Source of the DNA: Polaribacter sp. NJDZ03
Lineage (GTDB): Bacteria; Bacteroidota; Bacteroidia; Flavobacteriales; Flavobacteriaceae
Reading direction: 5' to 3'
Assembly: GCF_019263805.1 (NCBI RefSeq)
Contig: NZ_CP079195.1
Span: 3,769,001-3,833,000 of the forward strand
DNA: 64,000 nucleotides
In this document: positions 1 to 64,000 of the stretch, in pieces
How positions within the stretch are numbered: the first letter of the stretch is position 1
Layout: the number at the start of each line of letters is the position of its first letter
The notes under the pieces: model-generated
Database searches by the model: none
Told to the model about the DNA's origin: nothing
What the model saw: only the letters and a program-made list of their open reading frames with translations
Translations under genes and position numbers: made by a program

Positions 1-57
1 ATCAACTTGTAGTTGTAAAAATAAAACAAGTTTTTATGTGGTTAATTTAACATATAA

Positions 58-126
58 TTAAGGTAAATTAGTGTTAATGAGAGGTAAGATTCATAAAAAT
101 AAGGTGGTTTATTTTTTGGAAATTTG
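58..126 (+). promoter_or_regulatory. Putative regulon operator/promoter, site 1 (upstream of SusC-1)
   Basis: GGTAA starts at 62 and again at 83, i.e. 21 nt apart, and AAATTTG occupies 120-126. The same arrangement (two GRTAA copies 21 nt apart) recurs before six other transcription units in this window, four of the seven with a TTTG element ending 42-43 nt after the start of the second copy. I read it as an activator site placed just upstream of a Bacteroidetes-type promoter. A nearby imperfect inverted repeat (131-156, arms ATGAATTGAT and ATCAAATTCAT) may lie in the leader. Confidence 0.5.
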
Positions 127-187
127 AATAATGAATTGATTTTTTATCAAATTCATAATTTATAATAATTCAAAAAACCAATTAATT

Positions 188-3100
188 ATGAGAAAAAAAC
201 TATTTTTTGATAATAGTTCGTACGTATCCTTTATAAAACAATATAGGGTAATCGGACTATTATCAATTTGTTTAATCACATTTCCAGTGTTTGCAAATGC
301 AAGCTCATTAGAGGTAGATGATAACAATATTAATGAAGCTAGCTTTCAGCAAAATATTACTGGAACCGTTTCAGATGAGAGTGGACCAATCCCTGGGGTT
401 AGTGTTCAGGTAAAAGGAAGTACTACAGGTACTGTAACAGATTTTGATGGTAATTATTCTTTATCGGCAAAAGATGCAAATGCTACTTTAATATTTTCTT
501 ATATAGGTTATAAAACGCAAGAAGTTTTAGCCGGTGGTAAAGCAGTAGTAAACGTAACAATGTTACCAGATGTAGCAAGTTTAGATGAGGTTGTTATTGT
601 TGGTTATACTTCTAAGAAAAGAGGAGAATTAACAGGTTCTGTTAGTACATTAAAAGCAGAAGAAATAGAAAACACTTCTAATAGAGAAGTTGCTAAATCT
701 CTTTCTGGTAGGGTAACTGGTTTAATTGTTTCAGATAGAGGTGGTTATCCTGGTTCTAGTGGAGATGTGTCTTTATTAATTAGAGGGCAGTCTACACTAA
801 ACAATAATGCGCCTTTAATTTTAATTGATGGTGTGCAAACAGGTATTGATACATTTAATCAATTAGCACCACAAGATATAGCTAATTTAAGTGTCTTAAA
901 AGATGGGGCAGCAGCTATTTATGGTAATAGAGCAGCAAATGGTGTTATTATAGTAACTACAAGAAGAGGTAAATCTGGAAAAGCAAAAGTAAAGGTATCT
1001 ACTTCTTATAGTATTTCTTCATTTTCAGCATTTCCAAACTTAATGTCTTCAGAGCAATATGCAACTTATGAAAATGAAATTGCAGATAGAAAAGGAATTA
1101 CATTACCATTTACACAGTCAGATATAGATAAGTATGCTTCAGGTACCGATCCTATTAACTACCCAAGTACAGATTGGGCAGCGTTAACGTTTGCTAAAAA
1201 TGCACCAGAAACTAGAAATTCTATTTCTATTTCAGGAGGTAGTGAAAACGTAAAATACTTTGTAAGTGGAGACATGATGAGTAGAGAAGGTCTGTTTGCT
1301 TCTGGAGATTTAAATTTTAACCAAAGTCAATTGCGTTCTAACTTAGATGTTAAATTAACAGATGATATAAAGTTAAGTGCAGATATATCAGGTAGATTTT
1401 CAGAAAATAAACAACCAGGTGTAGATGCAAGTTTTATTTACAAGCATATTTATACAAATAGACCAACAGATGTTGGTGTGTATCCAAACGGGTTACCTGC
1501 TTGGGGTGGAGAAAATGGTGCAAACCCATTAGTAATGTCTAGTAATGAATCTGGGTTTACAAACCGAAAAGATACTGACTTAAGAAGTCGTTTTGCTATG
1601 GATTGGAAGTTAGATAAAATAACAAAAGGGTTAAGTTTTAATGGGTATGTTGGTTTAAGAAAAATGAATTACGACCAAAAATCTTTTTATACTCCTTGGA
1701 CAATTTATAGACTAGATCAAACCAGTGGAGATTATAATCCAGAAGTTGGTTTTTCTCAAAATGGTAAAGAAAATATTTTAAGAGATACTTTTTGGAAGTT
1801 TGATCAAACCTTATTAAATGCCACTTTAAGATATAGTACTACTATTAATGATGTACATTCTATAAATGGTTTTATTGGTTACGAGCAGCAAACATCACAA
1901 ACAAGTAGTTTTTATGCACAAAGCAGAAACCTACCTTCTGTAGACCTTCCGTATTTATTTGCAGGAGATCCAGAATCTCAACTAACGGATGGTTCTGCAA
2001 GTGAAGCAGCATCGTTAAGTTATTTAGGTTCTTTGTCTTATGATTATGATAAAAAATACTTTTTAGATTTAACATTACGTAGAGATGGTTCTAGTAGATT
2101 TAGTTCAGAGAATAGATTTGGTACTTTTTATAGTGTTGGTGGTTCTTGGGCTATTGGAAAAGAAAGTTTTTTAGAAAATGTTTCTTGGTTAAATTCTCTT
2201 AATTTAAGAAGTAGTTATGCTGTAATGGGGAATGATAGAATACCAGGATTTCAATTCTTATCTCAATATTCTTATGGTGGAGATTTTAATAATAACAACA
2301 CCAATACAAGACCAAATTATTATGCTTTTGGAGAGAATGGTATAACAAATAATGGTTACAGAACAGGTGTTGCGCCGAATCCAAATGTAACTTGGGAAAC
2401 TGCAATTATGAAAAACTTTGCTGTAACTTTTGCAATGTTTGATAATAGATTAACTGGAGAGGTAAATTATTTTTATCAGAATAGAAAAGATATCTTAGTA
2501 GACAATGGTGGTGAAGTTCCAGATTTTACAGGAGTACAATTACCAGATGAAAACTTAGGTAGAGTAGATAGTTATGGTGTTGAGGTTACTTTAGGTTGGG
2601 CAGATAAAATAGGTAATGTTGGATATAATTTAGGGTTTAATTTAACACAAGCCAAAAATAAGATTGTTTACTTACCGCAACCAGCAAATACACCAGATGC
2701 AATAAGATTAGAAGGAAGTCCTATTGGTTCTTATATTGTATACCCAACAGCGGGAATCTTTAAAGACCAAGCGCAAGTAGATGCTACTGAAGTAAAATTA
2801 TCAGGTACTGTAGAAGGAGAACCAATTTACTTAGATACAAATGGAGATTTAAAAATAGACGAGAATGATCGTGTTAGAAGACAAACTTCTAACGTGCCAC
2901 AAATACAATATGGTATTATAGGTGGTTTAAATTACAAGAACTTTAACTTTAGTTTCTTATTACAAGGGCAAGCCAAAGCAGAAGCATTAGTGTTTTTCGA
3001 TCAAGACGGGGCAAAGCCAGATTATGTGTTTAATCAAAGATGGACACCAGAAAACAGAAATGCAAGGTATCCAAGAGCTTTTGGTTTAAATGATACGTTT

Positions 3101-3388
3101 AGTGGTAATCAAAGTGATAATCCAGAAAATTTTCAAGGAGCAGATATTTGGATACATGATGCATCATTCTTAAGATTAAAAGAAATAGAATTAGGATATA
3201 CATTAACAAAAGAGAAAACAAAATTTGCAGATATTAAAATCTTTGCAAGAGGTTTTAACTTGTTAACTATGTTTTCAGAAATTCAAAAATTAGGATTAGA
3301 TCCAGAGGCAACAGGATACAATAACTTTAGAGGTGCAACATACCCTTCTTTAAAGATGTATACTTTCGGTTTAAATTTTACTTTTTAA
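188..3388 (+). CDS. SusC-like TonB-dependent outer-membrane transporter (SusC-1)
   Basis: This 1066-residue protein is a TonB-dependent outer-membrane porin that imports oligosaccharides together with its SusD lid. Visible parts are an N-terminal signal sequence with an unusually long n-region (hydrophobic core about residues 22-36), a carboxypeptidase-regulatory-like beta domain (about 56-128, with the GxVxDxxGPIPGVSVxVKG and TDFDGNYSL signatures), a TonB-box-like DEVVIVGY, a plug domain (LIRGQSTLNNNAPLILIDGV, then AAIYGNRAANGVIIVTT) and a long beta-barrel ending in an aromatic residue (LNFTF). Length is typical of SusC proteins. The SusD partner starts 18 nt after the stop. A GRTAA repeat site lies about 100 nt upstream. 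Substrate specificity cannot be read from sequence; the context suggests a sulfated galactan. Confidence 0.96.
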   Translation: MRKKLFFDNSSYVSFIKQYRVIGLLSICLITFPVFANASSLEVDDNNINEASFQQNITGTVSDESGPIPGVSVQVKGSTTGTVTDFDGNYSLSAKDANATLIFSYIGYKTQEVLAGGKAVVNVTMLPDVASLDEVVIVGYTSKKRGELTGSVSTLKAEEIENTSNREVAKSLSGRVTGLIVSDRGGYPGSSGDVSLLIRGQSTLNNNAPLILIDGVQTGIDTFNQLAPQDIANLSVLKDGAAAIYGNRAANGVIIVTTRRGKSGKAKVKVSTSYSISSFSAFPNLMSSEQYATYENEIADRKGITLPFTQSDIDKYASGTDPINYPSTDWAALTFAKNAPETRNSISISGGSENVKYFVSGDMMSREGLFASGDLNFNQSQLRSNLDVKLTDDIKLSADISGRFSENKQPGVDASFIYKHIYTNRPTDVGVYPNGLPAWGGENGANPLVMSSNESGFTNRKDTDLRSRFAMDWKLDKITKGLSFNGYVGLRKMNYDQKSFYTPWTIYRLDQTSGDYNPEVGFSQNGKENILRDTFWKFDQTLLNATLRYSTTINDVHSINGFIGYEQQTSQTSSFYAQSRNLPSVDLPYLFAGDPESQLTDGSASEAASLSYLGSLSYDYDKKYFLDLTLRRDGSSRFSSENRFGTFYSVGGSWAIGKESFLENVSWLNSLNLRSSYAVMGNDRIPGFQFLSQYSYGGDFNNNNTNTRPNYYAFGENGITNNGYRTGVAPNPNVTWETAIMKNFAVTFAMFDNRLTGEVNYFYQNRKDILVDNGGEVPDFTGVQLPDENLGRVDSYGVEVTLGWADKIGNVGYNLGFNLTQAKNKIVYLPQPANTPDAIRLEGSPIGSYIVYPTAGIFKDQAQVDATEVKLSGTVEGEPIYLDTNGDLKIDENDRVRRQTSNVPQIQYGIIGGLNYKNFNFSFLLQGQAKAEALVFFDQDGAKPDYVFNQRWTPENRNARYPRAFGLNDTFSGNQSDNPENFQGADIWIHDASFLRLKEIELGYTLTKEKTKFADIKIFARGFNLLTMFSEIQKLGLDPEATGYNNFRGATYPSLKMYTFGLNFTF

Positions 3389-3405
3389 CATAAAAAATAG
3401 ATACA

Positions 3406-5127
3406 ATGAAAAAAATAAAATTAATATATTTATTTGCAGCGATCGGCTTTTTCTCTATGATGAGTTGTGAAGATGTTTTAGATACAGACTCTTTAGATTC
3501 TTACCCTAGTGATTTAATCTTTAGTGATCCAGTGCAGTTAGAAAGAGTAGTGTATTCTGCCTACAACAGTACAGAGAGTTGGGGGTTAAACAAAAGTATT
3601 TGGTGGGCAAGAAGATATAATATCGAAGCAGGTTCTTTTGAAGCTAAGTTTAATTTTAAGAATTTAAATAGACTTGGTTTAAGTGGTAATGGATGGAATT
3701 CTCTTAACGTAGGAGATTTTAGAAATAAATGGAGAGACTATTTTCTTTTTGTAAATGAAATCAATCAATTTTTAAATAATGTTGATGATAGTGAAGCGAT
3801 GGCTGTAAATCCAGAAAAGGTTAATGGTCTAAAAGCAGAAATGAAATTTTTACGAGCTAATATCTACTCTAAAATGATTAAGATGTTTGGTGGTATACCA
3901 ATTTTTGAAACTGCATTTGGATTAGGGTCTGAATTTAATATTCCTAGAAATTCTTATGAAGAATGTGTTACTTTTATAGTAAAAGAATTAGATGAAGCTG
4001 CAGCTATTTTACCAGAAACAAGACCTGCATCAGAATTTGGTAGAGCTACAAAATTAGCAGCATTAGCAGTAAAGGCTCGTACTTTATTGTTTGCAGCTAG
4101 TAAATTACACGATCCTGCTACGTTACCAAGTGGTCCGTTATATGACTATGCAAAAGCAACAAAATGGAAAGATGCAGCAGATGCAGCAAAAGTAATAATT
4201 GATTTAGTAGGGGGAAGAGATTTAATTGCGACTCCAAATGCAGCAGCGTATCAAAAGTTGTTTTTATCAGCAAACCAAGATATTCTTTTTGCAAGACCTT
4301 ATGGAGAAACTTTATATGATTTTGGTTTAGATGTAAATTCGTTACCAGACCAAACACAGTCTCCAAGCGGTTATGGTGGTTGGGGTTTATCATCTCCAAC
4401 ACATAATTTTGCGTTAGAGTTTAATATGGCAGACGGTTCTACTACAAGTGGTGCTTCTTATGTTGCTGCAACTCCAAATGCAAATAGAGAGATGAGGTAT
4501 TATGCAGATTTAAATTATCAAGGTGCTATGTTTAGAGGTAGAGCTGTAGATTATGCTTTAGCAACAGATGCTTCACAGGCAGATGGGTTAGACTCTGCTA
4601 ACGGCTCTAGTGTTGGAAGTTCTGGAAATGATAATCATTCTTCTAAAACAGGATATAATATTAGAAAGTTTCAAGATGAAGAATTAACGACAACTACAGA
4701 TATTTCTGCTGGACGTCCTTATGTTTTATATCGTTTAGCAGAAGTATATTTAAATTATGCAGAAGCAAAAGCAGAAATGGGAGAAGATGCAGAAGCTAAA
4801 ATTTATTTAAACAAAGTTTCTACAAGAGCTTTACAACCAGCAATAACTTTAGGAGGAGATGCTCTTAAAGAAGCAATTAAAAGAGAAAGACGTATAGAAT
4901 TAGCTTTTGAAGGTCATAACTTTTGGGATGAAAGAAGATGGATGAATCCTGCTAATTTAGGATTTGATATTAAAGGATTGAAGTGGGAAAAAGGAGCTGC
5001 AGGAGTGGTAACGCACACAGAGTATAATGTTGTTACTAGACCTTGGTTTGATAAGCAATATTATTTACCAATTCCTAATCAAGAAATTCAAAAAGCATCA
5101 GCATTAATTCAGAATGATGGTTATTAA
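3406..5127 (+). CDS. SusD/RagB-family glycan-binding lipoprotein (SusD-1)
   Basis: This is the surface lipoprotein that caps the SusC-1 pore and binds glycan. It has a lipoprotein signal ending in SMMSC (lipidated Cys21) followed by acidic residues (EDVLDTD), typical of surface-exposed Bacteroidetes lipoproteins. The RagB/SusD helical region with TPR-like segments includes LKAEMKFLRANIYSKMIKMFGGIPIF. The C-terminal SusD signature, ERRIELAFEGHNFWDERRW, lies near residues 498-516. The 573-residue length is normal. It follows SusC-1 by 18 nt and is closed by a strong terminator at 5170, so SusC-1/SusD-1 form a two-gene unit. Confidence 0.95.
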   Translation: MKKIKLIYLFAAIGFFSMMSCEDVLDTDSLDSYPSDLIFSDPVQLERVVYSAYNSTESWGLNKSIWWARRYNIEAGSFEAKFNFKNLNRLGLSGNGWNSLNVGDFRNKWRDYFLFVNEINQFLNNVDDSEAMAVNPEKVNGLKAEMKFLRANIYSKMIKMFGGIPIFETAFGLGSEFNIPRNSYEECVTFIVKELDEAAAILPETRPASEFGRATKLAALAVKARTLLFAASKLHDPATLPSGPLYDYAKATKWKDAADAAKVIIDLVGGRDLIATPNAAAYQKLFLSANQDILFARPYGETLYDFGLDVNSLPDQTQSPSGYGGWGLSSPTHNFALEFNMADGSTTSGASYVAATPNANREMRYYADLNYQGAMFRGRAVDYALATDASQADGLDSANGSSVGSSGNDNHSSKTGYNIRKFQDEELTTTTDISAGRPYVLYRLAEVYLNYAEAKAEMGEDAEAKIYLNKVSTRALQPAITLGGDALKEAIKRERRIELAFEGHNFWDERRWMNPANLGFDIKGLKWEKGAAGVVTHTEYNVVTRPWFDKQYYLPIPNQEIQKASALIQNDGY

Positions 5128-5169
5128 AATATTTTTTATTTCATAGTAGAATTATTTGAATTTGATTTG

Positions 5170-5204
5170 AGAAAATGCTGAGGATATATTCCTCAGCATT
5201 TTCT
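5170..5204 (+). terminator. Intrinsic terminator after SusC-1/SusD-1
   Basis: Perfect 14-bp stem (GAAAATGCTGAGGA pairing with TCCTCAGCATTTTC) with a 5-nt loop, extended by one A-T pair, 43 nt after the SusD stop. It is nearly symmetrical. Confidence 0.85.
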
Positions 5205-5263
5205 ATTAAACAAAATTAGAGGTTAGTATCATTAAAAAAAACTTAACACAAAATATAAAATCG

Positions 5264-6571
5264 ATGCCGAAAAAGGTAAAAACAACAAAAAAAAGATATA
5301 ACATGCTCGCCCTTATTTTTGGAACAGTTGTTATCAATTATTTAGATAGAACTAATATTTCTGTTGCAGCATCTGCAATTAGTGAATCTTTAGAGCTTTC
5401 TACAGTACAAATGGGATTAATTTTTTCAGTTTTTGGTATTGCTTATGCTGCTTTACAAATTCCTGGAGGAATTATTGTAGATAAAGTAAGGTTACGGTTT
5501 TTGTATGCATTTATGCTATTGATGTGGTCTATAGCAACCTTGTTTCAAGGGTTTGTAAATTCATTTAAACTTTTATTAGGTTTAAGAGCTGGTATTGGAG
5601 TTTTCGAAGCACCATCTTATCCTGCAAATAATGCTATTGTTACCAAATGGTTTCCAGAAACCGAAAGAGCATCTGCCATTGCCATTTATACTTCGGGGCA
5701 ATTTATTGGTTTGGCGTTTCTGTTTCCTTTGTTAACTATAATTCAGGACAAAGTTGGTTGGAGAGGACTTTTAATCATTTCTGGAATTATAGGGATACTG
5801 TGGTCTGTTGTTTGGTATATCTTTTATAGAGATCCAGATCAGCACAAAACAGTAAGTGAGTCTGAGTTAAAGTTAATTAGTGATGGAGGTGGATTTACAC
5901 AAAAGAAAAAAGAGGCTGTTGTAAAAGAAAAGTTTAATTGGAATGATTTTTACGAAGCATTTAAACATCGTAAATTATGGGGGATTTACATTGGTCAGTT
6001 TTGTATGGGATCTATGTCTATTTTCTTTTTAACTTGGTTTCCTACCTATTTAGTAGAATACAGAGGGTTAGATTTTATACAATCTGGTTTTTTAGCTTCC
6101 ATACCGTTTTTAGCTGCTTTTTGTGGTGTTTTACTAGCAGGTTTTTCTTCGGATTTTTTAATCAAAAAAGGAAAATCGCCAGAGTTTGCAAGAAAATTAC
6201 CTGTTCTAATAGGCTTGTCTTTATCAACCTTAATTATAGGAGCTAATTTTACAGATAGTACATTTTACATCATTTTATTTTTAACAATTGCCTTTTTTGG
6301 AAACGGTTTAGCGTCCATCACTTGGATCTTTGTTTCCCTAATAGCACCCAAAAGAATTATTGGTTTGGTAGGAGGTGTTTTTAATTTAATTGGAGGGTTA
6401 TCCGCAGTTATTGTTCCATCTGCAATAGGATTTTTAGTACAAGATGGAGATTTTAGTCCGGCTTTGTTTTTCATCGGAGCTTTAACATTAATAGGGTTTT
6501 TATCCTTCTTGTTTGTAGTAGGAAAAGTAGAAAGAATAGAATTAAAAGAAGTAACACAAGATAGTATATAA
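5264..6571 (+). CDS. MFS transporter, anion:cation symporter (hexuronate/galactonate-like) family
   Basis: An inner-membrane major facilitator protein of 435 residues with about 12 hydrophobic segments. The N-terminal NYLDRTNISVA motif, GLIFSVFGIAYAALQIPGG and the EAPSYPANNAIVTKWFPETERASA loop are characteristic of the ACS family (ExuT/GudP/DgoT relatives), which carry hexuronates, galactonate or other sugar acids. Its stop codon overlaps the start of the next gene, an enolase-superfamily acid-sugar dehydratase (TAATG overlap), so the two are translationally coupled. Uptake of an acidic or anhydro-sugar and its dehydration is the likely shared job. The ATG at 5264 is preceded by an A-rich leader and follows the terminator of the previous unit. 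Confidence 0.9.
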   Translation: MPKKVKTTKKRYNMLALIFGTVVINYLDRTNISVAASAISESLELSTVQMGLIFSVFGIAYAALQIPGGIIVDKVRLRFLYAFMLLMWSIATLFQGFVNSFKLLLGLRAGIGVFEAPSYPANNAIVTKWFPETERASAIAIYTSGQFIGLAFLFPLLTIIQDKVGWRGLLIISGIIGILWSVVWYIFYRDPDQHKTVSESELKLISDGGGFTQKKKEAVVKEKFNWNDFYEAFKHRKLWGIYIGQFCMGSMSIFFLTWFPTYLVEYRGLDFIQSGFLASIPFLAAFCGVLLAGFSSDFLIKKGKSPEFARKLPVLIGLSLSTLIIGANFTDSTFYIILFLTIAFFGNGLASITWIFVSLIAPKRIIGLVGGVFNLIGGLSAVIVPSAIGFLVQDGDFSPALFFIGALTLIGFLSFLFVVGKVERIELKEVTQDSI

Positions 6572-7731
6572 TGAAAATAACAGCAATAAAAACATACCCT
6601 GTAAACATTGCGGGTAGAAGTCAGTTAAACGTAAAAGTAGAAACAGAAACCGGTATTTATGGTTGGGGAGCATCCGGATTAACAGGTAGAGAATTGGCGG
6701 TAATTGGTGCTTTAGATCATTTTAGACCTTTGTTAATTGGTAAAGATGCGCGTCAAATAGGTGCTATTTGGCAAGACTTGTATAGAGGTCAGTATTTTGA
6801 AGGTGGTAGAGTTTTAACCGCTGCAATTTCTGCGATAGATATGGCTTTGTATGATATTAAAGGGAAAGATTTAGGAGTTCCTGTTTATGAGTTATTAGGA
6901 GGAAAGCAGCGAGACTATGTAGAGTGTTTTGCTTCTTTACGTTTTAGTAGCAAAGAAGAATTAATTAACAGAGCTAAAGTTTTATTGAAGGAAGGATGGA
7001 AGATGTTGCGCTTAGCACCTGCGGAATATGAAGAAGGAAAATTTGCGTCTGTTTTTGAACCGAGACAATCTATTGCCATTATTGCAGAGTGGTTAATTGA
7101 GTTGAGAAAAGAAGTAGGTACTGCAGCGGTAATTGGTATCGATTATCACCACAGATTAACAGTGCCAGAAACCATTTCTTTTTTACAGAGAATGCCTGTT
7201 GGAACCATCGATTTTATAGAAGAGCCTATTCGTGATGAATCTCCAGAAGCTTATGAAACACTTAGAAAAATGACCAATGTTCCTTTTGCAATTGGAGAAG
7301 AATTTGCGAGTAAATGGCAGTTTTTACCATACTTAGAAAGAGGTATTACACAGTTTGCAAGAATTGATGTGTGCAACGTTGGTGGAATTACAGAGGCAAT
7401 GAAAGTGGCTTCTATGGCAGAATCTCATTATATAGATTTAATGCCGCACAACCCAATAGGACCTATTTGTACAGCAGCTACGTTACATGTGGCAGCTGCA
7501 AGTCCTAATTTTAGTTGGTTAGAAGAAATGAATACGCATGTAGAAAACCCTGGTTTAGATGATGCTAATTATTATCCAATACAACCACAAATAGACGGAA
7601 CTCGTTATAAATTGACTGATGCACCAGGTTTAGGTGTCGATTTTAATGAGGAATTGGCAATAAAAGAGGGGTTTAAAATGGTAGAAGCACCTCGTTTAAA
7701 AAAAGAGGATGGTTCTTTTACCAATTGGTAA
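6571..7731 (+). CDS. Enolase-superfamily acid-sugar dehydratase (D-galactonate dehydratase-like)
   Basis: A cytoplasmic (beta/alpha)7beta-barrel enzyme of 386 residues. Metal-binding positions fit the mandelate racemase/GalD pattern: Asp191 (GIDYHH), Glu217 (FIEEPI) and Glu243 (AIGEEF). His193 sits where galactonate/mannonate dehydratases have the catalytic His of DFHGR, and His293 (MPHNPIGP) matches the PHxPxGP motif. The N-terminal capping domain is intact. This supports dehydration of a sugar acid to a 2-keto-3-deoxy acid, possibly a galactonate-type intermediate of galactan catabolism. It is one of two enolase-superfamily enzymes in the locus; the other (46.3 kb) carries a KxK motif and probably does a different step. 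Coupled by a 1-nt overlap to the upstream transporter. Confidence 0.87.
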   Translation: MKITAIKTYPVNIAGRSQLNVKVETETGIYGWGASGLTGRELAVIGALDHFRPLLIGKDARQIGAIWQDLYRGQYFEGGRVLTAAISAIDMALYDIKGKDLGVPVYELLGGKQRDYVECFASLRFSSKEELINRAKVLLKEGWKMLRLAPAEYEEGKFASVFEPRQSIAIIAEWLIELRKEVGTAAVIGIDYHHRLTVPETISFLQRMPVGTIDFIEEPIRDESPEAYETLRKMTNVPFAIGEEFASKWQFLPYLERGITQFARIDVCNVGGITEAMKVASMAESHYIDLMPHNPIGPICTAATLHVAAASPNFSWLEEMNTHVENPGLDDANYYPIQPQIDGTRYKLTDAPGLGVDFNEELAIKEGFKMVEAPRLKKEDGSFTNW

Positions 7732-7845
7732 AATACGCATGTTAAAATAACTTACAAGGTTTCTAAAACGGTGCAGGAAAATCAAATAATTCAAATTCAC
7801 TTTACGTGATATTCTGTTTATTAAGACAGATAATACATACAGTCA

Positions 7846-7888
7846 GTTCGAGTGAAATTTCTTTTTTCAGAAATTTTGTATCAAGAAC
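7846..7888. repeat. Palindromic intergenic repeat
   Basis: GTTCGAGTG (7846-7854) and GTATCAAGAAC (7878-7888) bracket an inner hairpin (AAATTTCT / AGAAATTT). I recognise this layout as a common dispersed palindromic element of flavobacterial intergenic DNA. The rest of the 7732-7952 gap shows nothing else I can name, apart from an imperfect half (ACAAGGTTTCTAAAAC, near 7755) of the palindrome family also seen at 27477 and 32278. Confidence 0.5.
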
Positions 7889-7952
7889 CTTTGTTTTAAA
7901 AGATGATTAATTTGTATCAAAAAAAATAATTTCTATCATAAAATACTAAAAC

Positions 7953-9731
7953 ATGAATAAAAATTTAATTTTAATACTGATGCTTTTCGGATTTATTTCT
8001 GTTGAAAAGACATCAGCACAAAAAAGACCAAATATTATCATTATGATGAGTGATGATCAAGGTTATGGAGATATAGGCGGACACGGAAATCCGTATTTAA
8101 AAACACCAAATATGGAGAAAATAGGGAAAGAAGGTGTAGAAATGACACATTTTTTTAGTTATCCAAACTGTTCTGCATCAAGAGCAGCATTACTAACGGG
8201 GAGATATCCTTACAGAACAGGCGTTACAGCGGTTACACAAGTAGATCATTTTATGCACACTACAGAAACTACTATTGCTGAGGTTTTATCTGAAAATGGG
8301 TATAAAACAGGAATCTTCGGAAAGTGGCATTTAGGTGATAATGCACCAATGAGACCAACAGATCAAGGTTTTCAAGAAGCTTTGGTGCATAAAGGTGGCG
8401 GAATCGGGCAAGCTGCAGGTCCTGCTGGAAACACGTATTTCGACCCGATTTTAGAACACAATAATGTATCAACTAAATACAAAGGATATTGCGATGATAT
8501 TTTTACAGACGCAGCATTAGATTTTATGAGTAAAAAAGACGGAAAACCATTTTTTACATATCTAGCAACTAATTTACCTCATTTTCCACTACAGGTTCCC
8601 GATGAGAGAGCGGCTCCTTTTAGAAAAATGGGTTTGCATGAAGACAATGCGCTTACGTACGGTATGATTGATAATATTGATTATAATGTGGGGAGAGTTT
8701 TAAGTAAATTAAAAGAATTAGGAATTGAAGATAATACGATTGTTATTTTTCTTTCTGATAATGGGCCAAGAACAAGAAGGACTAAGAACGATCATTATCC
8801 TGGAAGATGGGTTGCTAATTTAAGAGGAACCAAAACAAGTGTTTATGATGCTGGTATTCGTGTGCCTTTTTATGTGAAATGGCCGGGAAAAATCAGGCCA
8901 AAAAATAAAACAGCAACTATGGGGGCAATTATAGATTTGTTTCCAACTTTGTTGGATGCGGCTAAAGTTGCATCACCAAAAAACAGAAAGATAGACGGAA
9001 CTTCTTTATTGCCACTTTGGACTAAAAACGATACAGAAAGTTTACAAGAACGTGATTTTGTTGTGCAAATGCATTACGGACCAACACCTTTTAAATACAT
9101 GCACTTTAGCTTAAGAACTCCAAAGTATAAATTGGTAAGTCCGCATGATTCTCCACACGGAATTGTACATCAACCTACAGATTTCGAGTTAAAAAATGTG
9201 GTTAAAAACTTAGAATTGTATGATGTAGAGAACGACCCAAGTGAAAGAATAAACATTGCAAAAGAGCATCCATCAATTGTAAATGAAATGTTAAGTCGAT
9301 ATGAAAATTGGTTTGATGAGGTAACGGAAGAAAGAGATGCAAGAGGAATTCAGAAAATTTATTTAGGAAATAAAATACAGCCTCATGTTAATTTATCTCG
9401 TTTCGATTGGGGAGGCCCGCGTGTAATTTCTCGTTTCGATTATGGAGGTCCAAGAGTTGTAGAAGACAATCAATTAGGGTATTGGCAAGTAAAAACAGAA
9501 GAAGGAGTTTACAATGTTTCTTATGATTTACCTATCTTAGAAAACGGAGGAGTTGCCCATTTAAAATATGGGAAAGTTCATTTGAAGTTACCGTTAAACA
9601 AGAATCAAAAAAGAATAGTTTTTAAAAATGTAAAACTTCCAAAAGGAGAAGGTAATTTTCATGCGTATATTAAAGCAGATAGGTTGCCTGTTGGCCCTCT
9701 TTTTGTAGATGTGGTTCGTTTAGACTTATAA
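7953..9731 (+). CDS. S1-family sulfatase with C-terminal beta extension
   Basis: A secreted sulfatase of 592 residues that should remove sulfate esters from the galactan. A signal peptide (about residues 1-22, ending TSAQ) precedes the KRPNIIIMMSDDQGYGD metal site (Asp34, Asp35). The formylglycine motif is C73-S-A-S-R. FGKWHLG and the later LSDNGPRTRR (Asp-Asn metal ligands) complete the arylsulfatase core, and DxxSER-type residues (YDVENDPSERINIA) end it. A further ~120 residues form a C-terminal beta-rich domain. Inside this extension SRFDWGGPRVI is followed at once by SRFDYGGPRVV, an 11-residue tandem duplication. It stands alone between two non-coding gaps. Activity needs a formylglycine-generating or anSME enzyme, which is not in this window. 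Confidence 0.93.
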   Translation: MNKNLILILMLFGFISVEKTSAQKRPNIIIMMSDDQGYGDIGGHGNPYLKTPNMEKIGKEGVEMTHFFSYPNCSASRAALLTGRYPYRTGVTAVTQVDHFMHTTETTIAEVLSENGYKTGIFGKWHLGDNAPMRPTDQGFQEALVHKGGGIGQAAGPAGNTYFDPILEHNNVSTKYKGYCDDIFTDAALDFMSKKDGKPFFTYLATNLPHFPLQVPDERAAPFRKMGLHEDNALTYGMIDNIDYNVGRVLSKLKELGIEDNTIVIFLSDNGPRTRRTKNDHYPGRWVANLRGTKTSVYDAGIRVPFYVKWPGKIRPKNKTATMGAIIDLFPTLLDAAKVASPKNRKIDGTSLLPLWTKNDTESLQERDFVVQMHYGPTPFKYMHFSLRTPKYKLVSPHDSPHGIVHQPTDFELKNVVKNLELYDVENDPSERINIAKEHPSIVNEMLSRYENWFDEVTEERDARGIQKIYLGNKIQPHVNLSRFDWGGPRVISRFDYGGPRVVEDNQLGYWQVKTEEGVYNVSYDLPILENGGVAHLKYGKVHLKLPLNKNQKRIVFKNVKLPKGEGNFHAYIKADRLPVGPLFVDVVRLDL

Positions 9732-9751
9732 TTTAATTAAAAGTTAATTGT

Positions 9752-9818
9752 AAGGTAAAATAGGGTTAAGAGTTGGTAAATTTAATTAACAGATTAAGTC
9801 TGAATTAGGTTTACTTTG
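9752..9818 (+). promoter_or_regulatory. Putative regulon operator/promoter, site 2
   Basis: GGTAA starts at 9754 (in AAGGTAAAAT) and at 9775 (in TTGGTAAATT), exactly 21 nt apart, with TACTTTG at 9812-9818. It precedes the transporter/GH16/sulfatase/GH127 operon that starts at 9890. Confidence 0.55.
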
Positions 9819-9889
9819 TTTGCTAGACAATTATTGTCGTTATAAAAATAATTGGCAGTAAAAGAGTCAATTAACTAAATAATCATAAA

Positions 9890-11455
9890 ATGAATAAACA
9901 CACTAAAAATGCTTTCTTATATGCTATCATCGTAGCTATAGGGTCGTTTGTCTTTGGTTTAGATGCTGTATTAATTTCGGGAGGATTTAAATTTATTACA
10001 CAAGAATTTAATTTAACGGCTTCACAAGTTGGTTTAATTGGTTCTGCGCCAGGTATTGGAGTGTTAATAGCATTACCGTTAACTGCCTTTTCTGCAAATA
10101 AATTTGGAAGAAAACTTACCCTACAGATTATAGCAATATTTTATATTGTTTCTGCAGTTGGTTCTGCTTTTGCCCCATCATTTTTAGCATTATTTTGGTT
10201 TCGATTCTTAGGCGGATTAGCCTTTAGTTCTGTTACTTTAGCTTCTATGTATATTGGTGAAATTGCACCTGTAGCGCAAAGAGGTAAATTGGTTTCTACA
10301 CTACAAATAAACATGGGAATTGGTTTTACAGCAGCCTATTTAATTAATTATTGGATTTTACAACAAATGGGGTCTGATTTGCAATGGGTACAAGATTTAA
10401 ACCTAGCTGAAACCGGATGGCGTTGGATGCTTGGTATAGAGATAATTCCTGCTATTATTTGGTTTTTATTATTGTTTATAATCCCTAAAAGTCCGGCTTG
10501 GTTAGTCTATAAAAACAGAATTGATGAAGCAAAAAAATCGCTAGCAAAAGTATACCCAGAAAACGAAGTTAATGAACAAATTCAGCAAATGGTTGAAAGT
10601 GTTGATAGTGTAGAAGGTAATAGATCGACAGTTAGTCAGTTAAAAGAGATTTTTAGTAGTAAAACAAGAATTGTTTTAATTATTGCTTTTACATTAGCAG
10701 TTGTTCAACAATTTACGGGTATGAATGCAGTTATGATCTACGCTCCAACCATGTTTGAGCAATTAGGTTTAGGAACAGATGCAGCATTTTCTAGTACTAT
10801 TTGGATTGGTGTAATTGGTTTAGTAGCTACTCTAGTGTCATTATCTTTAATTGATAGATTTGGTCGTAGACCATTAGTAATTGGTGGTTTAATATTAATT
10901 ATTATAAGTATATCAACCGTTTCTTACGGGTTTAAACAAGCAACTTACCAAGTAACGCAAGATGCTATTGTTAAAATGAAAGATATTCCTAACATAGAAA
11001 AGTTAAATGCTATTGTAGGAAAAGAGTTTAATAGTGATATTGAGTTTAAGAATTCTTTAAGTGATATTCTTGGAGTAGAGTCTGCGCGTGATAATTCTGG
11101 TGTAATATTTAAAGAAACTGCACACATGAATGCAATTTTAATATTACTAGGTATTTTAACTTTTATTGCCGCATTTAATTTCTCTATAGGACCAATTATG
11201 TGGGTGTTACTTTCTGAAATTTTTCCAATTTCTAATCGTGGAGTTGCCATACCATTATTTGCTTTAATTTCTAGTACAGTTAGTGCGTTGGTACAATACT
11301 TATTCCCTTTAGAAATGGAAATATTTGGAGCCGCTACAACTTTTATAATTTACGCAGGTATTGTACTTGTGGGCTTAATTATTTTATATAAATACCTTTT
11401 AGAAACGAAAGGACTTTCTTTAGAAGAGATTCAAGCGAAGCTTCAAAGAAAATAA
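9890..11455 (+). CDS. MFS sugar porter (SP family, XylE/GLUT-like)
   Basis: An inner-membrane monosaccharide symporter of 521 residues. SP-family marks are the GLDAVLISGG segment in TM1, RFLGGLAFSS and PVAQRGKLVST after TM4, PKSPAWLV after TM6, QQFTGMNAVMIY in TM7, DRFGRRPL between TM8 and TM9 and the LLETKGLSLEEIQ tail. A ~60-residue hydrophilic insertion (about 350-410) sits between TM9 and TM10, longer than in most relatives and presumably periplasmic. It is the first gene of a five-gene unit (transporter, GH16, sulfatase, GH16, GH127) and likely imports the monosaccharide that the unit releases, plausibly galactose. Confidence 0.93.
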   Translation: MNKHTKNAFLYAIIVAIGSFVFGLDAVLISGGFKFITQEFNLTASQVGLIGSAPGIGVLIALPLTAFSANKFGRKLTLQIIAIFYIVSAVGSAFAPSFLALFWFRFLGGLAFSSVTLASMYIGEIAPVAQRGKLVSTLQINMGIGFTAAYLINYWILQQMGSDLQWVQDLNLAETGWRWMLGIEIIPAIIWFLLLFIIPKSPAWLVYKNRIDEAKKSLAKVYPENEVNEQIQQMVESVDSVEGNRSTVSQLKEIFSSKTRIVLIIAFTLAVVQQFTGMNAVMIYAPTMFEQLGLGTDAAFSSTIWIGVIGLVATLVSLSLIDRFGRRPLVIGGLILIIISISTVSYGFKQATYQVTQDAIVKMKDIPNIEKLNAIVGKEFNSDIEFKNSLSDILGVESARDNSGVIFKETAHMNAILILLGILTFIAAFNFSIGPIMWVLLSEIFPISNRGVAIPLFALISSTVSALVQYLFPLEMEIFGAATTFIIYAGIVLVGLIILYKYLLETKGLSLEEIQAKLQRK

Positions 11456-11475
11456 TAACAATAAAAATAAGATAA

Positions 11476-12969
11476 ATGAAATATCAAAAAATATATTTAA
11501 TAGCATTTCTTTTAGGAACATTCACTTTTGTAAGCACTGGATGTGAATCATCTAATAAAACTAAGGAACCTGTTACAGAAACTGCAATAAAGCAACGTTT
11601 TTTACCTTTTTCTGATCCAGAAAACAAAGGTGAATGGGTTTTAAATGAAGACATTAGTGATGAGTTTGAAGGCACCGAAATAGATACTACAAAGTGGTTT
11701 GTAGAAGGACAAAATGGTGATTATTATATTTGGAAAGGTAGAGCTCCTTCTCAATATGCTCCGCATAACGTAGTTGTTAAAGACGGAAATTTAATCTTAA
11801 AAACACAATGGGAACCAGATTACAACTTTGCTAAAGAAAGTTATGCAGATGGTGCTAATAAAGATACCTATGGTGTGCATGAAGGGAAACCTTTACCTGT
11901 AACAACAGCTGCAATTGTTAGTAAAAAGAGATTTTTAAATGGTTATATGGAAATAAAATCTAAAGCACCACATGCAGCAATGACAGCTGCATTTTGGGCA
12001 ATTGGTTTTGAGCAAGAGTTAGACATGTACGAGCAATTGGCAGTGCCAAAAATTGCAAAGGAAGGCTCTATAGATAAGCATATGAATAGAACAGCAATTC
12101 ATGATTGGAGCCCACCTTCTACGAGACCAACAAAAGCTTTTGGTTATGATGAAAAACTGACGTATGTAACATCAGACGATTTTCATGTATATGGAGTAGA
12201 ATGGGGAGAAGATCATTTAAACATTTTTAGAGATGGGAAATTTATTTATGGATTTACACAAGATGAGTTAGGTACAGATTGGGTCTTAAATAATCCAATG
12301 GAAATATGGGTAGATTCAGAAATTTTTAAATGGTTAGGTGTTCCTCATAAAGAAGAATTACCAGCAACTTTTGAAGCGGAATATGTAAGAGTTTGGCAAA
12401 AAGAGTCAGATAATTTATTAGCAAAAGATAGAGCCTTTTATGGTTTTGAAGGACCAATTTTGTTTGAAGAAAATACAAAGCCTTTAACGATGGTTCCAGA
12501 AGATGCAACTGCAAATGAGTATCAAAAGTTTTGGCTTTTTAGTGAAGGTTCAGAAAAATACTTAAAAATTACAGAAGGACATTATGCAAGTGGTGTAGAA
12601 GCTTTACAGTTTTTTGGATATGGTAAAAATGATTCATTAAACGTAGAAAAAGTAGTAGCAAAAACACCAGAAGGTTCTTTAAAACTTCCTGCAGGAGACT
12701 ATAATTTATCAATGAAAGTTTGGTTAGATCAAGGTAGAATTACAGATTCTATCCATGTTACTTTAATGAATCCAAAAACCGAATTAATTTTTTCTGGTTT
12801 AAAAAAACTAGAGAGAAAACAATGGCTTACGGTAGAAAAGAAAGTTTCAAGACAAGCAGCATCTGCAGTTAATGATGGAATGGTTATAGAAATCAGAAAA
12901 GAAGATTTACCTGCAACAAAAGCCGCTAAATTATACATAGACGATATTGAAATTAAAAAAGCTAATTAA
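11476..12969 (+). CDS. GH16-family lipoprotein endo-hydrolase (carrageenase/furcellaranase/agarase-like), copy A
   Basis: A predicted surface or periplasmic lipoprotein (lipobox STGC, Cys23) with a GH16-type beta-jelly-roll catalytic domain (about residues 55-310). The catalytic ExDxxE motif is E181-L-D183-M-Y-E186, the nucleophile/acid-base pair of galactan-cleaving GH16 enzymes. GYMEIKSK before it and DFHVYGVEWGEDHLNIFRDGK after it fit the fold. A ~185-residue C-terminal domain follows (FYGFEGPILFEE onward) that I do not recognise; its end (AAKLYIDDIEIKKA) resembles a carbohydrate-binding beta-sandwich. A paralogue with the same two-domain build lies one gene downstream. GH16 subfamily and linkage cleaved cannot be fixed from sequence alone. 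Confidence 0.85.
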   Translation: MKYQKIYLIAFLLGTFTFVSTGCESSNKTKEPVTETAIKQRFLPFSDPENKGEWVLNEDISDEFEGTEIDTTKWFVEGQNGDYYIWKGRAPSQYAPHNVVVKDGNLILKTQWEPDYNFAKESYADGANKDTYGVHEGKPLPVTTAAIVSKKRFLNGYMEIKSKAPHAAMTAAFWAIGFEQELDMYEQLAVPKIAKEGSIDKHMNRTAIHDWSPPSTRPTKAFGYDEKLTYVTSDDFHVYGVEWGEDHLNIFRDGKFIYGFTQDELGTDWVLNNPMEIWVDSEIFKWLGVPHKEELPATFEAEYVRVWQKESDNLLAKDRAFYGFEGPILFEENTKPLTMVPEDATANEYQKFWLFSEGSEKYLKITEGHYASGVEALQFFGYGKNDSLNVEKVVAKTPEGSLKLPAGDYNLSMKVWLDQGRITDSIHVTLMNPKTELIFSGLKKLERKQWLTVEKKVSRQAASAVNDGMVIEIRKEDLPATKAAKLYIDDIEIKKAN

Positions 12970-13003
12970 GAATCTATATTTTTAGATTCAACGAATTCAA
13001 TTT

Positions 13004-14422
13004 ATGATGAAAAAAAGTATTCTATTTATTTGTATGGCAATAGCAATGGCTAGTTGTGCTCAAAAAAAGCCAAACATTATTTTCTTGTTTTCTGATGATG
13101 CAGGGTATGCCGATTTTGGTTTTCAAGGAAGTGACGTAATGATAACACCTAATTTAGATAAGCTGTCTAAAGAAGGCGTAAAGTTTACGCAGGGGTATGT
13201 AACAGATGCTACTTGTGGTCCTTCTAGAGCAGGATTAATTACAGGGAAATATCAACAAAAATTTGGGTATGGAGAAATAAATGTTCCTGGTTATATGAGT
13301 GAAAACTCAAAGTTTTTAGGAGATGATATGGGCTTGCCTTTAGACCAAAAAACAATCGCAGATTATTTAAAAGAATTAGGATATACAAGTGCTGCCTACG
13401 GAAAATGGCATTTAGGTAATGCAGATCGTTTTCATCCTTTAAAAAGAGGATTTGATGAATTTTACGGTTTTAGAGGTGGTGCAAGAAGTTTTTTTCCAAT
13501 CAAAAATTTTAAAGGCATTCACCATGACAATAAAATGGAAAGAAATTTTGGTCATTTTGAAGAACCAAAAGGGTATGCTACAGATGTTTTTGCAGACGAA
13601 GCAATCTCTTTTATCGAAAGAAATAAGGACAAACCATTTTTTATCTATTTAGCCTTTAACGCAGTTCATACGCCTATGGAAGCTACTCCAGAAGATATGG
13701 CAAAGTTTCCTAATTTAAAAGGAAAGCGTCAACAAGTGGCAGCAATGACATTGGCATTAGACAGAGCTTCTGGTAAGGTTTTAGATAAGTTAAAAGAACT
13801 AGGTTTAGATGATAATACAATTATTGTTTTTTCTAATGATAATGGAGGTCCAACAGATAAAAATGCCTCTTTAAACTTGCCTTTAAGTGGAACAAAATCG
13901 AACCATTTAGAAGGTGGATTAAGAGTTCCTTTTTTAGTAAAATGGCCTAAAAAATTAAAATCAAACCAGGTGTATAATTACCCTGTTAGTACGTTTGATT
14001 TATTACCAACATTTTATGCTGCTGGAGGTGGTGATGTTGCAGATTTAGATGCAGTAGATGGTGTAGATTTAATGCCTTTTATTAGTGGAGCTGACAGTGC
14101 AAGACCACACGAAGATTTATTTTGGAAAAAAGAAACGCGTGCTGTTTATAGACATAACGATTGGAAATTAATCCGTTTTGCAGATAGACCAGCAGAATTG
14201 TATGATGTTTCTAAAGATTTAACTGAGCAAAAAGATTTGGCTTCAGCAGAACCAGAACGTTTAAAAAGCATGTTTAAAAAGTTATTTGAATGGGAATTGA
14301 CCTTAGAGCGTCCGATGTGGATGTTAAAACAAACTTTTGAAAAATATGACATTGATAGAATGGATCGTTATAGAACTCCGGAGTTGGTAAAAGAGGAAAT
14401 GAAGAAATACAATAATAACTAA
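13004..14422 (+). CDS. S1-family sulfatase (arylsulfatase type), lipoprotein
   Basis: A 472-residue sulfatase with a lipoprotein signal (MASC, Cys18; ATG at 13004 or 13007). [19 protein letters not shown] supplies metal-binding Asp31/Asp32. The formylglycine site is C71-G-P-S-R, followed by [26 protein letters not shown] and FSNDNGGP. Length and order match arylsulfatase-A-like S1 enzymes. It sits between the two GH16 paralogues, 19-35 nt from each neighbour, so desulfation and chain cleavage are co-expressed. Confidence 0.93.
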
Positions 14423-14440
14423 ATATAAAAATATAATAGA

Positions 14441-15925
14441 ATGATACAATTTAAGAAGTATACATTTATCGCTTTATTAGGCTTGTTATCACTTGTGAGT
14501 GTAAGTTGTGCGCAAAATAAATCAGCAGTAAAAGTTAAAACAGAAATAACATCTCCAATGCCATTTTCTGACCAACAAAATGAAGGTGGTTGGGTTTTAA
14601 ATGAAGCGTTAAGTGATGAGTTTAAAGGAACTGAAATAGATACTGTAAAATGGTTTGTAGAAGGCTTAAATGATAAATATTATATTTGGAAAGGACGAGC
14701 TCCTTCTCAATTTGTTGCTAAAAACGTTATTGTAGAAAATGATAAGTTAAAGCTAAGAACAGCTTGGGAACCAGATTATCCATTTATTAAAGAAAGCTAT
14801 GCAGATGGTAATATGGGGTCATCTCAATATGGTATTTATAAAGACGGAACGCCAATGCCAGTTACTACAGCAGGTGTTTTAACCAATAAACGTTTTTTAT
14901 ACGGTTATATGGAGGTGAAATCTAAGGTTGGTAACGCAGCTATTACAGGTGCATTTTGGGCAATTGGACATGAGCAAGAATTGGATATTTATGAGTTAAT
15001 GGGAAATCCTAAAAACAAAAAAGGAAATATTAGAGAAGATTCTTATTTAGCAACAGCGCATGATTGGAGTCCACCAGCTCAACGTCCTACTAAGATTTTT
15101 AATCATGAATTGGATTTAGGTTTCCGCACAGCGGATGATTTTCATGTATATGGAGCAGAATGGGGTGAAGATTATTTAAAATTATTTATTGATGGAAAAA
15201 TGATTCGTCATTTTACACAAGATGAATTAGGAACTTCTTTTGTTTTAAACAACCCAATGGAAATTTGGTTAGATTCAGAGATTTTCTTTTGGTTAGGCTT
15301 GCCTCATAAAGAAGAGTTACCAGTAGATTTCGAGATTGAATATATGAGAGTTTGGCAAAAACCATCTGATAATTTATTAGCTGAAGACGCAGCTTTTTAT
15401 GGTTTTGAAGGACCAATTTTGTTTGAAGAAAACGGAAGACCTTTAACTTTATTACCAGAAAGTTCTGTGCCAGATGAGTATCAGAAATTTTGGACAATAG
15501 ATGGTGGCTCAGAAAAATATTTATCAATTGCTTATGGCGATTATTACAAAGGTGTAAATAGTTTAGAGTTTGCAGGGTTTAGTAAAACTGAAAGTTTAGA
15601 AGTAGAAAAAGCCGTTGCTATGGCTCCTGAGGGTTCATTGGAATTAGAAGCTGGTGAATTTACAATTTCGGCAAAAGTTTGGTTAGATCAAGGTGTTATT
15701 GCAGATAAAATTCACTTGGTTTTACAAGATCCAGAATTAGAAGTAACTTTTAGAGATCTTAGAAAGCTTCCAAGACGTGAATGGATTACAGTAGAAAGTG
15801 CTATTTCTAGAACAGTTGCATCAGGAAAAAAAGATGCCATTGCGGTTGAAATTAGAAAAGAAGATTTGCCAAAAACTAGAGCAGCAAAACTTTTAATAGA
15901 CAATATTGTTATCAAGAAAAAATAA
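14441..15925 (+). CDS. GH16-family lipoprotein endo-hydrolase, copy B
   Basis: A paralogue of the GH16 protein two genes upstream, with the same lengths and order: lipobox VSVSC (Cys23), catalytic domain with E180-L-D182-I-Y-E185, then the same uncharacterised C-terminal domain (FYGFEGPILFEE to AAKLLIDNIVIKKK). Differences cluster around the substrate cleft: copy B has AFWAIGHEQELDIYELMGNPKNKKG where copy A has an EQLAVPKIAKEG loop. That suggests the pair splits the work on differently sulfated or anhydro-modified stretches of the same polymer. It is 18 nt after the sulfatase and 45 nt before the GH127 gene. Confidence 0.85.
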   Translation: MIQFKKYTFIALLGLLSLVSVSCAQNKSAVKVKTEITSPMPFSDQQNEGGWVLNEALSDEFKGTEIDTVKWFVEGLNDKYYIWKGRAPSQFVAKNVIVENDKLKLRTAWEPDYPFIKESYADGNMGSSQYGIYKDGTPMPVTTAGVLTNKRFLYGYMEVKSKVGNAAITGAFWAIGHEQELDIYELMGNPKNKKGNIREDSYLATAHDWSPPAQRPTKIFNHELDLGFRTADDFHVYGAEWGEDYLKLFIDGKMIRHFTQDELGTSFVLNNPMEIWLDSEIFFWLGLPHKEELPVDFEIEYMRVWQKPSDNLLAEDAAFYGFEGPILFEENGRPLTLLPESSVPDEYQKFWTIDGGSEKYLSIAYGDYYKGVNSLEFAGFSKTESLEVEKAVAMAPEGSLELEAGEFTISAKVWLDQGVIADKIHLVLQDPELEVTFRDLRKLPRREWITVESAISRTVASGKKDAIAVEIRKEDLPKTRAAKLLIDNIVIKKK

Positions 15926-15970
15926 TTAAAAAATCAACATTAATAAAACTTACGTTAAAAAATACATTTT

Positions 15971-17962
15971 ATGAGTACTACTTCAAATCTTCATAAGAAC
16001 GCAATTACAAACACATCAGAAAGTCCGTTTGTAAAGTTAAAGAGTATCAATTTTGGTGATTGTAATTGGACTTCTGGTTTTTGGTCGGAAAAGGTAAAAA
16101 CTGCTGCAGATACAATGCTTCCTTATATGGGAGATTTATTGTGTGGAGATATTGGTCATGGATTAAACAACTTTAAAATTGCAGCCGGAGAAAAAGAAGG
16201 TGAACACAAAGGGTTTTATTGGCATGATGGAGATTTCTTTAAATTCATGGAAGCTAAAATGTATATCTATGCGCAAACTAAAGATGAATCTTTATTAAAG
16301 GAATTAGATGAATATATCGATATTATTGGGCAAGCTCAAGAAGAAGATGGGTATATACATACGCACGTTCAAATAACAGAAGGTGTAGATCGTTTTGAAA
16401 ACAGAAAGTACCATGAAATGTACAATTTCGGACATTTATTTATTGCAGGTTCTGTTCATTTTAGATTAACAGGTCAGCGTAATTTCTTGGATATCGCGGT
16501 TAAAATGGCAGATTTATTACATGCTTATTTTATGCCAGACACTAAGCATTATCAACGTTTTGGATTCAATCAAACTCAGATTATGGGCTTGGTAGAATTG
16601 TATAGAACTACTAGAGACAAAAGGTATTTAAAATTAGCAGAAAAGTTTATCAACCGAAGAGGAACTTACGAAATAGAGCACGATTCTACTACAGTTGGTT
16701 ACCCGATTGGAGATATGGTGCAAGAAAGAACGCCTTTTAGAGAATCTGAAGAAGCTGTTGGTCATGCTGTTTTAGCCTTGTATTATTATGCAGGAGCAGC
16801 AGATGTGTATGCAGAAACTGGTGAAAAAGCTTTATTGACTTCTTTAGACAAATTATGGGAAAACGTTACAGGCAAAAAAATGTATGTAACAGGAGCTGTT
16901 GGGCAAGCACATTATGGTGCATCCACAAGTTTAGATATGATTGAAGAAGGTTTCATAGATGCGTATATGATGCCAAATATGACCGCTTATAACGAAACGT
17001 GCGCTAACTTATGTAACGCCATGTTTAGTCATAGAATGATGGGAATTAATGGCGAATCTAGATATGCAGATATTATAGAATTAGTTTTATATAACTCTGG
17101 TTTATCAGGAATTAGTATTGAAGGGAAAGATTATTTCTATTCGAATCCTTTAAGAATGGTCAACAATTCTAGAAATTACGATTCGCACGATGACGTAACT
17201 GAAAGTCCTGTAAGACAACCATATTTAGAGTGTTTCTGTTGTCCTCCAAACTTGGTAAGAACAATTTGTAAAACTTCTGGATGGGCGTATAATTTATCAG
17301 AAAATGGTGTTTCTGTTGTTTTATTCGGTGGAAACAATTTAGACACAAAAATGTTAGATGGTTCTGCATTAAAATTATCTCAAGATACAGAGTATCCTTG
17401 GAAAGGTTTGGTGAAAATAACTGTTGATGAATGTAAAAGTGAAGCTTTTGATATTCAAGTTAGAATTCCGAAATGGGCAGTTGGTAGTACTTTAAAAGTA
17501 AATGGAGAAGATGCAGGTGTTGCTGTAAATCCAGGTAATTTTGCAAACATCAATAGATCTTGGAAAGCAGGAGATGTGATTGTTTTAGACATGCCAATGG
17601 AACCAACTTTTATTGAAGGTCATAACAGAATAGAAGAAGTTAGAAATCAATTAGCAGTAAAAAGAGGTCCAATTGTATATACTATTGAAACTCCAGATTT
17701 ACCAGAAGGAGCAGCTATTTTAGATGTGTATTTAAAAGGAGATGCTCCTTTAAAAGCTGTGCACAAACCAGAATTTTTAGGAGGAGTTACGGTAATAGAA
17801 ACAGAACTTTTATTAAGAGAAGGTAAATCGGATGACATGTATCAAACTGTTACAAAACCGGTCTTTAAGTCTTTTAAAACGCAATTAGTGCCTTATTACG
17901 CTTGGAGTAATAGAGGGCAAGCAGAAATGACCGTGTTTATGCCGGTTGTTTGGAATAATTAA
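15971..17962 (+). CDS. GH127-family exo-glycosidase, cytoplasmic-type copy
   Basis: A 663-residue (alpha/alpha)6-barrel glycosidase of the GH127 (DUF1680) family. The Glu/Cys cluster is present: E342 and C344 in YNETCANLC, and C421, C423 and C424 in ECFCCPPNLVRT, matching the zinc/Cys nucleophile centre known from beta-L-arabinofuranosidases of this family. No signal peptide or lipobox is visible, so it should act in the cytoplasm, unlike its paralogue at 25.4 kb. GH127 relatives in the Zobellia carrageenan regulon remove 3,6-anhydro-D-galactose from oligosaccharides; the neighbours make that role plausible. Last gene of its operon; an intrinsic terminator follows at 18010. Confidence 0.88.
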   Translation: MSTTSNLHKNAITNTSESPFVKLKSINFGDCNWTSGFWSEKVKTAADTMLPYMGDLLCGDIGHGLNNFKIAAGEKEGEHKGFYWHDGDFFKFMEAKMYIYAQTKDESLLKELDEYIDIIGQAQEEDGYIHTHVQITEGVDRFENRKYHEMYNFGHLFIAGSVHFRLTGQRNFLDIAVKMADLLHAYFMPDTKHYQRFGFNQTQIMGLVELYRTTRDKRYLKLAEKFINRRGTYEIEHDSTTVGYPIGDMVQERTPFRESEEAVGHAVLALYYYAGAADVYAETGEKALLTSLDKLWENVTGKKMYVTGAVGQAHYGASTSLDMIEEGFIDAYMMPNMTAYNETCANLCNAMFSHRMMGINGESRYADIIELVLYNSGLSGISIEGKDYFYSNPLRMVNNSRNYDSHDDVTESPVRQPYLECFCCPPNLVRTICKTSGWAYNLSENGVSVVLFGGNNLDTKMLDGSALKLSQDTEYPWKGLVKITVDECKSEAFDIQVRIPKWAVGSTLKVNGEDAGVAVNPGNFANINRSWKAGDVIVLDMPMEPTFIEGHNRIEEVRNQLAVKRGPIVYTIETPDLPEGAAILDVYLKGDAPLKAVHKPEFLGGVTVIETELLLREGKSDDMYQTVTKPVFKSFKTQLVPYYAWSNRGQAEMTVFMPVVWNN

Positions 17963-18009
17963 ATAACACAAGGGGCTTAAGTGCCTTATTAACAACTTTT
18001 TTATTGATA

Positions 18010-18060
18010 AAACAGCTTAATCAATTCAGGAAACTGAAAAGAGTAAGCTGTTTCTTTTTT
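18010..18060 (+). terminator. Intrinsic terminator after GH127 copy A
   Basis: A 10-bp perfect stem (AAACAGCTTA at 18010-18019, TAAGCTGTTT at 18044-18053) encloses a 24-nt loop and runs into a T-rich tract. Confidence 0.75.
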
Positions 18061-18071
18061 TGTAATAAACT

Positions 18072-18100
18072 ATGGTAAAATAGGAATATGATAAGGTACA
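18072..18100 (+). promoter_or_regulatory. Putative regulon operator, site 3
   Basis: GGTAA starts at 18074 and GGTAC at 18095, exactly 21 nt apart, within ATGGTAAAATAGG and AAGGTACAATAAAGG. The promoter element expected about 37-43 nt further on is weak here (TTCTTG near 18132-18137). It precedes the FG-GAP protein/phosphoesterase/sulfatase unit. Confidence 0.5.
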
Positions 18101-18190
18101 ATAAAGGAACTATTTCTAGATTTTATTTCGGTTCTTGAAGCCAGAAAATAAAATATAATTAGATTTAAACATCACACGAAATATACAATT

Positions 18191-20059
18191 ATGAATAAAA
18201 GAAAATTCAACTTTAAAAACTTATTGATACTTGGTGCAATTGCCTCTTTTATTGGCGTAAATTCTTTAAATGCACAAAACGGTTCTTTTAAAGAAGTTTC
18301 TAAAGAATTTCCGAGGCAAGAAAAGAATTTAAGAAAATGGGATTCGCCAGTGGTGGCAGATTTAGACAAAGATGGATATCCAGATTTGTTGATAAATGAC
18401 CATGGTTACGCAATTCAAGTTCAGTGGAATAATAAAGGGAAGTTTGCAAAACCTTTTGATATTATCATGGGAGATTTACACGGAGTTTCTGTGGGCGATT
18501 TTGATAATGATGGAAACTTAGAAATTATTATGTCACGTGGTGGAGGTTCTGGTAGTAATGCTAGAAACTCTAAAATGTACAAAGTAAAAGGAAGAGAGTT
18601 TATTCCGATGACAGATTTTGAAGTGCCTTTAGCATTAATGCGTGGTAGAACTGTAAAGTTTGCAGACTTAGATAATGATGGTGATTTAGATTTGTTAAAT
18701 TTTGCGTTTCCTGATGGAGCAAAAAAAGGAGCAAGTGAAAACTATATATATGAAAACAATGATGCAGGAGAATTAATTTTTCATTCAACTTTGCCAGCAA
18801 GTAAAGTAAACGGACAAAAAACTTTGATTACAGATATTAATAATGATAACATTATTGATATTATTTTATATGGTGATAAAAATGTAATCGTATATCAAGG
18901 AAATGGCGATTTAACTTTTACCGATGTTACAAAAAAAGTATTGCCTTATGATATTGATGAAGTAACTGCAATTGCAGAAATAGACTATGATAATGATGGT
19001 GATATGGATTTGTTTTTCACTAGAGGATTAGAGTTTACTAAAGGAGAAACGTTCTATAATAAAGAAACGCAAGATTTAGGTTTCTATTCAAAAAGAGGAG
19101 AGTTAGAATTAGATGATTTTGTTTCAGGTGAAGTTTTAAAATTGGAAAACTTTCAATCTCAATGGCCAAATAATGATACCTATTATATAGGAGAAGCATC
19201 TTACGATTATGTTTTTGATGGAGAAACACATTCTGGAAAAGATATTAATTTGGTAATGAGCGATGCTTTAGGTTTCCCTGATAATGCAGATTTTAGTGCT
19301 AAAAAAGGGTGGTATATTGGATATGTTGGAAACCAAAAATGGAGAATTGCAGGATATCTTTGGGCACCAGCTACAGGTGTTGTTCATAATGTAAAAAACT
19401 ACACAGAATCTAAACATCCAGCAGGATTAAATGATATTTTATTAGAAAACAAAGGGTCTAAGTTTGTAGATGTTACTAAAAAAGCAAATGTATTTTTAGA
19501 AGAACATACCATGGCTGTTACCGTTGCAGATTATGATAACAATGGTTTCGATGATCTTTTGGTAATTAGAAGAGGTAAATTGGTGTATGAAAATGAATCT
19601 ATTTTGTATTTAAACAATGGTAATTCTGGGTTTAAAGCAAAAGAAGGACATAATATTATGACCAAAGATTTAGGTGGAATAGGAATGACAGTAGAAAGTA
19701 TTGACTATAATAAAGACGGAAATGTAGATGTTGTTATTGGTGATGAAAGAGCTAAATGGCATTTATATAAAAATGAATTAGCTGACGGAAATGAATCGTT
19801 AACTGTAGAGGTTAGAAACTCTAAAAAAGGAAATATTTCTCCTCTAGGTGCTTTGGTAACTATTTCTTCTTGCGGAAATAATCAAATACAAAGAGTAGGT
19901 ACTTCAGCTTCTCAATATTCTTTAAACCACAACACTTTTGTTCATTTTGGATTAGGGGATTGTAGTAAATCTGTGAAAGTAAAAGTGACCTATTCTAATG
20001 GTGAAGTTTTAGAACAAACAGTAAAAGCAACTAATACTGCAGTTGTAATTGGTAAATAA
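18191..20059 (+). CDS. FG-GAP/VCBS repeat protein with C-terminal ASPIC/UnbV domain, copy A
   Basis: A secreted protein of 622 residues (signal peptide about 1-29, NSLNA|QN). At least seven calcium-binding DxDxDG-type repeats are visible: DLDKDGYPD (58), DFDNDGNLE (103), DLDNDGDLD (159), DINNDN (215), DYDNDGDMD (265), DYDNNGFDD (447) and DYNKDGNVD further on, consistent with a seven-bladed beta-propeller. The last ~80 residues match an ASPIC/UnbV-like domain (LGALVTISSCGNNQIQRVG to THFGLGDC-type motif). Between blades, residues 315-402 form an insertion also present in the paralogue at 35.3 kb. Function unknown; a glycan-binding or scaffold role outside the cell is likely from context. First gene of a unit with a phosphoesterase and a sulfatase. 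Confidence 0.85.
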   Translation: MNKRKFNFKNLLILGAIASFIGVNSLNAQNGSFKEVSKEFPRQEKNLRKWDSPVVADLDKDGYPDLLINDHGYAIQVQWNNKGKFAKPFDIIMGDLHGVSVGDFDNDGNLEIIMSRGGGSGSNARNSKMYKVKGREFIPMTDFEVPLALMRGRTVKFADLDNDGDLDLLNFAFPDGAKKGASENYIYENNDAGELIFHSTLPASKVNGQKTLITDINNDNIIDIILYGDKNVIVYQGNGDLTFTDVTKKVLPYDIDEVTAIAEIDYDNDGDMDLFFTRGLEFTKGETFYNKETQDLGFYSKRGELELDDFVSGEVLKLENFQSQWPNNDTYYIGEASYDYVFDGETHSGKDINLVMSDALGFPDNADFSAKKGWYIGYVGNQKWRIAGYLWAPATGVVHNVKNYTESKHPAGLNDILLENKGSKFVDVTKKANVFLEEHTMAVTVADYDNNGFDDLLVIRRGKLVYENESILYLNNGNSGFKAKEGHNIMTKDLGGIGMTVESIDYNKDGNVDVVIGDERAKWHLYKNELADGNESLTVEVRNSKKGNISPLGALVTISSCGNNQIQRVGTSASQYSLNHNTFVHFGLGDCSKSVKVKVTYSNGEVLEQTVKATNTAVVIGK

Positions 20060-20066
20060 TTTAGGG

Positions 20067-21899
20067 ATGAAAAATAAATTTTTAACATTTATCATATTTT
20101 TATTTGTAACATCTTTTATCAAAGGGCAAATTTTGTCCTTACCAAAAAATTTACAACCAGAAGATAGAATTGCATTTGCCATGTATACAGTACATGAAAA
20201 TACTGTGAAAATGACAGCACAATTTTATCCGATTATAAATTATGAACCTTTTGAAGCTACTTTAGAAATAGAAGAAAATGGCAAATGGGTAGAAAAAACG
20301 AAAGCAGCAATTAGATATCCAGGTTATACATCTCTTTTTAGAATTGATAATTGGGATGATACCAAAGAAGCTAAGTACAGAGTTGTGCATAATAACAAAG
20401 CTTTTTATGAAGGAATTATTCGTAAAAATCCAATTCGTAAAGAGAATTTTATTTTAGCGGCTTTAACTTGTAATTCTATTTATCCAAGACATGGTGGAGA
20501 TATTCCAAGAACAGATATTGTAGAAAATCTAATAAAACTAAATCCAGATTTATTATTCTTTTCTGGAGATCAAGTATATGATCATGCGCAGCATTATTTG
20601 TATTGGTTAAAATTTGGGACAGATTTTAAAGAAATCATTAGAAATACACCAACCATTTGTATTGTTGATGATCATGATGTTGGACAAGGAAATTTATGGG
20701 GAGCAGAAGGCGATAGTTCACCAACGTTAAGTGGAGTTTCAGGAGGTTATTATAGACCTGCGGAATATGTAAAAGAAGTAGAAAGAGCGCAAACAAGTCA
20801 TTTGCCAGACCCTTATGATGCTGCTCCTGTAAAGCAAGGTATTGGTGTTTATTATACAGATTTAAAATGGGGAGGCATCAGTTTTGCTATTTTAGAAGAT
20901 CGGAAATTTAAGTCGGGTTTATTAGATTTACCTAAATATGCGCCAGATATTTTTCCTGAAGGAACCAGAGATGCTATTTTTGATCCAACGGTTGATACTC
21001 GAAAATTAGACATTCCTACTGCAAAATTATTGGGAGAGCGTCAATTAAAATTTTTGGAAGATTGGACTACAGATTGGGAAAATGCTGAAATGAAAACAGT
21101 ATTAACTCAAAGTGTTTTTGCGATGGTTAATAATTATACAGGCAAACATGATAGAGAAATAATTGCAGATTTTGATACCAATGGTTGGCCACAATCTGGT
21201 AGAAACAAAGCTTTGTCCGTAATTAGAAAAAGTTTTTCACCAATGATTGGTGGAGATCAGCATTTAGCAACATTTGTAAAACATGGTGTAGACAATTGGG
21301 GAGATGCAAGTTACTCTTTTGTAACCCCTGCAATTGCTAATTATTGGATGCGTTGGTGGGATCCTAAAAATCCAGGAAAAAATAGAGATAAGAATTCACC
21401 AAAATATACGGGAGATTTTTTAGATGGATTTCAAAATAAAATTACCGTAAAAGCAGTTGGAAATCCTTCGTCAGAAGAAATAAAAGAAGGTGGGAAATTA
21501 TCTACTAGAGTTGCAGGTTTTGGAGTTATTAAATACAACAAATCTAAGAGAACCATTACGTTTGATTGTTGGGGCAGAAATGTAGATATTATGAACCCAA
21601 ATTCTAAACAGTATAAAGGTTGGCCAATAACAATTTCTCAGTTCGATAATTTTAATCCACGAGAATCGTTTTTACTACCAACGTTAGATTTGTCAAAGGA
21701 AAACCAAGTAGTAACTATTAGAAAAAGTGCTACGAGAGAAATCGTTTCTTCAGTTAGAATTAAAGGGAAAATATATCAACCTAAAGTTTTAGAATTAGGT
21801 TCTTACACCATTGAAATTGGTGAAGGAAATACACCTATAAAGCTTTTTGAGATTATCTCAAAATCTAAAAATAGTGAACGCTTAAATGTAAAAATTTAA
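20067..21899 (+). CDS. PhoD-like metallophosphoesterase (alkaline phosphatase D family)
   Basis: A secreted metal-dependent phosphoesterase, 610 residues from the ATG at 20067. A TTG at 20049 is in frame but overlaps the previous gene, while the ATG starts a clean signal peptide (MKNKFLTFIIFLFVTSFIKG). An N-terminal beta domain (about 20-120) precedes the catalytic core with G167-D-Q-V-Y-D, D201-D-H-D and later IGGDQHLATFVKHG, which match the two-metal centre of PhoD/UshA-fold enzymes. The substrate is unknown. Placed between an ASPIC protein and a sulfatase, 7 nt after the former, it may act on a phosphate or another ester on the algal polysaccharide, but it could also simply scavenge phosphate. 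Confidence 0.82.
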   Translation: MKNKFLTFIIFLFVTSFIKGQILSLPKNLQPEDRIAFAMYTVHENTVKMTAQFYPIINYEPFEATLEIEENGKWVEKTKAAIRYPGYTSLFRIDNWDDTKEAKYRVVHNNKAFYEGIIRKNPIRKENFILAALTCNSIYPRHGGDIPRTDIVENLIKLNPDLLFFSGDQVYDHAQHYLYWLKFGTDFKEIIRNTPTICIVDDHDVGQGNLWGAEGDSSPTLSGVSGGYYRPAEYVKEVERAQTSHLPDPYDAAPVKQGIGVYYTDLKWGGISFAILEDRKFKSGLLDLPKYAPDIFPEGTRDAIFDPTVDTRKLDIPTAKLLGERQLKFLEDWTTDWENAEMKTVLTQSVFAMVNNYTGKHDREIIADFDTNGWPQSGRNKALSVIRKSFSPMIGGDQHLATFVKHGVDNWGDASYSFVTPAIANYWMRWWDPKNPGKNRDKNSPKYTGDFLDGFQNKITVKAVGNPSSEEIKEGGKLSTRVAGFGVIKYNKSKRTITFDCWGRNVDIMNPNSKQYKGWPITISQFDNFNPRESFLLPTLDLSKENQVVTIRKSATREIVSSVRIKGKIYQPKVLELGSYTIEIGEGNTPIKLFEIISKSKNSERLNVKI

Positions 21900-21938
21900 C
21901 AGATACTAAATAAATATTATTTTAAATCATAGCATATT

Positions 21939-23417
21939 ATGAAACAAATTTTAAAACAACTAAAATTATTATTCTTCGGAACTTTTATTAGCGTAATGGG
22001 ATGTACAGCGCAAGAAGAGCGTCCAAATATTTTATTCGTCTTGTGTGACGATCTTGGGTATAATGATGTTGGTTTTAATGGATCTACAGATATTATTACA
22101 CCAGAATTAGATAAGTTGGCCAAAGACGGAACCATTTTTACTTCGGCGTATGTAGCGCATCCTTTTTGCGGACCAAGTAGGGCTTCTATATTAACAGGTC
22201 GTTACCCACAACAAATGGGAACAGCTTTTAATCTTCATAGTAATTCTAGTATGAATGATGCTGATAATATGGGGATTCCTACACAAGAAACTTATATGTC
22301 TAAAGTATTGCAAGATGCTGGTTATTATACAAGTGCTTTAGGGAAATGGCATTTAGGAAGTGCTCCTAAATTTCATCCGAATGAAAGAGGTTTCGATAAT
22401 TTTTATGGTTTTCTTGGTGGAGGGCATAATTATTTTCCGGCAAAATATCAAAAGGAATATGATAAACAGTTAAAAGAGGGAAGAAAAGAAATTCGTGATT
22501 ATATTCTTCCGTTAGAACATAACGGTAAAGAAGTTAAAGAAACCGAATATGTTACAGATGCGTTGTCTAGAGAAGCAATTAAAGATATTAAATTGGCTTC
22601 CACTAAAAAGGACCCTTTCTTTATCTATTTAGCGTACAATGCGCCACATGTACCTTTGGAGGCTAAAGAAGAAGATTTAAAAGTATTTGAGAGTATTAAA
22701 GATAAGGACAGAAGAACGTATGCTGCAATGGTATATGCCGTAGATAGGGGAGTTGGAGAGATTGTAAAAACGTTAAAAGAAACCAACCAATATGACAATA
22801 CGTTAATTGTATTTTTGAGTGATAATGGTGGTAATTTTGATCACGGAGCTAATAACTATCCTCTTAAAGGTAGTAAAGGAGATGCTTGGGAAGGCGGTTA
22901 TAGAGTACCAATGTTTTTTCATTATCCGAATAAAATAGCGAAAGGTCAGCAATTTGATTTTCCTGTTTCTTCTTTAGATTTATATCCTACGTTTGCAAAA
23001 TTAGCGAATGCTAAGATTCCGAATGACAAAAAAATAGCAGGTAAAGATATTATGGAATCGGTGATTAATAAAACAGATGCGCATAAAGAAGATATGATTT
23101 ACTGTTTAAGATATCGTCATGGATTTAGTGATGTGGGCGCAAGATTAGGAGATTGGAAAATTACCCGTGTTGGTAATGAACCTTGGAGATTAACAAATAT
23201 TACCCAAGATATTGGTGAGAAGAAAAATATGGGAGGTAGATATCCAGAACGTCTTAAAAAAATGGTGGCTGAAACTGAAAAATGGACGCAAAGTTTTGTG
23301 CAACCATTATGGTATTATTCAGCTAAAGATGAAGAATTATGGAGAGCCGGTAAAATGCCACAATACAACGAAACTTTTGAAGTAGATATGTTAACAGATT
23401 TGCCTACTAAAAAATAG
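21939..23417 (+). CDS. S1-family sulfatase, lipoprotein
   Basis: A 492-residue sulfatase with a lipoprotein signal (SVMGC, Cys22). ERPNILFVLCDDLGYNDVGFNG gives metal-binding Asp37/Asp38. The formylglycine site is C77-G-P-S-R, and SALGKWHLGSAPKFHPNERGFDNFYGF plus FLSDNGGNFDHGANNYPLKG continue the catalytic core. It resembles the 13.0-kb sulfatase in overall build but is clearly a separate subtype. It ends only 23 nt from the convergently oriented regulator gene; AAATAC/GTATTT (about 23427-23444) is the only short hairpin between them. Confidence 0.93.
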   Translation: MKQILKQLKLLFFGTFISVMGCTAQEERPNILFVLCDDLGYNDVGFNGSTDIITPELDKLAKDGTIFTSAYVAHPFCGPSRASILTGRYPQQMGTAFNLHSNSSMNDADNMGIPTQETYMSKVLQDAGYYTSALGKWHLGSAPKFHPNERGFDNFYGFLGGGHNYFPAKYQKEYDKQLKEGRKEIRDYILPLEHNGKEVKETEYVTDALSREAIKDIKLASTKKDPFFIYLAYNAPHVPLEAKEEDLKVFESIKDKDRRTYAAMVYAVDRGVGEIVKTLKETNQYDNTLIVFLSDNGGNFDHGANNYPLKGSKGDAWEGGYRVPMFFHYPNKIAKGQQFDFPVSSLDLYPTFAKLANAKIPNDKKIAGKDIMESVINKTDAHKEDMIYCLRYRHGFSDVGARLGDWKITRVGNEPWRLTNITQDIGEKKNMGGRYPERLKKMVAETEKWTQSFVQPLWYYSAKDEELWRAGKMPQYNETFEVDMLTDLPTKK

Positions 23418-23440
23418 ACTAAATAAATACGAGGTTGTAT

Positions 23441-25048
23441 TTATATAGAAGTAATGAAACTGGTTAGATTTTGATGTCTTTCCAGTTTCATTTTTTTACG
23501 CAATCTGTGTCTTGCAACATGTACACTTCCTAAAGAAATTCCTAAAAGGTGTGCCATTTCTTTTCCCGAAAAGTTAAGTTTTATCAATGCACAAAGCTTT
23601 CTGTCTGCTCTACTTAAATCGGGTACTTTTTCTTGTAAGCGTTCATAAAAGCTCTTGTTAAGTTGATTAAATCTTCTATTAAAAGAATCCCATAAACTGG
23701 TAGAACTTCTTTCTATTGTTTTTAAAATTATTTTTGATTTGTTTCCCGGATTTGCTTCTTTAATAAAATCGCTTAACTGTTTTATTACTTGTTCTTTTTC
23801 TATTAATTGAAGCGTGTTTGTGGTGAGTTCCTTGTTCTTAACGTCTAATAATTCTTTAGAGTTTTGCTGCTTTTTTTCAAACTTTAAATTTTTAATTCTT
23901 TGTCTAAAAATTAAGGTTAAAATAATTACTAAAAATAGGATGATAAACATCGTAATTCTAAAATTAAGAAGGGCTTCTTTTTCTTTAGCCAATTCTAAGT
24001 TTTTAATATTTAATTGCTCTCTTTTTTTAATAAGTTCTTCTTTGTAATAGTTTTTAATGGTTAAAAAACCTTTGTTTTTTTCGTTTCTAGGGTTTAGTAA
24101 AGCGTTGCTGATATCATTAGATTTTTTTTCATATTCATAGGCTAGTGCAAATAAATTTAGTTCTTTTAAAACTTCCGCATAGCGTGAGTATAAAAACGAT
24201 TTATAGAAGGTTGTTTCTCCTAAATCGCCCTTTATTTTAGCGAATTTTTCAAAATAAAATTTTGCTTCATTAAGGTCGTTCTTTTTATGATAGATGATTG
24301 CAATTCTGCCATAAATAATTAGCAAAAACTTCTTGTCCTTGTTTTTTAATCCAGAATTTGGTCCACTATTTTCTAATTGCTGTGCTGCATTTTTTAGTAG
24401 TTTTAATGCTTCATTTGGAGCACTATTCCACTCGCTAATACTTGCTTTTTTTTCGTCAAGAAAAATAGAATAGATAGGAGGTAGTTTCGTTTTTTTTGAA
24501 AGAACAATACAACTATCAATATAAGATTGTAGGTTTTCTTTGTCCGCAATACGTTGATAGTGTAAAACTAAATTATAATAAGATTTGTAAATTTCTGATA
24601 CGTCAATTTTGTGATGCTTATATAGTTTTCTATATAGTTCATGAGCTTTAATAAAATAGCTTTCAGATTCTTCGTTTTGTTTATATAGATAGGTTAAAAC
24701 ACCTAATTCTTCATTGGCTTTTGCTATTAAAAGTGGGCTTTTATATTCTTCGGATATAAAAAGGGCTTCACCTGCAAAACTAAATGCTTCTAAGTAATCT
24801 AGGTTAAATCTATTAAATCTACTTTGAGTAATAAGGGTGTTAATTAATAAAGTGCTGTCTTTTTTTATTACTGCTTGTTCTTTTGTTTTAGTTAAAAAAA
24901 TAGAAATAGAATCAAAAGGCATATTTAAAGGAATTATATGCTCTTTAAAATGAGTTTTTAATTGCTGTCCTTGTAAACACTGTAAAACACTAATGTTAAG
25001 TATAATTATAAGGTAAAAACTTTTTTGTAAGTTGTTTAATGTTTTCAT
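23441..25048 (-). CDS. Membrane TPR sensor with LuxR/GerE-type HTH (local regulator)
   Basis: A 535-residue one-protein regulator. It has a signal-like N-terminus (about 1-28), a helical TPR-type region outside the membrane (about 60-330), one transmembrane segment (364-384), a coiled-coil linker (about 386-430) and a cytoplasmic C-terminal LuxR-type helix-turn-helix (about 478-522; DLSRADRKLCALIKLNFSGK, LLGISLGSVHVARHRLRKKM). This build is common in Bacteroidetes one-component regulators. It is the only intact DNA-binding regulator in the left 52 kb, transcribed against the locus from between the sulfatase and GH127 genes. It is the obvious candidate for the GRTAA direct repeats, though nothing in the sequence proves this; its own promoter lacks that repeat. 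Confidence 0.85.
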   Translation of the reverse strand: MKTLNNLQKSFYLIIILNISVLQCLQGQQLKTHFKEHIIPLNMPFDSISIFLTKTKEQAVIKKDSTLLINTLITQSRFNRFNLDYLEAFSFAGEALFISEEYKSPLLIAKANEELGVLTYLYKQNEESESYFIKAHELYRKLYKHHKIDVSEIYKSYYNLVLHYQRIADKENLQSYIDSCIVLSKKTKLPPIYSIFLDEKKASISEWNSAPNEALKLLKNAAQQLENSGPNSGLKNKDKKFLLIIYGRIAIIYHKKNDLNEAKFYFEKFAKIKGDLGETTFYKSFLYSRYAEVLKELNLFALAYEYEKKSNDISNALLNPRNEKNKGFLTIKNYYKEELIKKREQLNIKNLELAKEKEALLNFRITMFIILFLVIILTLIFRQRIKNLKFEKKQQNSKELLDVKNKELTTNTLQLIEKEQVIKQLSDFIKEANPGNKSKIILKTIERSSTSLWDSFNRRFNQLNKSFYERLQEKVPDLSRADRKLCALIKLNFSGKEMAHLLGISLGSVHVARHRLRKKMKLERHQNLTSFITSI

Positions 25049-25222
25049 ATACAGTATTATATAATGTTTTTTTTAAATATAAACAATTATTTGTATTAAG
25101 TTGTTTAAATAAAAATTATAATGAATGTTAAGTTTTTGTAATTGGTTTTTTAGTGTGATTTTTAATATGATTCCATAGTTTTGGTTAAAAATAAACTCAC
25201 GAGTAATTACAGGTTATTAAGA

Positions 25223-25363
25223 ATGTTTTTTACCATTTTTTTAGTAAGCTTCTTATTAAATGGTTTTGTTCAAAGTAAAAAGCCAAATATTCTTTTAATT
25301 GTAGTGGATGATTTAAAAGATTATACTGGATTTTTAGGAGGACATGCACAAGTGAATATTTAA
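25223..25363 (+). pseudogene. Stump of an S1 sulfatase (N-terminus only)
   Basis: An ATG at 25223 opens a signal peptide (MFFTIFLVSFLLNGFVQS) followed by KKPNILLIVVDDLKDYTGFLGGHAQVNI and a stop. KPNILLIVVDDL is the N-terminal metal site of an iduronate-sulfatase-like S1 enzyme, and GGHxQV normally leads into KTPNIDxLA. Everything beyond, including the formylglycine site, is missing. The stop is 10 nt before the GH127 start, so an internal deletion appears to have fused the sulfatase's promoter and leader to the GH127 gene. A TTG at 25181 would extend the frame but without signal-peptide logic. Confidence 0.8.
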
Positions 25364-25373
25364 ACTAAATAAA

Positions 25374-27446
25374 ATGAAAAAACTACCTATTATCTTATTT
25401 TATTTTTTGCTGATTATAGCGTGTAAGGAATCTAAAGAGGCTCCGAAACAGTTAGCAATTAGCACCAGTAAAACAAATGTTTTAGATTTAGATAACAGTA
25501 AAGGAATTATTAATTATACCAACAGTCCGTATGTTAAATTAAAAAGTTTAAATATTGGCGATTGTGAATGGACAGATGGTTTTTGGGCCGATAAATTTAA
25601 AGTTGCAGAGGAAGTAATGGTGCCTTATATGGGGGAAGTTTTAAAAGGTGATGTTGGTCATGCTTTAAACAATTTTAAAATAGCGGCAGGACTAAAAGAA
25701 GGCAAGCATAAAGGGTTTAGTTGGCATGATGGTGATTTTTATAAATGGATGGAAGCTGCAACTTACATATATGCAATTAATAAGGATCCAAAAATTATTG
25801 AGGAGTTAGATGATTTAATTGAAATTATAGGAAAAGCACAACTAGAAAATGGGTATTTACAAACACAGATAACCACCAATAAAAATAGAAAACCATTTTC
25901 CGAAAGAAAGTATCATGAAATGTACAATAGTGGTCATTTATATATTGCTGCTTGTATTTATTATAGAGTTACGGGGAAAACTAATTTTTTAGATATCGCA
26001 ATTAAAAACGCAAATAATTTATATGATGTTTTTCAACCTCAATCTGCAGAATTAGCACGTATGGGGTTTAATCAAGTCCAGATTATGGGATTGGTAGAAT
26101 TGTATAGAACCACAAAAAATAAAAAATATTTAGAGTTGGCAGAAATTTTCATCAATATGAGAGGGAAGTCGAAAGTAAAAACGCATCCATCAGTTAGATA
26201 TAACAATATTGGTGATATGACACAAGAGAGAACTCCGTTAAGAGAAGAAGATGAAGCTGTTGGTCATGCTGTTTTAGCCTTGTATTATTATGCAGGAGCA
26301 GCAGATGTGTATGCAGAAACTGGAGAAAAAGCTTTAATTGATGCCTTAGATAGAATTTGGGGAAACATTGTAGATAAAAAAATGTTTGTTACTGGAGCTT
26401 GCGGACAAAAACATGATGGAGGTTCATCGAATAGAGATTTTGTACATGAAGCATTTACCGTAGATTATGAAATGCACAATGCACATGCTTATAATGAAAC
26501 CTGTGCAAACTTGTGTAACGCCATGTTTAATTATAGAATATTGAATATAAAAGGAGAGTCTAAGCATGCAGATGTTATGGAGTTGGTTTTGTACAATAGT
26601 GCCCTTTCTGGTATCAGCTTAAAAGGAGATTCGTATTTCTATACAAATCCGCTAAGAAGAACTGCGAATCATAAAATGGGTGGTACAGATTATCCCGATA
26701 GAGTTGGCTATATTCCTTGTTTTTGTTGTCCACCAAACTTAGTGAGAACTATTGCTAAATCTTCTGCTTGGGCTTATAGTTTATCAGAAAACGGAATTGC
26801 TACAAACTTATATGGAGCGAATAAATTGGATACAAAATTACAAGATGGATCTGTCATAAAATTAAAACAAGAAACTCAATATCCTTGGGATGGAAACATA
26901 AAGATTACAATTGATGAATGTAAAAATGATGCCTTTGATGTACTATTAAGAATTCCAGATTGGGCAACTAGTTTTGAAATTTCTGTAAATGGAAAAACTC
27001 AAAATACAGCTGGAAAACCAGGGACTTTTGCAAATTTAAATAGACAGTGGAAAAAAGGAGATGTTATTACTTTAAATCTTCCTATGGATATTAAATTGTT
27101 AGAAGGGAATCCATTAATAGAAGAAGTAAGAAATCAAGCAGCTATAAAAAGAGGTCCAGTTGTGTATTGCGTAGAAACGCCAGATTTACCAAAAGGAACT
27201 GATATTTTAGATGTGTATTTACCAATAAAATCAAAATTAACAGCAACTTATAAACCGGAATTATTAAATGGAGTTGCTACTATTTCAGGAAATATTAAAA
27301 TTAGAAAAGATAAAAAAGAAGGAATGTACAGAACATTATCAAATCCAAAATTTGAGAATTATAATGTACAATTCGTACCTTATTTTGCCTGGTCGAATAG
27401 AGGTGTTTCAGAAATGAGTGTTTGGTTGCCTTTGGCGATAGATTAA
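25374..27446 (+). CDS. GH127-family exo-glycosidase, lipoprotein copy
   Basis: A 690-residue paralogue of the GH127 protein at 16.0 kb, but with a lipoprotein signal (LIIAC, Cys17), so it acts outside the cytoplasm. The active-site set is intact: E375 and C377 (YNETCANLC), C449, C451 and C452 (PCFCCPPNLVRT). A 71-bp stretch (26253-26323) is identical in DNA to 16751-16821 of the other copy although the genes otherwise differ throughout. Two GH127 copies in different compartments suggest sequential trimming of surface- or periplasm-exposed chains and of imported oligosaccharides. It follows the sulfatase stump by 10 nt. Confidence 0.88.
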   Translation: MKKLPIILFYFLLIIACKESKEAPKQLAISTSKTNVLDLDNSKGIINYTNSPYVKLKSLNIGDCEWTDGFWADKFKVAEEVMVPYMGEVLKGDVGHALNNFKIAAGLKEGKHKGFSWHDGDFYKWMEAATYIYAINKDPKIIEELDDLIEIIGKAQLENGYLQTQITTNKNRKPFSERKYHEMYNSGHLYIAACIYYRVTGKTNFLDIAIKNANNLYDVFQPQSAELARMGFNQVQIMGLVELYRTTKNKKYLELAEIFINMRGKSKVKTHPSVRYNNIGDMTQERTPLREEDEAVGHAVLALYYYAGAADVYAETGEKALIDALDRIWGNIVDKKMFVTGACGQKHDGGSSNRDFVHEAFTVDYEMHNAHAYNETCANLCNAMFNYRILNIKGESKHADVMELVLYNSALSGISLKGDSYFYTNPLRRTANHKMGGTDYPDRVGYIPCFCCPPNLVRTIAKSSAWAYSLSENGIATNLYGANKLDTKLQDGSVIKLKQETQYPWDGNIKITIDECKNDAFDVLLRIPDWATSFEISVNGKTQNTAGKPGTFANLNRQWKKGDVITLNLPMDIKLLEGNPLIEEVRNQAAIKRGPVVYCVETPDLPKGTDILDVYLPIKSKLTATYKPELLNGVATISGNIKIRKDKKEGMYRTLSNPKFENYNVQFVPYFAWSNRGVSEMSVWLPLAID

Positions 27447-27476
27447 TATTATTCTGCTTATGCAAGGTCTTATTTT

Positions 27477-27534
27477 AACCTTGTAGGTTTAGTAAATAAA
27501 CTAATTTATTTTCAAATTTTATGCCTACAAGGTT
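27477..27534 (+). terminator. Long hairpin after GH127 copy B
   Basis: AACCTTGTAGG (27477-27487) pairs with CCTACAAGGTT (27524-27534), with a second pairing of AT-rich sequence inside the loop and a short T run after. It can act as a terminator, and it belongs to the same family of palindromes as 32278-32310. Confidence 0.6.
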
Positions 27535-27628
27535 TTTGAAACCATTCAGGATATAAAAAACAACATTAATTAACAATATTAGAGCTGAGAATTAACAAAA
27601 ATTCATTGATAACCAAAAAAAATATAAA

Positions 27629-28528
27629 ATGTCTAGACTAATTTTAATACTGCTTTTGTGTCTTGGTAATGCTACTGTTTCCCAAGAAAAAACCAAATTT
27701 AACGATACACAGTTTGTAGATTTTCTTCAGAATTCCTTGAAAAAAGAGGTGGTAACTGATGCCGTTAGAAATTCTTTTTATAAAGAATCTAGAACATATT
27801 GGAAGGATCATAAATTAGATTATAATTTACATCCAGAAAAGTATAAAAAGGCGATGTCTTTGTTTCATCAAAATCAAGATAAATTTAGAAAAACTAGTAA
27901 TACTATCAGTATAAAAAGGAACGATAGAATTGAAAAAGCAGTTGCTAATTTTCAGAATTTTGATGATAAGAATTCATTTCCAGAAAATTCAATTTTATTT
28001 GTTGGTAGTTCTAGTATTGCTGGTTGGAAAACGTCTATTTCATTTCCAAATTTTTCTGTTATTAACAGAGGAATTGGAGGTATGAATATGCATGAAATTA
28101 TATTTCATTACAACGCACTTATAAAAAAATACAATCCTTCAATTATCGCCATTTATTGTGATATTGATATTGAGCAAGGAAAAGCGCCAGAAGAAGCTGT
28201 AGATGTGTTTAAGAAACTGGTAGAGAAGATTAAAGCTGATTTTCCTAAAACACCTATTTTACTACTTTCTATGAAACCTGTAATGGTAGATGATTTTATA
28301 GGGAAAGATATCCGCAAGAACAAAGCGATTGCTAATACACAGCTTTTGGATTTTAGTAAAAAAGAAAAAAATGTTTATTTTATTGATTTAGCCACTCCGA
28401 TGTTGCATGCAGATGGAACATTGAAAACGGATATTTTTATTCAGGATGGAATGCATTTAAATAAATTGGGATATGAAATCTGGAATCCAATAATGAGAAA
28501 AAAGATTTTAGAGTTAACAAATAAATAA
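27629..28528 (+). CDS. SGNH/GDSL-like hydrolase (possible carbohydrate esterase)
   Basis: A secreted protein of 299 residues (signal peptide about 1-18). The C-terminal ~180 residues carry an SGNH fold: ILFVGSSSIAGW (block I with the catalytic Ser), NRGIGG (block II) and DGMHLNKLGY (block V Asp-x-x-His). Block III is unusual: the family normally reads YxGxNDI, but here YCDIDI has no Asn and is about one residue shorter. The N-terminal ~110 residues are helical and not assigned. It precedes a sulfatase by 20 nt. It could be a deacetylase/esterase, a weakened enzyme, or a binding protein. Confidence 0.75.
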   Translation: MSRLILILLLCLGNATVSQEKTKFNDTQFVDFLQNSLKKEVVTDAVRNSFYKESRTYWKDHKLDYNLHPEKYKKAMSLFHQNQDKFRKTSNTISIKRNDRIEKAVANFQNFDDKNSFPENSILFVGSSSIAGWKTSISFPNFSVINRGIGGMNMHEIIFHYNALIKKYNPSIIAIYCDIDIEQGKAPEEAVDVFKKLVEKIKADFPKTPILLLSMKPVMVDDFIGKDIRKNKAIANTQLLDFSKKEKNVYFIDLATPMLHADGTLKTDIFIQDGMHLNKLGYEIWNPIMRKKILELTNK

Positions 28529-28548
28529 TAAAAGTAATTTTTTATCAC

Positions 28549-30186
28549 ATGAAAATAGTTCAATTAATTTTGATTTTAACACTTGCTTTTGGTTGTAAAT
28601 CGAAAGTTGAAAATCAACAAGAAAAAATTAAGAAAAGACCTAATATCCTCTTTATAGGTATTGATGATTTACGTCCAGAATTGGGTTGTTACGGATCTGA
28701 TATTGCTGTAAGTCCTAATTTAGATAAACTAGCAACACAAGGATTATTGTTTGAAAATGCGTATTGCCAGCAGGCAATTTGCGGTCCATCTAGAGCAAGT
28801 TTATTAACAGGGATTCGTCCTGAAACTAGTGGTGTTTTTCATAATTACATCAAATTTAGAGAAGCAAATCCGGATGTGGTTACTTTGCCACAACATTTTA
28901 AAAATAACGGATATGAAACTGTGTATACAGGTAAAATTTTTCATCATGGAGATTTAGATGATGAGAAATCATGGAGTAGATTACCTGCTTTAGATAGTAT
29001 GAAAGGTGTTAAAAAACCAGTAGGATTTGCATTAAAAAAGAACAATGAAGATCGTGTAAAAACAAAAAAAGAAATGGTTGCTAAATATGGTGCTGTAGCC
29101 AAGTATGGTTTAGCTTCTGGTGTTGCTTATGAATCTGCAGATGTTTCTGATAATACCTATTCTGATGGTTATAATACAGAATTGGCTATTGCAACCATGA
29201 AGGAGATGAATGCTAAAAGTGATAAGCCTTTCTTTCTTGGATTAGGATTTAACAAGCCACATTTAAATTGGGTAGCTCCAAAAAAATATTGGGATTTATA
29301 CGATAGAAAAAAAATTAAACTATCAACCCAAACCGAAAGTCCAGAAAACGGAGCAACCATGGGTTTACATCCTTCTTTTGAGCTAAGAGTTAGAAGTGGA
29401 ATTCCTAAAAAAGGCCCTATTGATAAAGAGTTAGCAATTACCTTAAAACATGCATATTTAGCGTGTGTAAGTTATGTGGATGCTCAAATTGGTAAAATGA
29501 TTACGGCTTTAGAAAAAGAAGGCCTAAGAGAAAACACAATTATAATTGTTTGGAGTGATCACGGTTGGCATTTAGGAGATATGGGGATTTGGGGTAAAGC
29601 AACGAATTATGAGATTGCTACAAGAGTTCCATTATTAATTTGGACTCCAGACATGCCAAAAGGAAGTCAAGGAAAAACAACAGATGCCTTGGTAGAACTG
29701 GTAGATATGTATCCTACGTTAGCAGAATTAGCAGGTTTAGAAATTCCTAAACATGTGGAAGGCACAAGTTTTAAACCTTTATTATCGAACCCTGAAATAG
29801 CATGGAAAACGGCTGCTTTTAGTCAGTTTCCATCACCTGCTTTAAGAGAATGGGGCGCTTTTCCAATACGACAAGCTATGAGAGAAACTTATTTTGGTCC
29901 ATTGTTAAAGGAAGTTGAAGAGAAAATAAAACTTCAACAAAAAGATAAATGGGACAGAGATTTGTTTGAAAACAACTTAATGGGCTATGCCATGAGAACT
30001 GAACAGTACAGGTTTATTGTTTGGAAAGATAGATTGCATAAAGATAAGGAACCCGTTTTTGTAGAATTGTATGACCATAAAACAGATCCAACGGAAACGA
30101 AGAATATTGCTAATGAAAATCCGAAATTAGTTGAAAAATTAATGCTACAATTTAATAAAGGTTGGCAGGGAAATAGGCCTATTTAA
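28549..30186 (+). CDS. S1-family sulfatase, iduronate-2-sulfatase-like (S1_7-type), copy A
   Basis: A 545-residue lipoprotein sulfatase (AFGC, Cys16). RPNILFIGIDDLRPELGCYG provides Asp39/Asp40; the formylglycine site is C78-G-P-S-R in the QQAICGPSRASLLTG context typical of iduronate-2-sulfatase relatives. TGKIFHHG, KPHLNWVAPKKYWDLYD and WSDHGWHLGDMGIWGKATNYE complete the catalytic site. Subfamily S1_7, which contains carrageenan-acting members, is my best guess. A close paralogue sits at 33.6 kb, with the two flavin-related genes between them. Confidence 0.93.
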   Translation: MKIVQLILILTLAFGCKSKVENQQEKIKKRPNILFIGIDDLRPELGCYGSDIAVSPNLDKLATQGLLFENAYCQQAICGPSRASLLTGIRPETSGVFHNYIKFREANPDVVTLPQHFKNNGYETVYTGKIFHHGDLDDEKSWSRLPALDSMKGVKKPVGFALKKNNEDRVKTKKEMVAKYGAVAKYGLASGVAYESADVSDNTYSDGYNTELAIATMKEMNAKSDKPFFLGLGFNKPHLNWVAPKKYWDLYDRKKIKLSTQTESPENGATMGLHPSFELRVRSGIPKKGPIDKELAITLKHAYLACVSYVDAQIGKMITALEKEGLRENTIIIVWSDHGWHLGDMGIWGKATNYEIATRVPLLIWTPDMPKGSQGKTTDALVELVDMYPTLAELAGLEIPKHVEGTSFKPLLSNPEIAWKTAAFSQFPSPALREWGAFPIRQAMRETYFGPLLKEVEEKIKLQQKDKWDRDLFENNLMGYAMRTEQYRFIVWKDRLHKDKEPVFVELYDHKTDPTETKNIANENPKLVEKLMLQFNKGWQGNRPI

Positions 30187-30320
30187 AAAACATCTCGCAA
30201 AGACGCTAAGGCGCAAATGAATACGTTTTTTTTACGATTTGGTGTAATAATAATGAAAGAGTGAGTTTTATTATTTTGACACATCACTCTTTCTACTCCT
30301 GCGCCTTTGGGAGAGAGTTT
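30187..30320. repeat. Composite intergenic repeat (REP/MITE-like)
   Basis: The gap holds CTCGCAAAGACGCTAAGGCG near its left end and a partly inverted counterpart (TGCGCCTTTGGGAGAG) near its right end, around a perfect 10-bp hairpin (GAAAGAGTGA 30255-30264, TCACTCTTTC 30284-30293). Such CGCAAAGACGC units are common dispersed repeats. The hairpin may also end transcription of the upstream sulfatase. Confidence 0.5.
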
Positions 30321-30347
30321 AATGCTTAACACAAAAACAATATAAAA

Positions 30348-32270
30348 ATGAAAAGAAGAGATTTTTTCAAAAAAGGAGCAACAGCTGCAATAGCGGTGGG
30401 AGCAATACCAATGATAGCAACTTCATGCGCAAGTGCAAATGACATGGTGTATGATAGAGAAAATGATAAATGGTATCATTTAGGAACGGGGAAAACAGGG
30501 ACAAATTCAAGAAAAAAAACAGATGAATATGATGTCGCTGTAATTGGTGGTGGAGCCGCAGGAATTTGTGCAGCAGTTGCTGCGGCAAGAAATGGTTCTA
30601 AAACTGTTTTAATTCAGGATAGACCCGTTTTGGGTGGAAATGCTTCAAGTGAAATGTGCGTGCATTTAAACGGAGTAAACAATATAAAAGGAAAAGCAGA
30701 ACGAGAAACAGGGATCATTGAAGAAATTTTGTTACACAATCGTTTTGAAAATGAGCAAGAAGCTTTTCCTGTTTTTGATCATGTTTTGTACGATTTTGTG
30801 GTGAGAGAACCTAACATCACATTAATGCTAAATACCCAAGCCATTGAAGCCGTTATGGATGGAGATAAAATAAAATCTGCAATGTGTTGGCAAGCAACTA
30901 CAGAAATAATGTTTACTATAAATGCTCCTATTTTTATAGATTGTTCTGGTGATGGATTGTTAGCTGCAACTTCTGGCGCGGAATATAGAACAGGTAGAGA
31001 AGGAAAGGCAGAGTTTAATGAAAAATATGCACCAGACGAGCCAGATGGTTGGCAAATGGGGGCAACTTTATTAATGTCTTCTAAAGATATGGGGAAACCG
31101 ATGAAATATTCTCCTCCTTCTTATGCTATTAAATACACGCATGAAGGTGCAAGTGAAAGGAGGAAATTTGCAGGTTTTCATGAAGGAATTTGGTGGATAG
31201 AAGTTGGGAGTGAAGATGATATTATTGCCGAAGCAGAAGTAAATAGACATAAATTAATGGGCTATTTACATGGGGTTTGGGATTATATTAAAAATTCAGG
31301 AAAATTTCCGGAAGCGGAAAACTTAGCCTTAGATTGGGTAGGTTCTTTACCCGGAAGAAGAGAATCTCGTCGTTTTGTAGGAGATCATATTTTGTCTGAA
31401 AAAGACATGACATAGCACAAACATTTTGAAGATGCGGTTGCTTTTGGAGGTTGGTCTTTAGATGAGCACAATCCTGGTGGAATTGAAAATATTTCTGAGC
31501 CACCAAGTTATTTTCATTATCACTTTAAAGAAGTATATCAATTTCCATTTAGAAGTTTGTATTCTAAAAATGTGTCTAATTTATTGTTTGCTGGTAGAAA
31601 TGTAAGTCAGACGCATATTGCACTTTCTTCTAGTAGAATTATGGCAACGTGTGCTTTGCAAGGTCAAGCGGTGGGGACAGCAGCTACAATTTGTAATAAA
31701 TACAATGTTTTGCCAAGAGAAGTTGGTCAAAAGCATATTAATGAATTACAAGAGCAATTAATGAGAGATGATGTTTTTATTCCGAAGAGAAATGCAAACG
31801 ACCCAAAAGATTTGGCTAAAAAAGCAAGTACCATTTTTGGTTCATCTACTTCTTCTGGTGATGCTAAAAATTTAACAAACGGAATTTCGAGAGATATTTA
31901 CGGAGAAATTAATCACTGGCAATCAGATGGACTTTCAGCTGAAATTCAGGCTGAATGGGAATCTCCAATTACATTATCATCCATAGAAATTAAGTGTGAT
32001 ACCAATGTAAAACGTAATATTATGATGCGTAAAGACAGTAAAAACGACGATTTGTATGGAAACTCCGTTCCTAAAGAAATGTTGAAAGCTTTAAGTTTTG
32101 AAGCAAGAGTTAACGGGGGATGGGTAGCATTAGGTGCTATTACGGACAATCGAACACGTTTGATTAAAATGAAGTTTAGCAGCGTAAAAACGACCGCTAT
32201 TAGAGTAAAAATGACAGAAACTTATGGTGCAGAAAACGTGAAGTTGTTCGAATTGCGTTGTTATGCATAA
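30348..32270 (+). pseudogene. Tat-exported FAD-dependent oxidoreductase interrupted by an in-frame amber codon
   Basis: One continuous reading frame of 640 residues is broken only by TAG at 31413-31415 (codon 356). Before the stop are a twin-arginine signal (KRRDFFKKGA) with a lipobox (ATSC, Cys27) and a Rossmann FAD-binding motif (YDVAVIGGGAAGICAAVAAA), then LGGNASSEMCVHLNGV. After the stop the same frame continues HKHFEDAVAFGGWSLDEHNPGG and LLFAGRNVSQTHIALSSSRI, the second nucleotide-binding half, and ends in a ~120-residue discoidin-like beta domain. The family (FAD_oxidored) accompanies carrageenan and other algal polysaccharide loci; its reaction is not established. Without readthrough only the first half is made. 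One base change from GAG, CAG or AAG explains the stop; a sequencing error is possible. Confidence 0.85.
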
Positions 32271-32277
32271 TAATTAA

Positions 32278-32310
32278 AGACCTCACAGGTTTTTAAAACC
32301 TGTGAGGTCT
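32278..32310 (+). terminator. Perfect palindrome acting as terminator/repeat
   Basis: AGACCTCACAGGTTTT and its exact reverse complement AAAACCTGTGAGGTCT are separated by a single T: a 16-bp stem 8 nt after the oxidoreductase stop. Related palindromes with other arm sequences (27477) show it is a repeat family as well as a terminator. Confidence 0.75.
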
Positions 32311-32337
32311 AAAAACACTAACTTTTTTTAGTATTTG

Positions 32338-33459
32338 ATGATAAACTTTGTAAAAACATATTTATGGATATTGCTTCCACTTTTTTTGATTAGTGGCGCT
32401 GAGGTTCCTTTAAATTCAACTAAACCCATTCAACATAAAATCGTTGTCAATCATCCTGGGGAAAAGGAATCTGTAGCAGTTATTCTGAATCAGAATGTTG
32501 ATGAAAACGGACTTCCTACAGATTATTATATGGATGTGCAATCTGTAATTTGTTTAGAGCAAGTTTGCAAAGTTATTCCCGTAAGAATATTTTGGAATAA
32601 TTTAGGTGAATACCAACGTTATGAATTAGAAAATGGAGCAACACTAGAAAAATATGAAGATGCTATATTTGATCCGGAAGATTATCCGAAATTACACAGT
32701 ATTCTAGCAAATATAGCATCTCCTTTTAAAGACGTTTATATTGATGAAATACTAACGGTAGTTGATGAACATGGGGATGCAGATGCCGTTTCTGGGGCAA
32801 CAGCCTTAGAGTTAGATGAAGAAGATACAGTGCCTGGCGCTGCTTTAACGTGTTTTACATTGTGGCATTGGGCATATGGAGAAATTGTTCAGAAAATTAA
32901 AGAAATTACAGGTAAGTCGGTAACAGAGCAACAATTAGAAGTTTTTTTGGTTGATGAAAATCACACTTATTTTGATATTGCTTTAATTGATTTAGAACGA
33001 AGAAAAAATTATAAAACACCTTTTATCAATAGGATAACCGAAAGAGTTTTAGAAGAAGAATCTCTACTAAAATCAACCTTTTATTATTTAGAAAAGTCAC
33101 CTTCGAGCATTTATTTTTCTGCCACCAAAGAGGTGTTTGTAAGTGGAGGAACTGCCCAAAAATTAGCGACAATTAGATCTTTAAAATCAATAAATTATAA
33201 GGTGCCAACTTCTTATTTGGATCGCTTAAGCAATGATATTCAGAAGTTAAAAACCTATCAAGAAGTTTCTTTTTTTTTAGATTTAATGCAATCTAAAAAT
33301 CCGAATTCTAAAAAAGTGGTAGAAAACGTTTTTCCTTTATTGAAAGCAGATTTTATAAAAGCTAGAAGAACTTATTGGTTTTTACGAAATCAAAATTTAT
33401 CAGCAGAACAAAATGAAATTTTAAATAGTTTCAAGAGAAGAAATAAATCTTTGTTGTAA
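32338..33459 (+). CDS. Secreted protein with FMN-binding-type DxxSGAT motif
   Basis: A 373-residue exported protein (signal segment about 1-20; ATG at 32338 chosen over the in-frame TTG 3 nt upstream). The core contains D149-A-V-S-G-A-T155, which fits the DxxSGAT signature at which ApbE attaches FMN covalently to the Thr of FMN-binding domains (NqrC/RnfG type). It is followed by VPGAALTCFTLWHWAYG. A C-x4-C pair lies upstream (VICLEQVCKV). The C-terminal ~200 residues are helical, HEAT-like and unassigned. It lies directly after the FAD-dependent oxidoreductase, so an extracytoplasmic electron-transfer pair is plausible. No ApbE gene is in this window. I know of no characterised homologue. Confidence 0.65.
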   Translation: MINFVKTYLWILLPLFLISGAEVPLNSTKPIQHKIVVNHPGEKESVAVILNQNVDENGLPTDYYMDVQSVICLEQVCKVIPVRIFWNNLGEYQRYELENGATLEKYEDAIFDPEDYPKLHSILANIASPFKDVYIDEILTVVDEHGDADAVSGATALELDEEDTVPGAALTCFTLWHWAYGEIVQKIKEITGKSVTEQQLEVFLVDENHTYFDIALIDLERRKNYKTPFINRITERVLEEESLLKSTFYYLEKSPSSIYFSATKEVFVSGGTAQKLATIRSLKSINYKVPTSYLDRLSNDIQKLKTYQEVSFFLDLMQSKNPNSKKVVENVFPLLKADFIKARRTYWFLRNQNLSAEQNEILNSFKRRNKSLL

Positions 33460-33489
33460 TCATCATTTATCTCTTCACTTTTTATAAGT

Positions 33490-33555
33490 ATGGTAATTTT
33501 GATATATTAAAAGATATAATTCAGCAATTTCATCTCAGAATAGTACTGTAATTTG
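33490..33555 (+). promoter_or_regulatory. Putative regulon operator/promoter, site 7
   Basis: GGTAA starts at 33492 and a degenerate copy, GATAT, at 33513 (21 nt apart), with TAATTTG at 33549-33555. A short inverted repeat (TACTG/CAGTA) overlaps the latter. It is about 80 nt before the S1_7-type sulfatase copy B. Confidence 0.4.
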
Positions 33556-33592
33556 CAGTATATTATTAACTGATACTTCAAAAATTTAAATA

Positions 33593-35245
33593 ATGAGATT
33601 CATTCAACTATTTTTAGTGCTAGCTATTGCATTTGGTTGCAAGTCTAAGGCCGAAGAAAAAACCGAAATTAAAAAGAAACCAAATATTCTTTTTTTAGCT
33701 ATTGATGATTTACGTCCAGAATTGGGTGTTTACGGATCGGAAATTGCAATTACGCCAAACTTAGATGCATTGGCAGGAGATGGCTTGATGTTTAATAAAG
33801 CGTATTGTCAGCAAGCAATTTGTAGTCCTTCTAGAGCAAGTTTAATGACGGGTGCAAGACCAGAAACGATTAAGGTAATCGAAAATTTCACGTATTTTAG
33901 AGATGCAAATCCTGATATTATTACCATTCCGCAGCATTTTAAAAATAACGGATACGAAACTACATATACAGGTAAAATTTATCATAAAACAGCCTTTGCA
34001 GATTTAGGAATGTCTTGGAGTAGAGAACCTGCTTATGATAAAATGACAATTAAAAAAAGCAATACTCCGGGTGGTTTTGCAAATCCAGAAAGTCAGGCCA
34101 TGTTTAAAAAAAACCAGGCAGATATGATTGCTAAGTATGGTAAAGATGCGCCAAGAAATGGTTTAGGAAAAGGACCCGCTTATGAAAATGCAGATGTGCC
34201 AGATACTTTTTATGAAGATGGTTACAACGCAGAATTGGCAATTGTAACGATGAAAGATATGTTAGAGAAAAATCCTGACAAGCCTTTTTTCTTAGGAATG
34301 GGAATGAAAAAACCACATTTAGATTGGTTAGCACCTAAAAAATATTGGGATTTATATAACCCTGAAGATATTAAATTAACGGATCAAACAAATGCGCCAG
34401 AAGGTGGTGCAGCAATGGGATTACACCCTTCTTTTGAGTTGCGTGCTAGATATGGAATCCCTAAAAAAGGGCCTATTAGTGATGAACAAGCAAGAGTTCT
34501 AAAGCATGCATATTTAGCTTGTGTAAGTTATGTAGATGCTCAAATTGGTAAAATGATTAACGCTTTAGATGAGGCTGGTTTAAGAGAAAATACCATTATT
34601 ATTGTTTGGTCAGATCACGGATGGCATTTAGGTGAAATGGGTATTTGGGGTAAAGCAACCAATTATGAAATTGGTACAAGAGTGCCTTTAATTATTTGGA
34701 CTCCAGATATGAAAAAAGAAGTTAGAGGTTCTAGTACTGATGCCTTGGTAGAGTTGGTAGATATGTATCCTACGTTATCTGAATTGGCAGGTTTAGAATT
34801 GCCAAAACATTTAGAAGGACAAAGTTTTGTGCCTTTATTATCAGATCCAAAACAAGAATGGAAAACGGCTGTTTTTAGTCAATTTCCAAATCCAGCTTTA
34901 AGAGAATGGGCTGCAAATCCGTTGTCTAAAGGAATGCGTGAAACCTATTTTGGTCCTTTAATTGAAGAGCAAGAAGCTAAAATTAAAAAGCAAGTAGGTT
35001 CTAAATGGGACAGAGAAATGTTTGAAAATAACTTAATGGGTTATGGAATGAGAACAGCAAATTATAGATTGATTGTTTGGAAAGATTATACCAAACCAGA
35101 AAGTGAGCCTTTGTTTGTAGAATTATATGACCATGTTAAAGACCCTACAGAAACAAAAAATGTTGCTGATGAAAATCCAGAATTGGTAAAGCAATTATTA
35201 GTACAGTTTAACAAAGGTTGGAAAGGTAATTTAGCAAAAAATTAA
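33593..35245 (+). CDS. S1-family sulfatase, iduronate-2-sulfatase-like (S1_7-type), copy B
   Basis: A 550-residue lipoprotein sulfatase (AFGC, Cys16), paralogous to the gene at 28.5 kb over its whole length. The formylglycine motif here is C77-S-P-S-R rather than C-G-P-S-R; both fit the consensus. KPNILFLAIDDLRPELGVYG, TGKIYHKTAF, KPHLDWLAPKKYWDLYN and WSDHGWHLGEMGIWGKATNYE are conserved. Differences lie mostly around residues 130-180, the region facing the substrate, so the pair may act on different sulfate positions. It precedes the second FG-GAP/ASPIC protein by 11 nt. Confidence 0.93.
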   Translation: MRFIQLFLVLAIAFGCKSKAEEKTEIKKKPNILFLAIDDLRPELGVYGSEIAITPNLDALAGDGLMFNKAYCQQAICSPSRASLMTGARPETIKVIENFTYFRDANPDIITIPQHFKNNGYETTYTGKIYHKTAFADLGMSWSREPAYDKMTIKKSNTPGGFANPESQAMFKKNQADMIAKYGKDAPRNGLGKGPAYENADVPDTFYEDGYNAELAIVTMKDMLEKNPDKPFFLGMGMKKPHLDWLAPKKYWDLYNPEDIKLTDQTNAPEGGAAMGLHPSFELRARYGIPKKGPISDEQARVLKHAYLACVSYVDAQIGKMINALDEAGLRENTIIIVWSDHGWHLGEMGIWGKATNYEIGTRVPLIIWTPDMKKEVRGSSTDALVELVDMYPTLSELAGLELPKHLEGQSFVPLLSDPKQEWKTAVFSQFPNPALREWAANPLSKGMRETYFGPLIEEQEAKIKKQVGSKWDREMFENNLMGYGMRTANYRLIVWKDYTKPESEPLFVELYDHVKDPTETKNVADENPELVKQLLVQFNKGWKGNLAKN

Positions 35246-35256
35246 AGGAAACGTAA

Positions 35257-37170
35257 ATGATCATAAACAAAAAGGTTTTTCTATTTGCAATACTTGGGTT
35301 AAGTGTTTTTGCTATTGGATGTGTTACACAGTCAAAATCAACTGTAATTACTACAGTGTCTTCAACTTCAAAAGAAAATAATGGACTTACCTTTTCTGAA
35401 AAGAGTGGGATTATTCCTTTAGAAGATAGAAATAGAAGAAAGTTTGACAATGCAGTAATTGCAGACTTAGACCAAGATGGATTTTTAGATTTATTATTGA
35501 CAGAACATTCTAGAAGAGTAGAAATATATTGGAATAATAAAGGTGTTTTTGAATTAGGAGATCCTTTTATTTTTGGAGATACGCATGGAATAGCTATTAG
35601 TGATTATGATTTTGACGGACGCGTAGATATTATTGTGCAACCTGGTGGAGGAGATGGCAAAAATCCTAGAAAACCTAGATATTATCATGTCAATAAAGAT
35701 AGAAGTATAGAAGAAGGTGGCGAGTTTAAGCACTTTGAAAAAGGTAGAGGAAGGGCTGCAAAATTTGTCGACATCAAAAAAGATGGAAAATTAGACTTAG
35801 TAACATCAGCTTTTCCTACGTTGAAGGCTTTAAAAAAAGGAAATATTTTATATAGAAATGATGCTAAATCAACCTTTAAATTTAACAGTTACATATCTAA
35901 CGCAGACAGAATGGGGATGCGTACTACTTTATTAGATTATAATAATGATGGTATTACAGACATACTTTTTCACGGAGGGCGAGAATTGGTGTTGGTTAAA
36001 GGTTTAGTTGATGGTTTTGTAGAAGTAACCAAAGAAGTTTTGGGAAGTTTAGCTAATACAAATTTGGTAAACAGTGTTTCGCAAATAGATTATGATAATG
36101 ATGGAGATTTCGATTTATTTCTAACTCGTTCTAAACATCCTTTTGATGCAGAAAGTGATTATGATGCTGTAAACAAACATTTTTATTTTTTTGCTAGAAG
36201 AACAAAATTTGATTACAATAATATTAAAGTAGCAGGCGATTTAAAAATAGAGAATCTACAAATGGCATTTCCTAATTTTGATGTTTATTTAGGTGCAAAT
36301 AAGAAACTTTGGAAACGTACAGAGGATAATCATGGGCATCAAGATTTAACGGTTACTAGAAAAGAGGCTACAGGATACCCAACAGATACCAAAAAGAAAG
36401 CCTTGTATATTGGCTATTTAGGTGATGGAATGTGGAGAATTGGCGGACATACAAATTCACCAACTTCTGCTGTTTTACACAATGTTTTGACTTCACCAGA
36501 AATTATTAAGCTAAAAGATTTACCTGCAAAATTGTTAGAAAATAAGGATGGTAAATTTACAGAAGTAACCAAAATTTTAGGAATTAATATTAAGGAACAA
36601 ACAAGCAGTACTGCAATTGCTGATTTTAATAATGATGGTTGGTCAGATATTTTTGTGTTGCGTTATGGAGAATCATCAAAAGAAACAAAACAGATTTTAT
36701 ATTTAAATCAAGAAGGAAAATCTTTTAAACGCGATGAAAATCACGGAATTATTACCAAAGAATTAGGATCTACTGGTATGGGAGCAGATGCTTTTGATTA
36801 TGATAATGATGGCGATTTAGATCTTATAGTTTCTAATGAAAGAGGAAAATGGCATTTATTTACAAATGACTATGCATCAAATTCAAATAAATTTGTAACG
36901 GTTAAAGTTGGGTATTCTCCTTCTGGTAAAGCAACAGCAACAAGTGCTGTTTTAACGATTAAATCTTGTGGAAAGGTCTACAAAAGAGTTGTTGGTGAAA
37001 CGTCTTCTTCGTTTTCGCATCCTTTTAATACCTATTTACATGTAGGTTTAGGAACTTGTAATAAAATTGATGCTGCAGAAGTTGTATGGAGCAATGGTGA
37101 GAAAGCAACTGTTTCTATAAAAGACTTAAATACAATTTATGAAGTAGGTAGTAAAAGTCCTGCAAAATAA
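35257..37170 (+). CDS. FG-GAP/VCBS repeat protein with ASPIC/UnbV domain, copy B (lipoprotein)
   Basis: A 637-residue paralogue of the 18.2-kb protein, but lipid-anchored (FAIGC, Cys22). Calcium-type blade repeats include DLDQDGFLD, DYDFDGRVD, DIKKDGKLD, DYNNDGITD, DYDNDGDFD, DFNNDGWSD and DYDNDGDLD, consistent with a seven-bladed propeller, followed by an ASPIC/UnbV-like tail (LTIKSCGKVYKRVVG to YLHVGLGTC). The inter-blade insertion (about 325-412, with YIGYLGDGMWRIGGH) matches that of copy A. Each copy shares a unit with a sulfatase. Function unknown; binding or presentation of sulfated glycan at the surface is my inference. A terminator follows at 37197. Confidence 0.85.
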   Translation: MIINKKVFLFAILGLSVFAIGCVTQSKSTVITTVSSTSKENNGLTFSEKSGIIPLEDRNRRKFDNAVIADLDQDGFLDLLLTEHSRRVEIYWNNKGVFELGDPFIFGDTHGIAISDYDFDGRVDIIVQPGGGDGKNPRKPRYYHVNKDRSIEEGGEFKHFEKGRGRAAKFVDIKKDGKLDLVTSAFPTLKALKKGNILYRNDAKSTFKFNSYISNADRMGMRTTLLDYNNDGITDILFHGGRELVLVKGLVDGFVEVTKEVLGSLANTNLVNSVSQIDYDNDGDFDLFLTRSKHPFDAESDYDAVNKHFYFFARRTKFDYNNIKVAGDLKIENLQMAFPNFDVYLGANKKLWKRTEDNHGHQDLTVTRKEATGYPTDTKKKALYIGYLGDGMWRIGGHTNSPTSAVLHNVLTSPEIIKLKDLPAKLLENKDGKFTEVTKILGINIKEQTSSTAIADFNNDGWSDIFVLRYGESSKETKQILYLNQEGKSFKRDENHGIITKELGSTGMGADAFDYDNDGDLDLIVSNERGKWHLFTNDYASNSNKFVTVKVGYSPSGKATATSAVLTIKSCGKVYKRVVGETSSSFSHPFNTYLHVGLGTCNKIDAAEVVWSNGEKATVSIKDLNTIYEVGSKSPAK

Positions 37171-37196
37171 TATTCTTCATAAAATTTCAATTTAGG

Positions 37197-37222
37197 AAGC
37201 CTCATTTTTGAGGCTTTTTTTA
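37197..37222 (+). terminator. Intrinsic terminator
   Basis: AAGCCTCA and TGAGGCTT form an 8-bp stem around a short T loop, followed by TTTTTT, just after the FG-GAP copy B gene. Confidence 0.85.
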
Positions 37223-37249
37223 TAATCATTAAACTTAAAAAAAAATACT

Positions 37250-38701
37250 ATGAAAAAAATAACACTGTGCTTATTGTTACTGGTAAGTATCTCTAGTTTT
37301 TCTCAGCAAGAAAAAACAATATCCATAGAAAAAAATTACAACAATTGGGTATGGAACGATGTCTATGTTGCTAAAAACAAATACATCAGTTTGGCAGTTG
37401 TGCCAGAAGCCGCCGGAAGAATTTTAGAATATAATTTAGGTGATGTTCCGTCTTTGTGGGTAAATCCAAAATTATTAGGGAAGTCTTTTGGAACTTCAGA
37501 TGAGGTGAAAATGAATGAGTGGCGAAACTTTGGAGGGTATCGATTAGTGCCTTTGCCTATCGAAAACTCATCCATCGATAAAAATGGAAATAAAAGTAAT
37601 CGTTGGCCACCTCCAGTTGTAATTGGAGATGCTCCTTATCAGGTTTCTATCGGAGAAAATTCCGAAGGAAAAAAAACGATAGAAGTAAAATCTGGAGTGC
37701 AAGAATTACCAGTTCCTTTTTATTACGGAAAAGAAAAGAAATTTTTATACCCAGATAAAATAGAAGAGAAAATTCAATATGCTAGAAGTTTGTATATAGA
37801 ACCCAATTCTAGCTTGGTGTATATCAATCATACCTTAAAAAATGTTGGAGACAAAACAATTAAAAAAGGATTGATGATTTCTAGTCAGCATGTTTCTTGG
37901 AGCGATTCAAAATTACAAGACGGACATAATTTTAGTGCTTTTATTCCTTTTTCTGAAGACTTAAAATTACCAAGTGGAGAACAATTTGAAATTTCTGCAA
38001 CACCACAACAACGCTGGAACTACATTGACAGAAATCGTTTTAAGATTGATAAAAACAATCCGGAGCACATTAAAAAATACTTTAATATAGGAGATAATTG
38101 GAAAGGAGAAGTAGCACCTGGAATTTATGAAGTTGAGTATGAATATAACACTATGGCTGGTTTACATATTATATCATCCAAATCTTGGATTTGCTATGTA
38201 AACAAAATTACAAACACCGCTTTTGTGAAAATTATGGAACCTTATGATGCGGCTAAAGAATATGACCATGGAATAAATATGGCTATTTTTTGTAGCGGTT
38301 TAGAAACGGGATATATTGAAACGGAAGTGAAAACACCTTTATATACACTTCAACCAAAAGAAAGTTTTACATATAAAGAAATACAAGGAGCTGCAAAAAT
38401 TGAAACTTCCCCTGTTTTAGATGTAAACCTTACTGGCGTTATTACTAAAAAATTACATTTTAATAAAGAAACCAAAAGTTTAGAAGGCTCTTATGGTGTT
38501 TTTATAGAAGGACAAGCTGTATTGATTCTTAAAGACAGTAATGGTAAAATTGTAGAAGAGGTAATATTAGAAGAAGTTAATCCATTAAAAGTGCTACAGC
38601 TTCGTCAAAAAATATCGGTAGATAAATCTGTAAAGGGAATCGATATTGTAGTAAGAGATTTTAAATCAGTGAACCACGTTTTAGATTCTTTAAAAATATA
38701 A
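37250..38701 (+). CDS. Secreted DUF4380-like protein (galactose-mutarotase-type beta fold)
   Basis: A 483-residue exported protein (signal peptide about 1-18, SSFSQ|Q). WVWNDVYVAKNKYISLAVVPEAAGRILEY resembles the start of DUF4380 proteins, which have a galactose mutarotase-like supersandwich. SLYIEPNSSLVYINHTLKN and later GLHIISSKSWICYVNK continue that fold, and the last ~90 residues look like a separate beta domain. The family has no established reaction; sugar epimerisation or binding is possible. It lies alone between a terminator and the promoter of the second SusC/SusD unit. Confidence 0.7.
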   Translation: MKKITLCLLLLVSISSFSQQEKTISIEKNYNNWVWNDVYVAKNKYISLAVVPEAAGRILEYNLGDVPSLWVNPKLLGKSFGTSDEVKMNEWRNFGGYRLVPLPIENSSIDKNGNKSNRWPPPVVIGDAPYQVSIGENSEGKKTIEVKSGVQELPVPFYYGKEKKFLYPDKIEEKIQYARSLYIEPNSSLVYINHTLKNVGDKTIKKGLMISSQHVSWSDSKLQDGHNFSAFIPFSEDLKLPSGEQFEISATPQQRWNYIDRNRFKIDKNNPEHIKKYFNIGDNWKGEVAPGIYEVEYEYNTMAGLHIISSKSWICYVNKITNTAFVKIMEPYDAAKEYDHGINMAIFCSGLETGYIETEVKTPLYTLQPKESFTYKEIQGAAKIETSPVLDVNLTGVITKKLHFNKETKSLEGSYGVFIEGQAVLILKDSNGKIVEEVILEEVNPLKVLQLRQKISVDKSVKGIDIVVRDFKSVNHVLDSLKI

Positions 38702-38762
38702 TTTTCAATAGTATTTTACCATTAGTATAAAATTACCTTTTATATTAATTTAGCATACATTA

Positions 38763-38829
38763 AGGATAAAATACAGTAATGATAAGATAATTGCCACATA
38801 TACATAATTCCGATTATACTGTTACTTTG
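38763..38829 (+). promoter_or_regulatory. Putative regulon operator/promoter, site 4 (upstream of SusC-2)
   Basis: GATAA starts at 38765 (in AAGGATAAAAT) and at 38786 (in TAAGATAATTG), 21 nt apart; TACTTTG lies at 38823-38829, the same 37-nt offset as in site 2. Opposed TTACC-type boxes (38716-38720 and 38733-38737) also occur upstream. A ~110-nt leader separates the promoter element from the SusC-2 start. Confidence 0.55.
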
Positions 38830-38937
38830 TAGCTGTAATTTTATGTTAAAAAAAGAAAGACTATAAATTAGCAGTTGTTTTTTACCATAAGAGATTAGAG
38901 AATCAATCAAGTTCAATTAAGTTCAAAAATTAAATAC

Positions 38938-41900
38938 ATGAAAATTTTAAATTTATTATTGAGGAAAGCCAAGGCGGGCAGTTTCTTGCTTTTACTCTTC
39001 GCGTTGTTGTGTCAGTTTAGCACTAATGCGCAATCAATTAAGGTATCTGGAACAGTTACTAGTTCAGAAGATCAGGGTCCAATTCCTGGTGTAAGTGTAA
39101 TTGTTAAGGGAACTCAAAATGGGGTTTCAACAGATTTTGATGGACTTTTCTCTATCAAAGCAAATGTTGGAGATATTTTAGAGTTTAGCTATATTGGTAT
39201 GATACAGAAAAAACTAAAGGTTAAAAATGCAACAATGAATGTTGTTTTAGATCCTTCTGTAGAAAGCTTAGAAGAAATAGTAGTAATTGGTTATGGTACA
39301 GTAAAAAAGAAAGAAATTACAGGTGCAGTTGTTCAAGTAAAAGCAGAAGATCTAGAGAGTATTGTTAGTTCAGATTTAGGAGCTGCTTTACAAGGGCAAG
39401 TATCTGGTGTAAACATTGTTTCTTCATCAGAACCAGGAGGAACATCAGAAATATTAATTAGAGGTGTTACTTCATTATCTGGAGACAATACACCTTTATA
39501 TGTTGTTGATGGAGTGATACAAGATGGAGACCCAAGAATTCCGCCGTCAGATATTGAAACTATTAACGTTTTAAAAGATGCTGCTTCAACCGCAATTTAT
39601 GGAGTTCGTGGAGCTACAGGTGTAATTTTAATTACTACTAAACAGGGTAAACCAGGTTCTTTACAAGTTAGAGTTAATGCAAGTTATGCTATACAACATA
39701 GAAGAGCAGCAGTGCCTTTAATGAATTCTGTAGAGCAAACTTATTTTGATGTTGTTCAAAATAGAAATGTAAATGGTGGTTTTGATGATCAAGTAAGTTT
39801 ACAGATTTTACAACAACCAAAAACTTTTTTAAATGAAACCAACTTAAGTGATTTAATTTTCACTAATGATGTACCAACACAAGACTATAATATAAATGTT
39901 TCTGGAGGTACAGAAGATATTACGTATAATGTTTCTACAGGATTTTTTAGTCAAGAAGGATTACAAATTAATTCAGCATATAACCGTTTTAATATTAGAG
40001 CAAGTACAGTTTACGAAAAAAATAAACTAAGAATTCAGTCTAGTGTTTCTATGAATAAAGATACTAGAGATATTCCTCAGGGAAATCTTTTATCACAATC
40101 TATTGTGTATAGACCAACTCAAAACGGACTTAATTTAGATAATTTAGATGAATTGTCTCAAGGTGGAGATGATGTAAATAGATTAGGTTGGGTTATTGAG
40201 AGTTTAAGAACAACCAATGTATATAAAACTACAAGAGCTGCAGCAACACTTAATTTAAAATATCAAGCTACAGAACATTTAAGCCTTTCTAGTAATTTAG
40301 GTTTAACATCTATAAATAGTATTGGTAAAATTTACAGACCTTATCAAGAGATTTATAATAATCAAACACCACCGGTTTTACAAAGTCAACCAGAAGATAG
40401 TTTTGTTTCTAACAGAACTCGTTTTACAACAAATACGATAGCAGATTTTGGAGCTACTTATAGCAGAGTATTTAATGAAAAACATGATGTAACACTTACA
40501 GCTTTTATAAATGGAGAAAAAAATGAAAGTGAAGCTTTTACAGCAACAAGAAATGGAGCCACTAATGATGATGTTCAGGTTTTAAATGGAGCAACTGGTA
40601 CTCAGTTTGTTTCTTCTGGAAATGATTATGAGCAAACAAGAATAGGTTTAATAGGAAGACTTCAGTATAGTTATAAAGGAAAATATATTTTAAGTTCTAG
40701 TTTACGTAGAGATGGTTCTTCTAAGTTTCCGGTAGATAATAGATGGGGTACATTTCCATCAATCGCATTAGCTTGGAATGTTTCTGATGAACCTTTCTGG
40801 GATAAATACAAAAATGCAGTTAATAACTTTAGACTTAGATTAAGTCAGGGTACTGTTGGTGTAGATAGAATTGGAGATTATTTATATTCTGCAGGTATTT
40901 CTCAAGATATAAATTACGCAACTTCTACAGGTTCTGTAAGTTTAGGAGCTACTCAAGAAAACTTTGTAAACAGAGTTTTAAAATGGGAAGAAACAACACA
41001 ACAAAACATTGGTTTCGATTTTGGGTTCTTAAGAAACAGATTAACGCTTTCAGCGGAATATTATCACTCAGATAAATCAAACATGTTATTTCCAGTTTTT
41101 ATTCCTAATTCAGCAGGTGGTGGTAACAATGCAACTGTAGTTTTAAATGTTGGAGATATGGTTAATTCTGGATTAGAATTAGCGTTAGGTTTTAGAGGGA
41201 ATATTGGTAATGTTAGATATAGAATGAATGGTACATTCTCTACAAATCAGAATGAAGTTACAAAAATTAGTGGAGATACTAAATTCCAATTAACTACAGA
41301 TAGTGGTTTAGTAGGTAGAGCACCACAACAATCTAGAGTTACTGCATTGGCAGTTGGTCGTGAGGCAGCAGCTTTTTTCTTATGGAGAACAGACGGAATT
41401 TTAGATACAGAAGTAAAACTTGCAGAATACCAAAACAATATTGATAGAAATGCAAGAATGGGAGATACGAAGTTTATAGATCAAAATAATGATGGTGTTT
41501 TAGATGAATCAGACAGGGTTTATAGTGGTAGTGGATTACCAGAATATGAATTAGGATATACTTTTAACGCAAACTATAAAAATTGGGATTTTTCAATGAA
41601 CTGGTATGCTGCATTAGGGCAAGAGATAATGAATGGTTTTGATGCTTGGGCATATGGTTTTGGTAGACATAAAGATCAAATTTATCAATGGTCTCCACAA
41701 AATCAAAACTCTACAGTACCAACTTATAGAAACGATGTTACAAGACATAACAACTATTTAGGGTATAGTGATCTTTGGTTAGAAAATGGTTCTTATTTAA
41801 GATTAAGACAAGTTTCTATGGGATATAGTTTTCCTAAAAATACCTTAGACAAAATGGGACTTAGCAGATTGCGTTTTTATGTAAGAGCTCAAAACCCATT

Positions 41901-42024
41901 AACTATTACTAAATACTCTGGTTACAATCCAGAAGTAGGTGGGGGAATACAAGCAAGAGGTTTAGATAAAAATACTGGACCAATATCCTCACAATATATG
42001 TTAGGAGTAAACATTAATTTTTAA
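38938..42024 (+). CDS. SusC-like TonB-dependent outer-membrane transporter (SusC-2)
   Basis: A 1028-residue SusC protein with a signal peptide (about 1-31, TNAQ|S), a carboxypeptidase-regulatory-like domain (VSGTVTSSEDQGPIPGVSV to FDGLFSIKA), TonB-box-like EEIVVIGYGTVKKKEITGAV, a plug (LIRGVTSLSGDNTPLYVVDGVI, TAIYGVRGATGVILITT) and a barrel ending in VNINF. It leads a four-gene unit: SusC-2, SusD-2, a large surface lipoprotein and a small lipoprotein. Only moderately similar to SusC-1, so the two systems probably import different oligosaccharides. Confidence 0.96.
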   Translation: MKILNLLLRKAKAGSFLLLLFALLCQFSTNAQSIKVSGTVTSSEDQGPIPGVSVIVKGTQNGVSTDFDGLFSIKANVGDILEFSYIGMIQKKLKVKNATMNVVLDPSVESLEEIVVIGYGTVKKKEITGAVVQVKAEDLESIVSSDLGAALQGQVSGVNIVSSSEPGGTSEILIRGVTSLSGDNTPLYVVDGVIQDGDPRIPPSDIETINVLKDAASTAIYGVRGATGVILITTKQGKPGSLQVRVNASYAIQHRRAAVPLMNSVEQTYFDVVQNRNVNGGFDDQVSLQILQQPKTFLNETNLSDLIFTNDVPTQDYNINVSGGTEDITYNVSTGFFSQEGLQINSAYNRFNIRASTVYEKNKLRIQSSVSMNKDTRDIPQGNLLSQSIVYRPTQNGLNLDNLDELSQGGDDVNRLGWVIESLRTTNVYKTTRAAATLNLKYQATEHLSLSSNLGLTSINSIGKIYRPYQEIYNNQTPPVLQSQPEDSFVSNRTRFTTNTIADFGATYSRVFNEKHDVTLTAFINGEKNESEAFTATRNGATNDDVQVLNGATGTQFVSSGNDYEQTRIGLIGRLQYSYKGKYILSSSLRRDGSSKFPVDNRWGTFPSIALAWNVSDEPFWDKYKNAVNNFRLRLSQGTVGVDRIGDYLYSAGISQDINYATSTGSVSLGATQENFVNRVLKWEETTQQNIGFDFGFLRNRLTLSAEYYHSDKSNMLFPVFIPNSAGGGNNATVVLNVGDMVNSGLELALGFRGNIGNVRYRMNGTFSTNQNEVTKISGDTKFQLTTDSGLVGRAPQQSRVTALAVGREAAAFFLWRTDGILDTEVKLAEYQNNIDRNARMGDTKFIDQNNDGVLDESDRVYSGSGLPEYELGYTFNANYKNWDFSMNWYAALGQEIMNGFDAWAYGFGRHKDQIYQWSPQNQNSTVPTYRNDVTRHNNYLGYSDLWLENGSYLRLRQVSMGYSFPKNTLDKMGLSRLRFYVRAQNPLTITKYSGYNPEVGGGIQARGLDKNTGPISSQYMLGVNINF

Positions 42025-42045
42025 TTTAATATAAACTTATTTGTG

Positions 42046-43830
42046 ATGAAACAATTAATTTTTAAATATTTTATATTCATTTTTACTTTAGGAGTGTTAA
42101 GCTCTTGTGATGCAGATGAATTTTTAGAACAAAAGAACCCAAACTTAATATCTACAGATAATTATTGGAGAAATTTAGCGGAAACTCAAACAGGTTTAAA
42201 TGCTGTTTATCAAACGTTACATAAGCCAGCAATTTTAAATAAGTTTGAAGAAATGTTACGTTCAGATATGGGGTATCCTGGTTATGGACGCCCAAATCCA
42301 GACAATACAGAAGATTTCTATTTACATTTATATAATGGAAGTAGTTTGGCAATTTTAAACAAATGGCAAGATTCTTATTTAGGTATTTTTAGAGCAAACC
42401 AAGTAATAGAAGCTTTAAATAATATAAAAGAAACAGCAACAGATGAAGCAAATTGGACTTCGCAAATGGCACAAGCACGATTCTTTAGAGGTTTATTTCA
42501 CTTTTATTTATATACCTCTTTTAATGATGGAAGTATTATAATTAGAGATGCGGTACCTGCTACCAATGAAGATTTTTCAAAAGCATTATCTCCTGCGTCG
42601 GATGTAATTAGTTTTGTTAGAGAAGATTTAGAATATGCGTATGCTAACTTGTATAAAAATGGAGAATACCCAGACAATGATTTGGCTAAAGTTACTTCTG
42701 GTGCAGCTGCAACAATTTTAGGGACTAGCTATTTATACGAATTAGACTATAGTAAAGCAATGGTTTATTTTGATGATGTAATTAATAATCATGGTTATTC
42801 TTTAGAAACAGATTTAACGAAGTTGTTTACAACTGCTGGTGAATTTAATAGAGAATCTATTTTAGAAATTAATTTTTCTGAACAAAACACAAGATTAGAT
42901 TTACCACCTTGGGATGGAGATTCAGGTACAAACTGGATAAACGTTCGTACAGCACAAACACGTTCTGCAACTGGACCAGCATGGATTGTAAATGCATACA
43001 AAACAGAACCTATGGATCCTTTAGATTCTAGAAATTACTATACAGATCCTAATACATCTGAAGTTAGTTTAAGAAGCGTACCATTAAGAAACTCTTCTAT
43101 GATGGCTGTTGTAGATGACAATGAAACAACGTATTACTTAACAGGAACTACCAGTGAATACGGTAGATTTGGAGGAGCCAATTGGGGCTTCGGTTGGTGG
43201 AAAAAGTACACCAATGATGATATTGTTTCTACAGAAAGTCAACTTCCTGGTGGACAAGCATATTCTACTAAAAATGTAACTCTTAATAGATTGGCAGATG
43301 TTTTATTAATGCAAGCAGAATGTAAAATAAAAACAGGTGATGTAGAAGGAGCAATCAAATTAATAAACCAGATTAGAAAAAGATGGGGATTGGTGCTTTT
43401 AGGAAGACCAAATGGAGATACTACTCGTACGTATGACAAAGAAGATACTGATGCAGAATATACAGCAGATGAATTGATGCAACGTTTAATGAGAGTTGAA
43501 AAACCTTTAGAAATGGGAGTAGAAGGTCATAATATAAGATTTTTAGATTTCCAAAGATGGAAAAAATCTGATAACTATGGTTTTAAAGACCGATTAAAAG
43601 AATTGTCTGAAGAAGTATATTACGGAGTAGACTTTTCATATACAAAAAGAAGTAACAACCAAACGGTTGATAGAGGGAATTTTCCTCAATTAGTAAACCA
43701 ATTACCTTCAGGAACTTTTACTACCGTAGATTATGAATATGATACACCATATTTAAATTATGATGAATCTAAAAATGGTACGTATCCTATTCCTTTTGCA
43801 GAGGTAAATTCTAACCCAAACATAAATTAA
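42046..43830 (+). CDS. SusD/RagB-family glycan-binding lipoprotein (SusD-2)
   Basis: Partner of SusC-2, 594 residues from the ATG at 42046 (a GTG 3 nt upstream is also in frame). Lipobox LSSC gives lipidated Cys21, followed by DADEF. AQARFFRGLFHFYLYTSF and RVEKPLEMGVEGHNIRFLDFQRW are the family's N- and C-terminal signatures. It is Trp-rich around residues 285-390 (LPPWDGDSGTNW, GANWGFGWWKKYT), a region likely to face the sugar. Confidence 0.95.
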   Translation: MKQLIFKYFIFIFTLGVLSSCDADEFLEQKNPNLISTDNYWRNLAETQTGLNAVYQTLHKPAILNKFEEMLRSDMGYPGYGRPNPDNTEDFYLHLYNGSSLAILNKWQDSYLGIFRANQVIEALNNIKETATDEANWTSQMAQARFFRGLFHFYLYTSFNDGSIIIRDAVPATNEDFSKALSPASDVISFVREDLEYAYANLYKNGEYPDNDLAKVTSGAAATILGTSYLYELDYSKAMVYFDDVINNHGYSLETDLTKLFTTAGEFNRESILEINFSEQNTRLDLPPWDGDSGTNWINVRTAQTRSATGPAWIVNAYKTEPMDPLDSRNYYTDPNTSEVSLRSVPLRNSSMMAVVDDNETTYYLTGTTSEYGRFGGANWGFGWWKKYTNDDIVSTESQLPGGQAYSTKNVTLNRLADVLLMQAECKIKTGDVEGAIKLINQIRKRWGLVLLGRPNGDTTRTYDKEDTDAEYTADELMQRLMRVEKPLEMGVEGHNIRFLDFQRWKKSDNYGFKDRLKELSEEVYYGVDFSYTKRSNNQTVDRGNFPQLVNQLPSGTFTTVDYEYDTPYLNYDESKNGTYPIPFAEVNSNPNIN

Positions 43831-43840
43831 AAGATATATC

Positions 43841-45622
43841 ATGAAAAATATAAAAAAATATATACTTTTCTTCAGTTTACTGGCCTTGCTAAGTTGTGAA
43901 GAAGATTCTTATAAAGGGTACACAGCACCAGATGATTTGTCTGATGTTTCATGGCTTATTGGTTTAGATCCAAATAGACCAAATATAGATGCAAAGTTTA
44001 AAGTAAACATAGATACTTATATTTCTTTCTTCGATTTATCTCAAGGAGCTACAAGTCACGAATGGATTTTAGAGGATGGAGATCATTTTCTAAAAGATGG
44101 TTTCACTTCTAGTGATACCTTATCAAAATTTATTAATGAAGACGTTGGTTTGTCTAGTTCAGAAAGTAAGGCACATGTTTTATTTGGTAAAAGTGGTTTA
44201 ACTAAAATTAGATTACGAAATAAATTTACTGAGGAAGTAACTCCTAATGTTTCGGAGGATAGAGCAGCATACGTTATAGCAAATTCATCAACAGAAGGTG
44301 ATGAACATGTAATGGACGTAGAGTTTTTGTTTGATGTTTATGCAAATATTTTACCTGCTTTTTCAGTTTTAAAAGACGGTGCAGAAGTATTAAATGTTAC
44401 AGAAACGGATATTCCTGATATTAAAGATGAAAGTACTTGGCCAGTTATAGAAGTAGAGGCAGCAACCGGATTAACTTTTGTAGATAAATCTACTACCGGT
44501 AGACCTAACAGAGTAACGTGGTTAATTCCAGATGGAGTACCTAGTCAGGCAGGTACTTTGGCAGAATTATCTCAAGATGTAAAGTTTTACAAATTGGGTA
44601 CCTATAATGCAGGAACCATAAGATCTTTAAGACAAGTACAAACTGTAGACGGAGTAGAAGATAATGCACCAGTTGCTTCTGCTGAAAAAATTATACCATT
44701 AAAAGTTAAGGTGATTCAGTCTTCACAACCTTTTGTTTTTGACAAAGCATTAACAGAAAATGAAAATGAAGTAATAGAGTTTAGAGTTACTGGAGAGTTA
44801 AAAGCATTTTCTGGAGAAGAAGCTAATTTTACTGTGAATGTAAAAAACGCTGCTAAAGGATTAGATGAAGATTTCACTGTGCAAACAGCTAGAGTAAAAG
44901 AAGGTAATGCCACTTTTATTGAGTTAATATTATCCGCGCCTATTTATAATTCTGATGTAATTACGGTTTCTTATAATGGTACAACTATTCTTTCAGCAGA
45001 CGAAAGAGTGTTAGCTCCTTTTGCAAATCAAAAAGTACAAATGCATTTTGATAACAATGTTTTACCATCAAATTCTTGGGGTAGTTTTGAGCCTGAAGGA
45101 GGTGGTGTAAATAATGCTTTTGCAACAGGTAAGTTTTTTATTCCTGGAGGAAATGGGAATGGTCAGTTTGGATCTGGAGAAGAAATTTGGGCACGTAGCA
45201 CAGATCAAGCTTACGCAGGTGGTGCTAGTATGAGATATAAACTGCCAAATGTTGCTATACCTACTGTAAATCTTTTTGGTTTTGGTTTAGCAGATGGTCC
45301 AAATGGTATGCCAGCAGGAACTTACCAAGTGTCTTATTGGGTGTATGTAGAGCCTGGTACAACCTTAACTACTTTTAGAATGGAATTTGGTAATCCTGTT
45401 TTAGATTATTTACATTTTGATATTTCAAGTATCGAAAAAGGTAAATGGGTACGTGTTTTTGCAGATGCACCTGCTGTTATTCCGGCAGATTTAACAAGCA
45501 GTGATGCAAAAAGAAGAACTACATTAAGAGTTTTAGCAGAAGATAATGTTGGAATTACTACTGCAGAACAGTTGATGTATTTAGATGAGTTAACACTTAT
45601 TAAATTAGAAGATAGACCATAA
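43841..45622 (+). CDS. PUL surface glycan-binding lipoprotein (SusE/F-position) with C-terminal CBM-like domain
   Basis: A 593-residue lipoprotein (LLSC, Cys19, then EEDS) in the position of a SusE/F or SGBP gene, 11 nt after SusD-2. It appears modular: two PKD/Ig-like beta domains (about 30-160, with DTYISFFDLSQGATSHEWIL, and 165-290), a third Ig-like domain (about 295-395), and a C-terminal domain (about 400-590; MHFDNNVLPSNSWGSFEPEGG, WARSTDQAYAGGASMRY, YQVSYWVYVEPG) that resembles a carbohydrate-binding beta-sandwich. Expected to hold polysaccharide at the surface for SusC-2/D-2. Confidence 0.8.
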   Translation: MKNIKKYILFFSLLALLSCEEDSYKGYTAPDDLSDVSWLIGLDPNRPNIDAKFKVNIDTYISFFDLSQGATSHEWILEDGDHFLKDGFTSSDTLSKFINEDVGLSSSESKAHVLFGKSGLTKIRLRNKFTEEVTPNVSEDRAAYVIANSSTEGDEHVMDVEFLFDVYANILPAFSVLKDGAEVLNVTETDIPDIKDESTWPVIEVEAATGLTFVDKSTTGRPNRVTWLIPDGVPSQAGTLAELSQDVKFYKLGTYNAGTIRSLRQVQTVDGVEDNAPVASAEKIIPLKVKVIQSSQPFVFDKALTENENEVIEFRVTGELKAFSGEEANFTVNVKNAAKGLDEDFTVQTARVKEGNATFIELILSAPIYNSDVITVSYNGTTILSADERVLAPFANQKVQMHFDNNVLPSNSWGSFEPEGGGVNNAFATGKFFIPGGNGNGQFGSGEEIWARSTDQAYAGGASMRYKLPNVAIPTVNLFGFGLADGPNGMPAGTYQVSYWVYVEPGTTLTTFRMEFGNPVLDYLHFDISSIEKGKWVRVFADAPAVIPADLTSSDAKRRTTLRVLAEDNVGITTAEQLMYLDELTLIKLEDRP

Positions 45623-45637
45623 TTTAAATTAGAAATA

Positions 45638-46042
45638 ATGATGAAAAATATAATAAAATATATTGCCGTTTTTGCAATCGTTTTGGCATTCACTTCTTGT
45701 GATGAAGAAAGCAATTTTGAAGAGTCTACGACAGCTTTAACACCAGTATTTACCATTACAGACATTACAGGTAATAATGCCGCTTTTAAAATTAATATAT
45801 ACAAAGAAGTTAGTGTAATTGTAGAATATTCTACAGAAGTAAATTTAGAATCTTATACATCTTCTGGTTTTGCCGATTCTTCTACTGATACTAATTTTGA
45901 AGTAGAAGTAAATAAGTTAGAGGGTGAAGCAACTGTAAATTATGTTTTATCTGCAGATAAAACAACAGGAGCAGGAACGTTAACTGTAGACGGAACGACT
46001 ATTTTTAATGTAAAAGTTTCTGAAGAAGAAGTTTATAATTAA
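45638..46042 (+). CDS. Small lipoprotein, last gene of the SusC-2 unit
   Basis: A 134-residue lipoprotein (FTSC, Cys21; start ATG at 45638 or 45641) followed by acidic residues (DEESNFEES) and about 100 residues of Thr/Ser/Val-rich beta sequence. I do not recognise a family. It lies 15 nt after the glycan-binding protein and is closed by a strong terminator, so it is co-expressed with SusC-2/D-2. A minor binding subunit is possible. Confidence 0.75.
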   Translation: MMKNIIKYIAVFAIVLAFTSCDEESNFEESTTALTPVFTITDITGNNAAFKINIYKEVSVIVEYSTEVNLESYTSSGFADSSTDTNFEVEVNKLEGEATVNYVLSADKTTGAGTLTVDGTTIFNVKVSEEEVYN

Positions 46043-46064
46043 TATTATTTTTTAACTTAATAAG

Positions 46065-46094
46065 AAAGGCTACAGATATCTGTAGCCTTTTTTT
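46065..46094 (+). terminator. Intrinsic terminator of the SusC-2 unit
   Basis: AAAGGCTACAGAT and ATCTGTAGCCTTT form a perfect, loopless 13-bp palindrome followed by TTTT. Confidence 0.85.
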
Positions 46095-46182
46095 GTTTTA
46101 ACTAAATTATGTTTTTTATTTATCTAAATGATATAAAAGTTATCTTACAAGTATTAAAAATAATTTTTTAAACTTTCTTTAT

Positions 46183-46270
46183 TTACCTTTTAAGTAGGAA
46201 TTAAAAGGTAATATATGATTTGTTTTAGATAAAAATGAAGCCTACCAAAAACAGCTTATTATTTACTTTT
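46183..46270 (+). promoter_or_regulatory. Putative operator/promoter, site 5 (with an extra inverted repeat)
   Basis: GGTAA starts at 46207 and GATAA at 46228 (21 nt apart), with TACTTTT at 46264-46270. The GGTAA copy is also the right arm of a perfect 11-bp inverted repeat: TTACCTTTTAA at 46183-46193 and TTAAAAGGTAA at 46201-46211, spacer 7 nt. It precedes the acid-sugar catabolic operon. Confidence 0.5.
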
Positions 46271-46335
46271 AACATCTAGCATAATTACAGATTTGTAATT
46301 TATAATTGCTAAAGAGTCAACTAAATAACTAAACA

Positions 46336-47508
46336 ATGACAATAGAAAAAATAGAAGCGTTTGTTCTTAAAGATACTTTATCTAAAAGTTTTTTCTTTTC
46401 ACAATGGGAATATGCAGAACGTTGTATCTGTGTTGTTAAAGTAACAGCCTCTAACGGTCAACACGGTTGGGGAGAGGCTTATGGTCCTGCTACAATGGTA
46501 GAAGCAGGTATAAAATTATTAGAATCAACTGTGCTAGGAGAAAATCCTTTAGAAAATGAAGTAATTTGGAACAAAATGTACCGGAAGACGTTAGATTTTT
46601 CTAGAAGAGGTGTTTATATGGCGTCAGTTAGTGCTATAGATATTGCTATCTGGGATTTAAAAGGTAAAATTTTAGGATTACCAGTTTCAACCTTATTAGG
46701 TGGTGCTCATAGAAGGAAGATACAACCTTATGCAACAGGTTTATACTTTACAAATCACAATAATTTTTCTGAAGGTTTTGTAGAAGAAGCTAAATTATAC
46801 GTTTCTCAAGGTTTTAAAGCCATGAAAATGAAAGTAGGTTTGGGTATTAAAGAAGATGTTGCTAACGTAAAACTTATTCGAGAAACTATTGGACCGGATA
46901 TAGATTTAATGGTAGATTCTAATCATGCGTATACTTTTAGAGAAGCTGTAGAATTATCAAAAAAAATAGAGAAATACAATATCAAATGGTTTGAAGAACC
47001 TATATCACCTGAGTTTTATGAACAATATAGGGAGTTAAGAGAAAAAACTACTATTCCTATTGCTGGTGGTGAATGTGAGTATTTACGTTTTGGATTTAAT
47101 GAATTAATCAAAAATAAATCTGTAGATATTTTACAACCAGATGTTTGTGCAAGTGGAGGTTTAACAGAAGCAAAAAGAATTGCTGCTTTGGCAAGTACGA
47201 ATGGTATCGATTTAATACCACATACTTGGGGAACTTCTATTGGTTTACATGTTGGTTTGCATTTTATAGCGAACTTAGAGGCGATTCCTGGGAGAATGTA
47301 TCAAGCAGATTACTTAATAGAGTTTGATCAAACAGAAAACGGATTAAGAGACAACTTAACATTTCCTAAATTAGAAATGAAAGATGGTATGTTAGAAGTA
47401 CCAAATAGACCCGGTTTAGGGATTGATGTAGATGAAGATGTTTTACGTAAGTATTGTATCAGTAGTACTACCAATGAAATAGAAGTTGAAAAATTATTAA
47501 ATAAATAA
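46336..47508 (+). CDS. Enolase-superfamily enzyme, mandelate racemase/cycloisomerase type
   Basis: A cytoplasmic 390-residue enzyme with the mandelate racemase layout: K164-M-K166 (KxK general base), metal ligands Asp194 (VDSNHAY), Glu220 (FEEP) and Glu246 (GGECEY), and His296 (IPHTWG). Unlike the dehydratase at 6.6 kb it has KxK instead of DxH at the base position. Followed at 8 nt by an aldehyde dehydrogenase and then an aldolase, it fits either a 3,6-anhydrogalactonate cycloisomerase (anhydro-sugar to acid to 2-keto-3-deoxygalactonate) or a sugar-acid dehydratase of a fuconate-type pathway. The substrate is inferred from context only. Confidence 0.85.
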   Translation: MTIEKIEAFVLKDTLSKSFFFSQWEYAERCICVVKVTASNGQHGWGEAYGPATMVEAGIKLLESTVLGENPLENEVIWNKMYRKTLDFSRRGVYMASVSAIDIAIWDLKGKILGLPVSTLLGGAHRRKIQPYATGLYFTNHNNFSEGFVEEAKLYVSQGFKAMKMKVGLGIKEDVANVKLIRETIGPDIDLMVDSNHAYTFREAVELSKKIEKYNIKWFEEPISPEFYEQYRELREKTTIPIAGGECEYLRFGFNELIKNKSVDILQPDVCASGGLTEAKRIAALASTNGIDLIPHTWGTSIGLHVGLHFIANLEAIPGRMYQADYLIEFDQTENGLRDNLTFPKLEMKDGMLEVPNRPGLGIDVDEDVLRKYCISSTTNEIEVEKLLNK

Positions 47509-47516
47509 ACAAGCAT

Positions 47517-48971
47517 ATGAAGACTCAAAACTTCGGATATAAAAAATTATACATTGATGGTCAGTTAGTAGATGCTGTTAGTGGAGAAAGAGAAGATGTT
47601 ATTTGCCCAGCAACAGGAGAAGTAATTGCTCAGGTTGCAAAAGCAGGAAAAGCAGATGCAGAAAAAGCATTGATCTCATCACAAAAAGGTTTTAAATATT
47701 GGTCTAAACTTTCTTTAATAGAAAGAACCGTTTGGATGTTAAAATTGCGTGATGCAATTTTAGAAAAATCAGATGAGTTAAGAAATGCAATGGTGCATGA
47801 AATGGGGAAAACCTATGTAGGTTCTGAAGAAGATATATTAAGACTTACAGAGTCATTAGAATGGTACCCAAATGCCATGAAAAATTTAAGAGAAGAGCAA
47901 ATTCCTGATTATGATGGTACGCATACTCATAAAATGATTTCTAAACCAGCAGGAGTTGCTATTGCTTATTTAGCATGGAATTTTCCGTTATTAAATGTTG
48001 GTTATAAAATAGGACCGGCATTAGCTTCTGGATGTTCTTTAATTATTAAACCATCTAGTTTATCACCTTTATCCGCATATATGGTAGGTGAAATTTTAGA
48101 AAGCATCAATTTTCCAGCTGGTGTGGTTACCATTTTAGCAGGTTCTAGTAGCGAAGTGGCAACACCAATGACTACCAGTAAAATTCCTGCAGTAATTACC
48201 ATGATTGGTTCTACGCAAACAGGACAAAGAATCATTGCTGATAGTACAACTTCTATCAAAAAATTAGGAATGGAATTAGGAGGAAATGCTCCTTTTATTG
48301 TTTTTGAAGATGCAGATTTAGAGTTGGCTTTAGATTTGGCAATCGGATTAAAATTTGGAAATACAGGTCAGATTTGTGTGGCTGCAAACAGAATTTTCGT
48401 TCATAAAAATATCTATGACAAATTCTTAAAGGAATATGTAAAAAGAGCATCCGCATTAAAAATAGGTTTTGGTACTAAAGAAAATCCAGACGTATTTATG
48501 GGGCCTTTGGCTTCTAGAGGATCTAGAGATAGAATGTTTACGTTGATAGAAGATGCAGTAAGTAAAGGAGCAAAATTAGAATATGGAGGAGGAATTCCTG
48601 AAGGCTTACCAGAAGGAGGAAACTGGATGCAACCAACCATTATTTCTGGTACTACAACGGAAATGAAATTGTTTAGAGAAGAAACTTTTGGACCTATTGC
48701 AGGTGTAATGTCTTTTGATACGGATGATGAAGTTTTAGAATTAGCAAACGATACCGAATTTGGTTTAGCTTCTTATATTTTTACAAACAATAACAAGAGA
48801 ATAGAAAGATTTACAGAAGATTTAGAGTTTGGAGAAATTCAAATCAATGGTGTAAAATATGCTATTTATTTACCACACGGTGGATTTAAAAATAGTGGAA
48901 TTGGACATGATTGTTCACACCTTGCTTTAGATGATTATTTAGTTAAGAAACGTATTACATCAGCACTATAA
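47517..48971 (+). CDS. NAD(P)-dependent aldehyde dehydrogenase
   Basis: A 484-residue cytoplasmic aldehyde dehydrogenase. Conserved residues visible are Asn155 in AWNFP, Lys178 in IIKPS, Glu253 in ELGGNAPFIV and the nucleophile Cys287 in GNTGQICVAANR. In this operon it could oxidise 3,6-anhydrogalactose to the anhydrogalactonate used by the preceding enzyme, or oxidise lactaldehyde/glyceraldehyde released by the following aldolase. The first is the role of the ALDH in described carrageenan catabolic operons. It starts 8 nt after the enolase-type gene and ends 2 nt before the aldolase start. Confidence 0.92.
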   Translation: MKTQNFGYKKLYIDGQLVDAVSGEREDVICPATGEVIAQVAKAGKADAEKALISSQKGFKYWSKLSLIERTVWMLKLRDAILEKSDELRNAMVHEMGKTYVGSEEDILRLTESLEWYPNAMKNLREEQIPDYDGTHTHKMISKPAGVAIAYLAWNFPLLNVGYKIGPALASGCSLIIKPSSLSPLSAYMVGEILESINFPAGVVTILAGSSSEVATPMTTSKIPAVITMIGSTQTGQRIIADSTTSIKKLGMELGGNAPFIVFEDADLELALDLAIGLKFGNTGQICVAANRIFVHKNIYDKFLKEYVKRASALKIGFGTKENPDVFMGPLASRGSRDRMFTLIEDAVSKGAKLEYGGGIPEGLPEGGNWMQPTIISGTTTEMKLFREETFGPIAGVMSFDTDDEVLELANDTEFGLASYIFTNNNKRIERFTEDLEFGEIQINGVKYAIYLPHGGFKNSGIGHDCSHLALDDYLVKKRITSAL

Positions 48972-48973
48972 TT

Positions 48974-49738
48974 ATGGCGAAAAATTTATTACAAGCTAGT
49001 TTAAAGGAGGGTAAAACACTTTACGGTCCTTTTTGTAAAGTACAAGATCCTGCAATGGTAGAAATTGCTGCTTTAGGAGGTTTCGATTTTGTTATTATAG
49101 ATATGGAGCATGGTCCTTATAGCATAGAATCTACTCAGAATATGATTAGAGCTGCAGAAGCTAGAGGAATTACACCTGTTGTAAGAGTTACAGAAAATTC
49201 TGAAACTTTAATTCTAAGAACTTTAGATATTGGAGTTAAATGCATTCAGGTTCCGCAAATATGTACAAAAGCAGATGCGGAAAGATTGGTGAAGTCTACC
49301 AAGTTTTATCCGAAAGGAGAAAGAGGTATGTGCAGATATGTAAGAGCAGCAGAGTATACAAATATTAGTGCAGCAGATCATTTTGGAAAAGCAAATAATG
49401 ATATTACTACCATTATTCACATAGAAGGAATGGAGGGTATTAATAACTTAGAAGAAATTGTACAAGTAGATGGTATTGATGTGATCTTTTTAGGTCCTTA
49501 TGATTTATCTCAATCTTGTGGTGTTCCTGGTTTAGTTAATGACCCTAAAGTAGTAGATGCTATGAAAGGCGCTGTAGAAACTGCTAAAAAATACGGTAAG
49601 TTTGTAGGTACTTTTACAGAAACACCAGAAAAAGCAAAAATGTGGAAAGATATTGGCGTACAATATATTTCTTATGCGGTAGATGTTGGTTTAGTAATGA
49701 ATACTTTTAAAGAAATTACTGCACAACTTAAAGCTTAA
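48974..49738 (+). CDS. HpcH/HpaI-family 2-keto-3-deoxy acid aldolase
   Basis: A 254-residue class II (metal-dependent) aldolase of the HpcH/HpaI family. FVIIDMEHGPYS carries the catalytic His; HIEGMEG and FLGPYDLS(Q) supply metal-binding and substrate-loop residues; VGTFTETPEKAKMW and YAVDVGL end the barrel. It would split an unphosphorylated 2-keto-3-deoxy sugar acid into pyruvate plus an aldehyde. No sugar-acid kinase accompanies it, which differs from kinase-plus-KDPGal-aldolase routes in other carrageenan degraders. Last gene of its operon (terminator at 49761). Confidence 0.9.
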   Translation: MAKNLLQASLKEGKTLYGPFCKVQDPAMVEIAALGGFDFVIIDMEHGPYSIESTQNMIRAAEARGITPVVRVTENSETLILRTLDIGVKCIQVPQICTKADAERLVKSTKFYPKGERGMCRYVRAAEYTNISAADHFGKANNDITTIIHIEGMEGINNLEEIVQVDGIDVIFLGPYDLSQSCGVPGLVNDPKVVDAMKGAVETAKKYGKFVGTFTETPEKAKMWKDIGVQYISYAVDVGLVMNTFKEITAQLKA

Positions 49739-49760
49739 GCAGAAAATACTATAAATGATG

Positions 49761-49796
49761 AAACCCTATAACTGAGAAGTTGTAGGGTTTTCTTTT
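49761..49796 (+). terminator. Intrinsic terminator of the catabolic operon
   Basis: AAACCCTATAACT and AGTTGTAGGGTTT form a 13-bp stem with one mismatch and a GAGA loop, followed by TCTTTT. Confidence 0.8.
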
Positions 49797-50086
49797 GCTT
49801 TAAAATTAATGAATCAATTTAAACCTGTCTCTTCGACTTTTTTAGGAGAAGTTGTATAAAGAGGTTAAATACAATATACGTAATATGATGTGATTTCTTT
49901 TAGCTACGCTAGATACTTTCAATCAAGATATATTTTGATTTCAGTAGTATTCGAAATGACCAAATTGTGAGGAACTTTATTGGTAATAAAGCTGGTCACT
50001 TCTGCTTTTTTGGAGATGTCACATAAAGAAGATAACACACAACATGAGTATTACTATATGTTTTCTTCTGTTAATCTGTAAACAAA
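49797..50086. repeat. Gene-free stretch with two degenerate copies of an intergenic repeat
   Basis: No gene is visible. Two related units occur: one near 49826-49900 (CTGTCTCTTCGACTTTTTT, then AGGAGAAGTTGTATAAAGAG) and one near 49998-50060 (GGTCACTTCTGCTTTTTTGG, then AGATGTCACATAAAGAAG). They look like decayed copies of a dispersed flavobacterial repeat, with a short TCGAAATGAC fragment between them. Confidence 0.4.
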
Positions 50087-50117
50087 AAAAGCTAACAATT
50101 TTAAATTGCTAGCTTTT
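50087..50117 (-). terminator. Terminator for the T9SS-secreted protein gene
   Basis: AAAAGCTAACAATTT and AAATTGCTAGCTTTT form a stem with one mismatch, 32 nt beyond the stop of the minus-strand gene; runs of A/T on both sides make it usable from either direction. Confidence 0.75.
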
Positions 50118-50148
50118 ATAAAGTACGTAATTTGTGGAAAATAATTAT

Positions 50149-51540
50149 TTAGTTTTTAACTAATTTCTTTGTAGAAATTCCTTTGTCTGAAGATATTTTA
50201 ACTAAATAAACAGACTTGCTTAAAGAAGAAACATCAATAGATTTTGTATTTGTTGTAGAAAGTACTTTTTTACCTAATAAGTTAAAGATTTCAACTTTAT
50301 TAAGCGTTTCTTTAGAATTAATAAATAATTTATTTTCTACAGGGTTTGGATACATGTTTACATTTTCTAATTGTTGAGAACTCACACCTGCTGTTGGAGC
50401 ATCTTCAATAACTGCAGTCATTTGGTCAAAGTAAACAACGTCTCCAGCTACACCGTTTAAAGCTACATTTTCTTCGTTATTTATATAACCTAGCCACATT
50501 TCTATATTACGTATTTCTGAAGCTGGATCTGTATGGTCTTGAGGAAGAGGAATTGTAAAAGTTAATTCTTCCCAAGTATCTGCTGTTCCACTGGTGCTAA
50601 AAGAAGCTGTTGGCCAACCTGTAGCTACTTTAGAGTCTCCTCCTGCAGCATTTGTAGTTTTTAATCTTACTGAAATACTTATAGGTGCTGTTCTAGTAGA
50701 TCTTACCCACATTGTTACCTTGGCTTGTTTTCCGTCAGTAATAATTCCAGCAGCATAAGGCTGTGAAAAATCATTAAAGTACCAAAACTGAGCATCTTGA
50801 TCTTTAGTAAAAGTACTTTTAAAACTTTTGGTTCCATCTTTAGCAAAATCTGTAGATAATTCTCTACCTAATTGAGTTGTATTTCCCCTAAAAGTATAGC
50901 TTCCTACAGCATCGTCAAAACTAGGGTTTTTAATAAATTCAGAATATGTAGAAGGAGGTAATTCTGTTAAAAATTCAATTTCATCAATATATAATTTAGC
51001 TCCTGATGGGTCTGTTAAAGCACTACCAGCTCTAAATAATATATCTAATGTAGTAACCTCTCCTGTAATAGCAGACACATCTAAATATATTGTTTGAAAT
51101 CCACCAGCAAATTTAGCTAACAATACGCCATTATTATTTTGAGTATCAATGCTAGAAGGTTCATCTGTTGTTCCTGCGGGTCTAAACTTTCCTTGTACTT
51201 GTACATTTATAGCCTCTGTTTCGTTATAAACTTTAACTTTAATGTAGTTGTAAACGTCTGCATCGAATACAATAAAAGCATCATCTCCACCTTGTCCTCT
51301 TCTAATATTGGCATTGTTATTTGTTGTACCAGCTTCAGTTCTGTCTAAAGTTAGTGCCCCATCAGAAGAAGGTGTAGTAGTTCCATCATCCCAAGATACT
51401 GTTCCGGGACCATAGCCTTTGACCCAAGATTGAGCATCGGCTGTAAATTGATAATGTGTAGGTCCTTGTTGTGCAGCTATTTTTATGGTAGTAAAAAGGA
51501 CTGCAGCCATAAATAAAATTTTAAAGTAATTTTTTTTCAT
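50149..51540 (-). CDS. T9SS-secreted protein with carbohydrate-binding-like domains
   Basis: A 463-residue secreted protein. A signal peptide (about 1-24, IKIAAQ|Q) is followed by two beta-sandwich domains that resemble carbohydrate-binding modules (about 28-195, ending AKLYIDEIEFL; and about 200-385, starting SEFIKNPSFDD and ending DVVYFDQMTAVIED). The last ~70 residues (ENVNMYPNPVENKLFIN to VYLVKISSDKGISTKKLVKN) are a type A type IX secretion sorting domain. No catalytic domain is evident, so it is probably a secreted glycan-binding protein. Its upstream region has the GRTAA repeat on the minus strand, which ties it to the locus despite its opposite orientation. Confidence 0.85.
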   Translation of the reverse strand: MKKNYFKILFMAAVLFTTIKIAAQQGPTHYQFTADAQSWVKGYGPGTVSWDDGTTTPSSDGALTLDRTEAGTTNNNANIRRGQGGDDAFIVFDADVYNYIKVKVYNETEAINVQVQGKFRPAGTTDEPSSIDTQNNNGVLLAKFAGGFQTIYLDVSAITGEVTTLDILFRAGSALTDPSGAKLYIDEIEFLTELPPSTYSEFIKNPSFDDAVGSYTFRGNTTQLGRELSTDFAKDGTKSFKSTFTKDQDAQFWYFNDFSQPYAAGIITDGKQAKVTMWVRSTRTAPISISVRLKTTNAAGGDSKVATGWPTASFSTSGTADTWEELTFTIPLPQDHTDPASEIRNIEMWLGYINNEENVALNGVAGDVVYFDQMTAVIEDAPTAGVSSQQLENVNMYPNPVENKLFINSKETLNKVEIFNLLGKKVLSTTNTKSIDVSSLSKSVYLVKISSDKGISTKKLVKN

Positions 51541-51623
51541 AATAAATGGTTTATAGTGTTTAAAATATTAGTTTTTTATATCTATAAAATTAATTTATAT
51601 GTTAGCATATTTCATGCTAAATA

Positions 51624-51649
51624 TTACCTTTTACTTGCGCTGGTTTATC
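51624..51649 (-). promoter_or_regulatory. Putative regulon operator, site 6
   Basis: Read on the minus strand, GATAA (complement 51649-51645) is followed by GGTAA (51628-51624), starts 21 nt apart, about 84 nt before the start of the T9SS-secreted protein. The expected promoter element is weak (AATTTTA). Confidence 0.45.
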
Positions 51650-51857
51650 CGAAATGTAAAATGTAAGTTGTTTGTATTGTTGTGTTTATGTTTTTAAGTG
51701 ACTTTATTTTTGTTTTAAAATACGTAGGTAAAGCTCGTGCTAAATTTTCTATTATATTTAGATTGTTCTTGCTTGGTTATTATTTTTTGAGAAAGAGAGA
51801 AAGAAAAGTTATTGAATGATTTTATAAGGATGTTAAAAATCAATTTGTTGTACCTAA

Positions 51858-51890
51858 ACAAAAAAAAGCCAAGATATAAATCTTGACTTT
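51858..51890 (-). terminator. Terminator downstream of the tRNA-Met 3' half
   Basis: AAAGCCAAGAT (51865-51875) pairs with ATCTTGACTTT (51880-51890) with one mismatch; on the minus strand it is followed by a U-rich run. It lies just beyond the tRNA 3' end and probably was the terminator of the intact tRNA gene. Confidence 0.6.
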
Positions 51891-51904
51891 CCGTACTATA
51901 CTTG

Positions 51905-51944
51905 TAGCGAGAACGGGATTTGAACCCGTGACCTCAGGGTTATG
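51905..51944 (-). other. 3' half of a tRNA-Met gene (attachment-site remnant)
   Basis: The minus strand reads TCATAA (anticodon loop with CAT), CCCTG (anticodon stem 3' side), AGGTC (variable loop), ACGGG-TTCAAAT-CCCGT (complete T arm) and TCTCGCT-A (acceptor 3' strand). No D arm or 5' acceptor strand is present beyond the anticodon loop; the sequence changes abruptly at about 51945. Such 3' halves are left at one end of integrative elements that enter a tRNA gene, and a tyrosine recombinase gene lies about 160 nt away. Confidence 0.85.
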
Positions 51945-52050
51945 AATTATAAATTAGAGATATTAAATAAAACTAAATTATCTGTAGGTCAATTAGTTAG
52001 TTGTGTTTTAATTTTGTTTGATATTGAATAATATCATATAATATCATCAA

Positions 52051-52072
52051 ATGTTGTACCTATGTTGTACCT
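52051..52072 (+). repeat. Tandem 11-bp direct repeat beside the att site
   Basis: ATGTTGTACCT occurs twice head to tail (52051-52061, 52062-52072), preceded by a second short repeat (ATATCAT, twice). A further TGTTGTACCT copy lies at 51846-51855 on the other side of the tRNA fragment. The layout resembles arm-type recombinase sites. Confidence 0.5.
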
Positions 52073-52107
52073 AGATTTTGTATCTTTAGCTTAATAAATT
52101 TATTAAG

Positions 52108-53312
52108 GTGTCTTCAATTAAAGCAGTTTTAAGGAAAAAAGCAAATTCTCAAAAATTATATCCTATATTGTACTTAGGATTATAAAAGATAGAAAAGCTA
52201 CTTTTATTTATATCGGTCAATATATAAAACAAATTGACTGGGATAATAAAAATTGTGCTGTTAAGAAGTCACATCCAGATTTTTTGTATATCAATCAACT
52301 TATTTTGAATAAAAAGTCTGAGGTCAATAAAAAGTTAATTGATGCTGAGATGGAAACGAACTATCAGTCGGTAACAGCCATAAAAAGTAAAGTTTTAAAT
52401 AAAAAAAACGAAGACTTTTTTCTAGTATCAAACTATTATTTGAATCAATTAAAAAATCGAAAACAATTCCATCAGGTAGATATAGAAAAACAGCGCCTTC
52501 AAGTTTTTAAAAATTTCATTAAAAAAGATACATTTAACTTAGGTGATTTTGATGTACGTTTGATGAAGGAATTTGAAAATCATTTATCAACTAAAAGGAA
52601 TCTATCTAAAAGAACGATTGCAAATTATATGATTACAATCCGAACAATTCTGAATATTGCTATTTCTGATTTTTCGATTAAAAATGTAAGTTATCCATTT
52701 GGTAGAGGGAAGTATCAGATAAGGTTTCCGGAATCAGTTAAGATAGGTTTAACTATTGAAGAAATTAAAATTTTAGAAAATATAAAAGACCTCACTCAGG
52801 CACAACAATATGCCTTAAATGCTTGGTTACTTAGTTTTTATTTTGCCGGAATTAGAGTTAGTGATGTTTTATTATTGAAGTGGACAGATTTTTTAGATAA
52901 TAGGTTGCATTATAGAATGGGCAAAAATAAAAAACTTGTTTCTTTAAAAATTCCAAATAAAGTAATAGGTATTCTTAGTCAGTTAGAGAAAAATGAGGAA
53001 ACAGTTTATCTTTTTAAAGAATTAGAAGGTGTTGATTTAGATGATGACAGATATTTAAAAACGAGAATAAAGACTGCTACAAGAAACTTTAATAGACGCT
53101 TAAAAATGGTAGCAGATAAAGCTGGTATTGATAAAAAGCTAACAATGCACATTGCTCGTCATAGTTTTGGTAATATTTCAGGTGATAAAATTACAATTCA
53201 AATGCTTCAAAAGTTATACAGACACTCTTCAATTACAACTACTATTTTGTATCAGTCTAATTTTATGCAACAAGATATTGATGATGCTTTAGATAAAGTT
53301 GTTGAGTTTTAG
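52108..53312 (+). pseudogene. Tyrosine recombinase/integrase, frameshifted near the N-terminus
   Basis: The Bacteroidetes-type integrase has an arm-binding N-domain, a SAM-like core-binding domain and a tyrosine recombinase catalytic domain. The first ~23 codons (GTG at 52108: SSIKAVLRKKANSQKLYPIL) run in one frame; the homologous continuation (RIIKDRKATFIYIGQYIKQ) is in another, reached by a one-base loss around 52173-52177. The main open frame from a TTG at 52284 still holds all catalytic residues: Arg191 (FAGIRVSD), His289 and Arg292 (HIARH), His314 (LYRHSS) and Tyr323 (counted from that TTG). It lies next to the tRNA-Met half. It is probably inactive unless an internal start yields a working protein without its arm-binding domain. 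Confidence 0.85.
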
Positions 53313-53706
53313 TTCAACTTAATTGTAGGTTGTATTGAGAATATTTTATCGTGATCGGTCTAATTTATTTTTTAGATGTAAACTAGATAATTTATTACTT
53401 TAACGGACTATCACTAGTTCTAAAACCTCTTGATATCAATTTAGTAATTGTGAAATTATAGCTTTAATTCTCTTAAGTTAATTTTCTAAAGTTTTTTCTG
53501 TATGTATTTCATTTTCTTGCAACATTTTATTTCTGAGTTAATTTAAGCTATCGAAATAAAGATAATTCTCCTTCTTTTAATAATATTAGCACAATTATCT
53601 ACTCTTTTTGTATCTATTTTAACTTTAAAATTGATACCTTATAGATATTATATAATTTTCTCTTGGAAATAATTAGGTCATAATTTTTTATCATAAAAAC
53701 ATAATA

Positions 53707-53724
53707 TTGTATTATATAATACAA
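53707..53724. promoter_or_regulatory. Perfect 18-bp palindrome (operator-like)
   Basis: TTGTATTATATAATACAA is its own reverse complement. It lies 23 nt before a short frame with a signal-peptide-like start and about 235 nt from a decayed GntR-family regulator. Size and symmetry suit a GntR/FadR dimer. The central TATTATATAAT recurs near 25054, without the outer bases. Confidence 0.4.
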
Positions 53725-53746
53725 ATTGACCAAATAAATTAATCAA

Positions 53747-53809
53747 ATGAAAAAAGATTCCAATATTATATATATGATATTGACTTTAGGTTTCCTTTTT
53801 TTGTATTAA
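53747..53809 (+). pseudogene. Stump of a secreted protein (signal peptide only)
   Basis: ATG at 53747 opens a 20-residue signal-like peptide (MKKDSNIIYMILTLGFLFLY) that hits TAA; the same frame continues EAQLNYRHYIREYSLFF before another stop. It looks like the 5' end of an exported protein, possibly of the esterase whose 3' part survives at 54370-55020, but that link is a guess. The stretch 53313-53706 shows no gene or repeat I can name. Confidence 0.4.
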
Positions 53810-53958
53810 GAGGCACAACTTAATTACAGACATTATATAAGGGAATATTCACTGTTTTTTACAGATGATATTCATTTACCTGAATTCAGATTAAATTGCA
53901 TTTTAATACTTAAAAAGATTATCGTAAAAGTTATTGTGTAGAATTATTTAAAATTCTA

Positions 53959-54361
53959 TCAAAATGTGATTCTAAGTGCTTTTTTGTTATCTTCTTTCAA
54001 AAGTTTTCTATGCATTTAAAACTTCTTAGCCTACATGTAGGTCTCTACGTCAGGTAGTTTTTTAGTATGTACATAATGAAATACAAGTAATAATAAATTC
54101 TGAAACTTTTGTAACGTTTTGTTTACATACATTTCATTTAATTTTCCGTGAAAGGGAACTTCGCTTTCTGAGCTAAAAAGAATAGCTTTTGCTGAGTTTT
54201 TATTTTCTATTTTACTAGCAATTTCTTCTAGCTCAACTAAATTCTTTCTCTATCTTTCTATCAAACAACAGATTTATAATTACCATTTCTAATATTAAGC
54301 GAAGCTCAAAAACATTTTTTAAGGTTTCATCAGCTAGTAAATAGGTGTCACTATAGTGCAT
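53959..54361 (-). pseudogene. Remnant of a GntR-family regulator (FCD ligand-binding domain)
   Basis: The minus strand from 54361 reads TLKNVFELRLILEMVIINLL FDRKIEKE, then after a frameshift ELEEIASKIENK, FHGKLNEMYVNKTLQKFQNL and VFHYVHTKKLP, then HRKLLKEDNKKALRITF. This order (VFELRxxLE, the ELEEI helix, FHGKLxEMxxNKTLQ and the C-terminal HRxLL helix) is that of FCD domains in FadR-type regulators. The N-terminal winged helix is absent, and there are at least one frameshift and two internal stops. GntR/FCD regulators commonly control sugar-acid genes, so the region may once have held a regulated PUL. Confidence 0.65.
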
Positions 54362-54369
54362 TATAAAAA

Positions 54370-55020
54370 AAGCTATTAAAAGGTTATAAAACGATTTAAA
54401 AACTGATTTTTCGTTTGAAAAATTTTATATCATTCAAACTCCTCTAGGGTGTAATTCTAATATAGGACATCAAAATATTAGAGAGGCTCAAAGAGCGTTT
54501 GTAAAGAAATATGAAAAAATACGGATTCTAACCTGCCACGGTTTTTTAGAAAATCCCAAGACTGAGAATGGAAGTTATTTTTTATCAGATGGTTGTCATT
54601 ATCATGTCCATGGTTATGAAGTTTTAGCAAATTGGATTTCTATGATGGAGAAGTAGATTACCAAGCGACTCAATTAATTTAAGTTCAGTAATAGTTATTT
54701 AGGTGTTCGATTTATAGTGTTTTATGAGCCAATTGCTATTCAACCAAATTTATTAGTTGATGGTGTTTTGTATACTGTAAAAGATCATTTGTTTGCTTTA
54801 AATAGTCATAAACATCTTCTATCTCAAAAATAGAAGTCTTAGCTGAAAACTCAAGAAAGATAAGGTTAACATTCTCATGACAGTCCTTATAAAAGGGAGG
54901 TAGCTTAGCGTATATTTTAGGTGATAATTATTTTTTAATATCAAAACCTTATAGCTGACCTTGACTTGTGGATAAAGTACTGGAATTGGTGTGGTTGGTT
55001 TTACTTCGGTTTTAGAGTAA
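54370..55020 (+). pseudogene. Remnant of a sialate O-acetylesterase-like (SASA/SGNH) protein
   Basis: One reading frame gives DLKTDFSFEKFYIIQTPLG, GHQNIREAQRAFVKKYEK and SDGCHYHVHGYEVLA, the 3' half of a SASA-type carbohydrate esterase including the catalytic DGCHY His block. After a stop at 54654 the same frame continues with a C-terminal domain (LGVRFIVFYEPIAIQPNLLV, VLYTVKDHLFALN) and then breaks up through several indels and stops until 55020. The last ~250 bp are duplicated in better condition at 60943-61197. The N-terminal catalytic half is missing. Confidence 0.65.
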
Positions 55021-55548
55021 ATTACAATTATTTAACATAATATTAGCGCTTGTTACATAGAAAAGTTACATATTTTTATTAATTAATAATTTTAACCAAC
55101 ACCACTCATGTTTAGTTGTTAGTCGAAAATAATTAATTGATTGTGTTTTATTTTGTTAATTTAAACTTAAATTAACTTTAAATAAAACTAAATTCAAAAA
55201 ATTATGACAAAAAAAGTACTTAAATTACTGTTTGTGTTGGGCATTCTATGCACATACAGTATGCAGGCACAAACAACTGTAAAAGGGAGTGTTGTAGAAG
55301 CAGGAAGCAATTTAGCGCTGCCAGGAGTTAGTGTAGTTATTAAAGACTCTACTGCTGGTACTACAACTGATTTTGATGGTAATTATAGCATTAATGTAGC
55401 AGGATCAAATGCTATTCTACAGTTTTCTTATATGGGGTTTGCTTTGCAAGAAATTGGAGTTAATGGGCAGAAAGTAATTAATGTTACATTGGTGCCAGAT
55501 GTTAGTCAATTAGACGAAATAGTAGTAACAGCTCTTGGTATTAAAAGA
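54768..55548 (+). repeat. Long direct repeat, left copy
   Basis: About 780 bp covering the end of the esterase remnant, the intergenic/promoter DNA and the first ~115 codons of SusC-3. It matches 60937-61713 with scattered substitutions and small indels. Similarity stops sharply on the left at the edge of the IS-like element in the other copy, and on the right inside the SusC genes just after the TALGIKR motif. Confidence 0.85.
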
Positions 55549-58326
55549 GAACGTAAATCTTTAGGATATGCGGTTCAAGAAGTAAAAGGAGAGAGTTTAA
55601 CAGAAGCAAGAGAGTCTAACGTTGCTAATGCTTTGGTAGGTAAGGTTGCAGGTGTACAGATTATAAAAGGTAGTAATGGTCCTGCTAGTTCTTCAAAAAT
55701 AGTATTGAGAGGAAATAGTTCATTATCTGGAGATAACCAACCTTTAATTGTTGTCGATGGAATTCCTATGGATAACTTTACAGGAGCAGAGAATACAGAT
55801 TTCTTTAATCCTTCTCAAGATTTAGGGAATGGACTTGGAGATTTAAATGCCGATGATATTGAAACGATGACGGTGTTAAAAGGTGCTTCTGCTGCTGCTT
55901 TGTATGGTTCTCGTGCAGGAAACGGTGTGATTTTAATTACTACTAAAACGGGTAAATCTAGAAAAGGTCTTGGTATTACAGTTTCTGTAACTACTGGTTT
56001 TGAAAGATTATTTATAACACCAGAAATTCAACAGTCATTTGGACAAGGAAATGAAGGTGTGTATGTAAATGATTCTCGTGCAAGTTGGGGACCTCAAATT
56101 ACGGGTCAGACTGTAACGGATTTTAAAGGTGATCAAACTACTTTAAGAGCGTATGATAATATCGATAATTTTTATAATGGAGGATTTAATCAAAATTATA
56201 GTGTATCATTTCAACAACAAGTTACAGATGCAACATCATTATATACTTCTGTAAATTATTTAGAGAATGAAAGTAATATTCCAGGGTCTACATTAGAAAG
56301 GTTAAACTTAACTACTAGAGCGGTTTCTCATTTTGGTGAAGATAATAAATGGACTTCTGATGTAAAGGTGCAGTATATTAATACGCAAGCAGGTAACAGA
56401 CCTTTAAATGGTAGTAATAATAACAATGCTTTTGCTACGTTAGCACAATTACCAGTCTCTGTAGATATTACACAATTTGAAGAAAGTTCAGATCAATTTG
56501 GTAACATGAGATGGTTTGTTTCTGAAAATGCAGAAAATCCATATTGGTCTGCAAAAAACAGATTGAGTGAAGATGCAAGAGATCGTTTCTTATTAAATGG
56601 ATCATTAAAGTATAAATTTAATGACTGGTTAAGTTCAGAATTAAAAGCAGGAGCAGATTTATACACCACAACTACAGAAACTAAATTATACTCTGGTAGC
56701 CCAGGAAATAATACAGGTATATATAGTTTTGGTAAAGATTCTTTTATCGAGAAAAATTACAGCTTATTATTACTTGCAAGTAAAGATAATATCTTAGGTA
56801 AATTTGGAGGGTCTGCAACCTTGGGGGGAAATTTAATGTCTAGATCTTCTAATAATATTAGTGGGCATTCTGGTGATTTAGTTGTACCAAACTTATTTAC
56901 ATTAAATAATGGAGTAAATCCAGCAAATATTAATCAAGGTTCTAGTAATAGAAAAACAAATTCTATTTATGGTACATTCCAGGTTAATTACGATGGGTAT
57001 TTATTTGTCGATTTTACAGGTCGTAATGATTGGTCTTCTACGTTAAGTGAAGAAAATAGATCTTTTTTCTACCCATCTGTAAGTGCTTCTTTTGTTTTTA
57101 CAGAGATGTTAAGAAAACAAGATGTAGACATGCCTAGTTGGTGGAATTTTGGTAAAATAAGAGCATCTTATGCAACTGTAGGAAATGATTTATCTCCTTA
57201 TGAACTGTATAACTTCTATACAATTGATAATGACGTAAATGGTAATACTACTGCAGGTACTAATAATGTATTGTTTAATCCAGACTTAAAAAGTGAGTTA
57301 ATTAAATCTAAAGAAATTGGTTTTGAAGGTAGATTTTTTAATAACCGTTTAAGTTTAGATTTTGCATACTACCAATCTAATGCAACAAACCAGTTAATAA
57401 ACTTGCCTTTAGATCCTTTAAGTGGTTATAACTCTAAAAAAGTAAATGCTGGTGATGTTCAAAATAAAGGTTTTGAATTGTCTTTAAATGGTAGAATTCT
57501 TAACAATCCAGAAGGTTTAAATTGGGATTTAGGTGTAAACTACTCTAAAAATGATAACACTATTGAAAGCTTAGCAGAAGATGTGACTCAATATGCTCTA
57601 GGAGGTTTTGATAATTTAGCTGTATTAGCTATTGAAAATGGAGTTTATGGAGAAATTTGGGGAACTAAATATGCAAGAGTAGCTGATGAAGCGAGTGCTA
57701 ATTTTGGACAAATTATAGTAGATGGTAATGGTTTGCCAACTGCAACATCAGAAAAATTTAAATTAGGTGAGCAACAGCCAGATGCTATGGTTGGTATTTC
57801 TAATACGTTTACTTATAAAAATTTAACTCTTGGTTTTTTAATTGATGCACGTTTAGGAGGAGAGATTTTCTCTGGATCTAACCATGCATTACAAGCATCT
57901 GGAAACGCATCAGCAACAGTAGTTAATGGAGATAGAGCAGATTTTATCGTAGAAGGAGTAGTTAGTGATGGTAGTGGAGGTTTTACGGCAAACAATACTG
58001 CAGTTTCATCACAAGATTATTGGACAGCTATTACTGCAAGAACAGGTAACTTAGGTATAACTGAAGCGAATATTTTTGATGCTACAAACATCAGGTTAAG
58101 AAATGTAAATGTTAATTATAATTTAAAAAGTAAGTGGTTAACGGATTCAGGGATTCAAAATGCTAAAATTGGAATTTCTGCAAATAACGTGTGGATGATA
58201 AAAAATAACTTGAATGGTATAGATCCAGAATCAGTTTTTGCTACGTCTACAAATGCTACAGGTTTTGAATATCTTTCTCCTCCTACAACAAGTAGCGTGT
58301 TTTTAAATCTATCATTAAGTTTCTAA
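55204..58326 (+). CDS. SusC-like TonB-dependent outer-membrane transporter (SusC-3)
   Basis: A 1040-residue SusC protein: signal peptide (about 1-22, YSMQAQ), carboxypeptidase-regulatory-like domain (VKGSVVEAGSNLALPGVSV to FDGNYSINV), TonB-box-like DEIVVTALGIKRERKSLGYAV, a plug (VLRGNSSLSGDNQPLIVVDGIP, AALYGSRAGNGVILITT) and a barrel ending NLSLSF. The TALGIKRERK form of the TonB-box segment and the SusD partner type place it in a different SusC clade from SusC-1 and SusC-2. Its upstream DNA lacks the GRTAA repeat. The first ~115 codons are nearly the same as those of SusC-4. Confidence 0.95.
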   Translation: MTKKVLKLLFVLGILCTYSMQAQTTVKGSVVEAGSNLALPGVSVVIKDSTAGTTTDFDGNYSINVAGSNAILQFSYMGFALQEIGVNGQKVINVTLVPDVSQLDEIVVTALGIKRERKSLGYAVQEVKGESLTEARESNVANALVGKVAGVQIIKGSNGPASSSKIVLRGNSSLSGDNQPLIVVDGIPMDNFTGAENTDFFNPSQDLGNGLGDLNADDIETMTVLKGASAAALYGSRAGNGVILITTKTGKSRKGLGITVSVTTGFERLFITPEIQQSFGQGNEGVYVNDSRASWGPQITGQTVTDFKGDQTTLRAYDNIDNFYNGGFNQNYSVSFQQQVTDATSLYTSVNYLENESNIPGSTLERLNLTTRAVSHFGEDNKWTSDVKVQYINTQAGNRPLNGSNNNNAFATLAQLPVSVDITQFEESSDQFGNMRWFVSENAENPYWSAKNRLSEDARDRFLLNGSLKYKFNDWLSSELKAGADLYTTTTETKLYSGSPGNNTGIYSFGKDSFIEKNYSLLLLASKDNILGKFGGSATLGGNLMSRSSNNISGHSGDLVVPNLFTLNNGVNPANINQGSSNRKTNSIYGTFQVNYDGYLFVDFTGRNDWSSTLSEENRSFFYPSVSASFVFTEMLRKQDVDMPSWWNFGKIRASYATVGNDLSPYELYNFYTIDNDVNGNTTAGTNNVLFNPDLKSELIKSKEIGFEGRFFNNRLSLDFAYYQSNATNQLINLPLDPLSGYNSKKVNAGDVQNKGFELSLNGRILNNPEGLNWDLGVNYSKNDNTIESLAEDVTQYALGGFDNLAVLAIENGVYGEIWGTKYARVADEASANFGQIIVDGNGLPTATSEKFKLGEQQPDAMVGISNTFTYKNLTLGFLIDARLGGEIFSGSNHALQASGNASATVVNGDRADFIVEGVVSDGSGGFTANNTAVSSQDYWTAITARTGNLGITEANIFDATNIRLRNVNVNYNLKSKWLTDSGIQNAKIGISANNVWMIKNNLNGIDPESVFATSTNATGFEYLSPPTTSSVFLNLSLSF

Positions 58327-58345
58327 AAATTAAAAAATATAAGTA

Positions 58346-60259
58346 ATGAAAAAAATATTAAAAAATACAAACTTACTTGTTCTAATGCTATTCGCATTTA
58401 TGTCTTGTTCAGATTTTGAGGAGATAAATATCAATCCAACTGCAGCAAATGAAGATCAAGTACAAATAGAATATTTTATTAACAGCGCTATAGGTGGTGT
58501 TCAACAAAATCCACATATTTCAGAACGTATTTTTGTTCTTTATTGGAATGATGCAGGAAGAATGACAAGGGTTGGTACTTTGTCAGAAGGAAGCGCAAAT
58601 GATGGATGGTCTAGTGATTATTACAACGGATATGTATCTTCATGGTTAAGAAATATTAATGCAGGGATTAAAATTGCTGATGAGCAAATAGCTTCAGGTA
58701 ATTTTAGAGAACATACACCAAACCTTAAACAGGTTGCAAGAATTTGGCGTGCATATATTATGAGTGAAATGACTGATAATTTTGGACCTATTCCTATTAA
58801 TGGTTTTGAAGGTGTAAATCCAGTATATAGTGATGTTAAAGATGTATATTATTATATGTTACAGGAATTAGGTGAAGCTACAAGTGCATTAGATCTTACA
58901 GTTTCTAACCCTAATGATGCTTTAAAGAAATTAGACCCAGCTTTTGAGTATGATTTTAAAAAATGGCAAAAATATGGGAATTCTCTAAGAATGCGTTTAG
59001 CAATGCGTTTGTCTGAAGTAGATCCTGCAAAAGCACAATCAGAATTTGAAAGTGCAGTGGGTAATGCTTATATTGAAGATGCAGCAGATAATTTTTCTGT
59101 AAAAGAAGTAGCTGGTTATAATGATTATACAGGTGTAATGACTAGAGAGTGGTGGGATCATGAGGTTTCTGCAACACTTAACAATTTAATGATTGGTTTA
59201 GGTGGGGTAACTTCTCAAAATTTGTTATCTGCAGATAAGCACGGCTATATTAAGCCTGCAAATTATATGGGGCTTAAGTTTGATGATCATTTTACGTCTA
59301 TGACGAATGATCCTTCAGCAGGTTTCTTTTTTGACGGATTGCACAATAAGATAGATCCTAGAGCGTATGATTTATTTAAAATTCCAGGAGATTTTTCAGA
59401 TCCAGAATTTAACTCATACCCTTCATGGAACAGTAATGCTAGCACTACTAAAAGAAGCCTTGTAGATGCTTCTGATAATATTGTTAAAGAAATAGAGTCA
59501 GCTTTTACATGGAACGCTTACCCAGGTGGTAATTGGGGAGACAAAGGGTCTAAAAACAAAGTGTATGGTTTTACAGGTACATTACCTCGTTTAGCTAATA
59601 AGTATAGAAATAACTCTAATAGTAGAATCTTCTTTGCTTCTTGGGAATCTCACTTTTTAATAGCTGAAGCTGCAGTAAAAGGTTGGGCAGTTCCTATGAC
59701 TGGTCAAGTAGCTTATGAGCAGGGAATTGCACAAAGTTTTGCATATAATGGTGTTTCTAGTCATTTAACTAACTATTTAACTTCTCAAGATTACAGTAGA
59801 GTAGGTACTTCTGTTAGTTGGTCGCATACTACAGAGCCTTCTTCTTCTGTTCTTGTAACTTATTTAGATGGATATTCAAACTTACCTGGAACAATGAATT
59901 TACAGTATCCAGATAATACAATCTATAAAAATGGAGCAGTAAAGAATGACCTTTTAACAAAGATTATTACTCAAAAGTTTATTGCGCAAACACCATGGTT
60001 GCCTTTAGAGACTTGGAATGATCACAGAAGACTTGGTTTACCATTTTTCGAGAATCCAGCAGTGGAAAAGCCTTTAACGGACATGCCACAATTAACAAAT
60101 GGAAACTTTATGACCAATAGGATTGATTTTTATGGTCAACGATTAAAGTATCCTTCAAACTTTTCTAGTAATATTCCTGGAGGATACCAACAAGCAGTTG
60201 GTAAGTTAGGAGGACCAGATACTGTATTTACACCATTATGGTGGGCACAGCAAAATTAA
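58346..60259 (+). CDS. SusD-like lipoprotein of the second type (SusD-3)
   Basis: A 637-residue lipoprotein (AFMSC, Cys21; SDFEEININPTAAN) of the SusD-like family that pairs with TALGIKR-type SusC proteins. Recognisable parts are NPHISERIFVLYWNDAGRM, WRAYIMSEMTDNFGPIPING, KKWQKYGNSLRMRLAMRLSE and, near the end, QKFIAQTPWLPLETWNDHRRLGLPFFENP. It starts 20 nt after SusC-3 and is closed by a terminator, so this is a simple two-gene import pair with no enzyme attached on this side of the att site. Confidence 0.93.
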   Translation: MKKILKNTNLLVLMLFAFMSCSDFEEININPTAANEDQVQIEYFINSAIGGVQQNPHISERIFVLYWNDAGRMTRVGTLSEGSANDGWSSDYYNGYVSSWLRNINAGIKIADEQIASGNFREHTPNLKQVARIWRAYIMSEMTDNFGPIPINGFEGVNPVYSDVKDVYYYMLQELGEATSALDLTVSNPNDALKKLDPAFEYDFKKWQKYGNSLRMRLAMRLSEVDPAKAQSEFESAVGNAYIEDAADNFSVKEVAGYNDYTGVMTREWWDHEVSATLNNLMIGLGGVTSQNLLSADKHGYIKPANYMGLKFDDHFTSMTNDPSAGFFFDGLHNKIDPRAYDLFKIPGDFSDPEFNSYPSWNSNASTTKRSLVDASDNIVKEIESAFTWNAYPGGNWGDKGSKNKVYGFTGTLPRLANKYRNNSNSRIFFASWESHFLIAEAAVKGWAVPMTGQVAYEQGIAQSFAYNGVSSHLTNYLTSQDYSRVGTSVSWSHTTEPSSSVLVTYLDGYSNLPGTMNLQYPDNTIYKNGAVKNDLLTKIITQKFIAQTPWLPLETWNDHRRLGLPFFENPAVEKPLTDMPQLTNGNFMTNRIDFYGQRLKYPSNFSSNIPGGYQQAVGKLGGPDTVFTPLWWAQQN

Positions 60260-60305
60260 AATTTAAGGATGCCAAAAAGGTAATACTTGGTTTTTAGATG
60301 TAAAG

Positions 60306-60336
60306 AAAAAGGAGAGCTTAATAGCTCTCCTTTTTT
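60306..60336 (+). terminator. Intrinsic terminator after SusD-3
   Basis: AAAAAGGAGAGCT and AGCTCTCCTTTTT form a perfect 13-bp stem with a TAAT loop followed by a T. Confidence 0.85.
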
Positions 60337-60364
60337 ATTGTTATTTATTGGTCCCAAGTTAGGG

Positions 60365-60930
60365 TTTTAAACCTTGCAATTTAATTGCAGAACTTTGGTA
60401 ATGTGAAAAAATCTATACATTCGCATGTATGAGTGTATAGGTAAGAAAAGGTTCGCATACTGTAGGTCGTATAACTTGTTATATTGTTTGGTCTAAAAAA
60501 TATAGATACAAAGTTTTGAAAGGTGATATTCAAGTAAGATGTCGAGAACCTCTAATTCGAATTTGCGAGGTACAAGGGATTGAAATATTAAAAGGAGTTA
60601 TTAGTCCCGATCATGTTTATATGCATATAGAGTATGCTCCAAAACTTAATGTAAGTTATATTGTTAAAAGTTTGAAAGGAGGTTCATCACGAAAGCTTCA
60701 GCAGGAGTTTCTTTCTTTGAAAAAACGATATTGGGGCAATCATTTTTGGTCAAGTGGTTATGGTGTTTGGAGTAGTGGAGTTATAACAGATAAAATGGTT
60801 AATGAGTATTTGGAACATCACAGGAGGAAAGGCAGTGATGATAATTCTAATTTTATCCTTGAGTGATTAAGGGGGGACTTTCATTCCTGTTTTTAAACCC
60901 CTACACTTGTAGTGCAAGGGGTGCTTAGTT
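60365..60930 (+). mobile_element. Decayed IS200/IS605-type insertion element
   Basis: A ~565-bp segment with subterminal hairpins and one small transposase frame, as in IS200-group elements. The left hairpin contains TGCAAT-TTA-ATTGCA (60375-60389) and the right hairpin is ACCCCT...AGGGGT (60897-60922). No TnpB is present and no inverted terminal repeats are expected for this group. Its right edge abuts the start of the duplicated sequence (60937). The exact ends are estimates. Confidence 0.7.
60441..60866 (+). pseudogene. IS200/IS605-family TnpA (Y1 HUH transposase), start codon lost
   Basis: The frame VRKGSHTVGRITCYIVWSKK YRYKVLKGDI continuing to the stop at 60864-60866 is a nearly full TnpA (about 142 residues). 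The only upstream in-frame ATG (60429) is followed by AGT GTA TAG, so normal initiation is blocked; a TTG at 60516 would omit the first 25 residues. The HUH pair, usually His-x-His in DHVHMH, reads DHVYMH (second His to Tyr). The catalytic Tyr region (VNEYLEHHR) and SSRKLQQEF, KKRYWGNHFW are kept. It is probably inactive. Confidence 0.75.
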
Positions 60931-60936
60931 TTTGAA

Positions 60937-61713
60937 AGTGCTTTGTATGCTGTTAAAAATCATTTGTTTGCTTTAAATAACCGTAAAATATTATCAATCT
61001 CAAAAATAGAAGACTTAGCAGATAACTCAAAAAAGATAAGGTTAACTTTCTCGGAAAATCTCATATCAAAAGGAAATCGCTTCACGTATGTTTTAGGAGA
61101 TAATTATTTTTTAACATCAAAACCTTATAGCGGGCCTTGGCTTGTAGATAAAGTTACTGTAGTTGGTGCGTTTGGTTTTACTTCAGTTTTAGAGTAAATT
61201 ACAATTATTTAACATAATCTTTTGCATGTCCTATATGAAAGTTGCATATTTTTCTTAATCAATAATTTTAACCAACACCACTTATGTTTAGTTGCTAGTC
61301 GAAAATAATTAATTGATTGTATTTTATTTTGTTAATTTAAACACAAATTAAACTTAAATCAAAAAATTATGACAAAAAAAGTACTTAAATTACTGTTTGT
61401 GTTGGGCATTCTATGCACATACGGTATACAGGCACAAATAACTGTAAAAGGGAATGTTGTAGAAGCAGGAAGCAATTTATCGCTGCCAGGGGTTAGTGTA
61501 GTTATTAAAGGCACTACTGCTGGTACTACAACTGATTTTGATGGTAATTATAGTATTAATGTAGTAGGGGCAAGTGCTATTCTGCAATTTTCTTATATGG
61601 GGTTTGCTTTGCAAGAAATTGAAGTTAATGGGCAGAAAGTTATTAATGTTACATTAGTACCAGATGTTAGTCAATTAGACGAAATAGTAGTAACAGCTCT
61701 TGGTATTAAAAGA
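60937..61713 (+). repeat. Long direct repeat, right copy
   Basis: Matches 54768-55548 (esterase tail, intergenic DNA and SusC N-terminus). In this copy the esterase tail is still an open frame, while in the left copy it is broken. The copies are about 6.17 kb apart and flank SusC-3/SusD-3 plus the IS-like element. Confidence 0.85.
60943..61197 (+). pseudogene. C-terminal fragment of the sialate O-acetylesterase-like protein
   Basis: An 84-codon open frame (from a TTG) reads VKNHLFALNNRKILSISKIE, IRLTFSENLISKGNRFTYVL and PYSGPWLVDKVTVVGAFGFT. It is the intact version of the broken tail at about 54775-55020. It lacks the catalytic part and any proper start, and begins just after the IS-like element. 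It is a duplicated gene end, not a functional small gene. Confidence 0.7.
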
Positions 61714-64000
61714 AAAGAGAAAACATTATCTTATTCCCAGCAGGATGTAGATGGTGATGAAATATCGAAAACTAGGGAGGCTAATTTTGTAAATAGTCTA
61801 GCGGGAAGAACTTCTGGATTAGAAATAAAGCAAAGTGCAGCAGGTGCTGGTGGGTCATCAAAAATTATACTTAGAGGAAATAAAAGTGTATTCGGTGTAA
61901 GTTCACCATTATTTGTAATAGATGGTATTCCTATGGCAAATAACTCTACAGGGGGTGAGGAAAATAGTGTTTTTGATAGTCGAGATGGAGGAGATGGTTT
62001 GTCTCAGATTAATCCTGATGATATTGAGAATGTTTCAGTACTTAAAGGAGCTAATGCAGCTGCTCTTTATGGTAGTCAAGGGGCTAATGGTGTAATATTA
62101 ATTACAACTAAAAGTGGAACTGTTGGTAAACTAAGTGGGAATATATCTTCTGGTATATTGTTTCAAAATGTGATAAACTTACCAGATATGCAATATAGGT
62201 ATGGAGCTATAAATAATGAAGGTGATGAAAGTTGGTCTACACAACGTGAAAATTATAATCCTGATTTTATAGATGATTTTTTTGACAATGGTTATCAATT
62301 AACTAATTCGCTAACTTTAAGTGGTGGTTCTGAGAAAAGTTTATCCTATTTATCTTATGCTAACACAACTTCTGCAGGTGTGACACCAGGAAATAAATAC
62401 ATTCGGCATAATGTAACCTTCAAACAGACCAATAAATATTTAGATAATAAATTGAAGATTAGCTCTAGAGTGATGTTAAGTACTGAAAAAATAAGTAATA
62501 AACCATCCTCAGGTTATTACTTTAATCCTTTAACGGGTTTATATTTATTTCCAAGAAATAAAGATTTTAGCCAGTTTGAAAATGATTATGAGGTTTATGA
62601 TGAAGGTAGAAATCTTATGCTTCAGAATTGGTTTGTGGATAGTGATAAACAGCAAAATCCATATTGGATAATAAATAATAATAAAAGTGAAAATCATAAA
62701 AAGAGGATAATTGCTAGTGTTGCTGCTGAGTATGATTTAAATGATAAGATGAAATTTCAAGTTCGCGCAAATTATGATTATGCTAGAAGCGAATGGGAAC
62801 AGAAAATTAAGGCTGGAACAGCAGGAAGTTTAGCTCATGAAAATGGAAGATATCGATTTAATGACTTTACAAGTACAAAAATGTACACTGATGGTATATT
62901 TAGCTATAATGATGAATTTGGGGATTTTGATATTGGGTTTATTTCTGGTGGTAGTTATGAGAAAAGTGAATTAGGTAAAGGTATCCAGGCAGATTCTGAT
63001 AATTATGGAATACAGTATGCAAACATTTTTAGCCTTCAGAATTTTTCTCAAAATGCTTTAATAGAGCAATCTGTAGATAGTCAAATGGAAAAACAAAGTC
63101 TCTTTGCTAATGTTCAACTCGGCTATAAGGATATGTTATTTTTAGATCTATCGGGTAGAAATGATTGGAGCTCTACATTAGCTTTTACTGAGAATAAATC
63201 ATATTTTTATCCTTCATTTGGTGCTACAGCGTTACTAAGTGAAATGTTTGATTTACCAGAATCTATTGTTTTTTCAAAAATTAGAGCTTCTTATTCTATA
63301 GTGTCTAACGAAGTGCCTGCTTTTTTTACACTTCCATTAAACGAAATAGATGGTAATGGTATAGTAATAAATACAAAAAAGCCTTTTGCTGAACTAAAAC
63401 CAGAGGACCAAAATAGTTTTGAAATTGGTACTGACTGGCGTTTTCTTAGCAGCCGCCTAGGTATAGATTTAACCTATTATAGAATTGATAATAAGAATCA
63501 ATTTCTTGAGTTAAGTGCACCTTCAGGTTCTGGATATAGTGTTTATTATGTTAATGCAGGTCATATAAGAAATTCTGGTTTTGAGGTTTCTCTAACAGGA
63601 TCACCAGTTAAGACTAATGATTTACGATGGGATACAACAGTAAATTTTTCTACTAACGAAAATAAAATATTAGAATTACATCCTGAACTACAAGGTAGAT
63701 ATGAAATCTCAAGAAGTGAAGGTTATGCACTTTACATTGTCGAAGGAGGTTCTTTTGGGGATATTTATACATATAAATTTGAAAAGGATGAGTATGGTAG
63801 AATTTTGATAAATGATAATGGTGCGCCACAACGAACTAGTGAGTATGAGAAAATTGGAAATTCACAACCAGATTTTCTTTTGGGGTGGAATAATAATATC
63901 AGCTATAAAAACTGGAACTTTAGTCTTTTAATCGATGGTAAATTTGGAGGAAAGGCAGTGAGTGCAACAGAGGCTTTACTTGATGCTTATGGTGTTTCTG
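61369..64000 (+). CDS. SusC-like TonB-dependent transporter (SusC-4), cut by the window end
   Basis: The ATG at 61369 opens a frame that runs to the end of the window (877 codons, no stop). It begins with the same signal peptide and carboxypeptidase-regulatory-like domain as SusC-3 (MTKKVLKLLFVLGILCTYG, TALGIKR), then diverges sharply: plug IILRGNKSVFGVSSPLFVID and AALYGSQGANGVILITT, and a barrel different from SusC-3. The remaining ~150-200 residues and any SusD partner lie beyond the window. The hybrid layout suggests that the common 5' part was copied onto a different barrel, giving two transporters the same promoter and TonB-interaction end. Confidence 0.93.
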   Translation, partial: MTKKVLKLLFVLGILCTYGIQAQITVKGNVVEAGSNLSLPGVSVVIKGTTAGTTTDFDGNYSINVVGASAILQFSYMGFALQEIEVNGQKVINVTLVPDVSQLDEIVVTALGIKRKEKTLSYSQQDVDGDEISKTREANFVNSLAGRTSGLEIKQSAAGAGGSSKIILRGNKSVFGVSSPLFVIDGIPMANNSTGGEENSVFDSRDGGDGLSQINPDDIENVSVLKGANAAALYGSQGANGVILITTKSGTVGKLSGNISSGILFQNVINLPDMQYRYGAINNEGDESWSTQRENYNPDFIDDFFDNGYQLTNSLTLSGGSEKSLSYLSYANTTSAGVTPGNKYIRHNVTFKQTNKYLDNKLKISSRVMLSTEKISNKPSSGYYFNPLTGLYLFPRNKDFSQFENDYEVYDEGRNLMLQNWFVDSDKQQNPYWIINNNKSENHKKRIIASVAAEYDLNDKMKFQVRANYDYARSEWEQKIKAGTAGSLAHENGRYRFNDFTSTKMYTDGIFSYNDEFGDFDIGFISGGSYEKSELGKGIQADSDNYGIQYANIFSLQNFSQNALIEQSVDSQMEKQSLFANVQLGYKDMLFLDLSGRNDWSSTLAFTENKSYFYPSFGATALLSEMFDLPESIVFSKIRASYSIVSNEVPAFFTLPLNEIDGNGIVINTKKPFAELKPEDQNSFEIGTDWRFLSSRLGIDLTYYRIDNKNQFLELSAPSGSGYSVYYVNAGHIRNSGFEVSLTGSPVKTNDLRWDTTVNFSTNENKILELHPELQGRYEISRSEGYALYIVEGGSFGDIYTYKFEKDEYGRILINDNGAPQRTSEYEKIGNSQPDFLLGWNNNISYKNWNFSLLIDGKFGGKAVSATEALLDAYGVS

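Follow-up and report, generated by a model that had tools for sequence, protein, structure and literature searches.

The HTCS operators of Bacteroides thetaiotaomicron are direct repeats that average 21 bp and lie upstream of PUL genes (Ravcheev et al. 2013, PMC3878776). In Pseudomonas fluorescens, the MtlR operator at PmtlE has two direct-repeat blocks, one spanning -72 to -58 and the other -50 to -36, immediately ahead of the -35 sequence, and the MtlR footprint reported there is too short for a dimer (PMC4514859). Flavobacterial sigma-A promoters carry the box TAnnTTTG at -12 to -5 (PMC9723704). For carrageenan catabolism, CgrA (ZGAL_3159) of Zobellia galactanivorans has been described as a positive regulator of the AraC family, with a core gene set of dauA-D, dagA, cgsB, cgrA, cgtA and cgtB (PMC5698469); a CgrA operator was not found in the open-licence PMC literature, and the term 'operator' occurs 0 times in the available text of PMC5698469.

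While 21-bp direct repeats are thus already known for AraC-type HTCS, the operator described here, from a 64-kb window (the whole stretch of DNA analysed), is unusually well defined and widely conserved. It resembles the HTCS operators in its two direct-repeat sites about 21 bp apart ahead of PUL genes and in the AraC-type HTH of its candidate regulator P0002, which, unlike an HTCS, is a one-component protein of about 291 aa without kinase or receiver match. The half-site is GRTAAWWT, the HTCS operators being compared by their description in PMC3878776; the promoter register is exact to one base, a statement not met for HTCS operators in the available text of that paper. With MtlR the system shares an AraC/XylS-type activator, as proposed below, and two direct-repeat blocks, but the sequence is another one, and the MtlR promoter has a -35 element. 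The -7 box is that of flavobacterial sigma-A promoters, found here at +43, but a putative activator half-site takes the place of the -33 TTTG. The likeness to CgrA lies in the AraC family and in the homologs of several core-set genes that carry the operator here.

The paired element in the window

Seven pairs of GRTAA with starts 21 nt apart had been reported in a preliminary description of the window, and their presence in front of seven genes is confirmed, including the imperfect second copies GGTAC (18095) and GATAT (33513) (Table 1). The exact pattern GRTAA-N16-GRTAA occurs 5 times in the window vs 0.91 expected, a number that none of 100 shuffles reached; within the 20 upstream regions (4,597 nt), 5 pairs stand at spacing 21, while 30 other spacings between 10 and 40 give 3 pairs in total. 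An excess over shuffled or control sequence exists in the window but hardly over the whole 4.08-Mb genome, where the bare pattern is found 191 times vs 167 for the reversed control. With 2 mismatches allowed, the window gives merely 400 vs 315 matches, and a composite pattern with loose spacing matched 160/166 genomes of the genus, its reversed control doing similarly. As the genome-wide bare pattern and the loose composite were drowned in background, they were replaced by a stricter pattern and a matrix.

Table 1. Operators, -7 boxes and genes discussed in the text (window positions, except for P0002)
Feature	Position	Strand	Matrix score	Scores in relatives	Remarks
AraC-family gene P0002	G000:C1:3762657-3763532				about 5.5 kb left of the window edge
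Third phased copy, operator 1	41				GTTAA
Operator 1 (SusC-1)	62..87	+	32.5		GGTAA-N16-GGTAA; conserved in genomes G099, G127, G138
SusC-1 -7 box	119..126	+			GAAATTTG; TTTG ends 43 nt past second-copy start, rule from 127 sites
Operator 2 (sugar transporter-GH16-sulfatase-GH16-GH127 operon)	9754..9779	+	39.3		
Operon 2 -7 box	9811..9818	+			TTACTTTG
Exo-4S-kappa-carrageenan S1 sulfatase-like	13004..14422	+			PDB 6prm, E 7.2e-217
Operator 3 (FG-GAP/ASPIC-UnbV gene)	18074..18099	+	15.7	G099 15.7, G127 12.1	weak; second copy GGTAC
TPR/HTH regulator	23441..25048	-			named in the preliminary description; judged not the reader of these sites
Operator 4 (sulfatase S1e)	33492..33517	+	15.8	G099 15.7, G138 11.2	weak; second copy GATAT
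S1e -7 box	33548..33555	+			GTAATTTG; one base nearer than the rule
Operator 5 (SusC-2)	38765..38790	+	31.7	G099 31.7, G127 30.5, G138 29.2	
SusC-2 -7 box	38822..38829	+			TTACTTTG
Operator 6 (DauB-like cycloisomerase, aldehyde dehydrogenase, aldolase operon)	46207..46232	+	21.2	G099 21.2, G127 23.4, G138 19.3	
Operon 6 -7 box	46264..46271	+			TACTTTTA
DauB-like cycloisomerase	46336..47508	+			PDB 5olc, E 2.2e-146
Operator 7 (T9SS-sorted protein, 50149-51540)	51624..51649	-	29.7	G127 34.4	
Operator 7 -7 box	51585..51592	-			TAATTTTA

The matrix was built from 125 sites of other genomes and applied to positions where one or other repeat copy begins with G. It recovers all seven pairs, and no further position in the window scores at least 9, which bears out the earlier remark that SusC-3 and SusC-4 lack an upstream pair. 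In 269 kb of control DNA, a score cutoff of 16 left 0 hits, and cutoffs of 14, 10 and 8 let through 1, 2 and 5; judged by score alone, the two weakest sites, operators 3 and 4, are thus near noise. Some details had to be amended: the distance of 80-150 nt given between pair and start codon fails for the site at 38765, which lies 173 nt from its ATG; the TACTTTT assigned to the fifth site belongs to the sixth (46207); and within the 42-43 nt given from second copy to box end, the box of the 33492 site ends at 33555, one base earlier than the rule.

Scored sites are also present at the orthologous loci of G099, G127 and G138, as the proposal of a conserved element would have it. At operator 2, about 40 nt are nearly identical in these three genomes amid otherwise diverged DNA. 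A good -7 box was not found at operator 3, and G138 has a differently sequenced site (score 28.6) ahead of its FG-GAP/ASPIC-UnbV gene. Orthologous loci were found with regulator probes across the genus; SusC-1 as a probe in a 59-genome sample returned, besides itself, only paralogs at no more than 40%, its true relatives being absent from that sample. A split FAD gene was also considered as a conserved recoding event and discarded, the stop at that place occurring only in this strain.

Spacing and promoter register in other genomes

The comparison set consisted of 53 loci of other genomes with P0002 orthologs (55-88% identity) and comprised 411 upstream regions. Upstream of genes in these loci, 135 sense pairs were found at spacing 21, and between 0 and 6 at each of 26 other spacings (10-36). 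The 59 control loci, of which 30 surround other AraC-type domains, offered one quarter as much upstream DNA (96 regions) and contained no pair there. When 127 sites were aligned by the pair alone, TTTG stood exactly +43 nt from the second copy in 75, the next best offset accounting for 12; a conserved TTTG at -33 was not found in the aligned sites. Each half-site is itself made up of two blocks, at positions 0-7 and, more weakly, 11-14, which are repeated at 20-28 and weakly at 31-36. The matrix, here applied to the same 53 loci from which its 125 training sites came, gave 170 hits of at least 14, distributed over 52/53 loci; none reaches as far as 30 nt into an ORF, and 161 have a same-strand gene within 450 nt.

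The earlier proposals of a dimeric regulator with half-sites two helical turns apart, and of a fixed distance to the promoter, thus find stronger support in other genomes than in the window, and the view that the genes form a single regulon is reinforced by the same sites. The arrangement is that of class II dimeric AraC/XylS operators: direct half-sites two turns apart, each with two blocks one turn apart; a downstream half-site that, by the 43-nt register, abuts or overlaps the -35/-33 region; and an AraC-family gene that accompanies the regulon, with sites in 52/53 ortholog loci. If the start site is placed from the location of the -7 box in PMC9723704, the half-sites would begin near -69 and -48, which is a class II position abutting -33.

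The candidate regulator and its alternatives

Since P0002 is encoded outside the window, this better candidate was not visible when the preliminary description was made. The protein has 291 aa, with an HTH_18 match (E 1.5e-19) and otherwise HTH_AraC only; a periplasmic sensor, kinase or receiver was not matched, nor was the HTCS architecture found. Its PDB matches include the DNA-binding region of an HTCS (12aw) and AraC itself (2k9s). Within the genus, a strict site (pair plus TTTG) is present in 12/12 AraC-positive genomes vs 23/154 others; in the latter, most of the intergenic strict sites also lie near an AraC-family gene (see below). The first HTH is nearly invariant across the 53 orthologs (MTTNSFCRFFKK.TNKSFT). 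We believe that the repeat very probably serves a dimeric AraC-family activator, namely P0002, as its operator.

As the 53 loci were selected through the AraC gene, the sites could also belong to another regulator always linked to it. A related view, which we consider very unlikely, is that the sites are read mainly by an HTCS or another AraC paralog encoded at a different place, P0002 being only linked or auxiliary. AraC-type regulators share the 21-bp direct repeat, and G000, the genome of the window, has 24 HTH_18 matches; moreover, AraC paralogs of 29-35% identity adjoin similar sites in other genomes. The 23 AraC-negative genomes with strict sites hold 24 of them (8 coding, 16 intergenic), and 12 of the intergenic ones lie within 1.4 kb of such a paralog. 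The motif MT.NAFCRYFK is common to the 12 paralogs near strict sites; the FCR(F/Y)FK helix also occurs in 3/14 aligned control AraC proteins, with no upstream pair seen nearby. What speaks against this view is that P0002 orthologs are accompanied by sites in 52/53 loci, and that the control loci, about half of them round other AraC-type domains, show no upstream pair.

The preliminary description had favoured the membrane-type TPR/HTH regulator, encoded in the locus itself and the sole regulator seen in the window; we regard this choice as very improbable, as the element tracks the AraC gene. TPR orthologs do accompany sites in G099, G127 and G138, and G012 (67% complete) has a partial TPR gene with stops and one strict site, with no P0002 ortholog at E <= 1e-60. 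At this threshold, however, the TPR gene occurs in only 6/166 genomes of the genus, and 7 of the 12 AraC-positive genomes with strict sites lack an ortholog. (G061, G163, G173, G180, G181 and G141 are records of loci L138, L144, L150, L148, L141 and L123, and G138 is L122; of the AraC-positive genomes that lack a TPR gene, G080 alone therefore extends the 53-locus set.) TPR homologs (E <= 1e-30) were found in 10/53 AraC loci, one above 30% identity, these loci being at most about 20 kb long so that farther genes are missed. In G154 the TPR gene is broken by several stops, while four scored sites are kept. For SusR-like regulators, furthermore, the predicted motifs place the sites 67 or 77 bp apart (PMC3878776). 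That AT-rich promoters yield the pair by chance or through their composition, as the lack of clear genome-wide enrichment (191 vs 167) might suggest, is hardly conceivable given that spacing 21 stands out alone among 27 spacings in the 53 loci with the -7 box in fixed register.

Proposed mechanism and carrageenan context

We suggest that each 21-bp half is bound by one P0002 monomer, whose two HTH units would contact GRTAAWWT and, a helical turn further, the weaker R(T/C)AA block. With the downstream half ending at about -33, the activator may make up for the absent -33 element and keep sigma-A polymerase at the TAnnTTTG box. The gene content is that of a CgrA-type context, a PUL with a match to DauB (PDB 5olc; PMC5698469), GH127, kappa-carrageenan sulfatase and SusCD. 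As these enzymes indicate a carrageenan PUL, P0002 is probably CgrA-like, a likeness judged by family and PUL gene content. In line with what has been suggested for carrageenan regulation in Zobellia, the probable effector is 3,6-anhydro-D-galactose or one of its derivatives.

It looks as if an AraC-family protein turns on carrageenan digestion genes from a fixed promoter distance in many marine bacteria. CgrA is known genetically; a motif with a register exact to one base allows the carrageenan regulon to be predicted in marine Bacteroidota, including genes unlike PUL genes such as that of the T9SS-sorted protein. In a phylum whose promoters are unusual, it also suggests a way for an activator to take over the -33 contact. 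We speculate further, with the considerations for and against about evenly balanced, that the RGRTAAWWT 21-bp repeat, 43 nt ahead of TAnnTTTG and without -33, is the code of an AraC subfamily across marine Bacteroidota that includes CgrA-like activators and paralogs beside DHDPS-family genes. If true, the phylum would have a separate class of activator-dependent promoters that could be recognised genome-wide from sequence alone.

Less easily fitted to the proposed activator are two sites in a paralog region of G000 (3046016 and 3046841), which are duplicated and face away from their nearest genes. To the left of the window there are three sites, one of which sits in the final 50 nt of the preceding ORF.

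The repeated pair in the window and in other genomes

All seven GRTAA pairs with starts 21 nt apart (at 62, 9754, 18074, 33492, 38765, 46207 and, on the minus strand, 51649) were confirmed at the positions given in the preliminary description, although the site at 38765 lies 173 nt ahead of its ATG, outside the 80-150 nt claimed for all sites, and the TACTTTT assigned to the fifth site belongs to the sixth. In the window, exact pairs number 5 against 0.91 expected, a count reached in none of 100 shuffles; in its 20 upstream regions, the spacing of 21 nt gave 5 pairs, and the remaining 30 spacings (10 to 40) 3 in total. Across the 4.08 Mb genome the bare pattern matched 191 times vs 167 for the reversed pattern, and is a poor detector at that scale. 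The refuting test proposed in the preliminary description, frequency outside promoters, thus weakens the case for the five-letter pair by itself and leaves the full element untouched. Upstream of SusC-2, as in the SusC-1 promoter, there may be a third copy in addition to the pair, though a weaker one.

A single scan of a named-genome collection with P0002, an AraC-family protein encoded left of the window, returned 58 loci, 53 of them (L122-L174) at 55% identity or more; L122 is the same record as the relative G138. The upstream regions of the 53 loci (411 regions, 80,524 nt) hold 135 pairs on the sense strand with spacing 21, against 0-6 for each of 26 further spacings (10 to 36); in antisense there are 25 at spacing 21 and 0-4 at other spacings, as expected where promoters diverge. 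Anywhere and on both strands, 189 pairs have this spacing. In contrast, 59 shorter control loci (29 around other SusC genes, 30 around AraC-type domains; 96 upstream regions, 19,918 nt) gave no upstream pairs and 7 anywhere. Further loci had 5 upstream pairs (L176, 50% identity to P0002), 4 (L177, 60%) or none (L175, L178 and L179, 27-32%).

Using the operator scoring matrix, sites scoring 14 or more were found in 52 of the 53 loci, 170 in all, a count that is partly circular because the 125 training sites come from those loci (L122 excluded); the window scan is not circular. A same-strand gene lies within 450 nt of 161 of the 170 sites, and none lies as deep as 30 nt within an ORF of at least 100 codons. 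Only L132, a MAG contig of 8 kb, lacked a site. Record titles of the loci span what we take, from the names, to be Flavobacteriia, Cytophagia, Bacteroidia and Saprospiria.

Orthologous loci in G099, G127, G138 and G154 were reached via the TPR gene. The conservation looked for at orthologous promoters is borne out by the alignments, where the element is retained amid diverged flanking DNA: ahead of the sugar transporter, ~40 nt are nearly identical across the window genome, G099, G127 and G138, while the remainder of the region aligns poorly. Matrix sites of at least 11 number 10, 9, 10 and 4 in G099, G127, G138 and G154; in G154, where the transporter has lost its place at the start of the operon, the site stands upstream of the sulfatase S1b instead.

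Promoter register and half-site

When 127 sites were stacked on the pair alone, TTTG ended exactly 43 nt past the start of the second copy in 75, compared with 4 at 42 nt and 6 at 44 nt; columns distant from the pair were otherwise mostly at background. This TTTG is the sigma-A -7 box, TAnnTTTG, placed at -12 to -5 in passages on Flavobacterium psychrophilum (PMC9723704). If its G is -5, the first half-site begins at -69 and the second extends from -48 to near -33, where the stacked sites have no conserved TTTG. The half-site consensus is RGRTAAWWT; 11 nt past its G comes a weaker R(T/C)AA block. These two blocks have the form that would be expected if two AraC-type recognition helices, described as entering adjacent major grooves (PMC4514859, in part), occupied them.

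Candidate regulators of the sites

The preliminary description had favored the TPR/HTH regulator of the window. Among 166 genomes of the genus (ortholog cut-off E <= 1e-60), the AraC ortholog occurs in 12, the TPR ortholog in 6, and both in five. The strict pattern (pair plus TTTG) is present in 12/12 AraC-positive genomes vs 23/154 others, and seven AraC-positive genomes with strict sites carry no TPR ortholog, which argues against the TPR gene; six of these seven coincide with records counted in the 53 loci. One exception favors the TPR gene: G012, where a partial copy of it accompanies a single strict site.

Every one of the 24 strict sites in the 23 AraC-negative genomes was examined. Eight are coding and 16 intergenic; for 12 of the latter, another AraC gene (29-35% identity to P0002) is no more than 1.4 kb away. 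Six of these sites sit between the paralog gene and a DHDPS-family gene that diverges from it, and two stand upstream of the paralog gene itself. Paralogs of this identity beside the same kind of operator were seen in L257, L258 and L260-L268; a Pfam scan of neighboring genes (n=7) gave six DHDPS-family genes and one AraC gene itself (L266), and in L267 the site is likewise upstream of the AraC gene.

The first HTH of P0002 orthologs is almost invariant (n=53) and partly common to the paralogs of 29-35% identity beside strict sites; its core helix also occurs in three of the 14 control AraC proteins that were aligned. Counterparts of the P0002 gene adjoin the locus in all four relatives. The architecture is already known, a 21-bp direct repeat being the form given in passages of PMC3878776 for the Bacteroides operators predicted to bind AraC-type HTCS proteins. 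Among open-licence PMC papers we found no published operator for a P0002-type regulator. Two features are less usual: a register to the -7 box that is exact to one base in loci titled across the four classes, and an operator code common to distant AraC paralogs.

Putatively regulated genes and carrageenan

Features of the window, the rest of its genome and related loci (window coordinates unless a contig is named; G000, the window genome)
Feature	Position	Observation
Operator-like sites	G000:C1:3046016, 3046841 (L255 8016, 8841)	two, nearly identical, near another AraC gene; within tandem array of duplicated 184-194-aa genes; point away from nearest start codons
P0002 gene	G000:C1:3762657-3763532	291 aa, AraC DNA-binding domain; ~5.5 kb left of window; from HTH_18 search of genome
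Site upstream of GH16 gene	left of window	matrix score 31.6
Site upstream of sulfatase	left of window	matrix score 14.8; inside final 50 nt of preceding ORF
Site upstream of T9SS-sorted GH16 gene	left of window	matrix score 11.2, near noise
SusC-1 promoter	20-87	GKTAA at 41, 62 and 83, three copies phased by 21 nt
Sulfatase	13004-14422	nearest exo-4S-kappa-carrageenan sulfatase 6prm, E 7.2e-217
FAD-dependent oxidoreductase gene	30348-32270	split by single in-frame stop, 31413-31415
DauB-like enzyme	46336-47508	nearest PDB 5olc, E 2.2e-146
XerD-like tyrosine recombinase	52284-53312	separates operator-bearing locus from SusC-3/SusC-4 block
TPR pseudogene	G154:C1 579043-580622 (L080)	several stops; AraC gene and operators retained
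AraC genes	G127:C1:4277717-4280586	three in tandem at locus edge, one partial with stops

The 6prm-like sulfatase and the 5olc-like enzyme, together with two GH127 genes, GH16 genes, sulfatases and SusCD pairs, give the picture of a carrageenan PUL. The assignment is less clear for the GH16 and GH127 proteins compared: the nearest structure to the two GH16 proteins, 9ijc, is named merely as a GH16 domain protein, after which both score higher against porphyranases than against kappa-carrageenases, and the GH127 protein matches named arabinofuranosidases. In passages of the Zobellia paper, GH16 genes of other Bacteroidetes PULs are described as distant from the Zobellia kappa-carrageenase (PMC5698469).

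Assigned by best match among the locus proteins, the 161 genes downstream of matrix sites in the 53 loci resemble SusC-1 (25), the DauB-like enzyme (19), the sulfatase at 13004-14422 (17), GH127 (14), GH16 (13, plus 5 resembling the T9SS-sorted GH16) and SusC-2 (12), while 32 had no match. The list closely resembles the core set of Ficko-Blean et al., where, in the same passages, CgrA is an AraC-family positive regulator with D-AnG suggested as effector (PMC5698469). With this likeness in gene content and regulator family, P0002 is probably CgrA-like.

The SusC-3/SusC-4 block of the window has no operators, and the XerD-like recombinase may mark the right-hand edge of an acquired segment. The FAD-dependent oxidoreductase gene is intact in G099, G127, G138 and G154, so the break in the window copy looks recent and local.
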